A stretch of DNA of 64,000 nt, taken from assembly GCA_963969595.1 (NCBI GenBank), contig OZ018408.1, positions 13,265,823 through 13,329,822 of the forward strand, read 5' to 3'. Below are positions 1-64,000 of this stretch, piece by piece. A model generated the notes under the pieces. That model was not told the origin of the DNA. It made no database searches and saw nothing but the letters and a program-made list of their open reading frames with translations. How positions within the stretch are numbered: position 1 is the first letter of the stretch; the number at the start of each line of letters is the position of its first letter. The translations under genes were made by a program, and so were the position numbers. The DNA is from Neckera pumila. Taxonomy: Eukaryota; Streptophyta; Bryopsida; Hypnales; Neckeraceae.

Positions 1-760
1 ATTTAGAATTTGTAGTTTCTCAACCATTCATAGTTAAGTTTAAAGTAGGAATTGTGTTCAAACTAAAATTTCAGGCCTCCTAGGCATAGTAGAATGACAT
101 TTTGCAAAAAAATGAGAAATGAAAAGTAGCGCAGCTGGTTGCATGGGGCTATGATCATATGATTCATGAAGTCTCAGCAGTCATGCACGACATGAGGCCA
201 TGGCCACGCTAGACTCCCAAATGTAAGACCACCAGCCGCATGATGGATCGACCCCCTGCGAACAACAAACACTGAATAGACATCTGCTGAACAAACACGA
301 ATTACTGAAAGTGTCAATGAAGTGCGAGTTCCGCCGCAGTCTGGAACCCCCCTGCGAAGAATTCCTCCCCGGCCCCGAGGTTCACTTACACACATAATTA
401 ATTCTGATCATCTTCAATTCTTCCCTTAACTTGGTGCACTTCTAGCTGCACCCCGGCCCGGCCTCTTCGGCTCCTCCAGGGGTCTAGCTTTCACGTACTG
501 CCGCCTCTCGATCGATCATTCATTACTTCCCATGGCACCCTCTCAAGAGCTCCCCATGCATTTCGGGAGATTTCGGGACATTTCTGTTCTTACTGCGGAC
601 CTGAAGCCCAAGAGAACTCACTCAAGTATAATTATTATGACAGCAAAATGGCGTACTATGACAATGAATTGTCTTCTAACGGTGAGGAGGAAATGGACTC
701 CATAGATCTACTTGTCTGAATCCTAGCTCTTCAAACTCTCAGGATGAAGTGGACCTCATG
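1..760. other. Unassigned sequence with a repeat fragment at its left edge
   Basis: Bases about 30-110 resemble one arm of the palindromic element at 45016-45395, including a shared CATAGTTAAGT and AGGCATAGTA, so the window probably opens inside a broken copy of that family. The stretch 170-620 is GC-richer than its surroundings. Its only open frame is a short minus-strand one (174-395) that I do not recognise. No convincing gene is visible. Confidence 0.4.
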
Positions 761-930
761 AATTGGGCTCTTTTCATTGGAGTCAGCGTATTCTTGGTGG
801 CATGTTCACAGGGAGATTATTTGGTTTCCTATATAGCAACATACCACAGTAAGTTTACTATCTCTTTTACCATCAATTCTACACTAAAGTAGCAAATTAC
901 ACAATGTAGGGAACACACTACCATCTCTAC

Positions 931-1151
931 ATTTTGAAACTAGTGAATGACAATGTAGTAAATGGAAAATGTACTAATTGATAAAAAACCGGCTACAAGG
1001 TTCGAACCTTGGACCTCATCCTTGAGGCCCGAGGCTCATTACCACTACACCATGCTCTAACTCCTAGGATTCTTTTGGGAATGTTTATCTATTTACTTAG
1101 TACTTGATAAAATGTAGTAATTTTGAAACTAGTGAAAGACAATGTAGTAAT
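931..1151. repeat. 31-bp direct repeats flanking a tRNA-like insert
   Basis: The segment starting ATTTTGAAACTAGTGAATGA at 931-962 recurs at 1120-1151 with about one mismatch and the same downstream CAATGTAGTAA. The two copies bracket the tRNA-like sequence at 989-1060. They may be an unusually long target-site duplication or a local tandem duplication. Confidence 0.6.
989..1060 (-). repeat. tRNA-like SINE head or tRNA pseudogene
   Basis: Read on the minus strand, this has an A-box-like TGGTGTAGTGGTAATGAG followed about 30 bases later by a B-box-like GGTTCGAACC. These are the two internal RNA polymerase III promoter blocks of tRNA genes and tRNA-derived SINEs. The outer stem sequences do not pair, the anticodon arm has an oversized loop and the T arm is imperfect. 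A working tRNA is therefore unlikely, and a SINE head or decayed tRNA is the better reading. Confidence 0.55.
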
Positions 1152-1199
1152 AAAAGTGTGTTGTTTACCACGTTATATAGAAAATTGATTGAATTTGCA

Positions 1200-2008
1200 C
1201 ACAGCAATTCTAAATTTCCAATGCTTTGATAAGTGGTGTTATCCATGATTTTACTACGTTGACAATATGAGAAAACAAAATAATCTCCTTGTGGTTGGTA
1301 TTGCTTTGTACTATGAAGCAGTTGACACTAGGAGTTCGTAGGAGTTCTGTGCTGTCGTTGTGAGACTAGTTGCTCTGTACTAGAGCTCACTGGAGAAATT
1401 AATTCACTACAGGAGCCAAATTAGTAAACTCTCTGGAGATCAAAGTATATATTTTGCCACTCTGTGTTGAAAGTCATTTATACAATTATAAAACATAGTG
1501 TGTTTGTATTCATTCATTTTAATTTATATTTATTTGTGAACTGCAAATGGTTGGTTTTCATTCTAAATTCCACTTTAGGTGGAAGTCACATATCATTCTA
1601 TTATTATATATATTTGTGATTTTCTTTTAATACTTCTCATTCAACACTTTTGAATCATGTTTTGACCAAAAACTTTGAAAATAATTAGTTTATTGAAGGA
1701 CACAATCTTTTTAATACGAAAATATCAATGTTTAACTTTTTAATTGTATTAACATCAAATACAACTTGATAGGAATATAATACTTGATTACGGCGTAAGA
1801 AATATATTATTTGATTCTAACAAATTGAGCGTAAATGTTAAAATGGTTGTAGTGCTTGAGATTGCTAAATTGAGCTCAATAGTGATGTTCAAATGTGTAG
1901 CCATTGAGTTGGTTTTGAACTCATAATTTATAAGTATCATAAGGCCTATGCATTTCTTATAATTGAATGAAAAAAACATGGCTAGTATTATCATTTGGAA
2001 TGATACAT
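1200..2008. other. AT-rich intergenic DNA, nothing recognised
   Basis: AT-rich sequence with only short spurious open frames. I see no repeat relationship to the rest of the window. Confidence 0.5.
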
Positions 2009-2012
2009 TTAA

Positions 2013-2936
2013 CCCCTAAAGGACCATTGTTCCTTCGAGGGACAAATGGAATTTTGGGCAGATACCTACGGGCTGAATTTTTGTTGTGATTTTCTGGAAT
2101 TTTTTTGGAGATAGAAAAACTGATAAGCTTTGTGGGAATATAATTTTTTTTCCAATCGGTGCCCAAGAATAAAAGTTATGCCCAAATAAGCTCAAAACAG
2201 GGGAGAGCGGGCAGCAAAAAAAATTTGCAAAAAATTAATTAATTTTTAAATTTTTTTTTTTCCTTATAGATTATATTTTTTTCTATTTGGGAAGCTTTGA
2301 TTCATTTCGTTTGGATTTTTTATGAGAAAGTTATGGACATTCTTGTTTTTTGGGCAATTAGAGCATCTTCTTGAAAAAAATAACTTGTAGGATTCATTTT
2401 GGAATGCAATTTTTGCAATTTAAAAAAAAAAAAATTCCACATGGTTTAGTTTTTGTGCTAGAGCAATCTCACCATTGGAATTTGTGAATTTTAAGTCCAT
2501 TAAAAAGATATTAGTATTTTAGATTTTCCTTCTATCTTGTACCTACTTCTACATAACAATTTTTTTAAGAATGAAAATTAATTTTTTTTTAATTTTTTTT
2601 TTTTCCCTAGACTCTCAACTCAATTCTCCACTAGAAAGATTTAAAGCTCAAAACTCTATTGGGCAAAAAATTTAAGTTAAAAATGTTCAAAGTCAAAAAA
2701 TCTAGTCCCGCAATGTGCTGAAAAACTTGTTTTTTTCACTTCAAACGCAGATATCTTGCAATCTGTGCGGTCAAAAATTCTGAAATTTTTTCCACACATT
2801 CTCATACTAGTTAGGTATATGATCCTACGGTTAGATGTGCAAAAAAAGAACAATTTTTAAATTTTTTTACACTTTGCTCTAGAAATGGCAGTTTTGAGAG
2901 TTTTGTGGCAGAAAAAAGGCCTTGGTCCTTTAGAGG
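2013..2936 (+). mobile_element. TTAA-flanked piggyBac-like non-autonomous element, copy 1 (long type)
   Basis: The element starts CCCCTAAAGGACC directly after TTAA (2009-2012) and ends GGTCCTTTAGAGG before TTAA (2937-2940), so termini are inverted and TTAA flanks both sides. It is 924 bp long. The interior is non-coding, with A/T runs and a conserved block near 2705-2840 (reading TCCCGCAATGTGCTGAAAAA at its start) shared with the copy at 7866-8798. Terminal CCC plus a TTAA target is the signature of piggyBac-superfamily elements. Confidence 0.8.
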
Positions 2937-2940
2937 TTAA

Positions 2941-3890
2941 CCTCATTGAAAATATCCAAAAGATTTGCATGTTTTGCATGTGATAATCCTATAAGAATAA
3001 ATTGAAAATCCTTGAAATTATTGTACCTAACAAACTTTTAAATCATGACTATCTTTGCCATGTGATATGGATAACTTCTAATTATTAATACTTTTAAGAC
3101 ACAATGACTTTTTTATTTTAGCAAATTCGTTGAATTGGGTTTTCAAAAGCTTTGGGTGATTTTATATTAGCTAAAAAAACATTCACCAAACAACAAAACA
3201 ACCTTCATTAGAGTTAAGCTAGCCATAGGTTACAAAATGCAGCCCTTTCCTTTAGGTTCCTCTTTCACTTATTATATATTACATTTGAATTTGATTCAAT
3301 GCCCTGTTAATACTAAATTGTTGATAGTAACGAAGTGTAATCAAATGCTGCCAAACGAAGAAGCATGAAGTGAAATAGTGACTCAACGGTAGGAGATGAA
3401 AGCAACCCCTACTTTCAAGCAAAGCACACCGTGTGATTACATAAAGGATATGCAGATAGTGCTCCTTCACAATTGTCCAGCTGCAGCATATTGACATTCA
3501 AATCAATGACACATATAAATTGGCCTGGTCAACGAACAAAGTTTCATTACAACCAAATCATAAACACAGAAGCCTAAGATTCCACAAAACGGTACCAGTA
3601 AAGATCAAGTCACTTTCATGACAAATTAGAAGCTTCCCATTGGAATATAGTTTGACCAAGCTCTGAATGCCAGAGTTCTTAGTCAAAAAAGAATAACAAA
3701 ATCAGCAAAAAAATATGTTGGTGGAGGCTTGAAAATTTCCTTCATTGAATTGCCCTTTGGGCACTATTAAATCTGCCAAACCAAACCGAACGTCCTTGGA
3801 GTAAATAAAAAAACATGGAAAAATTAAATGAAACAAGCTTATGAAAGGAGATCTTGAAAGACAAGTAAGTTAAGGAAGAGGGAGAAGACA
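2941..3890. other. AT-rich intergenic DNA, nothing recognised
   Basis: A short minus-strand open frame at 3279-3497 has no recognisable features. The stretch lies downstream of the minus-strand pseudogene candidate and may contain its lost 3' part. Confidence 0.4.
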
Positions 3891-3939
3891 CACCTCTCAT
3901 TGAAAGCCTTCTTCAAAGCTAGATAGGTCTCAACTACTT

Positions 3940-4709
3940 CTACTTCTTTTGGTTTAGAACTTGTAGATAATCTCCAAAAATCTTGATGTACATTTGTGCA
4001 AATTCTACGAGTGCATCCAAAGCCTTTAGGCTTCCAAAATGTACCTGATCATTTTGCTCCATGATGACTAAGTGACTAAAATCTTTGTAATCTGCGAGCG
4101 TTTTGTTGAAAACTTGCGTTCCAATCTGCCCAACACATCCATCCACAAAAAGCAAGGATGATTGTTAAGTAGAATTTTATAAGGCACAAGATCATAGTCT
4201 ATAAATAGAAGTGTAAGTCGGGATTTTGGAAGGACCTGAAATTCTTGTTGTTTAAATGTGGTGTACGTGTATCGCCCATCTCCATTTGACACAAGCTTAG
4301 CTCTAACAAACCATTTCAACACTTCATTAGCCACCTCACTAAGGTCTTGTTGACACCGTTCCATATTGAAATATATTAGTATCCTCATCTGTGATTTAAG
4401 CTCTTTGATACAACTTGTAAGATCTTCGGTATGACTTGCAAGATCTTCGATACAACTTGCAAGATCTTTGGTACGACTTGCAAGATCTTTGATATGACTT
4501 ACATGATCTTTAATAAAACTTGCATGCTCAACCTTCATGGCCTTCATCATCATCTTCAACTCAGTCGGATTGCTTTGCTTGCTATGTATTGCCATGCCTT
4601 GTTCATCTTGGTCCTTATTCTTGGTCTTTAGCATCTCCAAATTTGCCTCAAGCATGCATGGAGCCTGAATAACTAAGGGTAAGAGAGGGAAAGAGGGTCG
4701 AATCGGCAA
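3940..4709 (-). pseudogene. Broken gene or gene fragment with a coiled-coil repeat
   Basis: I do not recognise the family. The upstream frame (4709-4068) gives a polar N-terminal stretch with Lys/Gln/Glu, then about six 7-residue units of the form KDLASxx that look like a short coiled coil, then a globular-looking segment with WFVRAKLVSNGDGRYTY. Around 4130 the plausible reading passes to a second frame (4155-3940) containing DYKDFSHLVIMEQNDQVHF and ending QVLNQKK at a stop. The two frames overlap, which suits a single-base frameshift in a once-continuous protein. A third minus-strand frame (4848-4648) may carry more upstream coding sequence. The left edge of a CACTA element lies only about 25 bp upstream of it. 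Alternatives are an unspliced lineage-specific gene or chance open frames; the length of the first frame in AT-rich DNA favours former coding. Confidence 0.4.
4418..4525 (-). repeat. 21-bp tandem repeat encoding heptads
   Basis: About five to six imperfect copies of a 21-bp unit close to CAACTTGCAAGATCTTCGAT (plus strand). Because the period is divisible by three, it encodes the 7-residue repeats of the candidate coiled coil, so the coiled coil grew by minisatellite expansion. Confidence 0.75.
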
Positions 4710-4872
4710 AAACTAAGATGGACGAACCGCATCCAACCGGCAAGTCAATCTCCTCCTTAAACCTCTCAAATCGACTCTCCCTACTACCACCAATACTTTT
4801 GAGGAAATCATCCTTTAACCCTATTCCCTCTAATTCACAAAATGACACTAATTAATACAAAGTGTGTAGTTA

Positions 4873-6098
4873 CACTAGAAGGAAATGAGGGGTCTTGCAA
4901 CTACACTATGCAACTAGTTTTCAATTGCAAAGGACACTTGTGCCTACTTTGCGACTAGTGATAATGTGGAGACTTCTCGATAGACTTGTAGTTGCTATGG
5001 ACACCATCTCATGTGCAACTTGTTTGTTTTAGAATATTATTTTCATTGATCTATAGATTTCAAAATTTTAGAATTACCTTTTTTCTAGATTTTTGAATTT
5101 CAGATCTATCTTTCTTCTAAATATTTGAATTTCAGATCTACATTTCTTCTAGATATTTGAATTTCAGATCTACCTTTCTTCTAGATATTTGAATCTCATA
5201 TCTACCTTTCTTCTAGATTTTAGAATTTCAAATCTACTTTTTTCTAGATTTCAAAATTCTGAATCTATCTTATTCCTAGATTTCAAAAATTTAAATATTG
5301 GTATTTAATAGATTTCATTGATTAGGAAACTTTACAATTTATAGATTTTAAAAATTTCTTGGATTTGAAATCTTTTTTGAAATCTACAAATGATATAAAT
5401 TGAAAATCTGTAGAAACTTACAAATTATAGAAATCTTAGAATTAAATCAAAAAAAGTAATTGCATAAGATTACAACAACTTACAAGTCTTATATGTCCAA
5501 TTTAATGGTAGTCTTTACAATTGATATGGGACAATTGATACAAGACAAATGGGAATGAACTTTGGAAGCAACTAGGAAACAACTAGAAAATGACTAGAAA
5601 ACAACTAAGAAACAACTAGTATACAACTTAAAAGCAATTAAGAAACGACTAGTTTCACATTTAGAAAATTCAGGTTGTTTGTTGATTTGGTGGCAATCAT
5701 TTGGTTCACTTTTCTATCGATTTCTTCCAAATCAACAAATCAGTAGAAAAGTGAATCAAATCTATGCAACCAAATCAATAAGAAAGGCTAAATTTCTAGT
5801 AGTATAGAAAATGACTAAGAAACAACTAGTATACGACTAGAAAGCAATTAGAAAGCAACTAGTAAAGAACTTTGGTTATTTTACAGTTGCAATCTTTTTC
5901 TAGTTGTATTCTAGTCGTTTTTTGCAACTATAGATTGACTTCTTTGCAACTAAAACAATGTAGCAATGTTGTAAAACAATAGCATAAAACAATGAAGTTA
6001 GATTTGGTGTTAATAGAGAGGATTACAATCGCAAGACAATTGTATAGGACACTAGTTGCATAGTAGCCGGTTGTGATGGACACGCTTTTCTTCTAGTG
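4873..6098. mobile_element. Non-autonomous CACTA (En/Spm-type) element
   Basis: The left end reads CACTAGAAGGAAA and the right end reads TTTTCTTCTAGTG, giving inverted CACTA termini. A 3-bp target duplication TTA flanks both sides (4870-4872 and 6099-6101), as expected for the CACTA superfamily. Homology between the two ends extends inward for about 50 bp with mismatches (TATGCAACTAGT occurs in both). The interior has many scattered AACTAG motifs and a 32-bp tandem array, resembling the subterminal repeats that CACTA transposases bind. No transposase is encoded in these 1226 bp. Confidence 0.8.
5070..5260. repeat. 32-bp tandem array inside the CACTA element
   Basis: Five to six imperfect copies with a core of CTTCTAGATATTTGAATTTC and a period of 32 bp. 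The array lies near the left end of the element, where subterminal repeats are expected. Confidence 0.75.
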
Positions 6099-6101
6099 TT
6101 A

Positions 6102-7648
6102 GTATCTTTAGATGCCAAAAAACATCTCATTTGCCCGATTTGAAGAATTTTTGCAAAAGTTACAATGCTCTGAAGTTCGTAGCCGGTCAGCCCTAATCGG
6201 TCCGATTCTGTCCGTGAACAGAGATATTCCGTCTGATATGACAACCATGACTATTACTAGTATAAAAATGTGTGGTGAATATTTTAGACACTTTGTGTAT
6301 ATAGATTGCAAGAGAAATGTGTTCAAAGTGAAGAAATCACATTTTTTGGCACCTTGGCAGAGTAGTTTAGGAGACTTTGAATCTTTATAACTTACTAGCG
6401 ATTGGCGCTTGCTTTACTACACATTAAATATATTACTTTCATCAATTTTTCATGTGATAGAATGTAGATTAACAAAGTATGTATAATCTTTAAATGAAAA
6501 TATTGACATCCTCATACAATATTCTTTGAAAAAATTTATATAGTGCAGTATAAAGTAATTAAAGAAAATCTTTATATCATAATTTTTACAAAATTACCTT
6601 TGCAAAGATGAAAACATTGCAATAAGAATAAATTAATCAAGTGAACAATGTAAGTAGAATCTTGACATTTGAATATGTAGAGCAACGCTAGTGGTTGGTG
6701 CTTCCTTATTCTTTAATATCACATTTTAAAAAGACATGGAATTTATCTAATTATAGTTTTGTTGTCTGAAAGTTTCTTTGAAATTCTTTTAGAAGTATCC
6801 ATTTGATTTTCAAATATTTCACAAAAAGAATACATAATATATATAGTAGAAAGTATCCTATCGCTATTACAAGAGCAATTGAATTTTTATAATATTATTC
6901 AAAATTGAATTGTGATATTATAGAGGTCGTTGTGATTTTAGTAGTATGATAGCACAGAAGCAAAATCCTTCAAGAATTCCAATTCAGCGAATGTAGAAAG
7001 TCCAGTTTCCAGGTGCAAAAGAAAAATTCCCACGTTTTCACTTTTTGATGGAATAAGAGGAGTGTTTAGTTTATCATGCTCACGTCAACACCGGTTCTTG
7101 CATTCTTCACCACTGTAGCTTTGTATGAATTTGAAATGCAAGCTGAAACAACACTTTCAATCTCAAGATGGAGAAATGCATCTGTACAATTTGGATTTTA
7201 TGAAACACCTCAAGGCTACAATAAGTGACATAAGGTAGTAGGCTCTAAAAGCGACCCTTTAAGGGCTGATTTGCCTTTTTTATAGATTTGCATAATCAAG
7301 AAATATTTTTAACTCATTTTTCAGAGAAGAAAAAATAGATGTCAAACGTAACACAAGTGGTTTCATATTTTTTGAAGCATTTTTGAATTAGTTATGAATT
7401 TTTAAAGAATTCTATTGTAGTTACCTATTTGTGAACCTAGGTCTCCCAAAATCTGTCCCCTTGCAACTTCTAAAGTGATTTGAGGAAATCAAGGTCAATG
7501 AATGGCTCTTGCAATAAAAAAAACAATTTTTCCTTGATGCATTCAATAGCTAAAGTGGTCCATTCAAGGATCACCTCCAATCCATTCTACAACTAATTAT
7601 AGGGTCGGTTTAAAGGAACGGGTCGCTTTTACAGCACACTACCTTACA
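6102..7648. other. AT-rich intergenic DNA with a possible TTAA-element remnant
   Basis: Around 6305-6370 the sequence GATTGCAAGAGAAATGTGTT, followed by a run of AAGTGAAGAAA, resembles the subterminal block of the TTAA elements (compare 53730-53770). No intact end is visible. An open frame at 6112-6390 overlaps this remnant and is probably not a gene. Confidence 0.4.
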
Positions 7649-7853
7649 TCCATTTCAATTACCTTAAGTTAGGTTGGTTGTTTTGTTTTGTTTTGTTTGT
7701 TTCTTTGTTATGGTGAGATCTTCGGGACCATGAGTCCCATGATTGCATTTTTGGTACCATTGGAAAGTCCTGTTGGCAAGGAGGGGTGCACGGGCTTTCT
7801 ATTTGGGGATTTGGGCCTACTTTTAATTGTGAAAGAAGCACAAGGCACACTAG
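7649..7853 (+). mobile_element. Helitron-like unit, short copy
   Basis: This unit shares with the copies at 8799-9064, about 9105-9564, 15202-15610 and 35569-35970 a 5' part containing ACCTTAAGTT then TTTG-type repeats, a middle block with GGTACCAT and GGAGGGGTGCA, and a 3' end CACACTAGT. It is shorter than the 400-bp copies because it has one copy of the middle block. See 15202-15610 for the Helitron argument. Confidence 0.5.
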
Positions 7854-7865
7854 TTTATAACTTAA

Positions 7866-8798
7866 CCCCTAAAGGACCATTGTCCCTTCAAGGGACAAAT
7901 GCGTTTTCGGGCAGGTACCTACGGGCTGAAATTTTCTTTGGATTTTTTGAAACTTTTTTTGGAGGTAGAAAATCTGATAAGCTTCGTGGGAATATAATTT
8001 TTTTCACAATTGGTGCCCGGAAACAAAAGTTATGACCAAATAAGCTCAAAATAGGGGACGGTGGGCAACCCAAGCAACAAAAAAAAAATGGAAAAAATTT
8101 GAATTTTTTTTTTAATATTTTTTTTCTCATAGATTATATTTTTTCCTATTTGAAAAGCTTTGATTCATTTCATTTGGATTTGTTATGAGAAAGTTATGGA
8201 CATTCTTGTAATTTGGGCAATTAGAGCATCTTCTTAAAAAAATAAACTTCCAGGATGCAAATCTGAATGCAATTTTTCAAATTTTTCATTTTTTTTTTTT
8301 TTCCATGGTTTATATTACTTGTTAGAACAATCTCACCATTGGAATTAGTGCATTTTAATTCCATTCAAAATATATGAATATTTTAGATTTTCCTTCTATC
8401 CTGTATCTACTTCTATTTAACAATTTTTTAAAGAATGATAATTAAGTTTTTTTGAACTTTTTTTTTTTCCTAGACTCTCAACTCAATTCCCCACTACAAA
8501 CATTTAAAGCTCAAAACTCTGTAGTGCAAAAGTTTTAAGTTAAAAATGTTCAAAGTCAAAAAATCTAGTCCCGCAATGTGCTGAAAAACTTGTTTTTTTC
8601 ACTTTAAACGCAGATATCTTGCAATCTGTGCGGTCAAAAATTCTGAAATTTTTTCCACACACTCTTATACTAGTAAGGTGTAAGATCCTACGGTTAGATG
8701 TGGAAAAAAAAACATTTTTTAAAATTTTTAACTTTTTACTATAGAAATGGCAGTTTTAAGTGTTTTTTGGCAGGAAAAGGGCCTCGGTCCTTTAGGGG
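7866..8798 (+). mobile_element. TTAA-flanked piggyBac-like non-autonomous element, copy 2 (long type)
   Basis: Termini are CCCCTAAAGGACCATTGTCC and GGTCCTTTAGGGG with TTAA on both sides (7862-7865, 8799-8802). It is 933 bp long, co-linear with the copy at 2013-2936 and on the same strand. It sits in a Helitron-like repeat at a position where related units read ACCTTAAGTT, so its target was the TTAA within CTTAAG. Confidence 0.85.
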
Positions 8799-9064
8799 TT
8801 AAGTTAGGATGTTTGTTTTCTTTTGTTTTATCTGTTTGTTTTGTTTGTTTGTTACGTTGAGATCTCCTAGACCGTGCGTCTCTTGTTCATGTTTTTGGGA
8901 TTGTCGGAAAGTTTTCTACAAGGAGGGGTGCATGGGTATTTTTTGTGGCATTTGAACCTACGGTGTGAAAGTTATTGAGTTTCAAAGTTTTTATGATTTA
9001 AAAAAGTAAAAAAAACAATTATTTTTATTTTATTTTATTGCAGCAATGGCACAAGGTACACTAG
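8799..9064 (+). mobile_element. Helitron-like unit interrupted at its 5' end by a TTAA element
   Basis: It begins with TTAAGTTAGGATGTTTG, the internal part of the family's 5' end, and ends with GGTACACTAG. It carries the typical middle block (GAGATCTCC, GGAGGGGTGCA) and the AAAGTTATTGAGTTTCAAAG motif. Confidence 0.5.
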
Positions 9065-9104
9065 TCTTCTATACATTAAATTAGCTTATTTTTTTACCCT
9101 ATTT

Positions 9105-9564
9105 AGGTACCATATTTTGTTTATTTGTTTTGTTTTATTTGATATGATGAGATGTAACAAACCATGAGGCGTTTGGCGGCAGTTTTAATACCACTCAAAA
9201 GCTCTTGGCGAAGAAGGGTGCATGGACTTTGTTTTGTTGTGTTTGGACCTTTGGTGTGAAAGTTATTGAATTTCAAAGTTTTATATGGATCTTAAAATTG
9301 AATTAAATTCTTTTTTCTTTTTCCTTTTAAAAGAACTGTAACTTCTACATTGCGTGTCTAAATGCCGAGAAACAACAAGGCCCTTGCACTCCTTCGTGCA
9401 TCGAACTTTCTATTTGCATCAAGAATGCAACCTCTCCCACCACAACAAAACCCTTACACTCCTTTGTGTATAAAAAAAATATTTTGAACTAAAAAATTAA
9501 AAAATTTCTTTTGCTTTTACTTTGACTGTGGCAACGGCACAAGGGCACACTTGTAACACTGAAA
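9105..9564 (+). mobile_element. Helitron-like unit, degenerate copy
   Basis: It has the same order of blocks as its neighbours, with AAGAAGGGTGCATGGAC, GTGAAAGTTATTGAATTTCA and a 3' end GGGCACACTTGT. The 5' boundary is unclear. This makes three units in a head-to-tail cluster between 7.6 and 9.6 kb. Confidence 0.4.
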
Positions 9565-10258
9565 AAGACATAGCTGCTGTAGGTTTTTTAGAGGAGAAAA
9601 CTGATATTTAACACTAGCACCTCATATGAGGGGCGTTTCAGGTGCTTGGGCCTTTGGAAGCTGCCAGCATGTTAGTAATCTCCACAAATGATAACCACCG
9701 CTGTTGGATCCGCTTGATCTATAAGAAAGACACCGCAAGGCTTATCAGTGTTGCAACGATAGATCACAAAAGTAAGCTATGTACACCTAAAAGCAACCAG
9801 ATACGCATCTCAAAATGGTTCCTTTTTTTTTACTATTGATTTTTGTTGACAATTGAATGAGGATTCCATCACAGCTTAGAACGTCTATTTTGGGTACTAG
9901 AGTTAATCATAAAGTGTGTGCAATGGGGTACCAAGAGCCAGAGTTTGAGAAAACACACGACAAAACTCAAGCTTAGAGCACTAATACTAGGGTCTGATGG
10001 AGTTTTTTTTTTTTTTTTTTTACTATTCTTAGTTAAAGCTTCCTTTGACATTACTATTACAACTATAGAGAACCTTTAAGATTAATTATATTGTATGAAG
10101 AAACTACAAATTTTGGATATTGTAGAAAGAGACTATGAATTTTGATGGTAATAGGCATACCAAAAATCAATCCTAGGGTCTCATGATTGTTCAAATCGTA
10201 CATATTTTACCAAGAATGTGTACGGGCCACGTTTAAGTAATGATTGCAATGTTGTTCC
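9565..10258. other. AT-rich intergenic DNA, nothing firm
   Basis: Short open frames at 9642-9839 (plus) and 9869-10051 (minus) have no recognisable content. A poly-T tract lies at about 10005-10021. Confidence 0.4.
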
Positions 10259-10259
10259 T

Positions 10260-13200
10260 TAACCCTAAAAAATTGAAAATATTGTTTGAACAAAAAATAG
10301 AACAATTCATATCAAATGCAATATATGTTTAAAAAATTTGAAAATCTTTCTTAGGTTTATATTAGAATGTAGAACATTATAGTGTATATTTTGTATTGTA
10401 TCATTCTAAAATTAGAAAATAAACACTCCGAGGTTGCAAATTCACTTTTCCAAGCTAATGGTCAATATTTTAGAAATTTTTATATTCTAAGTAGAATTAC
10501 AAATAAATAGTTGAAGAATACCAATAAAAAAATTGATTACCAATAGAAATCTAATTCTTTCTATGCTCAAATATGCATGTGAAAATCTCCATGATGAAGG
10601 TCTCTTGACCCCAAAATGGGCCTCAAAACCTTTAGTCCCGTGTCATTAGTAGCGTGGAGAGCAACAATGCTCTAGTTTCAATCCCCCCCAAACGAGAAAT
10701 TTTATAACTAATAGAAAAAGTATGTAATGACATCTCAAAAATATGAAGACAAAAAATCACACTCATACATACTTACAAAATAAAGTTTGAAAAAAAATTA
10801 TAGGTTCATCCTGTGAAGGTTAGAAGCTTCTAAACTTTAACTGATATGGAAGTCTTGGCAATTTGAACCCATTATACTAGACTTTGAAGGTGTATGTTAA
10901 CTAATAGACAGCATTTTATTCTTCATTTATGAATACGGAACCCCAATGATATGGATCCTATGGTTGCAAAGTAGCTCTTATGGTTGCAAAGTGGACTTTT
11001 ATGTTTTTCTTTTTACATTCCAAATTCTTTGAGCCTTTGTTTTGGAAATTAATTGGACCTCAAAGATTTCCATTAGTATCCTCAAAATACTTTTCACTCC
11101 TTCAATTGAAAAGGCATTGAAGTTTGTGTGGGCTTCATATGACTTTTAAATTCCATTACTTTGTTGTAGTTTCAAAAATACTATTGTTTTCATCTTCCAC
11201 CATTTACGTTATGGCTTCATTTCACCATCTTTTTAGTTGTGGCTTTAAATGGACTCCATAGTAACAAAGTGATTCCTATATTTATCAATATAGAAACTCC
11301 AAAGGTCACTCCAAAAATTGGCTAAACCAACCTAGAAGGTATCACTCAAATTTTATAGCAATTGAGGATTGGGTTTATAACTATGGAGTGCTGATTTTTT
11401 AGTTTTAGATTGACACGATAAGACAATTTACACCATGATGTTCTAAAATATATTATAAATCTATAAAGAATTTTTTTGATTTTTTGAGCATCAATTGCAC
11501 AATTGCATTGGATATGCATTATTTTATTTTTTATTTAGAAATACACAAGAATTTCAAATTTTCACATAAAATAATTTTTTTTATAATTGATAGAAGAAAT
11601 ATAATCACATTTGTGAAAAATAAATACATAAAATCACATTCATAGGTACTTGCAAATGAAGTTTGAAAAAGTAGTAATAGGTCTATCGTTTGAGCGTTAT
11701 AAATTTCCAGATTTCATTTGATATTGAAATCTTGGCAACTCTAAGTTCCTTAGGATAGATTTTAGAGGTATATAGTCACCGATAGCTAGCGCAGAATCCT
11801 ATATTTGTCAATACAAAAACTTCAAAGATCATAACCCCGTTGGTTGCCTCAAAATCCTTTGAACTTTTATTGTTTTAAGAAAAAATTCTAAATCTTTTGG
11901 GCATTTGTTTCATAAACTTATTGATTCCAAAAGTTCTCTTTGGTTATATCAAAGTCTTTGAACTCCCTCAATTGAAAAGACACCATGGTCTTCAATTTTA
12001 ATTTTATAACTTCAAAATTCTACTATTTTGTCTTGGCTTCAATCCACCATTTTTGTCTTTGCTTCATTTTGTTGGCTTCATTGTGTCTTGGCTTCCTTTT
12101 GTCTTAGCTTCACCCTACAATTTTTGGCTAGGCTTCAATCCATCATTCCAATTACAGCATCAATTTTAATCTTGTGACTTCATGATCAAAAGTCCATTGT
12201 TTCATCTTAGCTTCATTCTATAATTTTTGTCTAGGCTTCATTCCATCATTCTAGCCATGGCTTCAAAAGCACCTCATAGTCATAGTCATAAAAATGACCC
12301 TATATATATATCAATAGAGAAACCCAAAGGTCACTCTAAAACTTAGCTAATCAATTCCACCCTAAAGGTCATCACTAGAGTTACCATAAATTTTTGAATA
12401 GAAAGTAAAAAAATTCATGTCAAATGCAATATATGCTCCAAAAATTTGAAAATCTTTCTATATGTTTATATTATAATATCATTGTATGTATTTCTCTATT
12501 GTATCATTTTAAAATTAAAAATTTAGTCACCCATAGTTGCAAATTCATTTTTCCAAGTTGTTTGTCAATATTTTAGAAAAGGGATTTGCAAATTACAAAA
12601 CACGAGATTTTTTGTCACAATGTTCTCAAAGCAACATCTTCTGAAATTTGTAAAATGCCAATTGTAAATGCACATTGAACATAGGGAGGACAACAATTTT
12701 GAAAAGACCTAGGCTACATGAGCTACTTGACTAGCCAAAAAAATTTTAATCTCCAAGTGCTCAAAATTGAAAAAAATATTTCCCCCAATAGTACTTTATT
12801 TCACTACAAGAAAATAGTGTCTAAATTGACACGTCCTAATTGGCGAAAATGTTTGAATTAACAAAATTTTGTCAAAAAAATGTCCAAATCATGTTCAAAT
12901 TGACAAAGACTTGACAAAAAAATGTCCAAATTGACATTGCTCCCTTGTAGTGATTATTTTATGTACACTAATTAAGACATCTCATTGATAGCAATTGAGA
13001 TAGTTTTCAAGAAAATTAAAGTAGATCTTGAGATCCATAAACATTTTAATCTTTTATATTCATACGATTTTAGATTTTTTTTGCTTTTATATATACTGAT
13101 TTGATATTGAGATCTAAAAAATTATACTTTTCACTTTTCTACTTTTTTTTGTCTTTTTAAATGTGCATATTGCTCAAATTTTGAGATGACAATTGTCTTG

Positions 13201-14000
13201 ATAATGGTCATGAATTAGCTATGGCAAAAAAGTATACATACTGAAGTGCAGATTTTAGTACAAATGTTCAAAATCTAAGGCAAGAATAATGCAAATCAAG
13301 CAATTCTATGTATCTTGAGCCTATGAAAGGATTTCGTATACCTTCATTTGCAATTTTCAAAAATATTCTAAATTTTAAATAGAATTATAAATGAATAGTA
13401 AAATAATATCAATAAATTGAATATCAATAGAAATCTCATGCTTTTTGGTCCCCAATATCCGTATAAAAATTTCCATTGCACCCAAAATAGGGCCTCAAAA
13501 CTTTAATTAGGTGTCATTGGTAGTGCAAAGTGTAGCAAAGCTTTGATAACTTTTAACTCCTAACTTTAGATTAGAACTTCATCTATAAAAATTGAATTTG
13601 ACTATTGAATTGAAGCTAATCAAGTTTAGTTTCTGTTCCAATTTGAAAAGTTCCAAAAATCCAAAATTTGGGTATTTTATTGCAATTTGAACTCAAGGTT
13701 TATTTCCGTGGTCTCTTTATTTCTTAAATAAAAAGTATGTATTTAAATTTTTTATTTATGCTCCAATATTCTTTACTAATTACACACCAATGATGAAATA
13801 TTCAAACTCTTGAGCATATTTGTACCACGTATTAGATATGAATTTTTCCCTTATTTCTTCAAAAATTCATAGTAATCACCACAAAAATCTGAAACTTTAG
13901 AAATTATAGAAGATTTGTACTCTCATGTTGAAATATAAGCAACTGATTGTAAGTGTTTCTACCCAAATAAATATATGTTTTTTTTGTACGCCTCTTTTTG
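10260..14000. repeat. Diverged direct duplication of AT-rich, non-coding sequence
   Basis: Blocks recur in order. Sequence near 10295-10490 (CAAATGCAATATATG, AAATTTGAAAATCTTTCT) matches 12395-12590. Sequence near 10480-10680 (ACCAATAGAAATCT, GGGCCTCAAAAC) matches 13360-13560. The second copy is split by about 770 bp that includes a mini-CACTA element. A cluster of degenerate TTGGCTTCA motifs occurs at 12020-12270. The 13560-13960 part is also similar to 26140-26480. The duplicated unit is probably a decayed large transposable element without surviving coding frames. Confidence 0.55.
12802..12952. mobile_element. Miniature CACTA element
   Basis: The ends are CACTACAAGAAAATAGTGTC and TCCCTTGTAGTG, the classic plant CACTA terminus in inverted orientation, only 151 bp apart. 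The interior contains repeated TTGACAAA and ATGTCCAAAT motifs. The flanking triplets (TTT and ATT) do not match exactly, so the target duplication has decayed. Confidence 0.7.
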
Positions 14001-14052
14001 TTTGACCTTTACTACAATCCTTTATGAAATCTTTATTGATTGTAAATATTAA

Positions 14053-14986
14053 CCCCTAAAGGTTTTTGAATATGTTTTCACCAAAATCGCTCCAAAACTG
14101 CCATTTCTAGTACAAGTACCAAATTTTAGAAAAAAAAACATTTTTGAACACATGTAATTGTAGGATCTCATAGTACACTGGTTTAAGAAGATGTGGAATT
14201 TTTTTTAGAATTTTTCACTATGTAGATTGCAAGATAATAGCGTTTGAATTGACAAAAATATTTTTTAATCACTGCAAAAATCCGGGTAGATGCCCTTGAC
14301 AAGGTCACATTTGTATGAAAAAATGTACAAAATGGTGGTTACTTTTTGGATTCATTCTTCAAGGCAAGTTGGCTACATGCTTGAAATTTTCAGATCATTG
14401 GAATTGTACAACATATAGGAAAAAAATAGTAAGTAGGAAGAGGTAGAGAATGATTCAAAATACTAAATTGTCAAGAATTTAACTATGGAATTGAAAAATG
14501 CCAATCCTAGCAGTTGTAATGTTGTAATAAACAATATACACCCCATGTTTTTTGTTTTATTCAAAAATATTGAAAATTGAGTTAGAAAAAGGACTTCAAA
14601 GTTTATTTTAGAGTAAAGATTCCATAACTACCCTCCAACTAAGAATCCTCATAACTTTTGACTCGTTAATCCAAATGGAATGATTCAAAGCTTTGCAAGT
14701 ATATATAAATCTATAAAATCAATTTCAAATTTTAATTTTTCAAAAGAGTGTTTTTTAAAGAATTTTTTTGAGCTGCCTGGGCTGCCCGCCAAATGCGGAA
14801 AATTACATATCATGCAATAACTTTTTACCCATAAAGTCAAAAGTTATGAAAACTATTGGGCCTTGAAGCTACTCCTTGGGTACATCTTGTGTGAACATTT
14901 CAAAGAAAAAAAATCAAAATTTCCATTTGTAATGAGCTGCCCAAAATTGCTATGTTGCCAAAAAATGGTGTTTGGTCCTTTAGGGG
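14053..14986 (-). mobile_element. TTAA-flanked piggyBac-like non-autonomous element, copy 3 (long type)
   Basis: Bounded by TTAA at 14049-14052 and 14987-14990, with ends CCCCTAAAGG and GGTCCTTTAGGGG. Its left interior (GCCATTTCTAGT, then GTAGATTGCAAGATA) corresponds to the reverse complement of the right end of copies 1 and 2, so it is inserted in the opposite direction. Length 934 bp. Confidence 0.8.
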
Positions 14987-15201
14987 TTAAAATACCTTAG
15001 TCACAGTTTTAGAATACTACTACTCGTATATCTACACTTCAAAGTTTTACAAGATATAGAAATGAATTCTTAATTAAGAATGGTAGGCCTCAATATGCCA
15101 CTATTGCTTTGATCACATATTTCATTTTCATTCGCCTACCTAACTTTTGAATTTTCAAATCATTGCACACCGTTTGCTATACCTCTCTTGGTGGATGGAT
15201 A

Positions 15202-15610
15202 TCCATACCTTAAGTTTGGCTGTTTGTTTGTTTGTTTGTTTGTTTGTTTGTTATGTTATGTTATGTTATGTTGAGATCTCTTGAACCGTGCGCCTCTCGG
15301 CTGCGTGCTTGGTACCATCAAAAAGCCCTTGGCGAGGAGGGGTGCACGGGCTAGGTTTTGTTGTGTTTGGATCCACCGTGTGGAAGTTATTGAATTTTGA
15401 CGTATTTATAGATAAAAAATTACTAAATTACTTTTACTTTGATTTTTGTCACGTTCTTGGTACCGTTGGAAAGCTCTTGGCGAAGAGGGGTGGACGGGCT
15501 TTGTTTTGTGGCATTTGGAATGACGGTGTGAAAGATATTGAATTTCAAAGTTTTTATTATGAATCAAAAATTTGAAAATTTGTCTGTGGCAACAGCACAT
15601 GCCACACTAG
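15202..15610 (+). mobile_element. Helitron-like non-autonomous element
   Basis: The element can be delimited as A|TCCATACCTTAAG ... CACACTAG|T, matching the Helitron rule of TC at the 5' end, CTRR at the 3' end and insertion between A and T. Just before the end is a potential hairpin, GTGGCA and TGCCAC around an 8-base loop, followed by ACTAGT. The interior has simple repeats (TTTG and TTATG at 15223-15268) and two tandem copies of a block with TTGGTACCAT, GGAGGGGTGCACGGGCT and AAGTTATTGAATTT. It is 409 bp long and non-coding. The minus-strand copy at 35569-35970 has the same ends and length. Confidence 0.5.
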
Positions 15611-16200
15611 TAAATTTTAAAAAGAAAATATGGAGTCTCAAATATTGAGCATTTAGTGTTTAGGAGGTCATAAGAAACCAAATAAGAAATCCAGCATGGT
15701 TCCCATTGTTATACTAAAAAAGTTGTTGTGGGGTCTTGTCAAAAGGGATTCTAGATATTTTGAGAATGCATTTTTTGGACACCGTATGAATAAACTACGA
15801 ATTTTTCAAAGAGCTTTTTTAAAACAAACCTTGGACTCTCACAAGTAGTCTATACCGGTAGTAGTGCAACGATCCTCTTGTGGAAGCCGTTTCGCTCCTC
15901 CCATTTTACCCTTAGAAAAATGCAAGAACTTTTTATTTGCCACGCATGATAAAATTTGCAAATTCTAAATTCATATTTACAATCAGAGGCCCCAAATTAG
16001 TGGTAGGGATCGGTTTCAGAAAGGGTTCGGTTCTAGGTGTCGTTAGCGATCACAGGAGCAAGCCAACGAAGTGATAAGCTTGGTTTGCATCGCGGTTTGT
16101 TGGTGTTATCAAGAGTTCATTTGGCTGTCCATGGTGAAAGTTTCGTCGTCCCTCTCCACTTCTGTGCTTGCAATTCCGTCGGGCTGGTTGCAATTGAGTC
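15611..16200. promoter_or_regulatory. Upstream region of the ferredoxin-like gene
   Basis: GC content rises from about 16000 towards the start codon at 16201, marking the edge of the gene island; 16020-16200 is probably promoter and 5' leader. A fragment at 15920-16005 (GCCACGCATGATAAAATTTG, then CAGAGGCCCCAAATTAG) recurs at 51740-51810 and inverted near 52500-52555, so a dispersed repeat abuts the promoter. Confidence 0.4.
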
Positions 16201-18886
16201 ATGGCCACGGCTGCCGCCTTCGGAGTGCCCAGCCAATCCATTGCTGCTTCTGTTAGCCTGTCCACAAATGCAGTGATGCAAGGTAGATATGCTCCCTTCC
16301 GTTTTGTACTTCCAATTTGCTTGATTTTTGCCATTTAGCTTATTTTTAGGGTTGCGAAATGAATTAGAGCTGGAGGGTTTAAAACAGGGTTTGGGGTTTA
16401 TGCCCCTGCATTGTGGGCCATTCTGTTGTTGCTCTGGGAATCTCCAAGTGATAATGGAGTTAAGTGCACCCTTATCCTTACATTTTGTTACGTTTTCTGG
16501 GAATGGGGGTTGAAGGCAGACGAAGTGCGAGGGTGATGTGCTCGAGTGAGAATTCTGGCAGCATCAAGAGAGGCGCTGTTGGGTTGCAGCGTTTCAAGGA
16601 GAGCGCAGTTCCTGGCATGTACTGGGGGGACAGGTATTACTAGGCGAATTTGTAGGCTCATTTCATTACAACCTTTGTGAAATTGTGCAAATTTGCAAAG
16701 AATACTACTGAATTGGTTTCATGAGAATTCTACCGATGGTACTTTTAGGGCATAATTTCGTTCCTGAGAGTGCCACACCCGTCTTCCAGAGGAGTCTCTC
16801 TACAACTGGAAATAAGAATTCAAAAAATTCTGTTGGTCAACCTGGCATTAACACTCTCTGCAAGATGTGCGGTATACTAAGAATATCATGTCAACATTCT
16901 AGGAGCGTGAAGTAAGCCAATGTGGGAGGAGCTTGGAGGCTGTTCCCCCCCCAAAGCATACTATATTTGCAGCACAGCAATGGTTTAGTTTCCATGCAAA
17001 CAAAATTGGGAAAGTCACCGTTGCTATAAACTCATGCTGTGGAGATGCTCTAATACTTAACTGTTGCTCAGAATGGAATTGAAGGTATAATTTGGAGTGG
17101 TGGTAAGCATAATCAGGGCTTGTGCGGTGAAGCTGGTTGTGAAATTTCTAGAATTTTGTGTGTCCAGAGCTGATCTTGGAGAGGAGGTATCAGTCAAGTT
17201 CACAACGGGATCGGACTCTGTGAGTAAACTCCTTCAAACTTTACGTAACAGCCTTTGGTCTGTTTCTTCAGCGTTGAGAAACTTTTGACCGAAGTGTCCA
17301 TGTCTAATGCTTGGCTGAATAATGGACTCGCCAGTTGAAACTGTCAACACGAAGGTGAATAGCATATGCTGTTGTTTTCTTCAGTTGGCAAAGGGTACTT
17401 GAACCAGTGTCATATCCGGGTTGTTATACACAGTTTTGTTGGGCGATGAGCACAAGACACAGGGTTTGCAATAACATTAGATTGTTCCAAGAACTTTAAA
17501 TATCATAAAGAAGCTTTCTCATGATTCATGTGGGAGTCTCCTTATGGTCTAAATGATTATTTGGATACTTTCATATGTATTATGAGGCCTCTATGTGATA
17601 ATTGTTCATTGCGCCCTGAGGAAGACCTCCATGAAACATGGGGAAGGTTTACAATGATGCTACCTTAAATTTCTTCAAACAGTCTAATTTTATTCAAAAC
17701 CCTGTTGTGCATACTAATCATATTGCAATGTTTCTGTATGAGTAGAATTTGAAGACGCTAGCTATGTCGTTTGTGTGCAGGTGACAGTGTCAGCGAATGC
17801 AGGTGATAACCTTCTCAAAGTAGCAGAGCAGTGCGGAGCCATGGCTATCACTGATGTGAGTGCGACAAACCACTTCCCCTTTGCAATCCCTTCCTGCCTC
17901 AATTTAGGGACTTGTTGTTTTCTGGAATATCAAAGTTTTCTGCTCCCAGAATACTCTTTGAATGGGAAAGTTTTCTATTCCAAGAATCTTTTTTGTGCTT
18001 GGGTCTGTTCTTTTTACATAACTTGGATCCTGGGAATTCGTCGCAGGATTTTTGTTTTGAAGGATCTTGTTGTCATTGTGAAATGGAAGTCAACGGTGGT
18101 GCTGTAGAGGTACACTACCTTCTTCCACAGTTCAGTTGCTGTAGGCTATCTACAGTTCACTCGACTTTGCTTAGGTGACACAACTTCATGGCAAACGACA
18201 TTGTACGATTTAAAGTGCTTTCAGTCACAAATTAATTATTTACAGTGGCTATTTGCAAAAATAATTGCAGTATCACGAATGAAGAGCTTAGTGAACTGTC
18301 AGCTGTGTGTATGGCTGACCGCCGATGTATAGCCTTTACTGTCGTGGACGTCCAAGTAGCAACGTTGTCTGAAACATATTACGTCGCCCTAATACATATG
18401 ATTGTACTTTCTCAGGTGGGCTACCGAGCTGAAGTGTGCGGAGGGGAGCTTGTTCGGAGCTGCCTGTGCCCTGTAAGTTTTTAATCTCTAAGATCCCAAA
18501 TGGCTAAAAGTGGCGGCTTCTGTATCTATATGAGTCGAAACAATTCCTGTAGAAAGCTCAAGGAAGGTAAAGAAATATATCGAGAGATCGAAGAAATCAT
18601 GTCCTATATTTTTGAACGATAGAAATTCGTTTTGAAGTGACGATAATGTACTGTTTGCGTCCAAAGGGGAATTTCAATTTTTATGTTCGGTCACTTTGGT
18701 GTCATGGTGTTACCGTCAACTTCCTGCTTACTGTTCATGCTGAACAGAAATACTGTTGGTGTTTGCGAAGTTGTAGGAAAATGGCTGAGATTGTTGGGGT
18801 TGGGATGGCAGGTGCCCAGAGGAAGACGTACAGTGGAAGTGAACATCATCAACAGTGATGACAGTTGGGATGATCTGATGTTGTAA
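16201..18886 (+). CDS. Plastid-type 2Fe-2S ferredoxin-like protein (7 exons, about 162 aa)
   Basis: My model joins 16201-16282, 16547-16633, 17170-17219, 17781-17855, 18047-18109, 18416-18472 and 18812-18886, a continuous 489-nt frame with GT..AG introns. Residues 1-56 (start MATAAAFGVPSQSIAAS) are rich in Ala/Ser/Arg with almost no acidic residues, as in a chloroplast transit peptide. Residues about 60-162 resemble a ferredoxin fold. Exon 5 carries CFEGSCCHC, a C-x4-C-x2-C iron-sulfur motif (C101, C106, C109); the fourth ligand would be C135 or C137 in VRSCLCP. The acidic C-terminus SDDSWDDLML is distinctive. Such proteins pass electrons in the chloroplast. The divergent sequence resembles specialised forms such as the NDH-complex subunit PnsB3 (NDF4) or the FdC group more than major photosynthetic ferredoxins, but I cannot choose between them. 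Exon 2 and 3 boundaries are least certain: exon 2 uses a CGAG acceptor and exon 3 starts after CCAGAG. Confidence 0.75.
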
Positions 18887-21160
18887 TACGGTATTGACCA
18901 TTTGTTTCATAATTTTGGTAGTGTAGTACGAACACCTAGTTCCCGAGGCAAAGTCACCTGTTGAAAATGAGTAAAATTGGAGGAGACTGGAATTGGAGAA
19001 TGCTTGCTCTTCGGCCACATCACAAGTTATAAATGATTCCAGTGGCGAAGAGTGGTGCCGACTGCTTGTTTTCCCGGGATGCATACCGAAGTCAATAAAG
19101 CTGGGCTGGCACGAATTATTCGTGAAAGACGTTCAGTTTGTCAACGCTTCTTTGAGATTGCACTTATAATCACTCAGTTTTCATCTTGTGATTTAATGTT
19201 GGATTAAGGCTCTGGCTGTGTGTCGTGATTTTGCCTCTGAACTAATCTAATCACCTGATAATATCAGAGCGGTCAAGGGAAGCTTGCTCTTTTTCATACC
19301 TATTTGGCAAAATCGATCCTAGGAATTGTTGTTTCCGAATGAACTTGACTCCAAGTTGTGCTCAGAAGTTTCTGGGGCCGCAGCTCTCGATCGCAGGGCT
19401 GGGAAGTGGTTTTCACCACCATCTTAGCTATTGCTGTCATTTCCTCTAACCAGGTCTGCAGGAGGATCGCCGCCTACTTCATGTATCATAACAACCGAGA
19501 TAATTCAAGGTTGCGTGCACAAACTCCAGTGCTCCATAGCATTCTTGAGGAGCGACCTCTAACACTCTTGGAATACGAATCCAGGTGTTTGTTTTTTTGT
19601 CCACAATTTTGAGCTCATTTCAGGTGGAGGTACCAAGAGCTACAGGACGAAGATAGGAAGAAGATAAGTTTTAGGCACGCATTGAGTGCCTGCACATGCT
19701 TTCAGTAGTGAATAATTGACTTTTGGGTCTTTGTTTTGGTTATCTATGATGGAGAAGGCGAGTTCTTGTAAATGTATCAACGTGAAATCACTTAAAACCA
19801 TCAAAATAAGGAATTCAACACAGTTGCAAGTTGTCTTTGGTAGAGGGAATATTTTTCTCCTATTAGCAAATGGAAATCATGAGTTTACAAAAAAAAAGTT
19901 TATTTTTTGGACCCATGTGAGCTCAATAATTTTTCAAAGTGGAAAATGTGTAGACCATTGAAATCCATCCTAGACTTGCCTATTATTGACCTTGTTTAGT
20001 ACCACTCATTACTTGTAAAAATTATTGCATGTCAGAGTCCTTAAACCATACCATAATTGAAGGTAGTCTACATTGGCAGTTTGTTTTAGCTTAGTTACCT
20101 TAATGACATGAAGGTAATTATTTAGTTGTTCCTAATATTGTCTTAATCATCAATAGGTTTGCTCACTAATCACTCTGACGAGTTTCTATTGTATTCTAAG
20201 TATGGCTTCAAACATCCCTTCATTATACTCCAAGTATCAAATGACAATTTTAGTAATGGTCTCTTTTTAAATTAAAGTGTTTTTTTATAAATGTGCCAAA
20301 ACAAACAAAGATGGTTATAGGTGTTTTCACCTTATTGTTCCCATTTCAAGAAAATATACACCATGCTTTGCAAGATATTTCAATGAAAAGGAAGATTTTT
20401 TCAACTTGTGAAAGCTTTACAATGAGTACTAGGAACGCTTTATCCCATGGTGGAGAAGTGCAAGAATTGTTGAAAAATGGAGTAATATGATTGGAGGAAA
20501 TTTCATTCTTCACAAGATTGAATTTGCACTACAACTAAGACTTGTCTGGTGGAAAATTCCAAGTACAAATGAAAAAATGACATAGTTGCCTATGTGGCAA
20601 TATTTTTTGCAAGGGGAGTTTTCCAGCATCAAGTTTCTTAGGCGGCCTCAATCCTTTGAACAAAAAACTTGGCCTTCACAAAATTCCAACTTTGTTTATT
20701 GTCTTTTCATCATGGCATATCTCATCTCTGCGATTGAAGGCTTTGTTTATTTCAAATAGCATTAGTTGGCTCTTTGCCTCTTCATCTTTCACATTGCAAA
20801 ACTCACCTCTTGGGGAAGTTTTCTGTAGACTTCGTTTGTGAAATTGTTGTGAAGACTTCTCCACTTGGTGTTTATACTAGAACATTATGACATTTTGGTC
20901 AAGACTTCTTATGAGATTATTTTATTGTCTTTTCATCTTCTCCAATATCTAACCAGTTGCCTCAAATAAATATGTCTTGGCCAAAACTTTCTGACCGACT
21001 GATGCACTTTTCTACCATAGTGTAAAGTGGCCCTTAACAACTGTTATTGTAGTATCTTCATTTATTGAAATTTCCAGGATTTAGTTTACTCCTACTCATT
21101 ATAATATTCTTGAATAGAAAGGTAGAAGGTCCTTCTACAATAGTACATTACAAAAAATTT
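18887..21160. other. 3' flank of the ferredoxin-like gene, then unassigned DNA
   Basis: The stretch to about 19620 keeps the higher GC content of the gene island. It includes an open frame at 19358-19612 (84 aa) that I do not recognise. From 19700 on the DNA is AT-rich with short open frames (20293-20490, 20656-20841) lacking recognisable features. Confidence 0.4.
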
Positions 21161-21398
21161 CCTCAACAAGATTGCAAGTGTGTGATTTTCGGCACCCGCG
21201 GGGGGCAATTACAGAATTTTATTTATTTATTTATTTATTTTTTGAAAAACAAATATTTAAAAAAAATTCAAAATGACGTGGCATTGACAGCGCTGACGTG
21301 GTCAAAATGCGCCCACGTCACATTTTCAATTTTCAATTTTTTTTTCCCATAATATCACCATAGGAGGAGGGGGGGCAGGCTTAGCGGCCTTATTGAGG
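21161..21398 (+). mobile_element. Short inverted-repeat element, copy A
   Basis: About 240 bp, beginning CCTCAACAAG and ending CTTATTGAGG, so the ends are short inverted repeats. It contains GTGATTTTCGGCACCCGC near one end and a run of G near the other. A diverged copy lies inverted at 45830-46068 with the same ends and the same ACGTGG/CCACGTCA-rich middle. Both carry (ATTT)n or (AAAT)n tracts. Confidence 0.65.
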
Positions 21399-22300
21399 CT
21401 TCAATTATTTCGTAATGCTATAACAAGAAAATATTCAGGTCCATTAGCCTATAATACAAGGGCAAGCATTTAAGATGGTCTACAATGAAAGGAGCATTGA
21501 TTGAAGGAAAGCAAAAGGAGACTCTAGTTTGAAGTTCAAGAATGTTATGATAACACTATTCAAAAATGAAGCTTGGGTGTCTTTGGTGTCTATGTCACAA
21601 AAGATAATTTTATTTGAAGTTAATTCGATTGATATTATTTTGTCTTTTTATGAGATTGCCTAGCCCAATTATTCCTCAAGTATCTTGGTAGCCTCCCCTT
21701 ATATACATTTTTAGGGCTAGTTTATACCAAGCCCAAACCCTATGGCTACTCGAATTTTGTGCCATAGTGGCTAATAAGAAAGAAGTAGTCCATAGCCTAA
21801 AGAAAGTTTGATGGATGATAAGTCTGCATGGCATCCTATATGGACCTTGACCATGTGCCCTAGTTTTGGAGGTGGAAGATTCTTGACCACTTTAAGAAGT
21901 AGGCTTAATGAACATCATACAAGACCATGAAAGCTATGAAATATGTTACTTCTAAGTAATATTATTATTTGGGTAATGGTTTTGGAAGGAAAGGAGAAGT
22001 TATTAGAGTGTTAAAATTATCAATCCCACATGGTCACTTTCTTATTTATACCAAGACCATTCTAAAGACCTTACTTTAATTTTTATTGTGCCCATGTTTT
22101 ATATTCTCATCCAACAAAGTGAGGTCCCAAATGAGGTCCCACATAGAGGGAGTGGTTTTGGGGCTTTTGATTGGTATAACTAGCCTTTAGGGTGGTTGCA
22201 AAGAACTAAAGACTTGCTATTTTTGTTCTTATTTGAGGGCTTATTTTTAGCTAGTATTCCTAGTACTATGACCTTTCGGAAACAATTTTTTTAAAATAAA
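21399..22300. other. AT-rich intergenic DNA, nothing recognised
   Basis: No open frame or repeat relationship stands out. Confidence 0.4.
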
Positions 22301-22950
22301 ATAAAATAAGGATAATTACTATAATATTAGAATTAACATATTACCAAAATTTCAGATCTAAAAAAAATCCAAGTCAAAACGGTTATTTACAAAATAGAGT
22401 GAATTCAAAATTTTGAAGAAATAGACACTTTGACATTTAAATTTGGAAAAAATTGGAAAAAAATTTACAAAGAAACCAAAACTTGGCCATTGAGGAGGAC
22501 TTTATGGTAAAAAGGGTTTCACCAAAAAATTGATCTTAAAATTGTCTTCAATAATCAAAAGTGTGCTTGTAAAAGAGCCCTATTTGCACTAATGTGTAGG
22601 ACATAAAATAAGATATTTTTAGATGCCCTTAGGAAGGAACATGCCTTCCTATTGTATAAATAGACCACCAAAATTTCAGCTCTAGATCATTAAAGTTGGA
22701 TACTTGAAAGTACTAAAAATTGTTAAATTCAAAATACAACGTAGTATTTTAATTATTTTTTTAAGTATAAAATGATTTTTCAAAATTTTCAAAAAATAAT
22801 GAGGATTATAATATTCAAAACAAACATCTCCAATAAAAATTTTGTATTCTTATGAATTGTGCTTCAAAGTTATCATGAATGAAAGCTCCAACACTCCTCC
22901 TATGACAAATAATTAGTATTGATGTTTTTAGCAACAACCTTTTAATTTTG
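22300..22950. repeat. Dispersed repeat, inverted relative to 33390-34110
   Basis: The segment holds GTTTCACCAAAAAATTGATC, AAAAGAGCCCTATTTGCA and AATAGACCACCAAAATTTCA in order. Reverse-complement counterparts occur near 33770, 33705 and 33620. No ends or coding frame could be defined. Confidence 0.5.
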
Positions 22951-22954
22951 TTAA

Positions 22955-25368
22955 CCCCTAAATGCCTAAGCGATCATATTTGGTCGCTTTGAAATTTAGG
23001 CTCGTTTTTTGTGTGGGCAGTTTAATTCCTTTGACCATTTAAAAAAAATTTACGAGCAATTTTGAAGGTTAACTATTGAAAACTTTAGTTTTTCACTAAA
23101 AAAAAGTTAATATTTGATTTTTGAGAGGTCCTCAAAGGCATATATGTTTGATTGTGAAAAGTAAAGCTTACTAATTTTACTTGCTTTCTAGGCTTTAAGC
23201 AAAGCTTGTCAATTTCACTTAAATTGAGATCTAAAAAGCTATACTTATTTGTTTGCTTTGAAAATGGTCCCTAGGGTGAATGCAAGAAACACTTGTACTA
23301 TTTGTTGCGTTTTCACAGTACTCATGTTTTTTTTCTAAAGTACTTTAAAACTAAAAAAATAATTTATAATTTAAAAAAAAAATATGGCCAATGTATATAC
23401 CTTTAAGATGAAAAAAACAGGGAAGGAAAAAGCATAGAAAAATTCTCTACGTGGGTGAACTAGAAAAATTCTCTACATGGGTGAACTAGAAAAATGCCAA
23501 ATCTCAAGAAAATAGACGCTTTGATGCTTTAATTAGTTAAAAATAGGAAAACAAATAAAACAAATAAAATAAAAATAGACCACTTGTAATAATTCTATGG
23601 AGATGGTCATTCACCAAAAGAACCATCAAAATAATATTTTATGTATTCTAAAATTTAAGAAGAAAGAAACTCTCTTTGTGGACTTTCGCACAATACAAAA
23701 TCAATTATTTTTAGAATCTCTTCCCTATATAGCTACAAATCTACTAGAAGACCACTCTCTCCAAATTTTTGGGTACAAAATAGTACTAAAAACCTCCAAT
23801 TTGGAATTTGTGACATGAAATTGGGGGTTGTTTTTATATGGTAAAACATTTTTGAAAATTGCAAAAAAAATTTAGGCAAAGTTTATAATAGACATGAGCA
23901 CCTTTTCTTTAAATCTTAAGTCATTTGGATCCAATACGCAAAAGTTATGCCTAAATTATCATGTTAGCATGCAGGGTGTGACGGAAAATAGTATAAGTGT
24001 TTTCTTGCATTCAACCCCCATGGAAAGAATAAAGTGTTTTCGTGATTTTCACCGTTGAAAATTTAGACATGCAAGTGTTAATTTGAGTTATTTGCGATTT
24101 CTACTTATAAAAAAAATTGCATTTCAACAATTGCAAAGTGGATTGTGTAATGAGTTTGATAGCTTTTCATGTAAATTTAAGTTTTTTGAAAGTGTATTTT
24201 AGTGTGCTAACATGATTTGTAGTTGTTCATGTCACCTCCAATCCCAAAAAACTGTCTCAAACATTGTGGGGAGAGGCAGCATATTAACCCCTAAAGTCCC
24301 ATTGTCCCTACGGGGGACAAAATGGATTTTGGGCAGGTTCCTATGAGCTCAATTTTTAATGAAACTTTCTGAAACTTTCCCATAAGATAGAAAAACTTAT
24401 TAGCTTTTGGGGAATGTAATTTTTATTTCAATCGGTGCCCGGGAGCAAAAGTTATGCCCAAATAAGCTCAAAACAGGGGAGAAGGGGCAGCAAAAAAATT
24501 TTGCAAAAAATTTAATTTAATTTTAAAATTTTTTTTTCCTTATAGATTATATTTTTGCCTATTTGGGAAGCTTTGATTCATTTCATTTGGACTTTTTATG
24601 AGAAAGTTATGGACAATCTTGTTTTTCGGGCAATGAGAGCATCTTCTTGAAAAAAACTTTTTCTTTCACTTTGAATGCTGATATCTTTCAATCCGTACGG
24701 TCAAACATCACAAAATTTTTACTACATGATCTGTAAAAAGTGTAGTATAAGATCCTACGATTATTTTCTAAAAAAAAATAATTTTTCTCATCTTTTAGAT
24801 GAACGCAACAAAAGTAGCAGTTTTGAGTGATTTTTGATAGAAAAATGGCCTTGGGACTTTAGGGGTTAAAAATAGAAAATATACATTTCTCTTGTTATAA
24901 TTTTACAGCTTCTATGCAATTTCACACTCAAAAGTGGTATGCATACTAATAAACAAGCTCTTTAAGCATCTATACAATTAGATTTTGGAAAAAAAAACGA
25001 TTTGCTTCATTGGGGATAATTGTAAGTTCATGTTCTTTTTTTTATAGGAAAATCACACTTGGAAAGGCTTAGGCGTTTAGGGGTTAACTTCTTAATGTCA
25101 ATCTCTTGTAAGGGGCTTGGGTTACTAGTTGAAATTTCAATATTTTGACAATGGCAAAATATTCTACTTCTTAATATTGATTGTTGAAAACAATGTAAGG
25201 CTACAAAATAATGTCATATTTGCTTCAAAGCAAAATGTGACTTAACCTAAAACTGAAAAAATCTTTTGAAGAAAAAAAAAAAAAAAATTGAAAAAGTTTT
25301 TTTTTGCCCAAAAATTTGGCTCAAAGTTGGGTAGCAACCAAAAAATGATCGCTTGAGCGCTTAGGGGC
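22955..25368 (+). mobile_element. TTAA-type element, long variant with nested insertion
   Basis: The left end after TTAA (22951-22954) reads CCCCTAAATGCCTAAGCGAT. Two right ends are possible. One is GGCTTAGGCGTTTAGGGG before TTAA at 25084-25087. The other is GATCGCTTGAGCGCTTAGGGG before CTAA at 25369-25372, whose inverted match to the left end extends further (through the GATCATTTTTTGG region) with mismatches. Two related elements may be nested or fused. A shorter TTAA element is inserted at 24288-24865. Confidence 0.55.
24288..24865 (+). mobile_element. TTAA-flanked piggyBac-like element, copy 4 (internally deleted)
   Basis: The ends are CCCCTAAAGTCCCATTGTCC and GGGACTTTAGGGG with TTAA on both sides (24284-24287, 24866-24869). 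Its left half aligns with copies 1 and 2. About 350 bp of their middle is missing, leaving 578 bp. It lies inside the larger TTAA-type element, so this family was active after that one inserted. Confidence 0.8.
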
Positions 25369-25372
25369 TAAA

Positions 25373-26578
25373 TACATAATTGTACTTTGCACATTGATAA
25401 ATTTCATACATTACATTTGTGAAGGGGTTTCTTTTGTCTTCATTTAGTGAACCAACTAATATGCTTTTCCTATACCTTACAAAGTATTCAAATTTGAGAT
25501 TTAGCAATGATCGATTGGCTAAGACATTTGTAATGGAAGTGATTAAGAGGTCCAATAATCCCTTCCTAGGCCCTCAATATATTACAAGGCAATCTTTCTA
25601 AGTTATCTTAGTTATTATGAATAGAGAGGACTTAATCCACAAGTGCCCAAATGTCCAAATGTAGTTGCTTCTGTATTGTAGCATATTACAATCATAGCAA
25701 GAGTTGGCTTTGTTGGCTTTATGGACTAAAAACATCAATTTCCTTATCTTGGTGGATTTTGGTAATATGTGGTCTATAATATCCTTATTCAAACAACAAG
25801 GGTGAAGCCATTGTTGCTTGAGTTCATATTATCTATTATATTAATTAACCTTGGAGCACCACGGACACCATTCTGTGGCGTTCCGATGACAATACTAAGC
25901 TAAGAAGAGTTCAAAAGCATTTTTTCATCCTCCTTTTCCTTGTTGGCCTTTCACATTGGATTATAAAGAGTATCCATTTGAACTTGTACTCTTCCAATTT
26001 TTGTCTTCATGGAAATGAGAAGCTATTAAAAAAAATGGATCACAAAATATGCTATTTTAGAGTATTTTGGGAAGTTGTTGCTCATTGCTTTAAATCTAAA
26101 ATTTCTCCACAAAAATGATATTTTTTGAGTTTGAGTCAAACTACAAAAATGAAGGTCATCTACTCTAGTTTCTACTCCAATTTGAATTTTGAAAATTCCC
26201 AATACTGTATATTTTATTGCAATTTGAACATTGGGTGTAATTTCAATGTCTATTATTTTCTAAGTATAGAATGACACAAAAGTTGAGTTTATACCATGAT
26301 GTTTGTCATTGTGATATACACTTATTGTGAAATTTTCAGATTTTTGGAAATATTAATCTATTTAATATGATTTTTCTTCACTTTTTCTTCAAAAATTCTC
26401 AAAAAAAATAATTTCCACAAAAAAATCTACATTTTTTCTAAAGAAAAGAAGACATGTACTTTCATCTCTGAAAAATAATTATAAATTTTTTCATACATAT
26501 CTAGTTGCAAAATGGTAGCAAATTGAGTGACGAACAATGAAGTTTGAAATCAATAGTCATGGGTCCATCATTTAGGGG
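25373..26578. other. AT-rich DNA ending in a solo TTAA-element right end
   Basis: Bases 26140-26480 are similar to 13560-13960, part of the large decayed repeat. The stretch ends CATTTAGGGG directly before TTAA at 26579-26582, a right terminus of the TTAA family whose left end I cannot find. Open frames at 25361-25601 are not recognisable. Confidence 0.4.
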
Positions 26579-26582
26579 TTAA

Positions 26583-26804
26583 CCCTTAAAGGACGAAGGG
26601 GTGACCCTGGAAATCATCCTGTTCATTACCGTGTGACATCATCTACATTAAAAAATTCAAAAGTATCTATTGGAAGTCAAGCTACTATAGAAGATTTTTC
26701 CTTTTCACAATAAACTTTGAGGATGAATAGTTGCACTTTTGTCCTGTAGAGTTTAATTCTATGTCATCCATCAGCCATTCTATGGCCTCCTTGACGTTTA
26801 GGGG
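26583..26804 (+). mobile_element. TTAA-flanked short element (222 bp)
   Basis: Ends CCCTTAAAGGACGAAGGGG and CTTGACGTTTAGGGG inside TTAA (26579-26582, 26805-26808). The interior shares GGAAATCATCC, TGACATCATCTAC and GATGAATAGTTGCACTTTTG with the element at 34338-34568 and, less well, with 42361-42592. This defines a separate short subfamily with the same ends and target. Confidence 0.8.
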
Positions 26805-26839
26805 TTAAGTACACATTGACAGAAACCCAATACTGATAA

Positions 26840-27015
26840 AAGTCCGAAGGCGGGTACACACCCAAAGGTGGGGAGAGAGGACAAAGACCAAAATCGAATG
26901 CCCTAAGGGCAAGGATGAAAAATGAACCCGAACCGTAAAATAATGCCCGAGGGCAAGGATGAGTGAACAAAAAACAACCCCCGAGGGCGTGGATGAAAGG
27001 AACCAAGTCACAGCT
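26840..27015. repeat. Imperfect tandem copies containing GGGCAAGGATGA
   Basis: Three copies of a block ending AGGGCAAGGATGA or GAGGGCGTGGATGA occur at about 45-60 bp spacing (near 26907, 26953 and 26985). Open frames on both strands here look like by-products of the repeat. Confidence 0.5.
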
Positions 27016-27159
27016 AGAGGTGGGGGCAAGCGATTAAGTACACATTGTCCCCACGCTTGTCACGACTTCTGTCACATAATACACTCGGAGAGATTTCTCT
27101 TTAATAACATATGCTCCTCTTGCAGCAAAAGCTCACCATTGCAAGGGAGGGTGTTAATA

Positions 27160-27222
27160 CCAGCGGAATGCACCCATGCACACGATGGAATGCACCCGCA
27201 CGCACGATAGAATGCACCCCGA
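27160..27222. repeat. Short tandem repeat around GAATGCACCC
   Basis: GAATGCACCC occurs three times within about 60 bp, two of the copies preceded by CACGATG or CACGATA, giving a period of 23-24 bp. It adjoins the hairpin element at 27239-27338. Confidence 0.6.
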
Positions 27223-27238
27223 ACATTATGCAAGGGAA

Positions 27239-27338
27239 GGCCTCGAGGGGAGGGGGTTATTGCATTTTCGGGCACGACCTTAGGTTAAAGCCCTCGGTCT
27301 AGTGCCCTTAAATGTGGTAACCCCCTCCCCTCGAGGCC
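27239..27338. repeat. Perfect 21-bp inverted repeat, 100-bp element
   Basis: GGCCTCGAGGGGAGGGGGTT plus one A at 27239-27259 is exactly the reverse complement of 27318-27338, separated by 58 bases. Such perfection suggests a young miniature inverted-repeat element or a structured regulatory hairpin. The arms are GC-rich in an AT-rich window. Confidence 0.8.
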
Positions 27339-27544
27339 TTCTCCTATACAAAATTCCTCACATTTTCATCTTGGAAAAATATCATTCAATTATTTCAGCC
27401 AACAGAATACCTAAGTTTGATTGACAGAATTGTCGTCAGATTGAGGGCCACGGATCAATTGCAAAGATTGCGGGGTCAAGAAGTTGTTACTGTTTCCAAA
27501 GAGCCGGACTGATTGTTTCTTTTTTTCCCCTCTAGGTTTTTTTT

Positions 27545-27751
27545 ACACGGGAAACTCATATTGTGTTCCCCGCGTTCATTCCCGGTTCATTCTTGGTGAG
27601 TCCCACATTTCCCTGTGTATGTGCAGTATCAACATGTTTCCAAAACAACTGTAAATAGTAAAGCTTTTATAGGTGTCAGAATTTAAAGTTCAGTGGGAAA
27701 AGTGGACTCACCGGGAATGAACACCGGGAATGCAATATGAGTTTCCTGTGT
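27545..27751. mobile_element. Miniature inverted-repeat element with about 65-bp arms
   Basis: The left end is ACACGGGAAACTCATATTG and the right end is CAATATGAGTTTCCTGTGT, in inverted orientation. Homology continues inward through CATTCCCGG and GGTGAGTCC to about 65 bp per side with a few mismatches. The total is 207 bp, non-coding. The flanking duplication is unclear. Confidence 0.75.
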
Positions 27752-28114
27752 TAATGGTGACCTCCCTTTTCAAAAAAGAAGAAGAAGTTGTTACAGTGTT
27801 ATCTAGCTAGTACGGAGTATAACTTATGTCTGCACTCTGTGCAAAGTACCAAAGGTGTCAACAATGTGAGCTGCCTTGAATTTGTGTCACAAATAATTCA
27901 ATTGCTGTGAGGATTCCGGACAATGCCCATTCCATTGGAATCGTGCATCTCTCATGGGAGTCAAGCATCCAGAGATCCTCAAGCCAAGGCCACAGTTAGT
28001 AAGATTAGTGAGTCCATTACAGGTCACATGGGAGCGAGCCCATTGCAGGCAAAATTATATTAGTGGTGTACATTCAAGTTCAAATTCACATTATTATTTG
28101 ATTTAGAGCCCCAA

Positions 28115-28200
28115 AAAGGAAACCAAAATTTCGTTAAAATGGTGGTATTCCACAAACTTAACTTGACACTTTTATGTTTAGACCGTGCGGTCTGAAATCC
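28115..28200 (+). mobile_element. Fragment of a MITE family (see 40471-40659 and 42220-42350)
   Basis: Contains TTCGTTAAAATGGTGGTATT, CCACAAACTTAACTTG and GACCGTGCGGTCTGAAAT, matching the internal sequence of 42220-42300. It abuts the 5' edge of the Hint pseudogene remnant. Confidence 0.5.
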
Positions 28201-28201
28201 T

Positions 28202-29896
28202 ATGCGCCGGCAGATGCACGAATCTGATAACCGCTCTACTGAACTGCGGGAGCTGCTCGAATGTTTGCCCATCTTCATGTTCGGCAGACGCCGCTGCAAC
28301 TTGCGCTACGTCGAGGGAGAATGCGGATGCTTCCCAGGTTCGAAAGTCTCGCAGTTAAATAAACTCATGTGCTTAATTCAATAATTAGCTACTAGTTAAG
28401 TTCTGCGTAGCGACAGGACTAACAGATTCTGTACGAGCAGTTCGTTGAATGTGTAAGATTTTCAAGCTAGGTCGGGACTTTGCAAATGCTTTTGATTCAT
28501 TGATTGTAAATGTTTGCGTTTGGACGGCATGCATGTGATGCCAGACTCACGCTGGCTAGCTATAACTCGGGCGCAGTGAAGCAGATGATCGACCGGATTT
28601 GGTTGACATTGTGACAAGGTCAGTACTGCATGATCACAAATTTCACAACGTGTATATACTAGATCTAACTAACTTACGAGATGCCGATCTGCCAAATCCC
28701 GTCGAATAATTAATAATATAATTATGTAGTTACTCCCCAGTCCCCACGTTAGAACTTTAGATTGGATATCCCGGTCCAAGCCTCTGTCTCTCTGAATAAT
28801 GTAACTTGTTGAATTACTGGTATCCGTTTAATTTCCCACTGGTGCGTTGCCCTGCTAGCCTGTGCCTTATGAAAGATGCCTTATGAATGAGCGATCAGTT
28901 GTGGTTGTGCTCAACCGGGATCACAACACACAAGGTGCCCAGGAATTGAATTCATTGCCCCTAGATCTGGAATCGCAATGTCGTTTTACCCTTACTGATT
29001 AATACTACTTTCTCGATCAACAAGCATGCATGTCGCTGCCAGGAGGCGTGATGGAAGCCTGACTTACGAGGACGTCTGTGTCTTCGGCAGCGATGCTTCA
29101 GCTTTTTCAAGCTTTATACAACTCACCACGATGCCATTGATGTCTACATGTATGATTCTGCCATCAACAGTGGGACACTCGAGCTCACAGCGTTGCATTT
29201 TCGTTCCAATCTTGTCAGGTTTACCAAACTTTCAAACCCTACCACCCCCACTTCTCACAAGAGACATCCATTCAATAGTCTGCCCATGTCGTAAACCCTA
29301 ATGCAGGGTACAAACAGTTGTGGTTATCACCATCCCCACCTATTTTGCAAATTTGATCGTAATTGAAAGGGGTACGTAAACTTGTAACGTAAAATTGACA
29401 TTGTGATGGTAACGTACACTTTCTTTGAGTGTCTTTCAAGCTGCAAAGAAAAAACTGAAAGAATTTATGAATTTACTTGAACGTGTCAATGTGAGAACTC
29501 AATTGTCACCAGCTTTATCTTGTCACAATTGATTTAAACAATCGCAATTAATGAGCAAGTACGAATTCACCCCATGTTCTGAATAAAACAAAATAAGCTT
29601 AACATGGGATCGACGATGGGCTTTACAGGCGTTGGCAGAAACGTACATGCAAGCTCAAGACGTTGTGAAGAGTGACAAAGTTTGGGTGGAGGAACGTGGC
29701 TCAACGTTCACGGTCACCACCATTGCGCAAGTGGAGAAGCAAGGACTGTACAATCCCTTCACACTGGGTGGCACCATCATTGTCAACGGCGTACAGCGAA
29801 TGGGCTCTGGACAGCGTCTTCCAGAGGTTAGGGTTGGTGGAGGGCTTGCCGGCCACGTACCAGACGGTGCTCTTGCTGGTGCGGATGCTGTACTAA
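28202..29896 (+). pseudogene. Decayed hedgehog-type Hint (Hog) domain gene with introns
   Basis: Four segments in order resemble a Hint domain, the self-splicing module of hedgehog and Hog proteins. Segment 1 (28202-28339) ends GECGCFPG; Hint domains start at such a Cys. Segment 2 (28537-28618) has DARLTLASYNSGAVKQM, like the usual D-A-x-V-x-L-x-S-G start. Segment 3 (29026-29218) has SLTYEDVCVFG and, in another frame, LELTALHF, like the Hint L-T-x-x-H core. Segment 4 (29629-29896), after a CTTTACAG acceptor, has DKVWVEERG, YNPFTLGGTIIVNGV and then, in another frame, SEWALDSVFQ and LPATYQTVLL up to a stop, the Hog C-terminal arrangement. Reading frames change inside segment 2 (about 28585), segment 3 (T-run 29103-29107) and segment 4 (about 29791). 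Retained intron-like gaps argue against a processed copy. Sequencing error could explain one shift but hardly three. The N-terminal partner domain is not identified. Confidence 0.65.
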
Positions 29897-29984
29897 TTAA
29901 GGCCTGGGGAAGCATGTGTACTGTACATCAAACTCTATGGTTGGGTGGATACTATAACGGGTTTCTCCGAATTTGCAGGTTCGC

Positions 29985-30067
29985 AGGAGGGAGGAGCCGA
30001 GAAGGTTAAGGCTTTAAGGTTCAGGTTTAAGGTTTATGGTTTTTTAAGGGTTCTTAGGGTTTAAGGT
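29985..30067. repeat. Degenerate AGGTTTA/TTTAGGG-like tract
   Basis: The tract has irregular copies of AAGGTTTA, AAGGGTT and TTAGGGTTTAAGG just after the Hint pseudogene. It resembles a decayed plant-type telomeric (TTTAGGG) or simple repeat, but no two perfect adjacent units occur. Confidence 0.35.
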
Positions 30068-30477
30068 GTTGCTTGCTTCGATCGGGGCTTTGGCAGTTTT
30101 GATGATGTTGAAGAGAGCATATATTCTAAATTATTTTGTTTGTGATTAGTCCCGGGGATCAATATTTCCTGTTTGATGTCAGCTCTTGTGAAGTGAAACT
30201 GAATGTGTTGCGTCAAGTGATGTATCTTCAGGCCAATAAGTAATGCCCTGCTGGGTTTGAGGCATAGAGCATTTCCACCCAGGAACTCTACATTAACACA
30301 ACCCCATCTGCATCTAATTCTCAATACAGTATTCAGCATTCTAACTTCAGCATTCTCCTCTATATGCTGAAGCAAGAGATCCAAAAATTTGAAGGGAAGT
30401 TTGAGCATGGTTTCAAGGACAACGGTCTTTAGCAGTTGTAAACTTGCACTCTTTACTTTGAGGACTGGAATCAGCAC
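30061..30477 (-). CDS. Unrecognised 138-aa open frame
   Basis: This is one of the longest uninterrupted frames in the window outside the known genes. It is Leu-rich (LQLLKTVVLETMLKLPFKF near residue 13), with Cys and Arg in RIRCRWGCVNVEF mid-way. I see no signal peptide, membrane segment or family motif. It could be an exon of an unidentified gene or a chance frame. Its 3' end overlaps the TTTAGGG-like tract. Confidence 0.2.
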   Translation of the reverse strand: MLIPVLKVKSASLQLLKTVVLETMLKLPFKFLDLLLQHIEENAEVRMLNTVLRIRCRWGCVNVEFLGGNALCLKPSRALLIGLKIHHLTQHIQFHFTRADIKQEILIPGTNHKQNNLEYMLSSTSSKLPKPRSKQATP

Positions 30478-30539
30478 TGCAAACTAACGTAACGTGACTA
30501 GCGCCAGATTGGTTGGCCTTCTTAACTTTCTAGATTTTT

Positions 30540-31818
30540 GTTGAGCATTCTTCTGCTACCATATGGGACACATGTAGCAGCGGTGACTTCACCGGCCATT
30601 GCCAGAAGAATGGCCGGGTGAATGCCTCCCGTCCCACCTCTCTATCCAGTGAACCAATAACATCCATCTTGCTCGCCCACCCAATCTTTTACACTTTTTT
30701 TTAAAAAAAAACCCCAAAGAATTAGGCCAATCAATCCCCTAAGTCCCTTGAGTAAACCCAAAATAGGATTGTAGCTGTGCGTCTACCAACGCTCTGCTAC
30801 AAGCCTAAATCCTACTCGCTCCGCTCCGGAGGGTTTAGGTACCTAAACCTTGGATGAAGTACAGCTCGCAAGCAGGGGACACCCGGACATTCTTCCGGCC
30901 AAGGCTGGTGAGGTTGCCGTTGCTACATTCTATCCCTACCATATAGTTGGGATTAATCTATACCTTTTCAATTAATACTTACGGAGCAAGGCAAGATTAT
31001 CTCAAGGTTTGAATAGAATCAGAGTGATGGATTTGCAATCATGGATGCAGCAGAGCGCCTGATTAACAATCACTTATGGATTGGATCCAAAAGAAACTGA
31101 AGAAAGATCAAAAACATGTTTTGCTTTCTGAGCCTGACTTCTGAGCCTGACTTGAATGAATTAGGTTAACATTCAGGCCAGATGAGATTTCGGCTCATGT
31201 TTTGCCATGCTCAAGAAACACGATGATTTTCCTTACTTTCGCTGAAATTCAGAGACGATCGAGCACGGCAACATGAGCTTCACTGATAGCGCACCGAGGT
31301 ACTGTAGTTCAGCATTTCGAGGGTGACTATGGCTTCAATACTGATTTTAGCGGTGATTTTGGCGGTGATTTTGGAGGAGATTTGGGCTCACGTTGAACAA
31401 GGATCTTCAAAGCAAACCCTTCATTCCAGAGATGAAGGGATTCCTTCTGAGTACGCAACGAGACGGTGTGGGATTTGAAATATTTGCTTTAAGAGTTAAT
31501 CATAAAGTGAACCAGAGGAATCCCAGTTTTTACCAGGGGCCGCGGTGTTAGAGAAAGACTTAACTAAGAGTAGTACAAAAGAAATACAACACCAAACTTG
31601 ATGAAATCCGTCAAGTTTTGGTGCTTCAAGGAGTTTCCTCTTGTTTTTTTCTCAAACTCTAGTTCATGATCCCTCATTGCACACACTATGATTAACTCTA
31701 TTATCTTTATATAATTAGATTACATATTGCAAATTTACAACTTATGATCTCGACGCTTTCAAAGGACAAACACTATACAATACTTTGATGAAACATCAGA
31801 AAAAAACTTCAAACTTTG
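30540..31818. other. Moderately GC-rich intergenic DNA
   Basis: Includes short duplications such as CTGAGCCTGACTT repeated at 31130-31155 and GCGGTGATTTTGG repeated at 31350-31375. No gene is apparent. Confidence 0.4.
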
Positions 31819-31926
31819 AAATGACATTTGAGGGCATTGTAGGGCCGTTTCAGGCCTGTTCTGCAATCTGGGAACGCAACGCAGAGGAACTTGGAGTCTC
31901 TTAGAGGCCTCAAATGTCATCTAATG
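31819..31926. mobile_element. Short MITE, CATTAGATGACATTTGAGG family
   Basis: Left end AAATGACATTTGAGGGC and right end GAGGCCTCAAATGTCATCTA are inverted. The inside has GGCCGTTTCAGGCCTGTTCT. It is related to 38207-38483 and 55237-55484, of which it is a shortened version. Confidence 0.65.
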
Positions 31927-32585
31927 GGCCCTACCGAACTATATATCAAGGAAAAATCTACAACTCTTTACTAAAACATCAAGAAAAGACTTCAAACCCT
32001 TGTTGTGTAATCAAGTGGGTATAAAAAAAAAGAAGATAGGATGATATCATAGATTTAGATTTTTCAATTAGAGTCCGCCATGTGGAATAAACTTACATAA
32101 GTTTTTTCTACCTCATCTTTACATGTATTAAATCATCCAAACATCTTTTTTCATTTGCCTCTACATCACCGTCATGTTGAATTGGCAAAAGTTCTTACAA
32201 ATGGAGTGAGGCACGTCATCTTTATGTCATCAAATGAAGAAGGGATTCTGATGCTTGTATAACTCTATTAATTGAACTTTTGTTGCTTTGTCGAATTAAC
32301 AAAGACACTTTTGAATTTGCTGAATTAAAACGCATCATGGGATCTTTTGTTGATTAAAGCCTTTTGTTTCTAGTAATGGTTGAAGTTGTGGTGATTCAAA
32401 AAAGAAGCATGTTATTACTGATAGGTTACTGAGAGAATTTTAGCAAATGACAACCTAATTGAGATATTGCCATCTTGAAACTTTAAATATATATATGTGG
32501 CATGCTTTCATAACATGTGGCTAATATATAAGCATTTTGACTTGTTATATAGTGGTTTGCAATGCCGCAACATTTTCATATATAT
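31927..32585. other. AT-rich intergenic DNA, nothing recognised
   Basis: No coding or repeat structure could be supported. Confidence 0.4.
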
Positions 32586-33383
32586 AGGTGATTGCAAGAA
32601 AGACCGGTACTGAAACATTGTCGGGTGATTGCAAGAAACACTTGTCGTCTTTTTTGTCCCTTTGCCCTTGGACGGGTGGTTTTTTGCTCATAACTTTTGC
32701 ATGGTTTTGTCCATTTGGCTTGAAATTTGGAAAGAAGGTACATATGGTAGTTATAAAAATTGAATAATTTTTTCAAATTTTTCAAAATTAGTTTACTATT
32801 TTTAAACTGCCCCCAATTGGATGTCTACTTTTACTATTTGGAGGGTTTTTAGTCCTATTTTTGACCCAAAAATGCGAATTTGAAGCCACAAATTGGACAT
32901 ATTGGAGGTCTACTAACATTACAAGGATTGACAATGAATATTTATGAAAATAAAAACATGTCAGTTGTCCACATGGGGTCAAAGTGACCTTCCTTTATGC
33001 GAAGGTTATGAAGAGGGAAACATTTTTCTACACCAGTTTTTTGGTGCAATGTGAGCACAATCTTCTCCAGCAAAATAGATTTTTTTGTTTTTATTTTTTG
33101 AATTTTTTTTGAATTATTAAAAATAAAAAGGTGCACAGACCCCTTTTCTGCTATTTTCTGCTCCCAGTGGCTTCTGTAGTACTTTGCAGCAGTCTATAGT
33201 ACTGCATAGTACTACATAGTACTGAATCAACAATTGAGATCTGCAGACGCCTTGAATCGACGGTTGAGATCTGCAGGGGTGTTGCAAAAACATAGTATTG
33301 CATAGTACTACATTGAATTGCCAGTCCTGTGGCAAAAAATTGCGTTTTGAGCAAAAAATGTGAAGTCTTTCTTGCAATCACCT
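32586..33383. mobile_element. 798-bp element with perfect 19-bp terminal inverted repeats
   Basis: AGGTGATTGCAAGAAAGAC at 32586-32604 is the exact reverse complement of 33365-33383. The terminal motif GTGATTGCAAGAAA is repeated once more at 32626-32639. The interior holds short repeats (TAGTACTGCATAGTACTACA at about 33198-33217; TTGAGATCTGCAG twice at 33234-33276) and no credible transposase. The superfamily is uncertain because no clear target duplication is visible. Confidence 0.75.
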
Positions 33384-33389
33384 TGTCAC

Positions 33390-34110
33390 AAAAGCAGTGC
33401 CGAAGCTTCCTTTTGCAATAACTTTTGAAGCATGACTCACATGAACTTGAAATTTTTATTGGAGATTTTTCTTATGAGTCTAATCATATCTCATATTTTT
33501 CAGAAATTTTCAAAAATCATTTAATATTTAAAAATCATTTAAAATAATATGTCACGTTTTGAGTTTTAGGGATTTTCACTATGTAAGGAGTCCCCAAATT
33601 TAATGATTTGGAGCTGAAATTTCTATGGTCTATTTCTATAGTAGGAAGTCATGTTTCTACCAAGGGGCATTAAAAAATATTTTATTTTATATCCTCTACG
33701 TCCATGCAAAAGGGCTCCCTTGCGCACGCAATTCTGAACATTGAAGATGGTTTCAGGATCTCTTTTTTGGTGAAATCTCTTTACCACGAAGTCTTCTCAA
33801 ATGGTATTTTTCAGTTTTTTTTAAAATTATTTTTCCTATTTTTTATAAATTAAAATGTTGAAGTATGTATTTTCTTGCAATTCTACACTTTTCTAGTTTT
33901 TTACTTAGAGAATTTTTTTTGCTTTTCCTTCATAGGATACCTTCTTCTTATATGTGTATACATTTCTCATATTTTTCATATTTTACAAAAAATGTTTTTC
34001 TATTTTTATAATACTCCCGAAAAAATGGCTGAAAACGGCCAAAGTGGAACAAAAACGGAAGGTCATTCTTGCAACGACCCATTATATGGATAAGCAAACT
34101 AAAGGCAACA
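33390..34110. repeat. Dispersed repeat, inverted relative to 22300-22950
   Basis: Contains GGAGCTGAAATTTCTATGGT, AAAAGGGCTCCCTTGCG and TTTTTTGGTGAAATCTCTTT, which are reverse-complement relatives of the 22.3-22.95 kb sequence. Short open frames here (33875-34163) are probably not genes. Confidence 0.5.
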
Positions 34111-34337
34111 ATAGGAAAAATTGTCTCTTCTATCTTTTCTTCAGTATTTTGGTAATTTCCTAAATACTTCTGAACAACCATTGCTTTTTTTTGGAAAATA
34201 GAGCTATGTGTAGCCTTCCCAATAGTGGAGAATATTTCAAGGGAGTCAGGTGCATTGGCTGAAATCCTCTCATAAGATTTACAATTTGGCTACAAAGAGC
34301 AAAGAAAAAAGAAATTGTTCCCAACTCTTTATTTTAA

Positions 34338-34568
34338 CCCTTGAACGTCGGGCTAGTGACCGTGGAAATCATCCCTTTTGGCATTGTATGACATCATCTA
34401 CTTTGAAGAAAACAAAAGTGTTCAATGGAGGTCAAACAGAGGTCAAACTAGTGTAGAAGTCCTCCCCTTCTCACAACAAAATTCCAAAGATGAATAGTTG
34501 CACTTTTGTCCTACACGAGATTCCGTATCATTCATTGGCCGCAAAACGTTTGCTTTAATGTCTAAGGG
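34338..34568 (+). mobile_element. TTAA-flanked short element (231 bp)
   Basis: Ends CCCTTGAACGTCGGGC and TTTAATGTCTAAGGG inside TTAA (34334-34337, 34569-34572). The interior matches the 26583-26804 element (GTGGAAATCATCCC, GATGAATAGTTGCACTTTTG). It is the same short subfamily. Confidence 0.75.
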
Positions 34569-34572
34569 TTAA

Positions 34573-35568
34573 TTACTTCTGTTTCAATATAGGGCATCTA
34601 AACTGGAATTTGAAAGGGAGTTCAACTTTCAGTTTAAAAGAAATACACCTACATTTCAAACTATCCACACATATCACCAAAGGACGCCAACTTTTGAGTT
34701 TTTTTTTCAAATTCAGGGTGTGAGTACTAATTTTGAGCATCTCTTTTTGGTTGGTCTCTCCCTTGTTTGCTTCTGCTGACAAGAGGGGCAACCAAATTTT
34801 CCTTCTACTGCAGATTTCCTCTCTGGAAGTGTCAAGTGTGTTGAAAACAAAGCAACCTTCAAAATCCAGTCCTGACTCAATCAATGGAAATTGTCCATGT
34901 GTTTAAAAAAAAATCCAGTCCTGACCCCTAAATCCCTAACAATACAACTGTCTTCAAACCAATGTGATTTGTTTGCTCCATTTTTTCAAAAAAAAAAAAG
35001 TGACTTGTTGACGACAAAGTCAACAAATTTATTTTTGTTTTTCAAGAGATTGGAGTTGATAAGGAAGGCTCAGCATCAAGCAACATTTTCCTGTGAACAA
35101 GAGAAACTTTGCAGAGCACTAGCAACTTTTATCCCAATGGCGTCAAAATCATGGATATTTTGGGGCCTCTTTTACGGCCTTGATAATATTGCCGATGGCA
35201 TATTGGCTTCCGACTTCTGTGGCAATGGTCTTATTTAGCTGTTCAGTCTTTCACCACGTTCATTGAAATTCATTGATAATTAGTTGAAATTCATGGAAAT
35301 TTGAGCTTGGAAAGCAAGTAACTGAACGTGGCGAGAGTAAGGGTGGGTGGAACAGTTCCGAAAGACTACAGACCCACGCAATGCATGGCGGCGCTCCCTG
35401 CAATTAACTTTGACAAATCCATCCAGGCAGACTGTGTGCACAATTCCGGGGTATAGTAGGTCATTTTCTTTTTTCATTTTGGAGTGGATCACAACTTCTA
35501 CGTACTTGCATGATGTACCGACTCAATCTTGGGGGTCCTTATATTAGTCCTTGCTTTCTCAACATGTA
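34573..35568. other. Unassigned DNA with weak open frames
   Basis: A minus-strand frame at 34573-34884 and a plus-strand frame at 34891-35238 (115 aa, with ASKSWIFWGLFYGLDNIADG near its end) are not recognisable. The latter has some coding look but no family signature. Confidence 0.3.
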
Positions 35569-35970
35569 CTAGTGTAGCCCTATGCCGAAACCATAGCCAA
35601 AACAAAAGGAAAGTAATTTTCTAATTATTAAAGTCCTAATAAAAACTTTGAAATTCAATAACTTTCGCACAGTAGGTCCAAACGCCACAAAATCAAGCCC
35701 ATGCACACACACCCCTCGCCAAGCCCTTTCCGATGGTACCAAGATTGCCACCAAAATCAAAGTAAAAGTATTTTTCTAATTTTTTTGATTCCACAAATAC
35801 TTTGAAATTCAATAACTTCCGCACTGTGGGTCCAAACGCCATGAAACCAAGCCCTTGCACCCCTCCTCGCCGAGCGCTTTTCGACGGTACCAAGCACGCG
35901 GCCGGGGGATGCACGGTCCAGGAGATCTCAACGTAACAAAACAAACAAACAGTCGAACTTAAGGTATGGA
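35569..35970 (-). mobile_element. Helitron-like non-autonomous element, minus-strand copy
   Basis: On the minus strand it reads A|TCCATACCTTAAG at 35970 and ends CTACACTAG|T at 35569. Before the end is a possible stem CTATG...CATAG. The sequence of the stem differs from that at 15202-15610 while the pairing potential is kept. Two tandem middle blocks with TTGGTACCATCGGAAAG and GGCGTTTGGACC are present. Length 402 bp. Confidence 0.5.
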
Positions 35971-37735
35971 TATTCGTTGACTATACGGATCAACAACCGT
36001 AATTCCTTTGCCCTTCTTTCTCATCCGAATTAATGGTCAAAACGCGTTAAACTGGCTTGGTTTAGCAACGCCAAAAGTTTGACGTTCAAGTGCTCAGAGC
36101 TCTGAAAACTAGGACAGGTATCGATCGATCTGAGGTTCCAAATTGGTTCTCGCCTGGAAAGTGCCAACCCCTAGAAAATTTCGCCATTTCAACAAATTTG
36201 AAGTTCTATGACCTACAACAGTTTAGTAACCAGTTAAGTAACTTACCTTGATTCCCTCAGTTCTGACCACCGGCCACTGATTGCAATACATGCCATTGCA
36301 TGAGGTAATCGTTTGGCACTACAATTTTTTACAAATTTGGATTAAAAGGAGACAGCATTTTGCCACTTTGATTGCAAGGTCAACTGGGCTTTGCAGATGA
36401 ACATTGAACCTAGCTCACGTTATAGTCCATTTCGATCATTTGGCGCAATTGTGGACGCCAAAACTCGTGGCATTCAATTCGTCTACAGAAACTCTAAATA
36501 CAAGGATTGGTACATTGATTTATGTTTCAGGCCTAGGCGGAAAAATGCCAACTTAGTCAAGGAATTTCTTCCAATTTTTCGATATTTGACGTTCGCTGAA
36601 CCGCCACTCTTGTTCTTACTGAGACCATAGGGTAACTGGGCTGGAGGTTTACGAAACATGTCGGTTCTCTCGAGATCTGTTGCAATACGTAGGATGAGCG
36701 TCCTGTCTCTTCGCAATTATGTAGTTAGCATGTACGATTTGTTGGTGCTGGAACTCAAATAATTTTCCCGTGTTCCAATTGCACCATGTGAGTCCCTCTT
36801 TCGTATACAATAGCCATTCGAGGGAAGGCGGGCAGATGTGTGTATAATTCACCTCTTCCTCAATGCACTGAACTGATCTAATAAAATCGAGTACAAGTAG
36901 AATACAGAGCCCGAGGATCTAGTTGAGCAACTGCTTCAAGCTCTTTAATTAGGTTATCAAAATGTTTATGGGTCAATGCGATGGCAACTGAATCTTGTTC
37001 TTTGCAATGAAATTCCGTTTCATTTGTTTCAAAAGGAAAAGAGATGGCAATCTTATCGGTGTGCAGAAAGTGAGGAACCTTCTGGAGATCATCATTGAGA
37101 AAACCAAGTGAACTTGAATCAGGACGTAGGATTCTTCAATCTCTTTGGCAATTTTGTTGGACTCTTTTTTATCTCCTTGTCGGTGATCATAGGCTCCGTG
37201 ATCCTTGTCTTCCATGAGAGCTTTGATTCACTATCATGTACAGAACCTAAACTTTGGATTATATCTAACAATTTATCAAGGAGACTACATCCACAATTGG
37301 GCAGCTACAATGCACAATTGATAGCCAATTTTGGTAATGAATGTGTCTTTTTCAGAAATGTGAAAATCGGAGCTTTATAAGGATATGGTATTTGGTAGAC
37401 TTTATTGCATCTTACTGGATCTCTTGTTAATTAGGCCTTTTCAAAAATATAGTTTTGTTAAACATTTGTTAAAAACAAAGTCCTCAGAAATATAAACAAA
37501 GGGTGGTTTTGTACTTTAAATTCTTGAACAAAATTTTAATATTATGAATATTTTTTTAGCATGCATTACTTAGAATTTGATTTACAAAGGTCACATTTAT
37601 AGCCTTCTACTATATAGTTTTGATTGTCTTAGAAACAATGCCTATCTTTTTTCTTTTTTCTTCCAATAACTTTTGTAAGCCTACTAAGCTTACAATAGTC
37701 AATCAATTCATTTGGTTTGAAACATAAAATTAACC
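35971..37735. other. Unassigned intergenic DNA
   Basis: Short open frames at 36391-36630, 36483-36852 and 36973-37380 lie on both strands without recognisable motifs. A lone left-end-like TTAACCCCTAAGAG occurs at about 37732 without a partner. Confidence 0.35.
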
Positions 37736-37779
37736 CCTAAGAGAGACTATCTACTATGTTTACAAGAACACCTAATTAG

Positions 37780-38200
37780 TTGCCCCCCTCCCTCCTAAAA
37801 AACGAGAGCCATTGATTTTTTTTTTTAAAAAATTACACCACCGTAGTTAAAAAACACACTTTCATACGCATATGCATACGCATACGCATACGCATACGCA
37901 TATGGATATTAACTACGGATATGCATACGATATTAATTATGGATATGCATACGCATATTAACTACGGATACGTGGGAAATACAGAATTATCCCATATTGA
38001 TTGTGAAAATTACAAAGCGAGGGGGAAGGGGGGAGGTTCTGAATAAAATGAATTTGAAATATTTTGGGGAGGTTGGCGGGGGGTAAGAAAATTTTAAAAA
38101 TAAAAAATAAATCTTTTTGGGGAGATTGGTGAGGGTCTTTTGAGTGGATGGTGAGGGAGCTATCCCTCACCATCCACTCAAAAGACAGCCCCACTATGAC
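37780..38200. repeat. Repeat with (GCATAC)n core and C/G-rich ends
   Basis: It begins with a CCCCCCTCCCTCC tract and has a hexamer array of CATACG/CATATG units around 37862-37970. It ends with G-rich sequence (GAGGGGGAAGGGGGGAGG). The order of blocks, including TTATCCCATATYGATTGT, is shared with 50107-50400, so this is a dispersed family. Confidence 0.6.
38135..38186. repeat. Perfect 24-bp hairpin with 4-base loop
   Basis: The arm at 38135-38158 (starting GTCTTTTGAGTGGATGG) is the exact reverse complement of 38163-38186, around the loop GCTA. It can form a cruciform in DNA or a hairpin in RNA. No U-tract or gene makes it a terminator. Confidence 0.85.
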
Positions 38201-38206
38201 AATGAT

Positions 38207-38343
38207 CATTACATGAGATTCGGGGGTCTTAGAAGGCTGTGAGTTCCCCTGCTGTCTGACGTGGTCGAGCGACTGCCACGTCACTTTTTGAAAAAAAATA
38301 AAATAAAATAAAATAAAATAAAATTGCTTCAAATGATATTTTG

Positions 38344-38389
<46 letters not shown>

Positions 38390-38483
38390 TTTCTGACACA
38401 CCCGTTCCGGCGTTCACTGGATCTGGGCAGATCAGGGAACAGGCCTGAAACGGCCCTCCGCGACCCCCAAATATCATCTAATG
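38207..38483. mobile_element. MITE of the CATTAGATGACATTTGAGG family
   Basis: The ends CATTACATGAGATTCGGGGG and GACCCCCAAATATCATCTA are inverted. The interior has TGACGTGG...CCACGTCA, an (AAAAT)n tract (38285-38322), a long poly-T (about 38350-38381) and AGGCCTGAAACGGCCCTCC near the right end, as in 55237-55484. Confidence 0.7.
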
Positions 38484-38826
38484 GTACATTGTGCAGAGTC
38501 TTTTCTAATCCCTATTGTGAATAGAAGCAAAAGATTGAATGAATAGAGTTTGACGTTGCAATTCTAATTACGAAAAAACATTCTATCAATTTGAAGCTCT
38601 ATAATTTCATTCAATCTTTTATATTGGTCAATTACAAACAAGAGATACAATAAAAAAAGACTTTGATTTGGAGATGTTTAAAATTGAATGTCCATTTGGA
38701 CATTGCAATTTGTTGACTTTGGAATTAAAGGAAGAAGCTTTGCATCGACAAAAGCTACGATGAGGAACTTTGAATAGCTAATGCTACACAGACCATTCAA
38801 GCCTCTTGTTCTGTACTCAGTAGTTG
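38484..38826. other. Intergenic DNA, nothing recognised
   Basis: No coding or repeat structure was seen. Confidence 0.4.
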
Positions 38827-39195
38827 CTTATTTTCCATACATTCAACTTATGAAGATGGATGAAAAACACAACTTATACTACTTATCCAATATTTGAATT
38901 GTTAAAAAAAACTTGAATTCATACGGGTTCAAATAGTCAACATTTGTGAGATGTACCTCCATAGGCTCTAGACTTCATCTACTCTTCACCTACTCTTGTT
39001 GTGTAGCTGCTTGTTTTCCATACAACTTATAAAGATGGATGAACTCAAAATCAACTTCCAATTTTCATATAATCTATTCTACTTATCCAGTCTTTGAATT
39101 GACTTAAAAACTTGAATTCATACATGTTCAACTAGTCAACATTTGTGAGATGTACCCCTATTGGTTATAAACTTCACCTACTACTTCTAATTCTA
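38827..39195. repeat. Direct tandem duplication, period about 184 bp
   Basis: Two copies share TTTTCCATAC, AAGATGGATGAA, TACTTATCCA, AACTTGAATTCATAC and AGTCAACATTTGTGAGATGT in the same order and spacing. The first begins at about 38827 and the second at about 39010. Confidence 0.75.
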
Positions 39196-40470
39196 GGAAG
39201 TCAAACGACATAAAATCTAAAGAAGATCTCTAGTGATGCATCACATGATGCAACACATTGCATCATTGATTCTTACTCCCAAGGCAACCAGTAAACATGT
39301 AGATTCTCAAAACAAAATACTACAAATTCCTTTCAAACTACTCCGTGTGACGGAAGATAAAGCTCCGCCATCCTCTATGATAGCTTATATTCTGCTATCA
39401 AGTCAATGAGTACTGTATCATGGGCAGGTCTATAAATTGCACAGTCAGATTCTCGATAGCTTCAATGAAGAATCCGAGTTTGTGTGTTGTGGGAATTCAG
39501 TTGTCATACTGAGTTGACTCACTCGTCTCTCTCCAAGTTTTTTGAAAACAAATGGAAAAACGATTTGTCCTATCTCTTTGTCGTCTTCTTCAGTTCACCT
39601 TCACTATTCTGTTGTACAGTAGTCGAAGGGAATACTTACTTACCGTACATGTATACGACAATCCTCGAATAACAGTTAAATTTCTTGTGTGCCTAATTTT
39701 TACTTTCACTTTGAAAATTTTCGTCTTGGTGTTTTGTGGAATTTTACTTTAGAGGCAGGCCGGCTCTTGCTTTGTTCGGTGAGGTACGTTCAATACTTCC
39801 TTGTCAACTGATGAATTGGTAAAATTCACTAGAGCTGCCATTGAAGCAAAGTACGGGATGCTTCACAAATAATAACACGGATCTGAAATTTTGCTTGCAG
39901 TAAAAAGAATACACATTTTAGACCTTTTGGGGAGATCCAAAAACTTGGTGTTTTTATTCCAAAGCAAGAACAAATTGAAGATGAATAAGAACTTGTTTCA
40001 CATAAAATGAGGCCTTGGCACACTCCAAGCTACAATGTCAAAACTTGGTGTTGTAAGTCCTCCCGTTTCTAGTACTAACTCGGTGGTCCATATTCACCTT
40101 GTCCCAACATACTGGATTGTAACAAATGTGAGTGTCAAGGTTGAGTTTGATTTATGTCCAACTTTAAATCTCTCGAGTATCCTCTTATGTCAAGCATATC
40201 ATCTCACTAATCTATGATTGATCCCATTCAAAGTGTGATGGCTTTAACTAAAAGACATTTGGAGAAGTTATAGAATGGAGGATACCAATTCCTTTGGAAT
40301 CATTAGTCAAAGGCTTGGTTGAATAGACTAAGCTTTAAGACCCACAATCAAGTCCACAAATTGGTCTAACTTGGCATGTTGCAACAATCAATTTTAGCTT
40401 AATTCATTCAAACAAACATTATATCAATGTTTGGAATAATGTATCCATTCAGATAGAAGGGAATAATAAT
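39196..40470. other. Intergenic DNA with weak open frames
   Basis: Open frames at 39484-39752 and 40035-40217 are short and unrecognised. Confidence 0.35.
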
Positions 40471-40659
40471 GGGCAATTTCATTAAAATGGCGATATTTTT
40501 TTTAAATGGCGTGCGAATAGTTCGAACAGCCGTTCTAAATCTATACCTATCGTAGATGGTTGAGAACAGCCGTTCTGAACTCTATACCTGTCCTAGATGG
40601 TGAAAATGGCACACCGTCAAAGTGGCACTTAAAATACCGCCATCTTAATGAAGCTGCCC
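40471..40659. mobile_element. 189-bp MITE with about 29-bp inverted ends
   Basis: The left end GGGCAATTTCATTAAAATGG and the right end CCATCTTAATGAAGCTGCCC are inverted over about 29 bp with 4 mismatches. The flanks carry ATAAT on both sides, a possible target duplication. The interior has two copies of GAACAGCCGTTCT, itself palindromic. Related sequences lie at 28115-28200 and 42220-42350. Confidence 0.75.
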
Positions 40660-41404
40660 ATAATAACATTTATATAATCATCTCCTGACAATTAGTTGGT
40701 TTTAAGAGTCATTCAGTTTGTCCATTGAAATAAAAATCAATGTGTGCCAAAAAAAAATTAAAAAATCAAACAAATTTGCTTCGTCAAAGTCAAGCCCTCC
40801 ATAAATTTAAATTGTGATGTTCCTCTCAGTCTTTCAATTGAAAAAGGTGTCCTGTTGTTTCCAAATTATACTAATTTAATTTACATCCATGAGACTTGGT
40901 CAAGTTCATGCTGCGATCCACTGCAAAAACCAATAGTCAAAGTAGGCTCACAAATCCAAATCGGACTGAGTCAGTTATTTGGAACTCATCTCTTCAACAA
41001 CGAACTGAAGGTCTGAAGCCAACTGCAGTTCAAGCCAAGTGAACTCCGGAAGTGGCGACACGACAGTCAAGGCGGCCACTGCGGTCTGATGAGGAGATCT
41101 TGATTCTTCGAATCTCCGGTCCTTGGTCCGCCCATCGATCAGTTGGGAGTAACTTAGGGACGCTCCGGCGTTTCCTTTTGATGAGTGCCTTGTATTTCAA
41201 GCCATCTAATAAAAGGAATGCTACAATCCCCAATGACAGGGGTCTGCATTCTGCAAGTTCGGTCAAAATGGGTCCAACGGAGTTCCACCGAGGAAGCTGA
41301 GGCCGGAAGGACTGCAAACATGGGTGAGCCATGTTGACTCACCGAGCAGGGATCACTGATCAACTACTCCTCAGTCTGCGCAGATTTTGAGAGCATATCA
41401 ACCG
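40660..41404. other. Unassigned DNA, partly GC-rich
   Basis: The 41030-41390 part is GC-richer and open on both strands (41052-41300 plus, 41030-41332 minus). No recognisable protein results. Confidence 0.3.
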
Positions 41405-41408
41405 TTAA

Positions 41409-42042
41409 CCCCTAAATGCCAAAGGCACCAAAATCTGGTGTTTGCAAAACTTTGAAGTTAAATAAAACTTAACCAAGTTGCTATTTCTAGTAGTTCATAT
41501 TTTTAGAAAGTTCTTCTTGAAGTCTAATTTTAGCACCAAAAATCCGATCTTGAAAATAACTGATAGTGATTTTTCTATTCAAGTTTTTGTACAAGGGCAC
41601 CCATTGCAATCTTGACTTCCCGTAAAGTTGAGAGCTCTTGGAAATGAGCCTCAAATACACTAGATCTTGGAGAAAAAATCACATTCAAAATTCATTTAAA
41701 AAATTTGTAGAGTAGATTTTAAGAAGCCATAAATTGATCAGGGTTATACAAGTTAGGCCCTTTAACCTCATATTTTTTTGGTCACCAACTTTTTAGATTT
41801 AATTTGTATAAAGAAGATTGAAAGATTTTTGCAATTTTAGCACCCTCATGATCAAACATTATAATCTTTCACTCCATAAGTGATGTTGTGTTTTCTTTTC
41901 CTATGAGATCTCTAACATGTCTAGTTTGAATTTGTATGGTTACAATTCAAAAAAATTTAATACAACTTATCAAAATGTTGACATTTTGTTCAATTTAGAG
42001 CAAATTCCAGGAAGCCCAAAACAGGCCTTGGGCATTTAGGGG
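41409..42042. mobile_element. TTAA-flanked element, 634 bp variant
   Basis: The ends CCCCTAAATGCCAAAGGC and GCCTTGGGCATTTAGGGG are inverted inside TTAA (41405-41408, 42043-42046). The interior differs from the long and short subfamilies, which suggests a third subfamily using the same termini. Confidence 0.75.
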
Positions 42043-42219
42043 TTAAGTTATTACCCAATACGATCAAACTGGAACTGGGCGCTTATGAAAGGAACTCGAA
42101 GGGCCCAAGCTTTCGATTTTGGCAGCTGGTTGGAGGATCGCGGAGCTTTCACCTCGAAGGATTCGCCAAAGGTCACAAACAATATTGTCGTACTCAGTAT
42201 ACAACCGATACCGTATTTT

Positions 42220-42350
42220 GTGAAAATGGCGGTGTTCCACAAACTTGGTACTTTCACATTTAGACCTAGTGGTCTGAAATTTATACTTGTCCTAGAAATG
42301 AATGGAAAAATGGCACACGGATTACCACCATTTTAATGAAATTTTCCTTA
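42220..42350. mobile_element. MITE fragment related to 28115-28200
   Basis: Contains AAAATGGCGGTGTTCCACAA, GACCTAGTGGTCTGAAAT and an end ACCACCATTTTAATGAAATT. Only the right end resembles the inverted ends of 40471-40659. Confidence 0.5.
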
Positions 42351-42360
42351 TACAAGAATA

Positions 42361-42592
42361 TAAACCTTGGAACGTTGGGTTGGTCACTTTGGAAATCATC
42401 CTTTTCGGTGCCACGCAAATCATTTGCTTAAAAAAACCTAAGAGCACTTATTGGAGGTCAAATTATTGTGCAAGACCTCCCCTTTTCACACAAAATTCCA
42501 AGGATGAACATTTGTACTTAGATTTTCTTATATAGAAGGATTCTTTGTCATCCATGAAACACTTAGTGTCCGCAACAACGTTGCAAGGTTAA
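42361..42592 (+). mobile_element. Degenerate short TTAA-type element
   Basis: The left end ACCTTGGAACGTTGGGTTGG and the right end CAACAACGTTGCAAGGTTAA are inverted. The interior matches 34338-34568 (GGAAATCATCC, GAGGTCAAA, CCTCCCCTTTTCACA). The left TTAA has decayed to ATAA. Confidence 0.55.
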
Positions 42593-43376
42593 TATCTTTT
42601 GATGCTTTAGCCTTTACATTGGATATGTTGCCTACTTGTCAAAGCAAATACCAACTAGGAAAACTAACAAGTTTCTATGAGGATCTTTGGAATAAGTAGT
42701 GCAAAGTTGCAAAGTAGGTGTGTTGAGAGTTTGCATAGGTATTAGAGCTTACCGTCTCAAAGCTAAAATTTAATGCACCCATTGCTTTGAACCCTATTGG
42801 TGTGAGCTTGGTGGGCATGAAGAACAAAATGGACCTCTTGAAAAGCCTCAAAGCATTGCTATATTATAAACATATTGTGACCTATGATGAGTACAATTTC
42901 TATGACACATTTTTGTATCTATTTTGCATAAGTTTCCCAAAGCTTGTCATAATCCTTTATTCTAATATATTATTTTATATACCAATTGATTTATTAAGAA
43001 TCCTTGTAAAGCTAGTGCACACTATAATGAATGTTGGTGAGGCCATCAATTAATACATAGTAATCATAGTTACATTAGTACATTAGTATGAGTACTATTA
43101 AGCTAATTAGGTTGTCCAATTCAACTAATTAGAATCAAAATTCTTTGTACTATTAAGTCAAGTGTGGAGTACTGTACACATTTTCAAAGCCAATGGTTGC
43201 AATCCACCTAGACTTGTTATCATTATGAGAGTGAATGGAGATAGGAGAAAAATTTCACCATTTTCTTGAGGTATTCACAAGAAATACCAATCTTAATTAT
43301 ATCTCACATAGTATGACAGACTTGTCATTTGCTATAATATTTGAAGCACTGGTCCAATGAACTCAAATTTTTTAGG
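42593..43376. other. AT-rich DNA ending in a solo TTAA-element right end
   Basis: Ends TTTTTTAGGGG before TTAA at 43377-43380. An open frame at 42787-43053 (88 aa, hydrophobic in its second half) is not recognised. Confidence 0.35.
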
Positions 43377-43377
43377 G

Positions 43378-44835
43378 GTTAATAATCAACTGTGTGAGCA
43401 TACAAGGTGATTAACTCCTAAAGGTCAAAGACTATGTTTTCACCAAAACCGCTCCGAAACTACCATTTTTTGTGACAAGTATCAAATTTGAAAAAAAACA
43501 TTTTTTAGAAAAATGTAACCATAGGATCTTATAGTACACTAGTTCAAGATGTTGTTGAAAAAATTCCAGAAAATTTCCGCCTTATGGACTGCAAGATATA
43601 TGAAAAAATGTCCATAATGGTGGTTACTCTGTGGATTCTTTCTTCAAGGCAAGTTGGCTACATGCTTGAAAATTTTCAGATCATTTGGAATTGTAAAATA
43701 TAAAAGAAAAAAATAGTAAATAGAAAGAGGTAGAGAATGATTCAAAACACTAATTGTTGAGAATTTAGATATGGAATTGAAAAATGCCAAACCCAACGGT
43801 TGTAATATTGTAATAAACAATCTATAGCCAATGTTTTTTTTATTTTTTTTCAAAATTAATGGAAACCGAATTAAATAAAGGACTTCAAAGTTTTTTTTAG
43901 AATAGAGATTCCATAACTACCCTCAAACTAAGAATCCTCATAACTTTTGACTCATCAATTGAAATGGAATGATTCAAAGCTTCCCATACATATAAAAATC
44001 TAAAGAACCAATTTCAAATTTTTATTTTAAAAAAAAGTGATTTTTGAAGAAGTTTTTTGAGTTGCCGAGCTGCCCACCAATCAATGAAAATGACATATCA
44101 TGCAATAACTTTTAAACCATGCAGTCAAAATTTATGAAAATTGTTGGGCCTTAAAGCTACTCTTCGGGCACATCTTGTGTGAAAATTTCAAAGAAAAAAA
44201 TTAAAATTTCCGTTTGTAGTGAGCTGCCCAAAATTGCTATATTTTCAAAAAATGGTATTTGGTCTTTTAGGGCCAGTTAATTGGCAAATTAATCAAATTC
44301 AATGAAATTAAGCAAAATGAAGTGGATTTTAATTATTAGAGCTTTGAGTGGGGATTTGAGTCTGTAATTGGGTAGACTTCCATGATCTGAGCCATGACCT
44401 GAGCCATGATCTGAGTTTAGTCACATTTCAGGCCAGTGCAAGATTGATTGAGGTATGCATTTCTAAACCCAAGGATTCCAACAATGAATAAGACCAAGAG
44501 ATGTTACTTTACTCTCACTTTAATGAAATTATTTAAACTCATATTCATATTAAATAAAATTGCCCTCTAAGAAATAATACATCCGTTAGTCATAGAAAAA
44601 TTCTCAGCCCTCCGAAGGGCCACCCAAACTAGTTTACTAGTCGCTTGAGAATTAGTAGGGGCATATAGTTGCAATGCATTGTCAGAGTGTGTGAATTTTG
44701 CAAAAGACATCAAGACTCTAATAATGAGAATATAGTAGAAGTCTGTTTAATAATCAGTTGTGTAAGCATACAAGGTGATTAATTGGCAATTAATCAAATT
44801 CAATGAATTTAAGCAAAATTGAAGTGAATTTCAAG
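43378..44835. repeat. Duplicated locus: occupied and empty TTAA insertion site
   Basis: Bases 43378-43414 (AATCAACTGTGTGAGCATAC, then AAGGTGATTAA) and 44277-44330 (TTAATTGGCAAATTAATC and on) flank a TTAA element. At 44746-44835 the same two flanks are joined without it, as AAGGTGATTAATTGGC. The second site has one TTAA and the first has two. Confidence 0.85.
43415..44276 (-). mobile_element. TTAA-flanked piggyBac-like element with paralogous empty site
   Basis: The element starts CTCCTAAAGGTC and ends TTTTAGGGCCAG between TTAA at 43411-43414 and 44277-44280. It is 862 bp and co-linear with 14053-14986 (shared GGTGGTTACT, CAAGTTGGCTACATGCTTGA, GAGCTGCCCAAAATTGCTAT). The unoccupied relative of its target at 44779-44782 has a single TTAA. 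Confidence 0.9.
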
Positions 44836-45015
44836 CAAAATGCCAAAAAATTTAGAGAACTCTTATGTTTTCCAACTAGCTTCTAAAGCCACTTAGGGTG
44901 TGAAGATGAGAAGAAAAGCTATTTATACAAGTGGGATAGTTGTAGATAAAATAATGCATGTGGGATATGTAAATTAGGATTACTAGGAGCACAACCATCC
45001 ATAGTTAAGTCAAAA

Positions 45016-45395
45016 GTAGAAATTGTATTCAAAGTCAAATTTCTGACCCCATTTAGGCATAGTAATCAATTTTTTTCAAAAAACTTTGAACTGAATAAAA
45101 TTGGAGAATCAAGCTAGTTTTCATCTTCAAAAATTTGTTTCAAGGTTAGAGCCTCCAGTGAAAAATTATGGACAAAATTTGGAGAGGGTGTTTGAAACTG
45201 TCAAAGAAAATCTCCCTTTCAAACCTTTTTAGAATTTTGTTCATAACTTTTTATTGGAGGCTCTAAACCTCAAAGGTATTTTTGGAGATGACAAAAACTT
45301 GTTTTTTGAACTTTATTTGTTCAAAGTTTTTGGAAAAAAATCATTCTATTATGCCTAAATGGGGTCTGAAATTTGACTTTGAACATAATTCCTAC
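45016..45395. mobile_element. Long palindromic (foldback) element, about 380 bp
   Basis: The left arm (from GTAGAAATTGTATTCAAAGT) and the right arm (to ACTTTGAACATAATTCCTAC) are inverted over about 165 bp each at perhaps 80 percent identity, with a short centre. Both arms carry CCCCATTTAGGCATA. A piece of one arm occurs at about 30-110. No coding sequence is present. Confidence 0.75.
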
Positions 45396-45829
45396 ATTTG
45401 ACAATGAGTGATCTATCTTCTAAATATCTGATACCCTTTGAAGATTCACCATGGCCAATTGATTTATCCATAAAAATAACCTCTTCATTCTTCCTCCACA
45501 CCAATTGTCAATGAATTAAGTCTACTAGGATGCCACTAAAAAAACTCTTGATGGTAGATGTCATTGGACTATTTTTGACATTTATTTCTTTTTTTCATAA
45601 TTTGGTTAGAAAACAAGGTATGCAATAATTAGGGTCAAGGTGCATTACAACACTTGAACCCTAATTATTTAACTACTTGTACTTGGATTTCAAACCACTA
45701 ACAGTCATCGGACATCACAACTTTAGGTGATTGACTACAGGAGAAAAACAAATCATTAAGCAAAGTTAAATGTAATTGTGGATTTCTTTCATCTGCTCTA
45801 GAGCGGCCCTCATTACAAAAAATATGAGG

Positions 45830-46068
45830 CCTCAACAGTCAACAAGGCCGCTAAGCTTGGCCCCCCCATGGTGATATTATGAAGAAAAAAAAAAACTGAA
45901 AATTGAAAATGTGACGTGGTTGCACTTCGACCAAGTCAGTGCTGTCAACGCCACATCAGCGCCACATCATATTTTTTATTTTTTTTAAACTTTTAGAAAA
46001 AAAATAAAAAAATAAAAAAATTGCACCCCGCAGGTGCCGAAAATCACGCACTCGCAGTCTTGTTGAGG
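45830..46068 (-). mobile_element. Short inverted-repeat element, copy B
   Basis: Inverted relative to 21161-21398, with CCTCAACA at one end and TTGTTGAGG at the other. It shares GGCCGCTAAGC, ATGGTGATATTATG, GAAAATTGAAAATGTGACGT and GTGCCGAAAATCAC. The left edge shows a small internal duplication of TCAACA. Confidence 0.65.
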
Positions 46069-46199
46069 CTGAAGGGCTGAGAATTTCTCTAATGGAAACT
46101 TTCTACGGGAAGTATGGATTTATCATCTTCTGTAGTTCTTCATTCAAGGACTTTCCATCGCCAAATATTTAAATATACATACACATTCAAGGAAGTCTC

Positions 46200-47360
46200 C
46201 CAACAACAAATTGCATGAATATCATTCATTTTCAGTCAGCGCTTCAGGGTCAACCATAACTACAACAATTGTTGTGACTAGACATTTCCTCTCTAGATCA
46301 AGGCCATCCAGCCAGTCGCTCTCGTTATTATCGACCCAATTCAGTGCACCCGCCAGCCCTGGCTGCAGTAGTACGTACCGAACGAAGGTGGTCCCCAAGA
46401 ACATCCTTCGAGAACTGGCTCCGGAGTCAGTCCGGACCACAGTGCCGATCGACAGTATGTACGTACCGCCACTCTCTTCTCGATCACCCCACGGCAATGG
46501 CCCAAAGCCCCAAACCTTATCTCGTCCGTGACAAGAGCCGATCCAGCTGGCTGGGTCGCTGGGACGACGGACCGTTCGGAACCCCGCCCTACCCGCAGTC
46601 CCGCACGGGACCCATACCGTGAGTACGTGCACACCATGCCATGCCAAACTCACCTCCACGAGATGCTCCTCGTCCTCACCTTCCACTGCACATTCATTAA
46701 AAAGAAATCCGAGGAAAAAGTCAGGATTGATAAAAGGTCACTTCATCGCAACAGTTGAAGTGCGTGATCGATCGCTGCTCATGAAGAGTACTGTATCATG
46801 CCTCGGGGGTTGTGATCGACGATCGAAGGTGCACCTCGGCATGCGGCCCTCCTTTCCCCGATGCTATCATGGCAGTCTGTCAACGCACACCATCATTGAC
46901 AACGGACAAGCTACAAAAGGAGCTCATCTTGCAGTTGGCATTTGGCAAGCCCTGCGTAGCTACCTAGTAAGCTAGTGTCGAGGTAGACTGCGGATTCCTT
47001 GCGTAGATTAGATCTAGACTACACTAGCCTCGTCAATGGTTTCGTCATCTCCCGGCGTCATCTCATCGACGTAGCTGTGTGCGTCATCTCAGAATTGGGA
47101 ATCAGTACTTGCGGCATTTCTTGGGAGCTGGATTTGCTGTACGACTCAGGGTTTTTCTTTTGCGCTGTAGCAGTACACCATGCACTCCATGCAGTAAATG
47201 GAGGATGGTCCCTCGAAATTTAATCCACTGGCACTATGCCACGACATTGGAGTTTAACACCATGGTGTCAGAAAAAAAAAAACTGATACGACTTTGTGAT
47301 CCGGTCGGATGTGTAGAAGATTGCAGGAAATTTGTATTTGCCGTGAAAGTATGAGTAAGG
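46200..47360. other. GC-rich island, probable gene remnant or undetected gene
   Basis: This stretch is much GC-richer than its surroundings and open on both strands, as genic DNA is elsewhere in the window. The best candidate exon is listed separately. The long minus-strand frame 46222-46686 is probably its shadow. Downstream (46620-47360) I cannot join further exons. Confidence 0.4.
46497..46618 (+). CDS. Candidate first exon of an unidentified gene
   Basis: An ATG followed by 40 codons gives a Pro/Arg/Trp-rich peptide starting MAQSPKPYLVRDKSRSSW and containing WLGRWDDGPFGTPP. It ends at a strong donor (ACC|GTGAGT) just where the frame would otherwise hit a stop. Codon use is GC-rich in third positions. 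I do not recognise the protein and cannot see the next exon with confidence; an acceptor-like GGCAG lies at about 46870. The frame is open upstream to 46344, so the start is a guess. Confidence 0.35.
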
Positions 47361-47637
47361 TAACAAAGCCTATTCCCGTCACTTTAGAAATTTGCCTTGC
47401 TTATATTATCAAGTGTCATCACCATTTAAGGTACCTTAGCCTATGACAGGCTAAGTTTAGGCCAGCCTAATACAAGATAGGAATTTTTTTGTAAAGTATA
47501 TTTCACAAGTTATATGTATAATTGAGAAAGTTATGGGCATGCATTAGGCTTGCCGTAGGTTGAGTTACCTTAGTTTGTGTTGATTAGCTTTTGGAGGAAA
47601 AACTCGCTAGAAATAAATTTACTTTAATCCTTAAATT

Positions 47638-48527
47638 GTCATTGTCTTCTCCGAGAACAAAAAGGATTTTGAGCGCACCTATGGTCTCAATTTGTATTGT
47701 GATTTTTTGATATTCTTTTTGAAGACAGGAAAATACATTAGCTTTTGGGGAATACAATTTTTAATTCAATTGGTGCCTAGAGAAAAAGCTATGTCACCCT
47801 GTCTAAAATGGAGTTTGTCTAGCAACACAAAAAAATCATAGAAAGTCAAAATATAAAAGTCAAAATGTAATTTTCAAAATTTTGTTTCTCGTAGAGAATA
47901 TTTTTGTCTACATAGAAAGATTCGGTTCATCTATTTAGAAAAATGATGAGAAAGTTATAGAAAGTCTTATTTTTCAAAAAATCTAAACATTTTTTTGACA
48001 GAATAGCTTGTAGCATTCATTCTTTAATCCAATTTTCACAAATTTAATATAAAGCTTAATATAATTTAATTATCATATTAGAATGATCTCAATATTAGAA
48101 TTAGTGATTTCAATTCTATCTTAAAACTATGAACAATTTAATTTTTCCTTTAATCTTGTACCTACTTCTACTTAATTTTTTTTTAAAGAGTAAAAATTAA
48201 GTGTGTGTTTTATTAATTTTTTAATCTAGACTTTTAACTCAATTCTTTAAAAGTCAAAAGTCAAAATGTGTAGTGCAAAAAGTTTTCAGCTAAAAGGATT
48301 TGAATCTTTAAAATCTAGTCAAACAGGTGCAACAAAAAAAAATTCTTTACTTCAAACACAAATATCTTGCAATCCACGCGTTCAAAGTTTTTGAAATTTC
48401 TTCCACACATTCTTATACTAATGTATTACAAGTTCCTATACTTAAAAATTCTAAATTTTTTGCACTTTTCAATTGACAATTTTAATGGATTTTGATTTTT
48501 AAAAATGCTTTAGAGTATAGGGGCTCA
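47638..48527 (+). mobile_element. Decayed TTAA-type element (long type)
   Basis: Starts CCTTAAATTGTCATTGTCTTC after TTAA (47634-47637) and ends TTTAGAGTATAGGGG before CTCAA. It is co-linear with copies 1 and 2 (TTTTGGGGAATA, CAATTGGTGCC, ATATCTTGCAATCCACGCG) but much more diverged, so this family has old and young members. Confidence 0.65.
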
Positions 48528-48894
48528 ATGTTTTTTTTTTTTAAATTCTCTGAATATTTGAAATGAAAGTAGTTGAAGCTTCTTATTAGTGCCCCAAGAC
48601 ATGTTCTTCAAAATGTAGGAATCCAAGGGATGAAGTCCATCAATATCTCAAAAGGTGAGTGGACTTCACTTAGAATTATATTATGAAGAGGTTTATTTTG
48701 GGTTGAAAGATAGGACCCAGATTGAGTACATGGTTGAAAATGGATTGTCCTCTTTTAATGATTTTATATTCTTATGGATAGAATTGAACCATTCAACTAT
48801 TCAACCCCAATTATAATTGTTGAGAGAAGGCCTCCTAGATTTGGGAGAATGAGATAAGGGAACCATACACATTGGTTAATAATGATGATTATAC
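48528..48894. other. AT-rich intergenic DNA, nothing recognised
   Basis: No coding or repeat structure was seen. Confidence 0.4.
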
Positions 48895-49244
48895 CATTAG
48901 AGAAAATTTCAGCCCATGGGAAGGCCGTTCCAAGCTAACATGCCATGCTATTTCATGCATGGCCTTGTCAACTTGGAAAGTGCCCTTGGTGAGCAGTCAG
49001 AGTGTATGATGGCTCGCCAGAGCAGTCAAATTTCACAAATTTTTTTTTTTTTTTAGATTTAAAAAATATATATATATATATATTAATTTTTTATTCGCGA
49101 ATTTCGGCTCATGCCACTGTCACAACAGAAACTGCTACGCGGAAATAGGGCAAAATACATTTTTTTGGCCCCAAAAAACACTATTTCAAGGTCCTTCGGA
49201 GGACTGTGGAGCAGTCCTTTGGAGGCTTGAAATTTTCTCTAATG
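48895..49244. mobile_element. MITE with ends CATTAGAGAAAATTTC, copy 1
   Basis: Left end CATTAGAGAAAATTTCAGCC and right end GCTTGAAATTTTCTCTAATG are inverted, 350 bp apart. An internal (TA)n tract and AT runs are present. The same ends occur at 63468-63829, and related ones near 44594 and 46075-46095. Confidence 0.75.
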
Positions 49245-50106
49245 CTGAGCATCTCCAACAGTGGGTTAAAACTTGAAACTTCACCAACGCTAAAATGGCA
49301 ATGCATGTCCAATTTTAGAGGAGAATAGAAGTAGAACTTCTTACAAGTGTGTTGCTCAGAAACAACTACAGTTGAATGTCACTTGCTTGGCCTTTAAAAG
49401 TATTTGAGGGATTTGTATATTCGTGTTATGGTATTTTGAATCGTAGAATATTAATTATGTTATTAGATATGGCAATACATATACCATTGGATTGATAATT
49501 CAATAACTAATATATTTCATCTAGATGACATTTTAACTTCTAAATCTCATGGTGTTCAAATATGGTACCATTCATGTAGAATACATGACCATTTTGCAAC
49601 TTCTAAGGCATGCAAGACGTACAATATGTACTTCGTGATTTAAATTAGGAATGTCTTTTGTCATTAGATCTGACTTATGCATTCAACATGAATCTAAATT
49701 TGTGATCACAATATGTGCCATGCAGGACTGGGAATAAAAATGTTTTTTTTTTTATTTTTTTTTTAAAATGAAAAAAAAAATTCTTTATACTGGATTTGCA
49801 CATCCACTAATTGTCAAATGGCCCTCTGTAGGGGCCAGATTCTTTCTAATGCTTTGTCGCTTGGGCCTTCAAGTAATAAATTGTACCATTTCTTTTTAGC
49901 AATGGGCTTGCCCCTTTTGTTTGAAAAAATAAAATAAATAAATTCATGCACCATTTATACTAAATAATTAGAAAAATATCATATTGTACATCTAGAAGTG
50001 GACTTCTTAGAGCTTTAACAGTAAGAGTAAAGAAACTTCTTATTTATTCCATTCATGCAACTCACTATCCCTGAAAAGAGAGGAACACTTCTTGCTCAAT
50101 TAATTA
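49245..50106. other. AT-rich intergenic DNA
   Basis: Contains poly-T/poly-A tracts at about 49741-49782 and no supported gene. Confidence 0.4.
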
Positions 50107-50400
50107 GCCCCCCCCCCCCCCCCCCCTCCCCCCAAAAATTAATAGCCATTGAAGAAAAATAAAAACACCCCCTTCCCTGCCGTTGATCCTGATACGAATA
50201 TTATGATACCGTATGTATACCATATGTATACGGATATAAAAAATGGATACGGATTATCCCATATCGATTGTCAAACGACTTCGTTTTCAAAAATACAAGA
50301 CTGAGGGGTACTGGGATTTTGTGATTTTCCGATCAAATTATTTTTCAGAACCCCCCCCTCAAAAAATAAAATGAGGGGTTTTGAAAAATAATTTGATCTG
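50107..50400. repeat. Repeat related to 37780-38200, with a long poly-C tract
   Basis: Begins with about 21 consecutive C, followed by a T and more C. It then has GATACGAATATTATG and TATGTATACC blocks and TTATCCCATATCGATTGTC, in the same order as at 37.8-38.0 kb. Near the right end, TTTTTCAGAACCCCCCC and the later GGGGTTTTGAAAAATAATTT are roughly inverted. Confidence 0.6.
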
Positions 50401-52390
50401 GAACTTGTTCCTCACAATCTAACTTCCAACCAAATTGCAAGTCTCTTAGTGCACCACATTGGTTTCCTATTTATACTAGAACAACTGATAATGATGTATG
50501 TAACAGCTAGGCTTGAAAAAATATTTATTTTTTGGAAAGTTCTTCAAAGCACATGCAAGTACTTTGGCCCCATTACTAATTCAATGAAGTAGAGTAATGT
50601 TCCTTTCACATTTTATTTCTTTGGTGCAAATCCAATCTCATTCTTGTGGTTAAAAATTAGAAGCATACACACTTTGTCAAATTGTATTGTAGGCATGATT
50701 GTATAGTTATTGACTTAGTGCCAACCATTGTGCATAGTTTATTGAAAAATGGGTGGTTTCTAAATACTCCTCTAAAACCTATATTATTTTAGAAATATTA
50801 GATGCATGTTATATTATTACAGATGTAAAAATCTATGAGTGTTTTAATTAACAATGGGCAATTTTTTAGTAATTCCAATATCATTAGATAAATTTTGATA
50901 CATTGAGTAAATGATTGGCAAGATTATTGGATCATTTACAATTGACCAAATTTCTTTGACAAAGCAAGCTGGGAACTTTGATCGTATGTCAATGAGGTCT
51001 ACTATGTTAGTCACATGTAGACAAATTGCAACTAATATCAAATGTAGTTCAAAAATGACATTTTAAATATGCAAACCTTATAATTAAAGAGGTCAAAATT
51101 TAATGAGTAGATTCCTCAAACCTACTATCTAATTTCAACGCGATCCTTTTGTTGAATATTGTGCATGAGCATCCACTCATTATCTAAATTTGCTAGGATA
51201 TACTTTTGAGAATGATCTTAATAATAGGCTGTGTCAATCGTCTTGAAGTTCATATTAGATAATTAATCAAGTTATTTAAAGTGATTTTTTTTGTCTAAAT
51301 AATTTGTCAATCATCGCAATCAGTGCTTGAGTCTTTTATAAATAAAATCTCTTATGACCATTCTGATGAAATTGAGATTAATTATGTCTATGTATAAAAA
51401 GACATAAGTAATCATCTATAAAAACTCAAAGAAAAATGGATTACTACAGAGGCTGCCTATAGCATTGAATAACCATACAATGGTCCTTCCCATGTTGGGA
51501 GGGTATTGTACTTTGCTATATACATGATATGTACTTATCAAAATTAGATTGCATAGGTTGAGGAGGCATAACTAGAGGACAACTTTGTTCACTATAAGAG
51601 TCCCCTTTTTAAACATGCAAAAGGGCCCCAAGTCTTATTTCATTGGTAAACAATGTTATGGAATTATAGGAGTGCTAGACTATATGACCCGACCAAGATG
51701 AATCTGATCCTTGGGAAAAACAATGGAATTTTATTACTACGTACTTGCCACCCATGATAAAAATTTGGAAATTCATAATTAGAATCAGAGACTCCAAATT
51801 AGGTACACAAAATAATGAAATTAGGTTGCCTTACCTCAGATGAATTATCTCATGACTCAATACTTTGTCCACATGGAGGCATATGCAACTCTCTGAACTG
51901 GGCCTTGAACTAGTGCACTAATCCATGCCATACTCATGGCTATAGATTGAATGCATTATTATACAGTAGCAATGAATATTTATATAATATGGACTATCAA
52001 GAAATTAGTGTGGGGCAACCAAATTTCACAATTTTGTGTAGGAGAGGTGAAGAATACAAAATTAATGCGGCTCAAAATATAGGACAATTTTTCTTACGTT
52101 TACCCTTGGCCGGTGGCTACCGTATGGGCAGGGCAGTTTTAGCAGGACAATGCCGAAATAATTTAGTTTTTAAATTTGGCACTTTCGGCAAGGAGATAGG
52201 AATTTTTTTGTTTTCGGCACATTGTGAGGATGCTCCTAATTCTGGATTGATCCTAAAAATTATTTCAGATTTTCAGAAATTGTTGTAAATAATTTTTAAA
52301 ATTTCAACATCTTCCAAATTTTCCTGAGTTATTTACAAAACTGACCTACACATATTGTACTGGCTAGGGGAACAAGAAGAGTAAATCCGG
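50401..52390. other. AT-rich intergenic DNA with weak open frames
   Basis: The 113-aa frame 51947-52288 (with GGYRMGRAVLAGQCRNN) is not recognised. The 51740-51810 piece is a dispersed repeat shared with 15920-16005. Confidence 0.35.
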
Positions 52391-52615
52391 TAAATCGTGC
52401 CATCCTTTGTGGGCCCAGCAGGATAAATCTGGGTTTCTCGAGGGTAAAAATAAATAAAGCCCCCTATATTTGAGCCGTGTCTAGGGATACTTACTAGCCC
52501 CCCTAGCTAATTTGGGGCCTCTGATTTCAAATATGAATTGTGGCAAATTAAAAATTCCAGCGTTTTCCCCGGGGTAAATTCGGCCCGCAGGGCCCACCAA
52601 GGATGGCACGATTTA
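52391..52615. mobile_element. 225-bp MITE with about 29-bp inverted ends
   Basis: TAAATCGTGCCATCCTTTGT then GGGCCC at the left matches, inverted, GGGCCCACCAAGGATGGCAC then GATTTA at the right, over about 29 bp with two mismatches. The interior holds the inverted form of the 15920-16005 repeat (AATTTGGGGCCTCTGATT). Confidence 0.75.
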
Positions 52616-53554
52616 ACTTCCTGCAATCCTTTCTGGCCATAGGACCGGGAACAAGTCAATATTGTAGCTTCACTCAGTTCACTGTTTCAGGACAATGACG
52701 ACAAACGAGAATTCTCGGCTTCAGTTCGCTTCAGTTGTCCCATATTAAAAAAAAAATATTAAAACGATCTTTTCTGCATGTCTACATCTGTTAGAGAGCT
52801 TCGCTGGACCAATTGCTCAGTTTTCCCTGTTTTGGGGCTTTGAGAAAAATTCTACTAACTTCAGAAATACGTACAACATTTGTTGCTGAGTTGCTCCTTT
52901 TTTTGTTTTTTTATTTTTATTTTTTAACAAATGGAGCAAGCCATTGCATTGGTTGCTCCATTTTCTCTGGAGAATAAACTGGAAAAGAACCACTAAGCTT
53001 AAGAATAGCAGAATCAGTTCAGTTTCAGTCAAGAATGGAATGTTTAAAAAATTGAAAACAAATGAAGTAACTAACGTGGAAACTCCGCTGGAAAGGACGT
53101 CGATCGTTCGCCTCCCTGCCGGCCTGTAGGATTGCGGGATCATTCTGACAAATACCGCCCTATCCGAAATTAACACTAAATTCTGACCAAAATAAACCCT
53201 CCTCTCTTAAACCCTTTTCATACCTTAAACCTTTTTCTGAATCCATTTTGCATTGGTTTTTTCTTAGCTCATATTTTATAGTTTTTTTTATAGTTTTTTT
53301 TATAGTTTTTTTTTATTTACTTATTTTTGAACAAATGGAAGAACCATTGCATTAATAAATAAATAAAACTACAAGACAGCCAAGCCAAAGGGTGGACAAT
53401 GAAGAAAAGTGAGCATAGATTGAAAGAGAATCAAAAGTGAGCTACATAAACGAGCGAGAAGGGGAAGGAGACTTGTTCTAGATTACCCATCCTACGAGCA
53501 ATAATTAGAGAGTTGGAAGCCAAATGCTATCAAAATTTGCCAAATAGAGTCAGC
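52616..53554. other. Intergenic DNA, simple repeats
   Basis: A minus-strand frame at 52817-53176 (119 aa, Lys/Phe-rich) overlaps AT runs and is not recognised. At 53275-53318 there are three to four copies of TATAGTTTTTTT, a 12-bp simple repeat. Confidence 0.4.
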
Positions 53555-53558
53555 TTAA

Positions 53559-54486
53559 CCCCTAAAGGACCGAGGTGACTTTCCTATCAAAAACCACTCA
53601 AAATTGTCATTTCTATTGCAAAGAGAAAAGAGCTTTAAAAATTGTTTTTTCTTGCATATCCAACCGTAAGATCTTATACTTGACTAGTCTATGAATATGT
53701 GGAAGAAATTTCAGAAATTTTGACCATGTAGATTGCAAGATATATGCATTTAAAGTGAAGAAAATAATTTTTTTGCACCTAGCTTGACTAGATTTTTTGG
53801 CTTCGAGTCTTTTTAGTTCAAATTTTTTGCACTATGGACTTTGATTTTCTACTTATTTATGTTAAGTAGTTAAGTTGAGAATCACCCAAAAAAATTTAGG
53901 ATAAAAAGCACTTAATTTTCACTCATTAAAAAATTGTTAAGTAAAGGTAGGTTCAAGATTGAAGAAAAAACTAAATTGTTAATAGCTTTTAGATGGAATT
54001 GAATCACAATAATCCCAACGGTGATATTGTTCTAGAAATAAAATCCAACATTTTCTAACAATTTTTTTTGACAAAATTCTAAAATTTGCATTGAAAAACG
54101 AATTCTACAAGTTATTTTTTCGAGAAGATGCTTAGATTGCTCGAAAAACTAAGATTGTCTATAACTTTCTCATTATTAGTCCACATTTGAATGAAACAAA
54201 GCTTCAAATGTAGACAAAAATATAATCTTTGAGAAAAAAAATTGAAAAAAAAAATTATTTTGACTTTTTGTGATTTTTTTTGGGCTGCCCGCCGAACTCC
54301 AATTTTGCTTATTGTGCCATAACTTTTGCTCCCAGGCATCAATTAAAATAAAAATAATATTTTCACAAAGCTCTCACAAAAACACACAACCGCAAAAAAT
54401 CCCAAAAAATATCACTAAAAATTGAAGCAGTAGGAACCTGCCCGGACCCGAATTGTCCCCCGAGGGGACAAACGGTCCTTTAGGGG
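53559..54486 (-). mobile_element. TTAA-flanked piggyBac-like non-autonomous element, copy 6 (long type)
   Basis: The ends CCCCTAAAGGACCGAGG and AACGGTCCTTTAGGGG are inverted inside TTAA (53555-53558, 54487-54490). Length 928 bp. In reverse complement it matches copies 1 and 2, including the GGTGCC, TTGTCCC and GGGCAGG blocks. Confidence 0.85.
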
Positions 54487-54490
54487 TTAA

Positions 54491-55236
54491 TGAAACTTCG
54501 ATGAGCTACTAACTGAGCTTTCATTTGTTTGTCTTACCACAATTCAAAAAGACATACCAGATGGCCTTCTGAGTGAAGTCCAAAGGCCACCTATGTTGAT
54601 TGAAGACCTTCATCACAAAGTTTAGAACATGTTTGTTCAGTAGTTATCATGTGGTTATCGTTGTTTCATGGGTTTGCACGTTAATATACAATTTAGCGCA
54701 TCATTACGATGCATTATTTTACAATTTATTGCACCGTAACATAAAACAACGATAACCATATGATCATGATTGACAAATTGCAGGTTTTAAACTTTGTGAT
54801 GTTGCTATTTCTAGAGATCCAGATAATCCTCAAAGAAGATTCGTGAAGGAAGATTCTGAAATAGTCTATTGCTCATATTTTGGGAGTTTCAAAAAATTGA
54901 AAGTATTTATCCAATTATATTAATCTTGTAACATTCTTGAGGACACCATGTCGTTGATGGATGACAAAATCCTTCTATATAAGACAGAAGTACAGATGTT
55001 CATCCTTGAATTTTTTTGTGAAATAGGGATGTCAATGGTTTACACAATAGTTTAACCTCTAGTTAGTCGGCTCTTGGATTTTCTTAAGCAAGTGATTCAT
55101 ATGGTACCAAAAAAGATGAGTACCATAATGACTACTTGACATTCTAGAATTAATGCTACAATCTCATCAATTTGGGTGGAGAACAATGTTGATTTTTTTA
55201 TAAGTTCAAGCATTATTTTGGATGAATGAATAATAT
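54491..55236. other. AT-rich DNA with a short TTAA-element fragment
   Basis: Bases 54950-55050 (GTTGATGGATGACAAAATCC, then AAGTACAGATGTTCATCC) match in reverse the 3' half of the 42361-42592 element. It is a broken copy of the short subfamily. Confidence 0.45.
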
Positions 55237-55484
55237 CATTAGATGACATTTGAGGCTTCTAAGAGACTGTGAGTTATCCTATGTTCCCAGCCTGCGGGAA
55301 CGCAGGATAATTGCTAGTTGATGTGGCCAAAATTGTGCCACATCATTTTTGGGAAAAAAATTGCTTAAAATGATATTTGGGATTAAATTTTCTTTTTCTT
55401 TTTTTGACAACCCGTACTGGCTATTCATAGAATTTGGCCAACACTGGGAATGGGCTTAAAACGGCCCTCAAATGTCATATAATG
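55237..55484. mobile_element. MITE with ends CATTAGATGACATTTGAGG
   Basis: Left end CATTAGATGACATTTGAGGC and right end CCCTCAAATGTCATATAATG are inverted. The interior GATGTGGCCAAAATTGTGCC and AAAACGGCCCTC correspond to 38207-38483. Length 248 bp. Confidence 0.75.
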
Positions 55485-56929
55485 CTTTGACCTCAAATAT
55501 AAAAATTTGGAAAAGATAAAATGCACTACACAATATTAGTCTTTTGATTGTTAGAACACTAAAAGTTTCAAAATTATTTGAATCCTTTAAATTTTTATTA
55601 CATAAGGTAGATGTGCTAATCACTGCATAGACAGATTTTGAAATCTTCTTGTGAACAAATTTCAAGTCTATTTTCTTGAAACTTAGTGCGCTAAATCCAT
55701 GTTGAGTACAGATAATAAAATCAAGCTATAAGATCATATAATATTGATGCAATTGTAAATTTTGTGAAGAAAGGTTTTATTTTTATTTTTTTAAATTGAA
55801 CAACCCTTCTCCGCACAATGTGCTACTATGAGATCAGTGTCCGATTCTAGCCTTCTAGAGAGTGTGCGGTGATTAGCACGTCTACCTTATACATAGAATA
55901 ACCATGTACCTACCGTAAAAGAATCAACTCAAATTTCATTTTGTTGAATTGTTTACTTAAATAGGATTTGACTTTGAAGAGAAAAAATGTTGAAGATTCA
56001 TTAAGAGCTAAAGAAGTATGAAATGTATGTGCTCAAGTGGTATTAAGAGTAGTATTATAAAAGGTATAATGGGATGAATTTAAGCACACATTTGGACTAG
56101 ATTTACTTTAGTATCTAAAATTCCAACCAATCTAAAAAAAATGGATGTGGATTGGTCAAACTCAGCTGTAACTTTGAACATATTAATTTTTTTAATATAT
56201 ACTTCACATTGAGAAGACAAAGTCTAATAAGTTCAATTTCTAATCCTTCTTTAAATACTACAGATTACAATAATTTGATCATTTATTTGTGATTGCCTGT
56301 CTAAGATAAAGCCACCTATAACCGACTGAATAAGGAATTCCAACATGGTTTGGAATAGTGAAGGCAAAACAAATATTTTTCAGAGGTACATCGATAGAAA
56401 TGACAAGGATTACAAAAAACTTGGTAATTTTATCGCTTGAACTAAAATTACTAGGAAGTTTGGGAGGCAAAAAGTGCTTCAAACCCATGGCCAACATCTA
56501 CTCTTCTAATTCCAATCATTCAATAATTTTTTTCTTAATCATTATTTCCTATTTTCTTTCTCACAACTTGGGACATGTATCATGTATTTTTTAGTTCCAA
56601 CCTTGAAAAGGAAAAAGAAAACATTCTAAGCTTGGTAAAAAATACATGCACCTATAGGTCAGGAATGGGTCACTGGTCGGTAATGGGTGGCTCTACCTTA
56701 GTGTTGTTCCCCCATTAAATAAGGTTCTTTAACTTTTGTAGCTTACACAAAGGATTATTTTTTAGTTTGGACTTTTACCCCAGACCCCAAAACAAATGGG
56801 GACCTTTGTAAGTTGGAATGTACAATGTTATATAAACAACAGATATCTTCATTTAATGATAAAAAAATTATAAGATTTACACTCATAGAAACTTCAAGAC
56901 ACTAAATGAAACTTCGAATATATATTTGA
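55485..56929. other. AT-rich intergenic DNA, nothing recognised
   Basis: Overlapping short open frames at 56279-56594 lie on opposite strands without motifs. Confidence 0.35.
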
Positions 56930-57100
56930 CCCGATGACAATGAACTTGAGGAGTTTGATGAGATTATTAGTGACCTTTTACTTGCAGAAGGTCGTGACCA
57001 AACTTCAAGGCAGTGGTACCGAGGCGTCCCGAACAAGGCGAAGGAAGTCATTGTCGGTATGGTGAGAAAAAACCTACGAGGTGACATGACCGATGAATGA
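56930..57100 (+). CDS. Orphan coding-like stretch, possible last exon
   Basis: The frame between the stop at 56927 and the stop at 57098-57100 encodes about 56 residues. The composition is natural: an acidic start NELEEFDEIISDLLLAEG, then TSRQWYRGVPNKAKEV and a Lys/Arg-containing end. There is no suitable start codon at its head, so an upstream exon would be needed, but I see no clear acceptor. It may be the tail of a gene interrupted by repeats or a transposed fragment. It lies about 550 bp upstream of the GRAS start, on the same strand. Confidence 0.35.
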   Translation, partial: PDDNELEEFDEIISDLLLAEGRDQTSRQWYRGVPNKAKEVIVGMVRKNLRGDMTDE

Positions 57101-57119
57101 AGAATTCCCATTTTTTTCA

Positions 57120-57647
57120 TCCAGAACTTTTATTTTTGCATGACGGGTTCGATCGGGGCGGCTTTTGCTTCCGGATTTGCGCTGTGCCCGGCCCGTGATC
57201 CCCACTGGATGACGTGTTCAGAAAGCGGGTGTCAAAGCGGTAGGATACTGCGACCGGTAGACAATGCTTCCGACCGGTGATGGCGCGTCCTACCGGAAGC
57301 TAGGCGCGTCCTCCGAAACACTGTGCATGGCGAGACAAGCGTCGCTCTGAATGGCCATGGCAGTCAAAAGTCTCCAGGGGCGGGTATTGTTGTGCATTCG
57401 AGACTGTGTACAGGACTGAGAGCGAGGCTCGTCCGGCGTTGTCTAACGGTTTGTTGCATTCTTTCGGAGTTTTGTTTTGAAATTGGAGGCGTGAGAAAAT
57501 AGAATTTTGCGCGGAAAGAATCATGAGTGCAATGAGTATTTGTGGCGATGACGATGTCAGGGGAGAGTGTAATAGTTTGAGGGAGTGGCGGTGAAGCCGG
57601 GACGAGTGTTTGGGATTTCTTTGTGAAATTTGAGGTTGTAGTTAGGG
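57120..57647 (+). promoter_or_regulatory. GRAS gene promoter and 5' leader region
   Basis: This GC-rich stretch directly upstream of the GRAS start has two CGACCGGT motifs at about 57251 and 57271. A possible stem, GCTTCCG with CGGAAGC (57266-57300), surrounds the second motif. No TATA box is obvious. The minus-strand frame 57364-58059 here is a shadow of exon 1. Confidence 0.4.
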
Positions 57648-60600
57648 ATGCTGGGATCTCGGCCGAGTAGAGGGGGTTCTGAAGGGTCGGGCTACTCATC
57701 TCCACTCGCGAGTCAATTGCAGCAGGCATGGCTTCAGGCGCAGATTCATTCGCAGACACCGAAACTGCAGAAACGAGGATTTGCGACTCATGTCTCCGTG
57801 GAGAAGCAGCGAGCTCCGTATCAGCAGTTCCATCAGGTAGCATCGGATCTTTCCTCAATTGTGGCGGATCATACCGGTGTGGTGAACCATGAAGAGTTGT
57901 ATTTCCACAAGAGTAGGCTCGAGACTCCGGAGTTTCCGAAGAGGCCTGAAATTCCTCAGCTGTTCTCGTACTCGAGGAAAGCAGACTTGCCTGTACGATC
58001 AACGTCTGGTAGTTTGTCGGAGGCTTGCAGCTCAACGATTTCTTGCCTGTCTTCTCCAAGATCGGGCTCCCTCTCGCCTTCTTCTCAGAAATTAGGTCGA
58101 TTCGACGGCGCTCTTGACGTTGTAGACTATGGAGACAGTGGCGCCCTGGATTTTGCAGGGCAAACCGAGCCGCTCGTCCGATTCTTGGATGTCTTGCTTA
58201 TGGACGAAGACATGGAGGAGAAAAAGTTCACATCACAAGAAGGATTTAACTACCAGGCTATGGCCAAGGAATTCGATGCGTTTGTTAGTCCGGAGGCTTT
58301 GGAACTCGGTAACAGTGAATCCGTAGATGAGAACTACGATATTAGTTGGACAACCAGAGGATTCTTACCAACTGAGGAAAGCGTGACGGACAAGCTCATT
58401 CATGCGTACACCTGCAACCTAAACAAGCACATGATGGACGTCTCTGAAAATGTAGACTCCAGCACGTGGATCAATGAGCAAGATGCGTGCACTGATCACT
58501 CGGACGATACTTGGGATTATTATCTGGAATGCATTCGGGAAAGACCCGCCGAAGGCCGTTTACTGAGTTCGTCTCTTCTGCAGGACCATTTTTTCAGAAG
58601 GGAAGCGTCACTAGATACTTTCTCCTTTTCCCCTGGTTGCGTTGATATAAAGGGACTACTCCTGAGGTACGCGATTTCTTCTAATATTTCGTAATACCGT
58701 AATATTTCCACAAGCCTGCACTAATTAAAAATAGTGCGACTTTGGTAAGTTAGTGTCATTCGCACTAGTAGAATAAATCAGTGTATCCTATTATCGAAGA
58801 GTAACAATTATAAGTTCTAAAGATTTAGAATTACGTGCACTGGGTCTCTGAATTTTCCTCCTTGCGTAAAACCACCTGCTTAATAAAAGTTACATGTTGG
58901 CAATAGCTTCGTTGGTTTACGCACTTAGAAGTTCTTGCTGATATTTGCGCTCCTTGTCATAGAACGTAGCAAATTTAGTTCTTGGGATGAGAGTTTCTTT
59001 GGCTCCTGTGCTATTAATACCGACGGTTTCATCGTCCTTTAAACTATTGTTTAGTGATCGGTAATGTTCTGCAGTTTGTTTATGGAGTTGCAGTGCGTTT
59101 TTTCCAGAGCACTTGGTTAGTTCTTTTTCATTTGTGAACCTGGTAGTGTGTAATAATGAACAGGTGATTTTCATCAATCTAGATGCGCACGAGGTTTAGA
59201 GAAAGACCATTGTTTTCTGAACGCAATCAAAATTTGAAAAATCCCTCATTCCTGGCATTTTGATGGGAATATTAGATGCTGATTGGAGAAGGCATCATTT
59301 TTTGTCGAATTAACCTTCTCTAGTTTGTACCTGACTTGGTCCCATGCGAATCATCGAATTTGTACCTTGTGCAATATTTCTCGTCGCAGTATCAGGAGAG
59401 GTTATTCGAATTATACAGAAGTATGCGTCCGGTGGATATTCTCTGAGTTTAGGTTGTTTGTTCTGAACCTGATATAACTTGTGGTTCAGATGCGCGCTCG
59501 CTATTAGTCAAGATGATGTGAGAAGTGCGAACGACTTGATAAGGGAGCTTCGGCACCATTCGTCGGCATATGGAAATTCGCTTCAGCGGATGGCTTATTA
59601 TTACGTGGAGGCTTTGGTGAGTTTATGTTCCCCAAACTAGAGTTACTTTGAGCAGTGGGTTGGTCAATCTGTTATCAGCAGAGGTTTCTCGCACGTTGTG
59701 CCGAAATTGTTTTGCTGCTGTTCACAATTTATCTTAATTTATTTCAGTTGGCTTTGACTGCTCAACTGCTACTTATATTGCAGTGAGATACTGCAGCAAA
59801 TTATTGCTGGCCGTGCTTTGTCCTAATATCCCTTCATCGTGCTATCCTGCAGGTTGCTAAGATGTCAGGGACGGGTGCCCAACTCTACATGGCCATCACT
59901 AGCAATACCCCCTCCTCTGCGACAATGTTGAAAGCGCATCGTTTGTTTGTTGACTACTGCCCTTTTAACAAGATTTCCCACTTTTTCTCGACGAAGACCG
60001 TTTTAGATGCCTTCGAAGGCGCAGAACGAGCACATTTGGTCGATTATGGAGTCGCATATGGTGCGCAATGGCCATGCCTCATCCAGCGCCTGTCCCAGAG
60101 ACCAGGGGGGCCGCCTCATCTGCGTATAACATGTAAGTAGAATGATAATATGTTGGTATGACTTGCTTACTGTTTTATCGCAAGGTACTGTCTGTCCATT
60201 ATTTCGCTCCAATGGAAGAGAGCGCTGCTGATTGTCTTCATGTATAGCTGCATTTAGACGAGTCGGAACCAGGGGAAGAGGATGCGATTTTGAATAATAG
60301 GAATATTTATGCTTGTTTCAGGTATTGATCTACCTCAACCGGGAGGTAAGCCATCTGCGAGGGTACAAGAAGTTGGCCGTAGGTTGGCGCAGTTTGCGAA
60401 ATTATGGGGAGTACCATTTGAGTTTCATGCCTTGGCTGACAAATGGGAAACAATTACGCCTGCTCAACTATGTTTGAAGCACGATGAGGTACTGGCTGTG
60501 AATTGCCAGTATAGACTTCATAACCTCCTCGATGAATCTATAATGGCTGCAAGTCCTAGAAAAGTTGTCCTTGACAGGATGCGAAGCATGAACCCCAAGG

Positions 60601-61310
60601 TGCGAATATATCTGAACTGATTCGTTTTGTGTGCTAAGGAACCAAGACCTTCTGTGTTGTATTTCAGATGCTGTAAAATCTTACTCTATACAATAACGGG
60701 AATCAAAATCGTGTCATTCGTCCTGCACTTTTTTACAACCTTAATTGGATTGTTCTGCATGCAATTAAAATTCTCGACATGTAACCTGTATTTGAATTTG
60801 TTCTCAAATTTTATCTGTCATCTTTTGTGTGTACTATTTGGACCAAAGTTCTGAATTCTTTGTTCTCGTATGCAGGTCTTCGTCATGTTAGTGGTCAATG
60901 CGAACTACAACGCACCTTTTTTCATGACCCGCTTTAGGGAAAGCATGAAGTATTACTCTACAATGTTTGACGCCATGGAAGTCTCGATGCCCGCGAATGA
61001 TCCAGACCGAGTGATCCTTGAGAAGGAATTCTATGGGCGAGAGATCCTCAACATCGTTGCGTGTGACGGAGTAGAACGGGTGGAACGTGCAGAGCCATAT
61101 AGGCAATGGCAGACTCGCACCCAACGAGCTGGGTTTTCACAAAAGCGGCTCCATCCAATCATGTTGTCAAAAATTCAGGCTATGATGGGTTCATTTCACA
61201 AAGACTACGGTATTGGGGAAGACGGAGGCTGGTTTCTCATGGGATGGAAAAACCACATTGTGCGTGCTCTGACAGTTTGGGAGCCCACAGAAGCAGTAAC
61301 ACCTGCCTAG
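57648..61310 (+). CDS. GRAS-family transcriptional regulator, LISCL/SCL9-like (5 exons, about 712 aa)
   Basis: My model joins 57648-58666, 59490-59616, 59853-60132, 60322-60599 and 60876-61310; phases agree and all introns are GT..AG. GRAS proteins act in the nucleus as transcriptional regulators. Residues 1-330 are variable and Ser-rich, with an acidic motif LDVLLMDEDMEEK near 180-192, typical of the LISCL branch. The GRAS domain starts at about 333: LLLRCALAIS (LHR I), HLVDYGVAYGAQWP (443-456, the VHIID motif), LSQRPGGPPHLRIT, LHR II with NLLDES, then NAPFFMTRFRES and FYGRE (620-624, PFYRE region). It closes with WQTRTQRAGF and GWFLMGWKNHIVRALTVW (SAW). Length fits the subfamily. Most angiosperm members lack introns in the domain, whereas this gene has four. 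At the exon 3/4 junction the split codon TGT puts Cys where relatives have Gly (ITGID). The start is the first ATG of the long frame. Confidence 0.92.
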
Positions 61311-63467
61311 GTTTCATGACATTGTTCTTGGGTTTCTGATGACGTTGATCACTCCACCCGTTCCTCAGTAGCCTTCTGCGCTGTCATGATTGGAAGAACG
61401 CACGTCACCACCTGAGACGAGGACTTCTCCGGGTACGAATTTTGCAATCCCCTGCAACCACAAGTACTTGCTCAATGGCTTGACTGTCTTCCAACTTTCA
61501 TCTAATCTCCTCTCGGGATGGTCTCGCTGATCGTTCGCCCGTGTCCCACAGCGTGAAGAACGTCTACGTTCCTTAGAATGGTCCAGCACCTCCGTTTGTT
61601 TCGATGGAAGAAGTAAGGTGACTGGCCGGAAAGAAACGATAATGAAAAGTAGACGAGGTCAAGTAAAGCTATCTCTGGTTCTGATCTAACGCATCAGCAG
61701 TCGTATGAACTCCTACGGAACAAACCATCTTCCAGCAGTTAGGAATATCCACCCGCTTCTTCTTTATTTGTGCTAGTGACAAATATTTGTTGCGCTAGAC
61801 CCGCACGCAACATAGGAACCCAGTGATGATACAGTCAGTCCATAGCTGTGGCGTTCGATCCCTACGGATGGAAGTTTTGCTCACATGGCCACTTGAGAAA
61901 TCATTGAGGACAAAACTCACAGGCAGTAGCGTGCATTATCCTGTGGATTGAGTAATGACTATGATGACTGTTAATTGGAGTACGCGGCAATGATCTACTG
62001 ACACCTCCAGTAAAGAACGTTCCTCTAACCGTTCGTGGTACTTTGATGTGTGTGTAAATGGAAGAGTGAATTGTTTGTGCTTGTATGAATAAGGAAACAA
62101 TTTGGAATCGCCAAAGCTTGCACATGTCATCAATATCCCTAGGCTTGAGCTAGTTGTGCGGATTTTAAACTTATGATCTTCGCTTTGCTTGAAGACCTTG
62201 GACAGATTGAAGATTGTTATTACTTTGCAATGTTATTACTTTGCAATGAAATTCCGGTTCATTTGTATAAAAAATTAATTAACTAATTGTTACTACCACC
62301 TACATCTCCTAGAGGCGCGTGATTGCATTCTCAGATTTAACAGTACTGTTGATTAGTGTTTCATGTGCTTGTGTTTCAGTGCCGGCCCAAGTGAAGCAGT
62401 CAAGGTAGGCAGACCCATCATGGACCCCAGCTCAATTTGGAGGCAACCCATTTCTGACCACTTAAGGAGTTACAGGTATCTCGAGGATGGTTTCTTTGGA
62501 GGGGGGGAGATATTCCAGTGTGCAGAAATAGAGTTTGGTCAGATTCACTTGTCTCAAAACAAAATTAGTATGAATTAATTAGTTGTAGATTGTATCCATC
62601 CCATCTTGGTGATATAGGTCTTGTTATGTTTGACCAAAGACTTGTTGCAAAAATGAACAAGGGTTGGTTGCAATATTGAAAGTGTTGTAGCCAATCATAA
62701 TGCACGACAACTGTCTCAAGAACCGCGCCATATTTAATCACTCTTCATTTCCTCCTTCATAGAAAGAGAACAACCTAATCTGCCACAATGGGGTATTGAT
62801 CAAGAATGGGTTGCCTCCCCTAGTCCTGAAACTGAATTTTGCTCTCTTACATCCCCAATGTAGTTTAGTGATAATTGCATTCACTGTGGAATAGGGGTCC
62901 AAAGGGCTCTAAATGGGTTGAAAAGTTGCCATTTTATGAAGTTAATACACCACCATGCAAGTTCTACATACGGCATAAGATTCATTCATTATTCCACAAT
63001 TTGAAGGGACACATTTGAGTTGTGTTTGGAATAGTGTGGGAATGAAGAGAGACACATGAGCATCCAAAAGTACAAGAATAGTACCATCCTAGGGTCCACA
63101 ACGGGAAGCTATGTGATTTTGCTTTGACCGCCTATATGTCTCTAAAAAAAGATGAGTTTGACCAAAATATATGTGGAATATTTGCACTTGTGGTTCTTTT
63201 GATTATTTTTTTTGTGAATTCAATAAGTGTCATCACATGGTTTACAATGGGCTTCCTATCTATAGTCATATAGTTCAAGTTTGTTTTTGGGCTCAATTTA
63301 AACTTTAAAGGGTAATTCTTGTGTTAATAGTTGGTGTTGCTATGACCTTGGCCTAGTATTGACATCAAAGATTAAAAGTGTCCATTCAATGACTTCCAGA
63401 ACTCTAGCAATAAAAAATGCACCTATACATCCATGAATTAGTAAGTATTGGCTAACTACCTTAGTGA
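61311..63467. other. GRAS 3' flank, then AT-rich intergenic DNA
   Basis: About 61311-62150 keeps a higher GC content and probably includes the 3' untranslated region. Open frames on both strands here (61365-61589, 61901-62133, 62363-62578) are not recognisable. TTACTTTGCAATG is repeated at about 62220-62246. From 62600 on I see nothing. Confidence 0.4.
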
Positions 63468-63829
63468 CATTAGAGAAAATTTCAAGCCTCCGGAGGGCCT
63501 CTCCACGCCCCCCTTTCGTACCCTGAAATTTTGTTTTGGGGGCTAAAAATTTCTTTTTTCCCCTATTTTCGTGTAGCTGACGCTATAGTAACAATGGTGC
63601 AGGAACTGAGTTTTACAAGTAAAAAATTAATTAAATAATAATAATAATAATAATAATCTTAAATAAAATAAAAAAATAAAAAAATTTGCGAAATCTGATT
63701 GTTTCAGCGAGCCTTCATACACTTTGACTGCTTACCAGGGGTACTTTTTCACATTGACAAACCAAGTTTGAGATAGCTTGGCATGTCAATCTAGAAAGGC
63801 CCTCCAGAAGGTTGATTTTTTCTCTAATA
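63468..63829. mobile_element. MITE with ends CATTAGAGAAAATTTC, copy 2
   Basis: The left end CATTAGAGAAAATTTCAAGC then CTCCGGAGGGCC, and the right end GGCCCTCCAGAAGGTTGATT then TTTTCTCTAAT, are inverted. It shares the general design of 48895-49244, including an AT-rich centre and a final TTTGACTGC/TACCAGGGG part. It contains an (AAT)n tract at about 63636-63656. Confidence 0.75.
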
Positions 63830-64000
63830 TAGGACGGGCTTCCTTTTTGGCTTAACTTTGAAATTATTTTAGTTAATTCATATAATCTTTGAAAAATTTC
63901 AAACCAATATTACATTTCTTTTTCTTTCTTTTGCTAATATCTTAATGTGATTTTTCTTACATTGTCATCAAAGATATTTGTTTTAGGTGAGGATACCTTG

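Follow-up and report, generated by a model that had tools for sequence, protein, structure and literature searches.

Introduction

The tip of T. ni piggyBac reads TTAACCC. The moss elements described here share with this transposon (PDB 6x67, 6x68) the TTAACCC tip, the TTAA target and the DDD catalytic domain, and possibly, as judged by eye, a cysteine-rich C-terminus. They differ from it in their length of 5.0-7.3 kb and their frames of 875-987 aa, compared to 594 aa in T. ni piggyBac, as well as in their moss host, an N-terminal stretch common to two groups, and the presence of tens of thousands of short tips. The ends of piggyBat are different from those of the moss elements. Further differences of piggyBat (Myotis lucifugus, PDB 9c0f) are its mammalian host and its chain of 578 residues. 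The plant MITEs Tourist and Stowaway are similarly short, present in many copies, of sharp length classes and presumably moved in trans, but their targets are TAA/TTA and TA (PMC10004981), whereas the moss elements have TTAA and piggyBac partners.

The initial annotation of this locus regarded piggyBac as unexpected in land plants. This was only partly right: plants were already named among the carriers in a 2021 paper (PMC8086355), and the passages on carriers in later papers list them without detail. The superfamily itself is already known, mostly from animals; the surprise would be a land plant with a dense system that apparently moved in recent times.

Results

Short TTAA elements in the window

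We read each of the ten elements initially proposed directly in the window, the whole 64,000-base stretch of DNA under analysis, and found all of them to be real (Table 1). The nine outer elements occupy 8,154 of the 64,000 bases (12.7%), in agreement with the first estimate of roughly 8 kb; the first coordinates identified the elements correctly but left the TTAA out of their boundaries. TTAA is present at both ends of 9 of the 10 elements, the sole exception being 22951-25372, which has an extra inner TTAA tip. Over the first 20 bases, 14-19 positions pair between the two ends in seven elements, and pairing is weak in 43411-44280 (7/20), 22951-25372 (11/20) and 34334-34572. The motif TTAACCCCTAAA was counted 16 times over the two strands, compared to 0 in each of 100 dinucleotide shuffles. 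Exact TTAACCCCTAAAG tips number 9, against ~5.3 expected per 64 kb from the genome-wide count, indicating that their density in the window lies above the genome average. Decayed relatives absent from the first list were also seen at ~47624-48440, 6254-6394 and 42382-42555, and the left TTAA of 26579-26808 is common to an oppositely facing tip (26582).

Table 1. Coordinates of the ten TTAA elements in the window
Positions	Strand	Element	Observation
2009..2940	+	non-autonomous, subfamily A, 932 bp	TTAA both ends; 85% to 7862-8802
7862..8802	+	non-autonomous, subfamily A, 941 bp	17 identical end bases including TTAA
14049..14990	+	non-autonomous, subfamily C, 942 bp	TTAA both ends
22951..25372	+	older element, host of nested 24284-24869	right tip decayed (TTTAG), or end is inner tip 25087
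24284..24869	+	non-autonomous, 586-bp class, nested in 22951-25372	ends match 5,634-bp element
26579..26808	+	non-autonomous, 230 bp	70% to 34334-34572
34334..34572	+	non-autonomous, 239 bp, tip TTAACCCTTGAACGTCG	ends pair 12/20
41405..42046	+	non-autonomous, 642 bp, tip TTAACCCCTAAATGCC	16 identical end bases including TTAA, 19/20 match
43411..44280	+	non-autonomous, subfamily C, decayed right tip	86% over 677 bp to 14049-14990
53555..54490	-	non-autonomous, subfamily A, 936 bp	18 identical end bases including TTAA

Tips and length classes across the genome

The ends and their TTAA are conserved across the genome. TTAACCCCTAAAG was counted 28,152 times, compared to 15 for the backward control, and TTAA stands directly in front of CCCCTAAAGGNCC at 14,617 of 16,864 sites (86.7%). 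TTAACCCCTAAAGGNCC (14,617) and TTAACCCCTAAAGTCCC (2,855) both had a control count of 0, and the TTAACCCTTGAACGTCG tip of 34334-34572 was found 213 times (control 1). Tips were present on every large contig listed. The first 100 listed GTCCC tips gave 24 end pairs, 14 of them 584-590 bp and 6 of them 917-938 bp long; a MITE of about 930 bp is unusually large. The elements are MITE-like in their high copy number, sharp length classes and lack of a transposase frame. Four of the 24 pairs were long (3.7-5.4 kb) and were candidates for autonomous elements; L067, the only one of them fetched, consisted of two separate short elements. Subfamily B tips occur at 1,218 sites, and no transposase partner was found for them.

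piggyBac transposases are encoded by larger elements that share these ends

A profile search of the genome scored 116 of 873 candidate places for DDE_Tnp_1_7 (best E 4.6e-80), 35 of the 116 having no stop inside the match, as counted from the list, and none lying within the window. Larger elements with window-type ends encode these proteins, some copies in frames free of interruption, which upholds the first assignment to piggyBac; the linkage of identical ends to DDE_Tnp_1_7 was established for the GTCCC and GGACC families, and subfamily A and the 586-bp class share their ends with a transposase-bearing partner. For the 586-bp class the partner is a 5,634-bp element, located in L039 and carrying a frame of 875 aa, which has both ends in common with 24284-24869 (first 53 bp 96%, last 212 bp 75%). 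The closest copy to 24284-24869 among 14 fetched was 98.8% identical. The GGACC partner was found as two copies of 7,313 and 7,332 bp (L070/L071), 98.9% alike and located on two chromosomes with differing flanks, whose similarity begins and stops at TTAACCCCTAAAGGACC, present at both ends. Compared to this 7.3-kb element, 2009-2940 is 77% identical over its first 99 bp and 71% over its last 210 bp; the subfamily A element 53555-54490 is 73% identical to 7862-8802 over the full length and 92% to a copy at C1:295069.

Two other candidate partnerships were not upheld. The 96.7% similarity between L044 and L047 begins close to the transposase domain and continues beyond the right tip; these are therefore not clean elements, and L070/L071 took the role of GGACC partner. 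Matches of the 230-240-bp window elements to L041 sit in short neighbours of its 5.0-kb element, not inside it. L048, which contains a transposase reading frame, matches the right part of 22951-25372 at 78% across 516 bp; the second end of L048 was looked for and not found. Among the fetched copies, no transposase partner was found for the 14049/43411, 26579/34334 and 41405 types.

T. ni piggyBac was recovered as a solved relative (E 2.7e-35), and for the 987-aa group the best match with a solved structure is piggyBat (PDB 9c0f, E 2.4e-30). The catalytic D268 of T. ni piggyBac is aligned, and the aspartates of TIDE, MDNFF and GVDVADQ are retained in the rows of the host alignment that reach them. 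Rows extending to the C-terminus show by eye a cysteine/histidine pattern; the two proteins scanned gave no separate Pfam match to a cysteine-rich C-terminal domain. Between two transposase groups pN was 0.167 and pS 0.739, while dN/dS among recent copies inside one group was 0.3-0.9, a weak constraint based on very few changes. One copy (L008) has a stop within the transposase domain. A scan of viral contigs confirmed no relative.

Insertion sites

Two insertions, showing insertion at one TTAA, were demonstrated by comparison with uninterrupted relatives, namely window 14049-14990 for the L039 site and L048 for 24284-24869; in both relatives CTAA now stands at the site in place of TTAA. Copies are nested in one another. 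The paired TTAA of nine window elements, the TTAA in front of 14,617 of 16,864 CCCCTAAAGGNCC sites in the genome and these two insertions indicate that the TTAA target is duplicated on insertion. The idea that elements insert at the tips of other copies was first raised by L042, L043, L041 and window 26579-26582. We rejected such a preference: CTTTAGGGGTTAACCCCTAAAG occurs at only 52 sites, i.e. 104 of 28,152 tips, fewer than the ~1% that the frequency of TTAA in the window (465 in 64 kb) would predict. L066, a third copy of the 5.37-kb element, was not located at a tip.

A one-sided palindrome near some ends

Bases 19-37 of element 7862-8802 form, on one side only, the palindrome TTGTCCCTT-C-AAGGGACAA (score 9; equalled by 0 of 60 shuffles), and 53555-54490 carries TTGTCCCC-TCG-GGGGACAA close to its 54490 end (0 of 60). 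Using a score of at least 7, p ≤ 0.05 and a position at bases 18-40 of an end, such palindromes were found in only 10 of 33 elements (66 ends tested, so that a few would be expected by chance), and eight of the 10 have one related palindrome and are not independent. In some moss families the palindrome covers bases 15-33 after TTAA, approximately where the cysteine-rich-domain site lies in the insect element, given as bp 17-33 (PMC7351741). The palindrome may be a putative site of enzyme binding.

Discussion

Together, these results make it almost certain that the window elements belong to the piggyBac superfamily as non-autonomous, MITE-like members in a moss genome. They have no transposase of their own and would most likely be mobilised in trans by enzymes that larger piggyBac elements at other loci encode. 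Such an enzyme would attach to the CCCCTAAAG-type tip and to the adjoining inner sequence, excise the element cleanly at TTAA and rejoin it at another TTAA, which would be copied on both sides; some of this movement is probably recent. It is highly improbable that the short elements belong to another superfamily, such as PIF/Harbinger or Tc1/mariner, and that their target reads TTAA by coincidence. MITEs that target TAA/TTA or TA are common in plants (PMC10004981), but a full TTAA precedes most CCCCTAAAGGNCC sites, and piggyBac enzymes are what the transposase-bearing elements sharing these ends encode, which refutes another superfamily for the GGACC and GTCCC families. That the sequences are animal contamination of a plant assembly deserves practically no credence. 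The named relatives of the enzyme in our search were two animals and one protist; in the phylogeny, however, the enzymes form a 34-member clade that excludes the named animals (support 0.98). Tips lie on all large contigs listed, copies are nested in each other, and the contigs carry moss genes, including a GRAS gene adjoining the elements in this window, whose best named relative is from Ceratodon purpureus (71% along its full length). The land-plant host initially suggested is accordingly supported as a moss.

The initial annotation had further proposed that one transposase moves all subfamilies in trans. The TTAACCC tip is common to the families, and CTAAAG to many of them, yet the fetched copies comprise eight transposase groups with differing inner tips, which leaves a single enzyme unsupported and, in our judgement, improbable. 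Domain identity between the L001 group and the other seven is 34-72%, and several groups have inner tips of their own: GTCCC (L039), GGACC (L070/L071), CCCCTTGRGGACT (L042), CCCTG (L041) and CCCCAAAACGTCC (L046). The CCCCTTGRGGACT tip of the 5.37-kb group has only 14 exact sites. Several transposase groups coexist in the genome, and only some of them would have given rise to large families of short copies.

We tentatively propose, as a real possibility short of a probable one, that mosses carry their own old and diversified piggyBac branch, mobile into recent times, in which several autonomous groups within one genome gave rise to short TTAA elements by the tens of thousands. If true, this would be a land plant with an endogenous piggyBac system that possibly still works. 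The near-identical transposase-bearing copies, together with a minimum of 28,152 tips, show that piggyBac can come to occupy a considerable share of a land-plant genome. The moss may offer a natural plant system for TTAA targeting, insertion markers, and a source of piggyBac tools adapted to plants; the finding also suggests re-examining the repeats of other bryophytes without masking.

Short TTAA-flanked elements in the window and genome-wide

The initial annotation had described ten elements with inverted ends inside TTAA, covering roughly 8 kb, and both points were borne out when we read the window sequence directly: TTAA lies at both ends of nine of the ten, the exception being the outer element at 22951, and the nine outer elements add up to 8,154 bases. 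We counted 16 occurrences of TTAACCCCTAAA in the window and none in any of 100 dinucleotide shuffles. Across the genome, TTAACCCCTAAAG was found at 28,152 sites, compared to 15 for its backward-read control, and CCCCTAAAGGNCC at 16,864 sites (control 14), directly preceded by TTAA in 14,617 of them, indicating that ends and TTAA are conserved genome-wide. Further tips were TTAACCCCTAAAGTCCC (the GTCCC tip; 2,855 sites, control 0), TTAACCCCTAAAGTTTCATGACTATG (tip of subfamily B; 1,218 sites, control 0), TTAACCCTTGAACGTCG (213 sites, control 1) and TTAACCCCTTGRGGACT (14 sites, control 0). If two TTAACCCCTAAAG tips make one element of ~0.93 kb, exact tips only would correspond to ~13 Mb, or 4% of 339.5 Mb.

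Length classes were taken from the first 100 listed of the 2,855 GTCCC tips, with a facing tip sought within 7 kb. Among 24 plus-strand tips that could be paired, 14 gave elements of 584-590 bp, 6 of 917-938 bp and 4 were longer. The 586-bp class is related to subfamily A (930 bp) and carries an internal deletion.

Features of the window (element coordinates include TTAA)
Feature	Position	Description
Outer element	22951-25372	right tip decayed to TTTAG; alternative tip at 25087
Nested element	24284-24869	586-bp class
Subfamily C element	14049-14990	
Subfamily C element	43411-44280	
Decayed relative of the elements	47624-48440	absent from the initial annotation
Decayed relative of the elements	6254-6394	absent from the initial annotation
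Decayed relative of the elements	42382-42555	absent from the initial annotation
Tandem array	5032-5286	unit ~32 bp
Fragment resembling Hint module of hedgehog/intein proteins	29632-30006	E 1.4e-6; 28.5 bits, just missing the family cut-off of 29.7
GRAS (SCARECROW-like) transcription factor gene	57648-61310	multi-exon; 71% to Ceratodon protein
Frame at end of GRAS gene	60870-61310	Pfam E 2.2e-36

Transposase-bearing elements

Using the PF13843 profile, we scored at least 116 places among 873 candidates (best E 4.6e-80); counted from the list, 35 of the 116 match without a stop, and none of those listed lies in the window. No such place was found in 14 control genomes, a comparison that says little since the controls named are all prokaryotes. 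Two transposase-bearing elements share ends with short elements of the window and encode piggyBac transposases, as had been proposed. One, a 5,634-bp element (L039), has TTAACCCCTAAAGTCCC at both ends and an 875-aa frame that begins with GTG; the element's first 53 bases are 96% and its last 212 bases 75% identical to the 586-bp window element, and another copy of it, L040, shows 98.8% identity. The other is a 7.3-kb element with copies on contigs C2 and C6 (7,313 and 7,332 bp, identity 98.9%), between which similarity starts and stops exactly at TTAACCCCTAAAGGACC, the subfamily A tips, the flanks being different. Its frames are open between stops for 900 and 880 residues. Short repeats inside this transposase frame (GGMGDVRVE and similar) are present in different numbers in the two copies.

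A 5.37-kb group comprises three copies at 98.8-98.9% identity, and additional groups are represented by loci L041, L045, L046, L048 and L044/L047. The domain of locus L001 is 34-72% identical to those of the seven other groups. The copies examined thus fall into several transposase groups rather than one, and the proposal of a single enzyme mobilising all subfamilies in trans is not supported. The outer element at 22951 is likely to have its partner in the L048 group, because the two are 78% alike over 516 bp; the second end of the L048 element was not found. Among the elements examined, we found no transposase-bearing partner for subfamily B, subfamily C or the window elements at 26579, 34334 and 41405.

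At L041 (1295-6767), a 5.0-kb transposase-bearing element has short elements of ~230 bp on either side, with TTAAs common to both, by chance or as a composite. At L044/L047, tandem units of ~350 bp lie to the right of the transposase tip beside two transposase copies and have spread together with them.

The transposase protein and its relatives

The best solved relative of the 875-aa frame is T. ni piggyBac (E 2.7e-35), and that of a 987-aa frame is piggyBat (E 2.4e-30). Counted along the alignment, the D of TIDE aligns with residue 268 of T. ni piggyBac. The aspartates corresponding to D268, D346, D447 and D450, which have catalytic roles in that protein, are invariant or nearly so in a 14-row host alignment with some partial rows. 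Between L001 and L044, pN was 0.167 and pS 0.739, the latter near saturation, a contrast that shows long-term constraint; copies within groups have few differences (dN/dS 0.3-0.9). An N-terminal stretch, AWDxLPVRRSCRLL, is common to two groups outside the Pfam match, and for L001 a probable first exon and a GT-AG intron of 85 bases are predicted ahead of it.

Searching with the 875-aa domain gave 69 proteins, four with organism names: Actinostola (two), Petrolisthes and Paratrimastix. Their nearest members (at most 65%) are from JGI, lgn and ENA contigs, and the best 120 of 256 profile matches reach 76% identity to L047. We placed five host groups and the 69 found proteins in one FastTree tree (74 proteins), where the host groups fall, interleaved with 29 of the found proteins, inside a 34-member clade (support 0.98) that excludes the Actinostola, Petrolisthes and Paratrimastix proteins. 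Ceratodon, Physcomitrium, Sphagnum and Riccia are absent from the listed relatives though the database contains their proteins, which is weak evidence because annotation is often run on repeat-masked sequence and the search depends on shared words. One scan confirmed no relatives in viral contigs.

Insertion sites, palindromes and age

With the nested window element and one TTAA removed, its host is colinear with L048 (79%). Likewise, without the L039 element and one TTAA, the interrupted subfamily C copy is colinear with window 14049-14990 (76%). The insertion site is now CTAA in both uninterrupted relatives.

Palindromes scoring ≥7 (p ≤ 0.05, 60 shuffles per end) within bases 18-40 of an end were found in 10 of 33 elements. 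Eight of these have a related TTGTCCC...GGGACAA palindrome in common, the 5.37-kb element carries another palindrome in the same place, and the remaining case is one copy of subfamily B. Weaker palindromes below this threshold occur in L046 and the 22951 element; a score of 7 is also reached elsewhere by two or three palindromes, T-rich or other, as expected by chance with 66 ends tested. The one-sided palindrome at bases 18-40 sits near the position of the cysteine-rich-domain site in T. ni piggyBac (bp 17-33, PMC7351741) and may have a role here.

For the 586-bp class, identity among 15 copies (14 fetched, together with the one in the window) has a median of 93.8% and a range of 73.6-98.8%, the window copy being 98.8% identical to its nearest fetched relative. 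For 7 of 19 complete elements extracted from 30 loci on contig C1 (0.29-1.02 Mb), the nearest neighbour was at 95.6-97.4%. Such near-identical copies suggest that the elements moved recently.

The host and previous reports

The host is a moss. The GRAS protein joined from exons has its best named match, over its whole length, in Ceratodon purpureus; the remaining named matches are to additional Ceratodon proteins and to Physcomitrium, Sphagnum, Riccia and seed plants. Both rbcL (E 5.2e-134) and matK (E 4.4e-100) lie on contig C18.

In the excerpts available, one paper gives five superfamilies for plants, piggyBac not among them (PMC2528002); others name plants among piggyBac carriers, citing a 2017 survey (PMC8086355), place the superfamily in most eukaryotic lineages (PMC9499001), or, in a MITE review, count PiggyBac among angiosperm MITE superfamilies (PMC10004981). 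The C-fern table gives 1,230 PiggyBac items (122 kb), and insect piggyBac is described as used in rice and untested in P. patens at that time (excerpt of PMC5505980). Because papers already place piggyBac in plants, we do not claim it as new to them, and the initial view that it is unexpected in land plants is only partly right. Our literature search, with most subscription papers beyond its reach, found no published endogenous piggyBac elements in a moss and no printed report of a dense population with transposase-bearing elements there. The family is real, is piggyBac and resides in a moss, a known superfamily in a surprising host.
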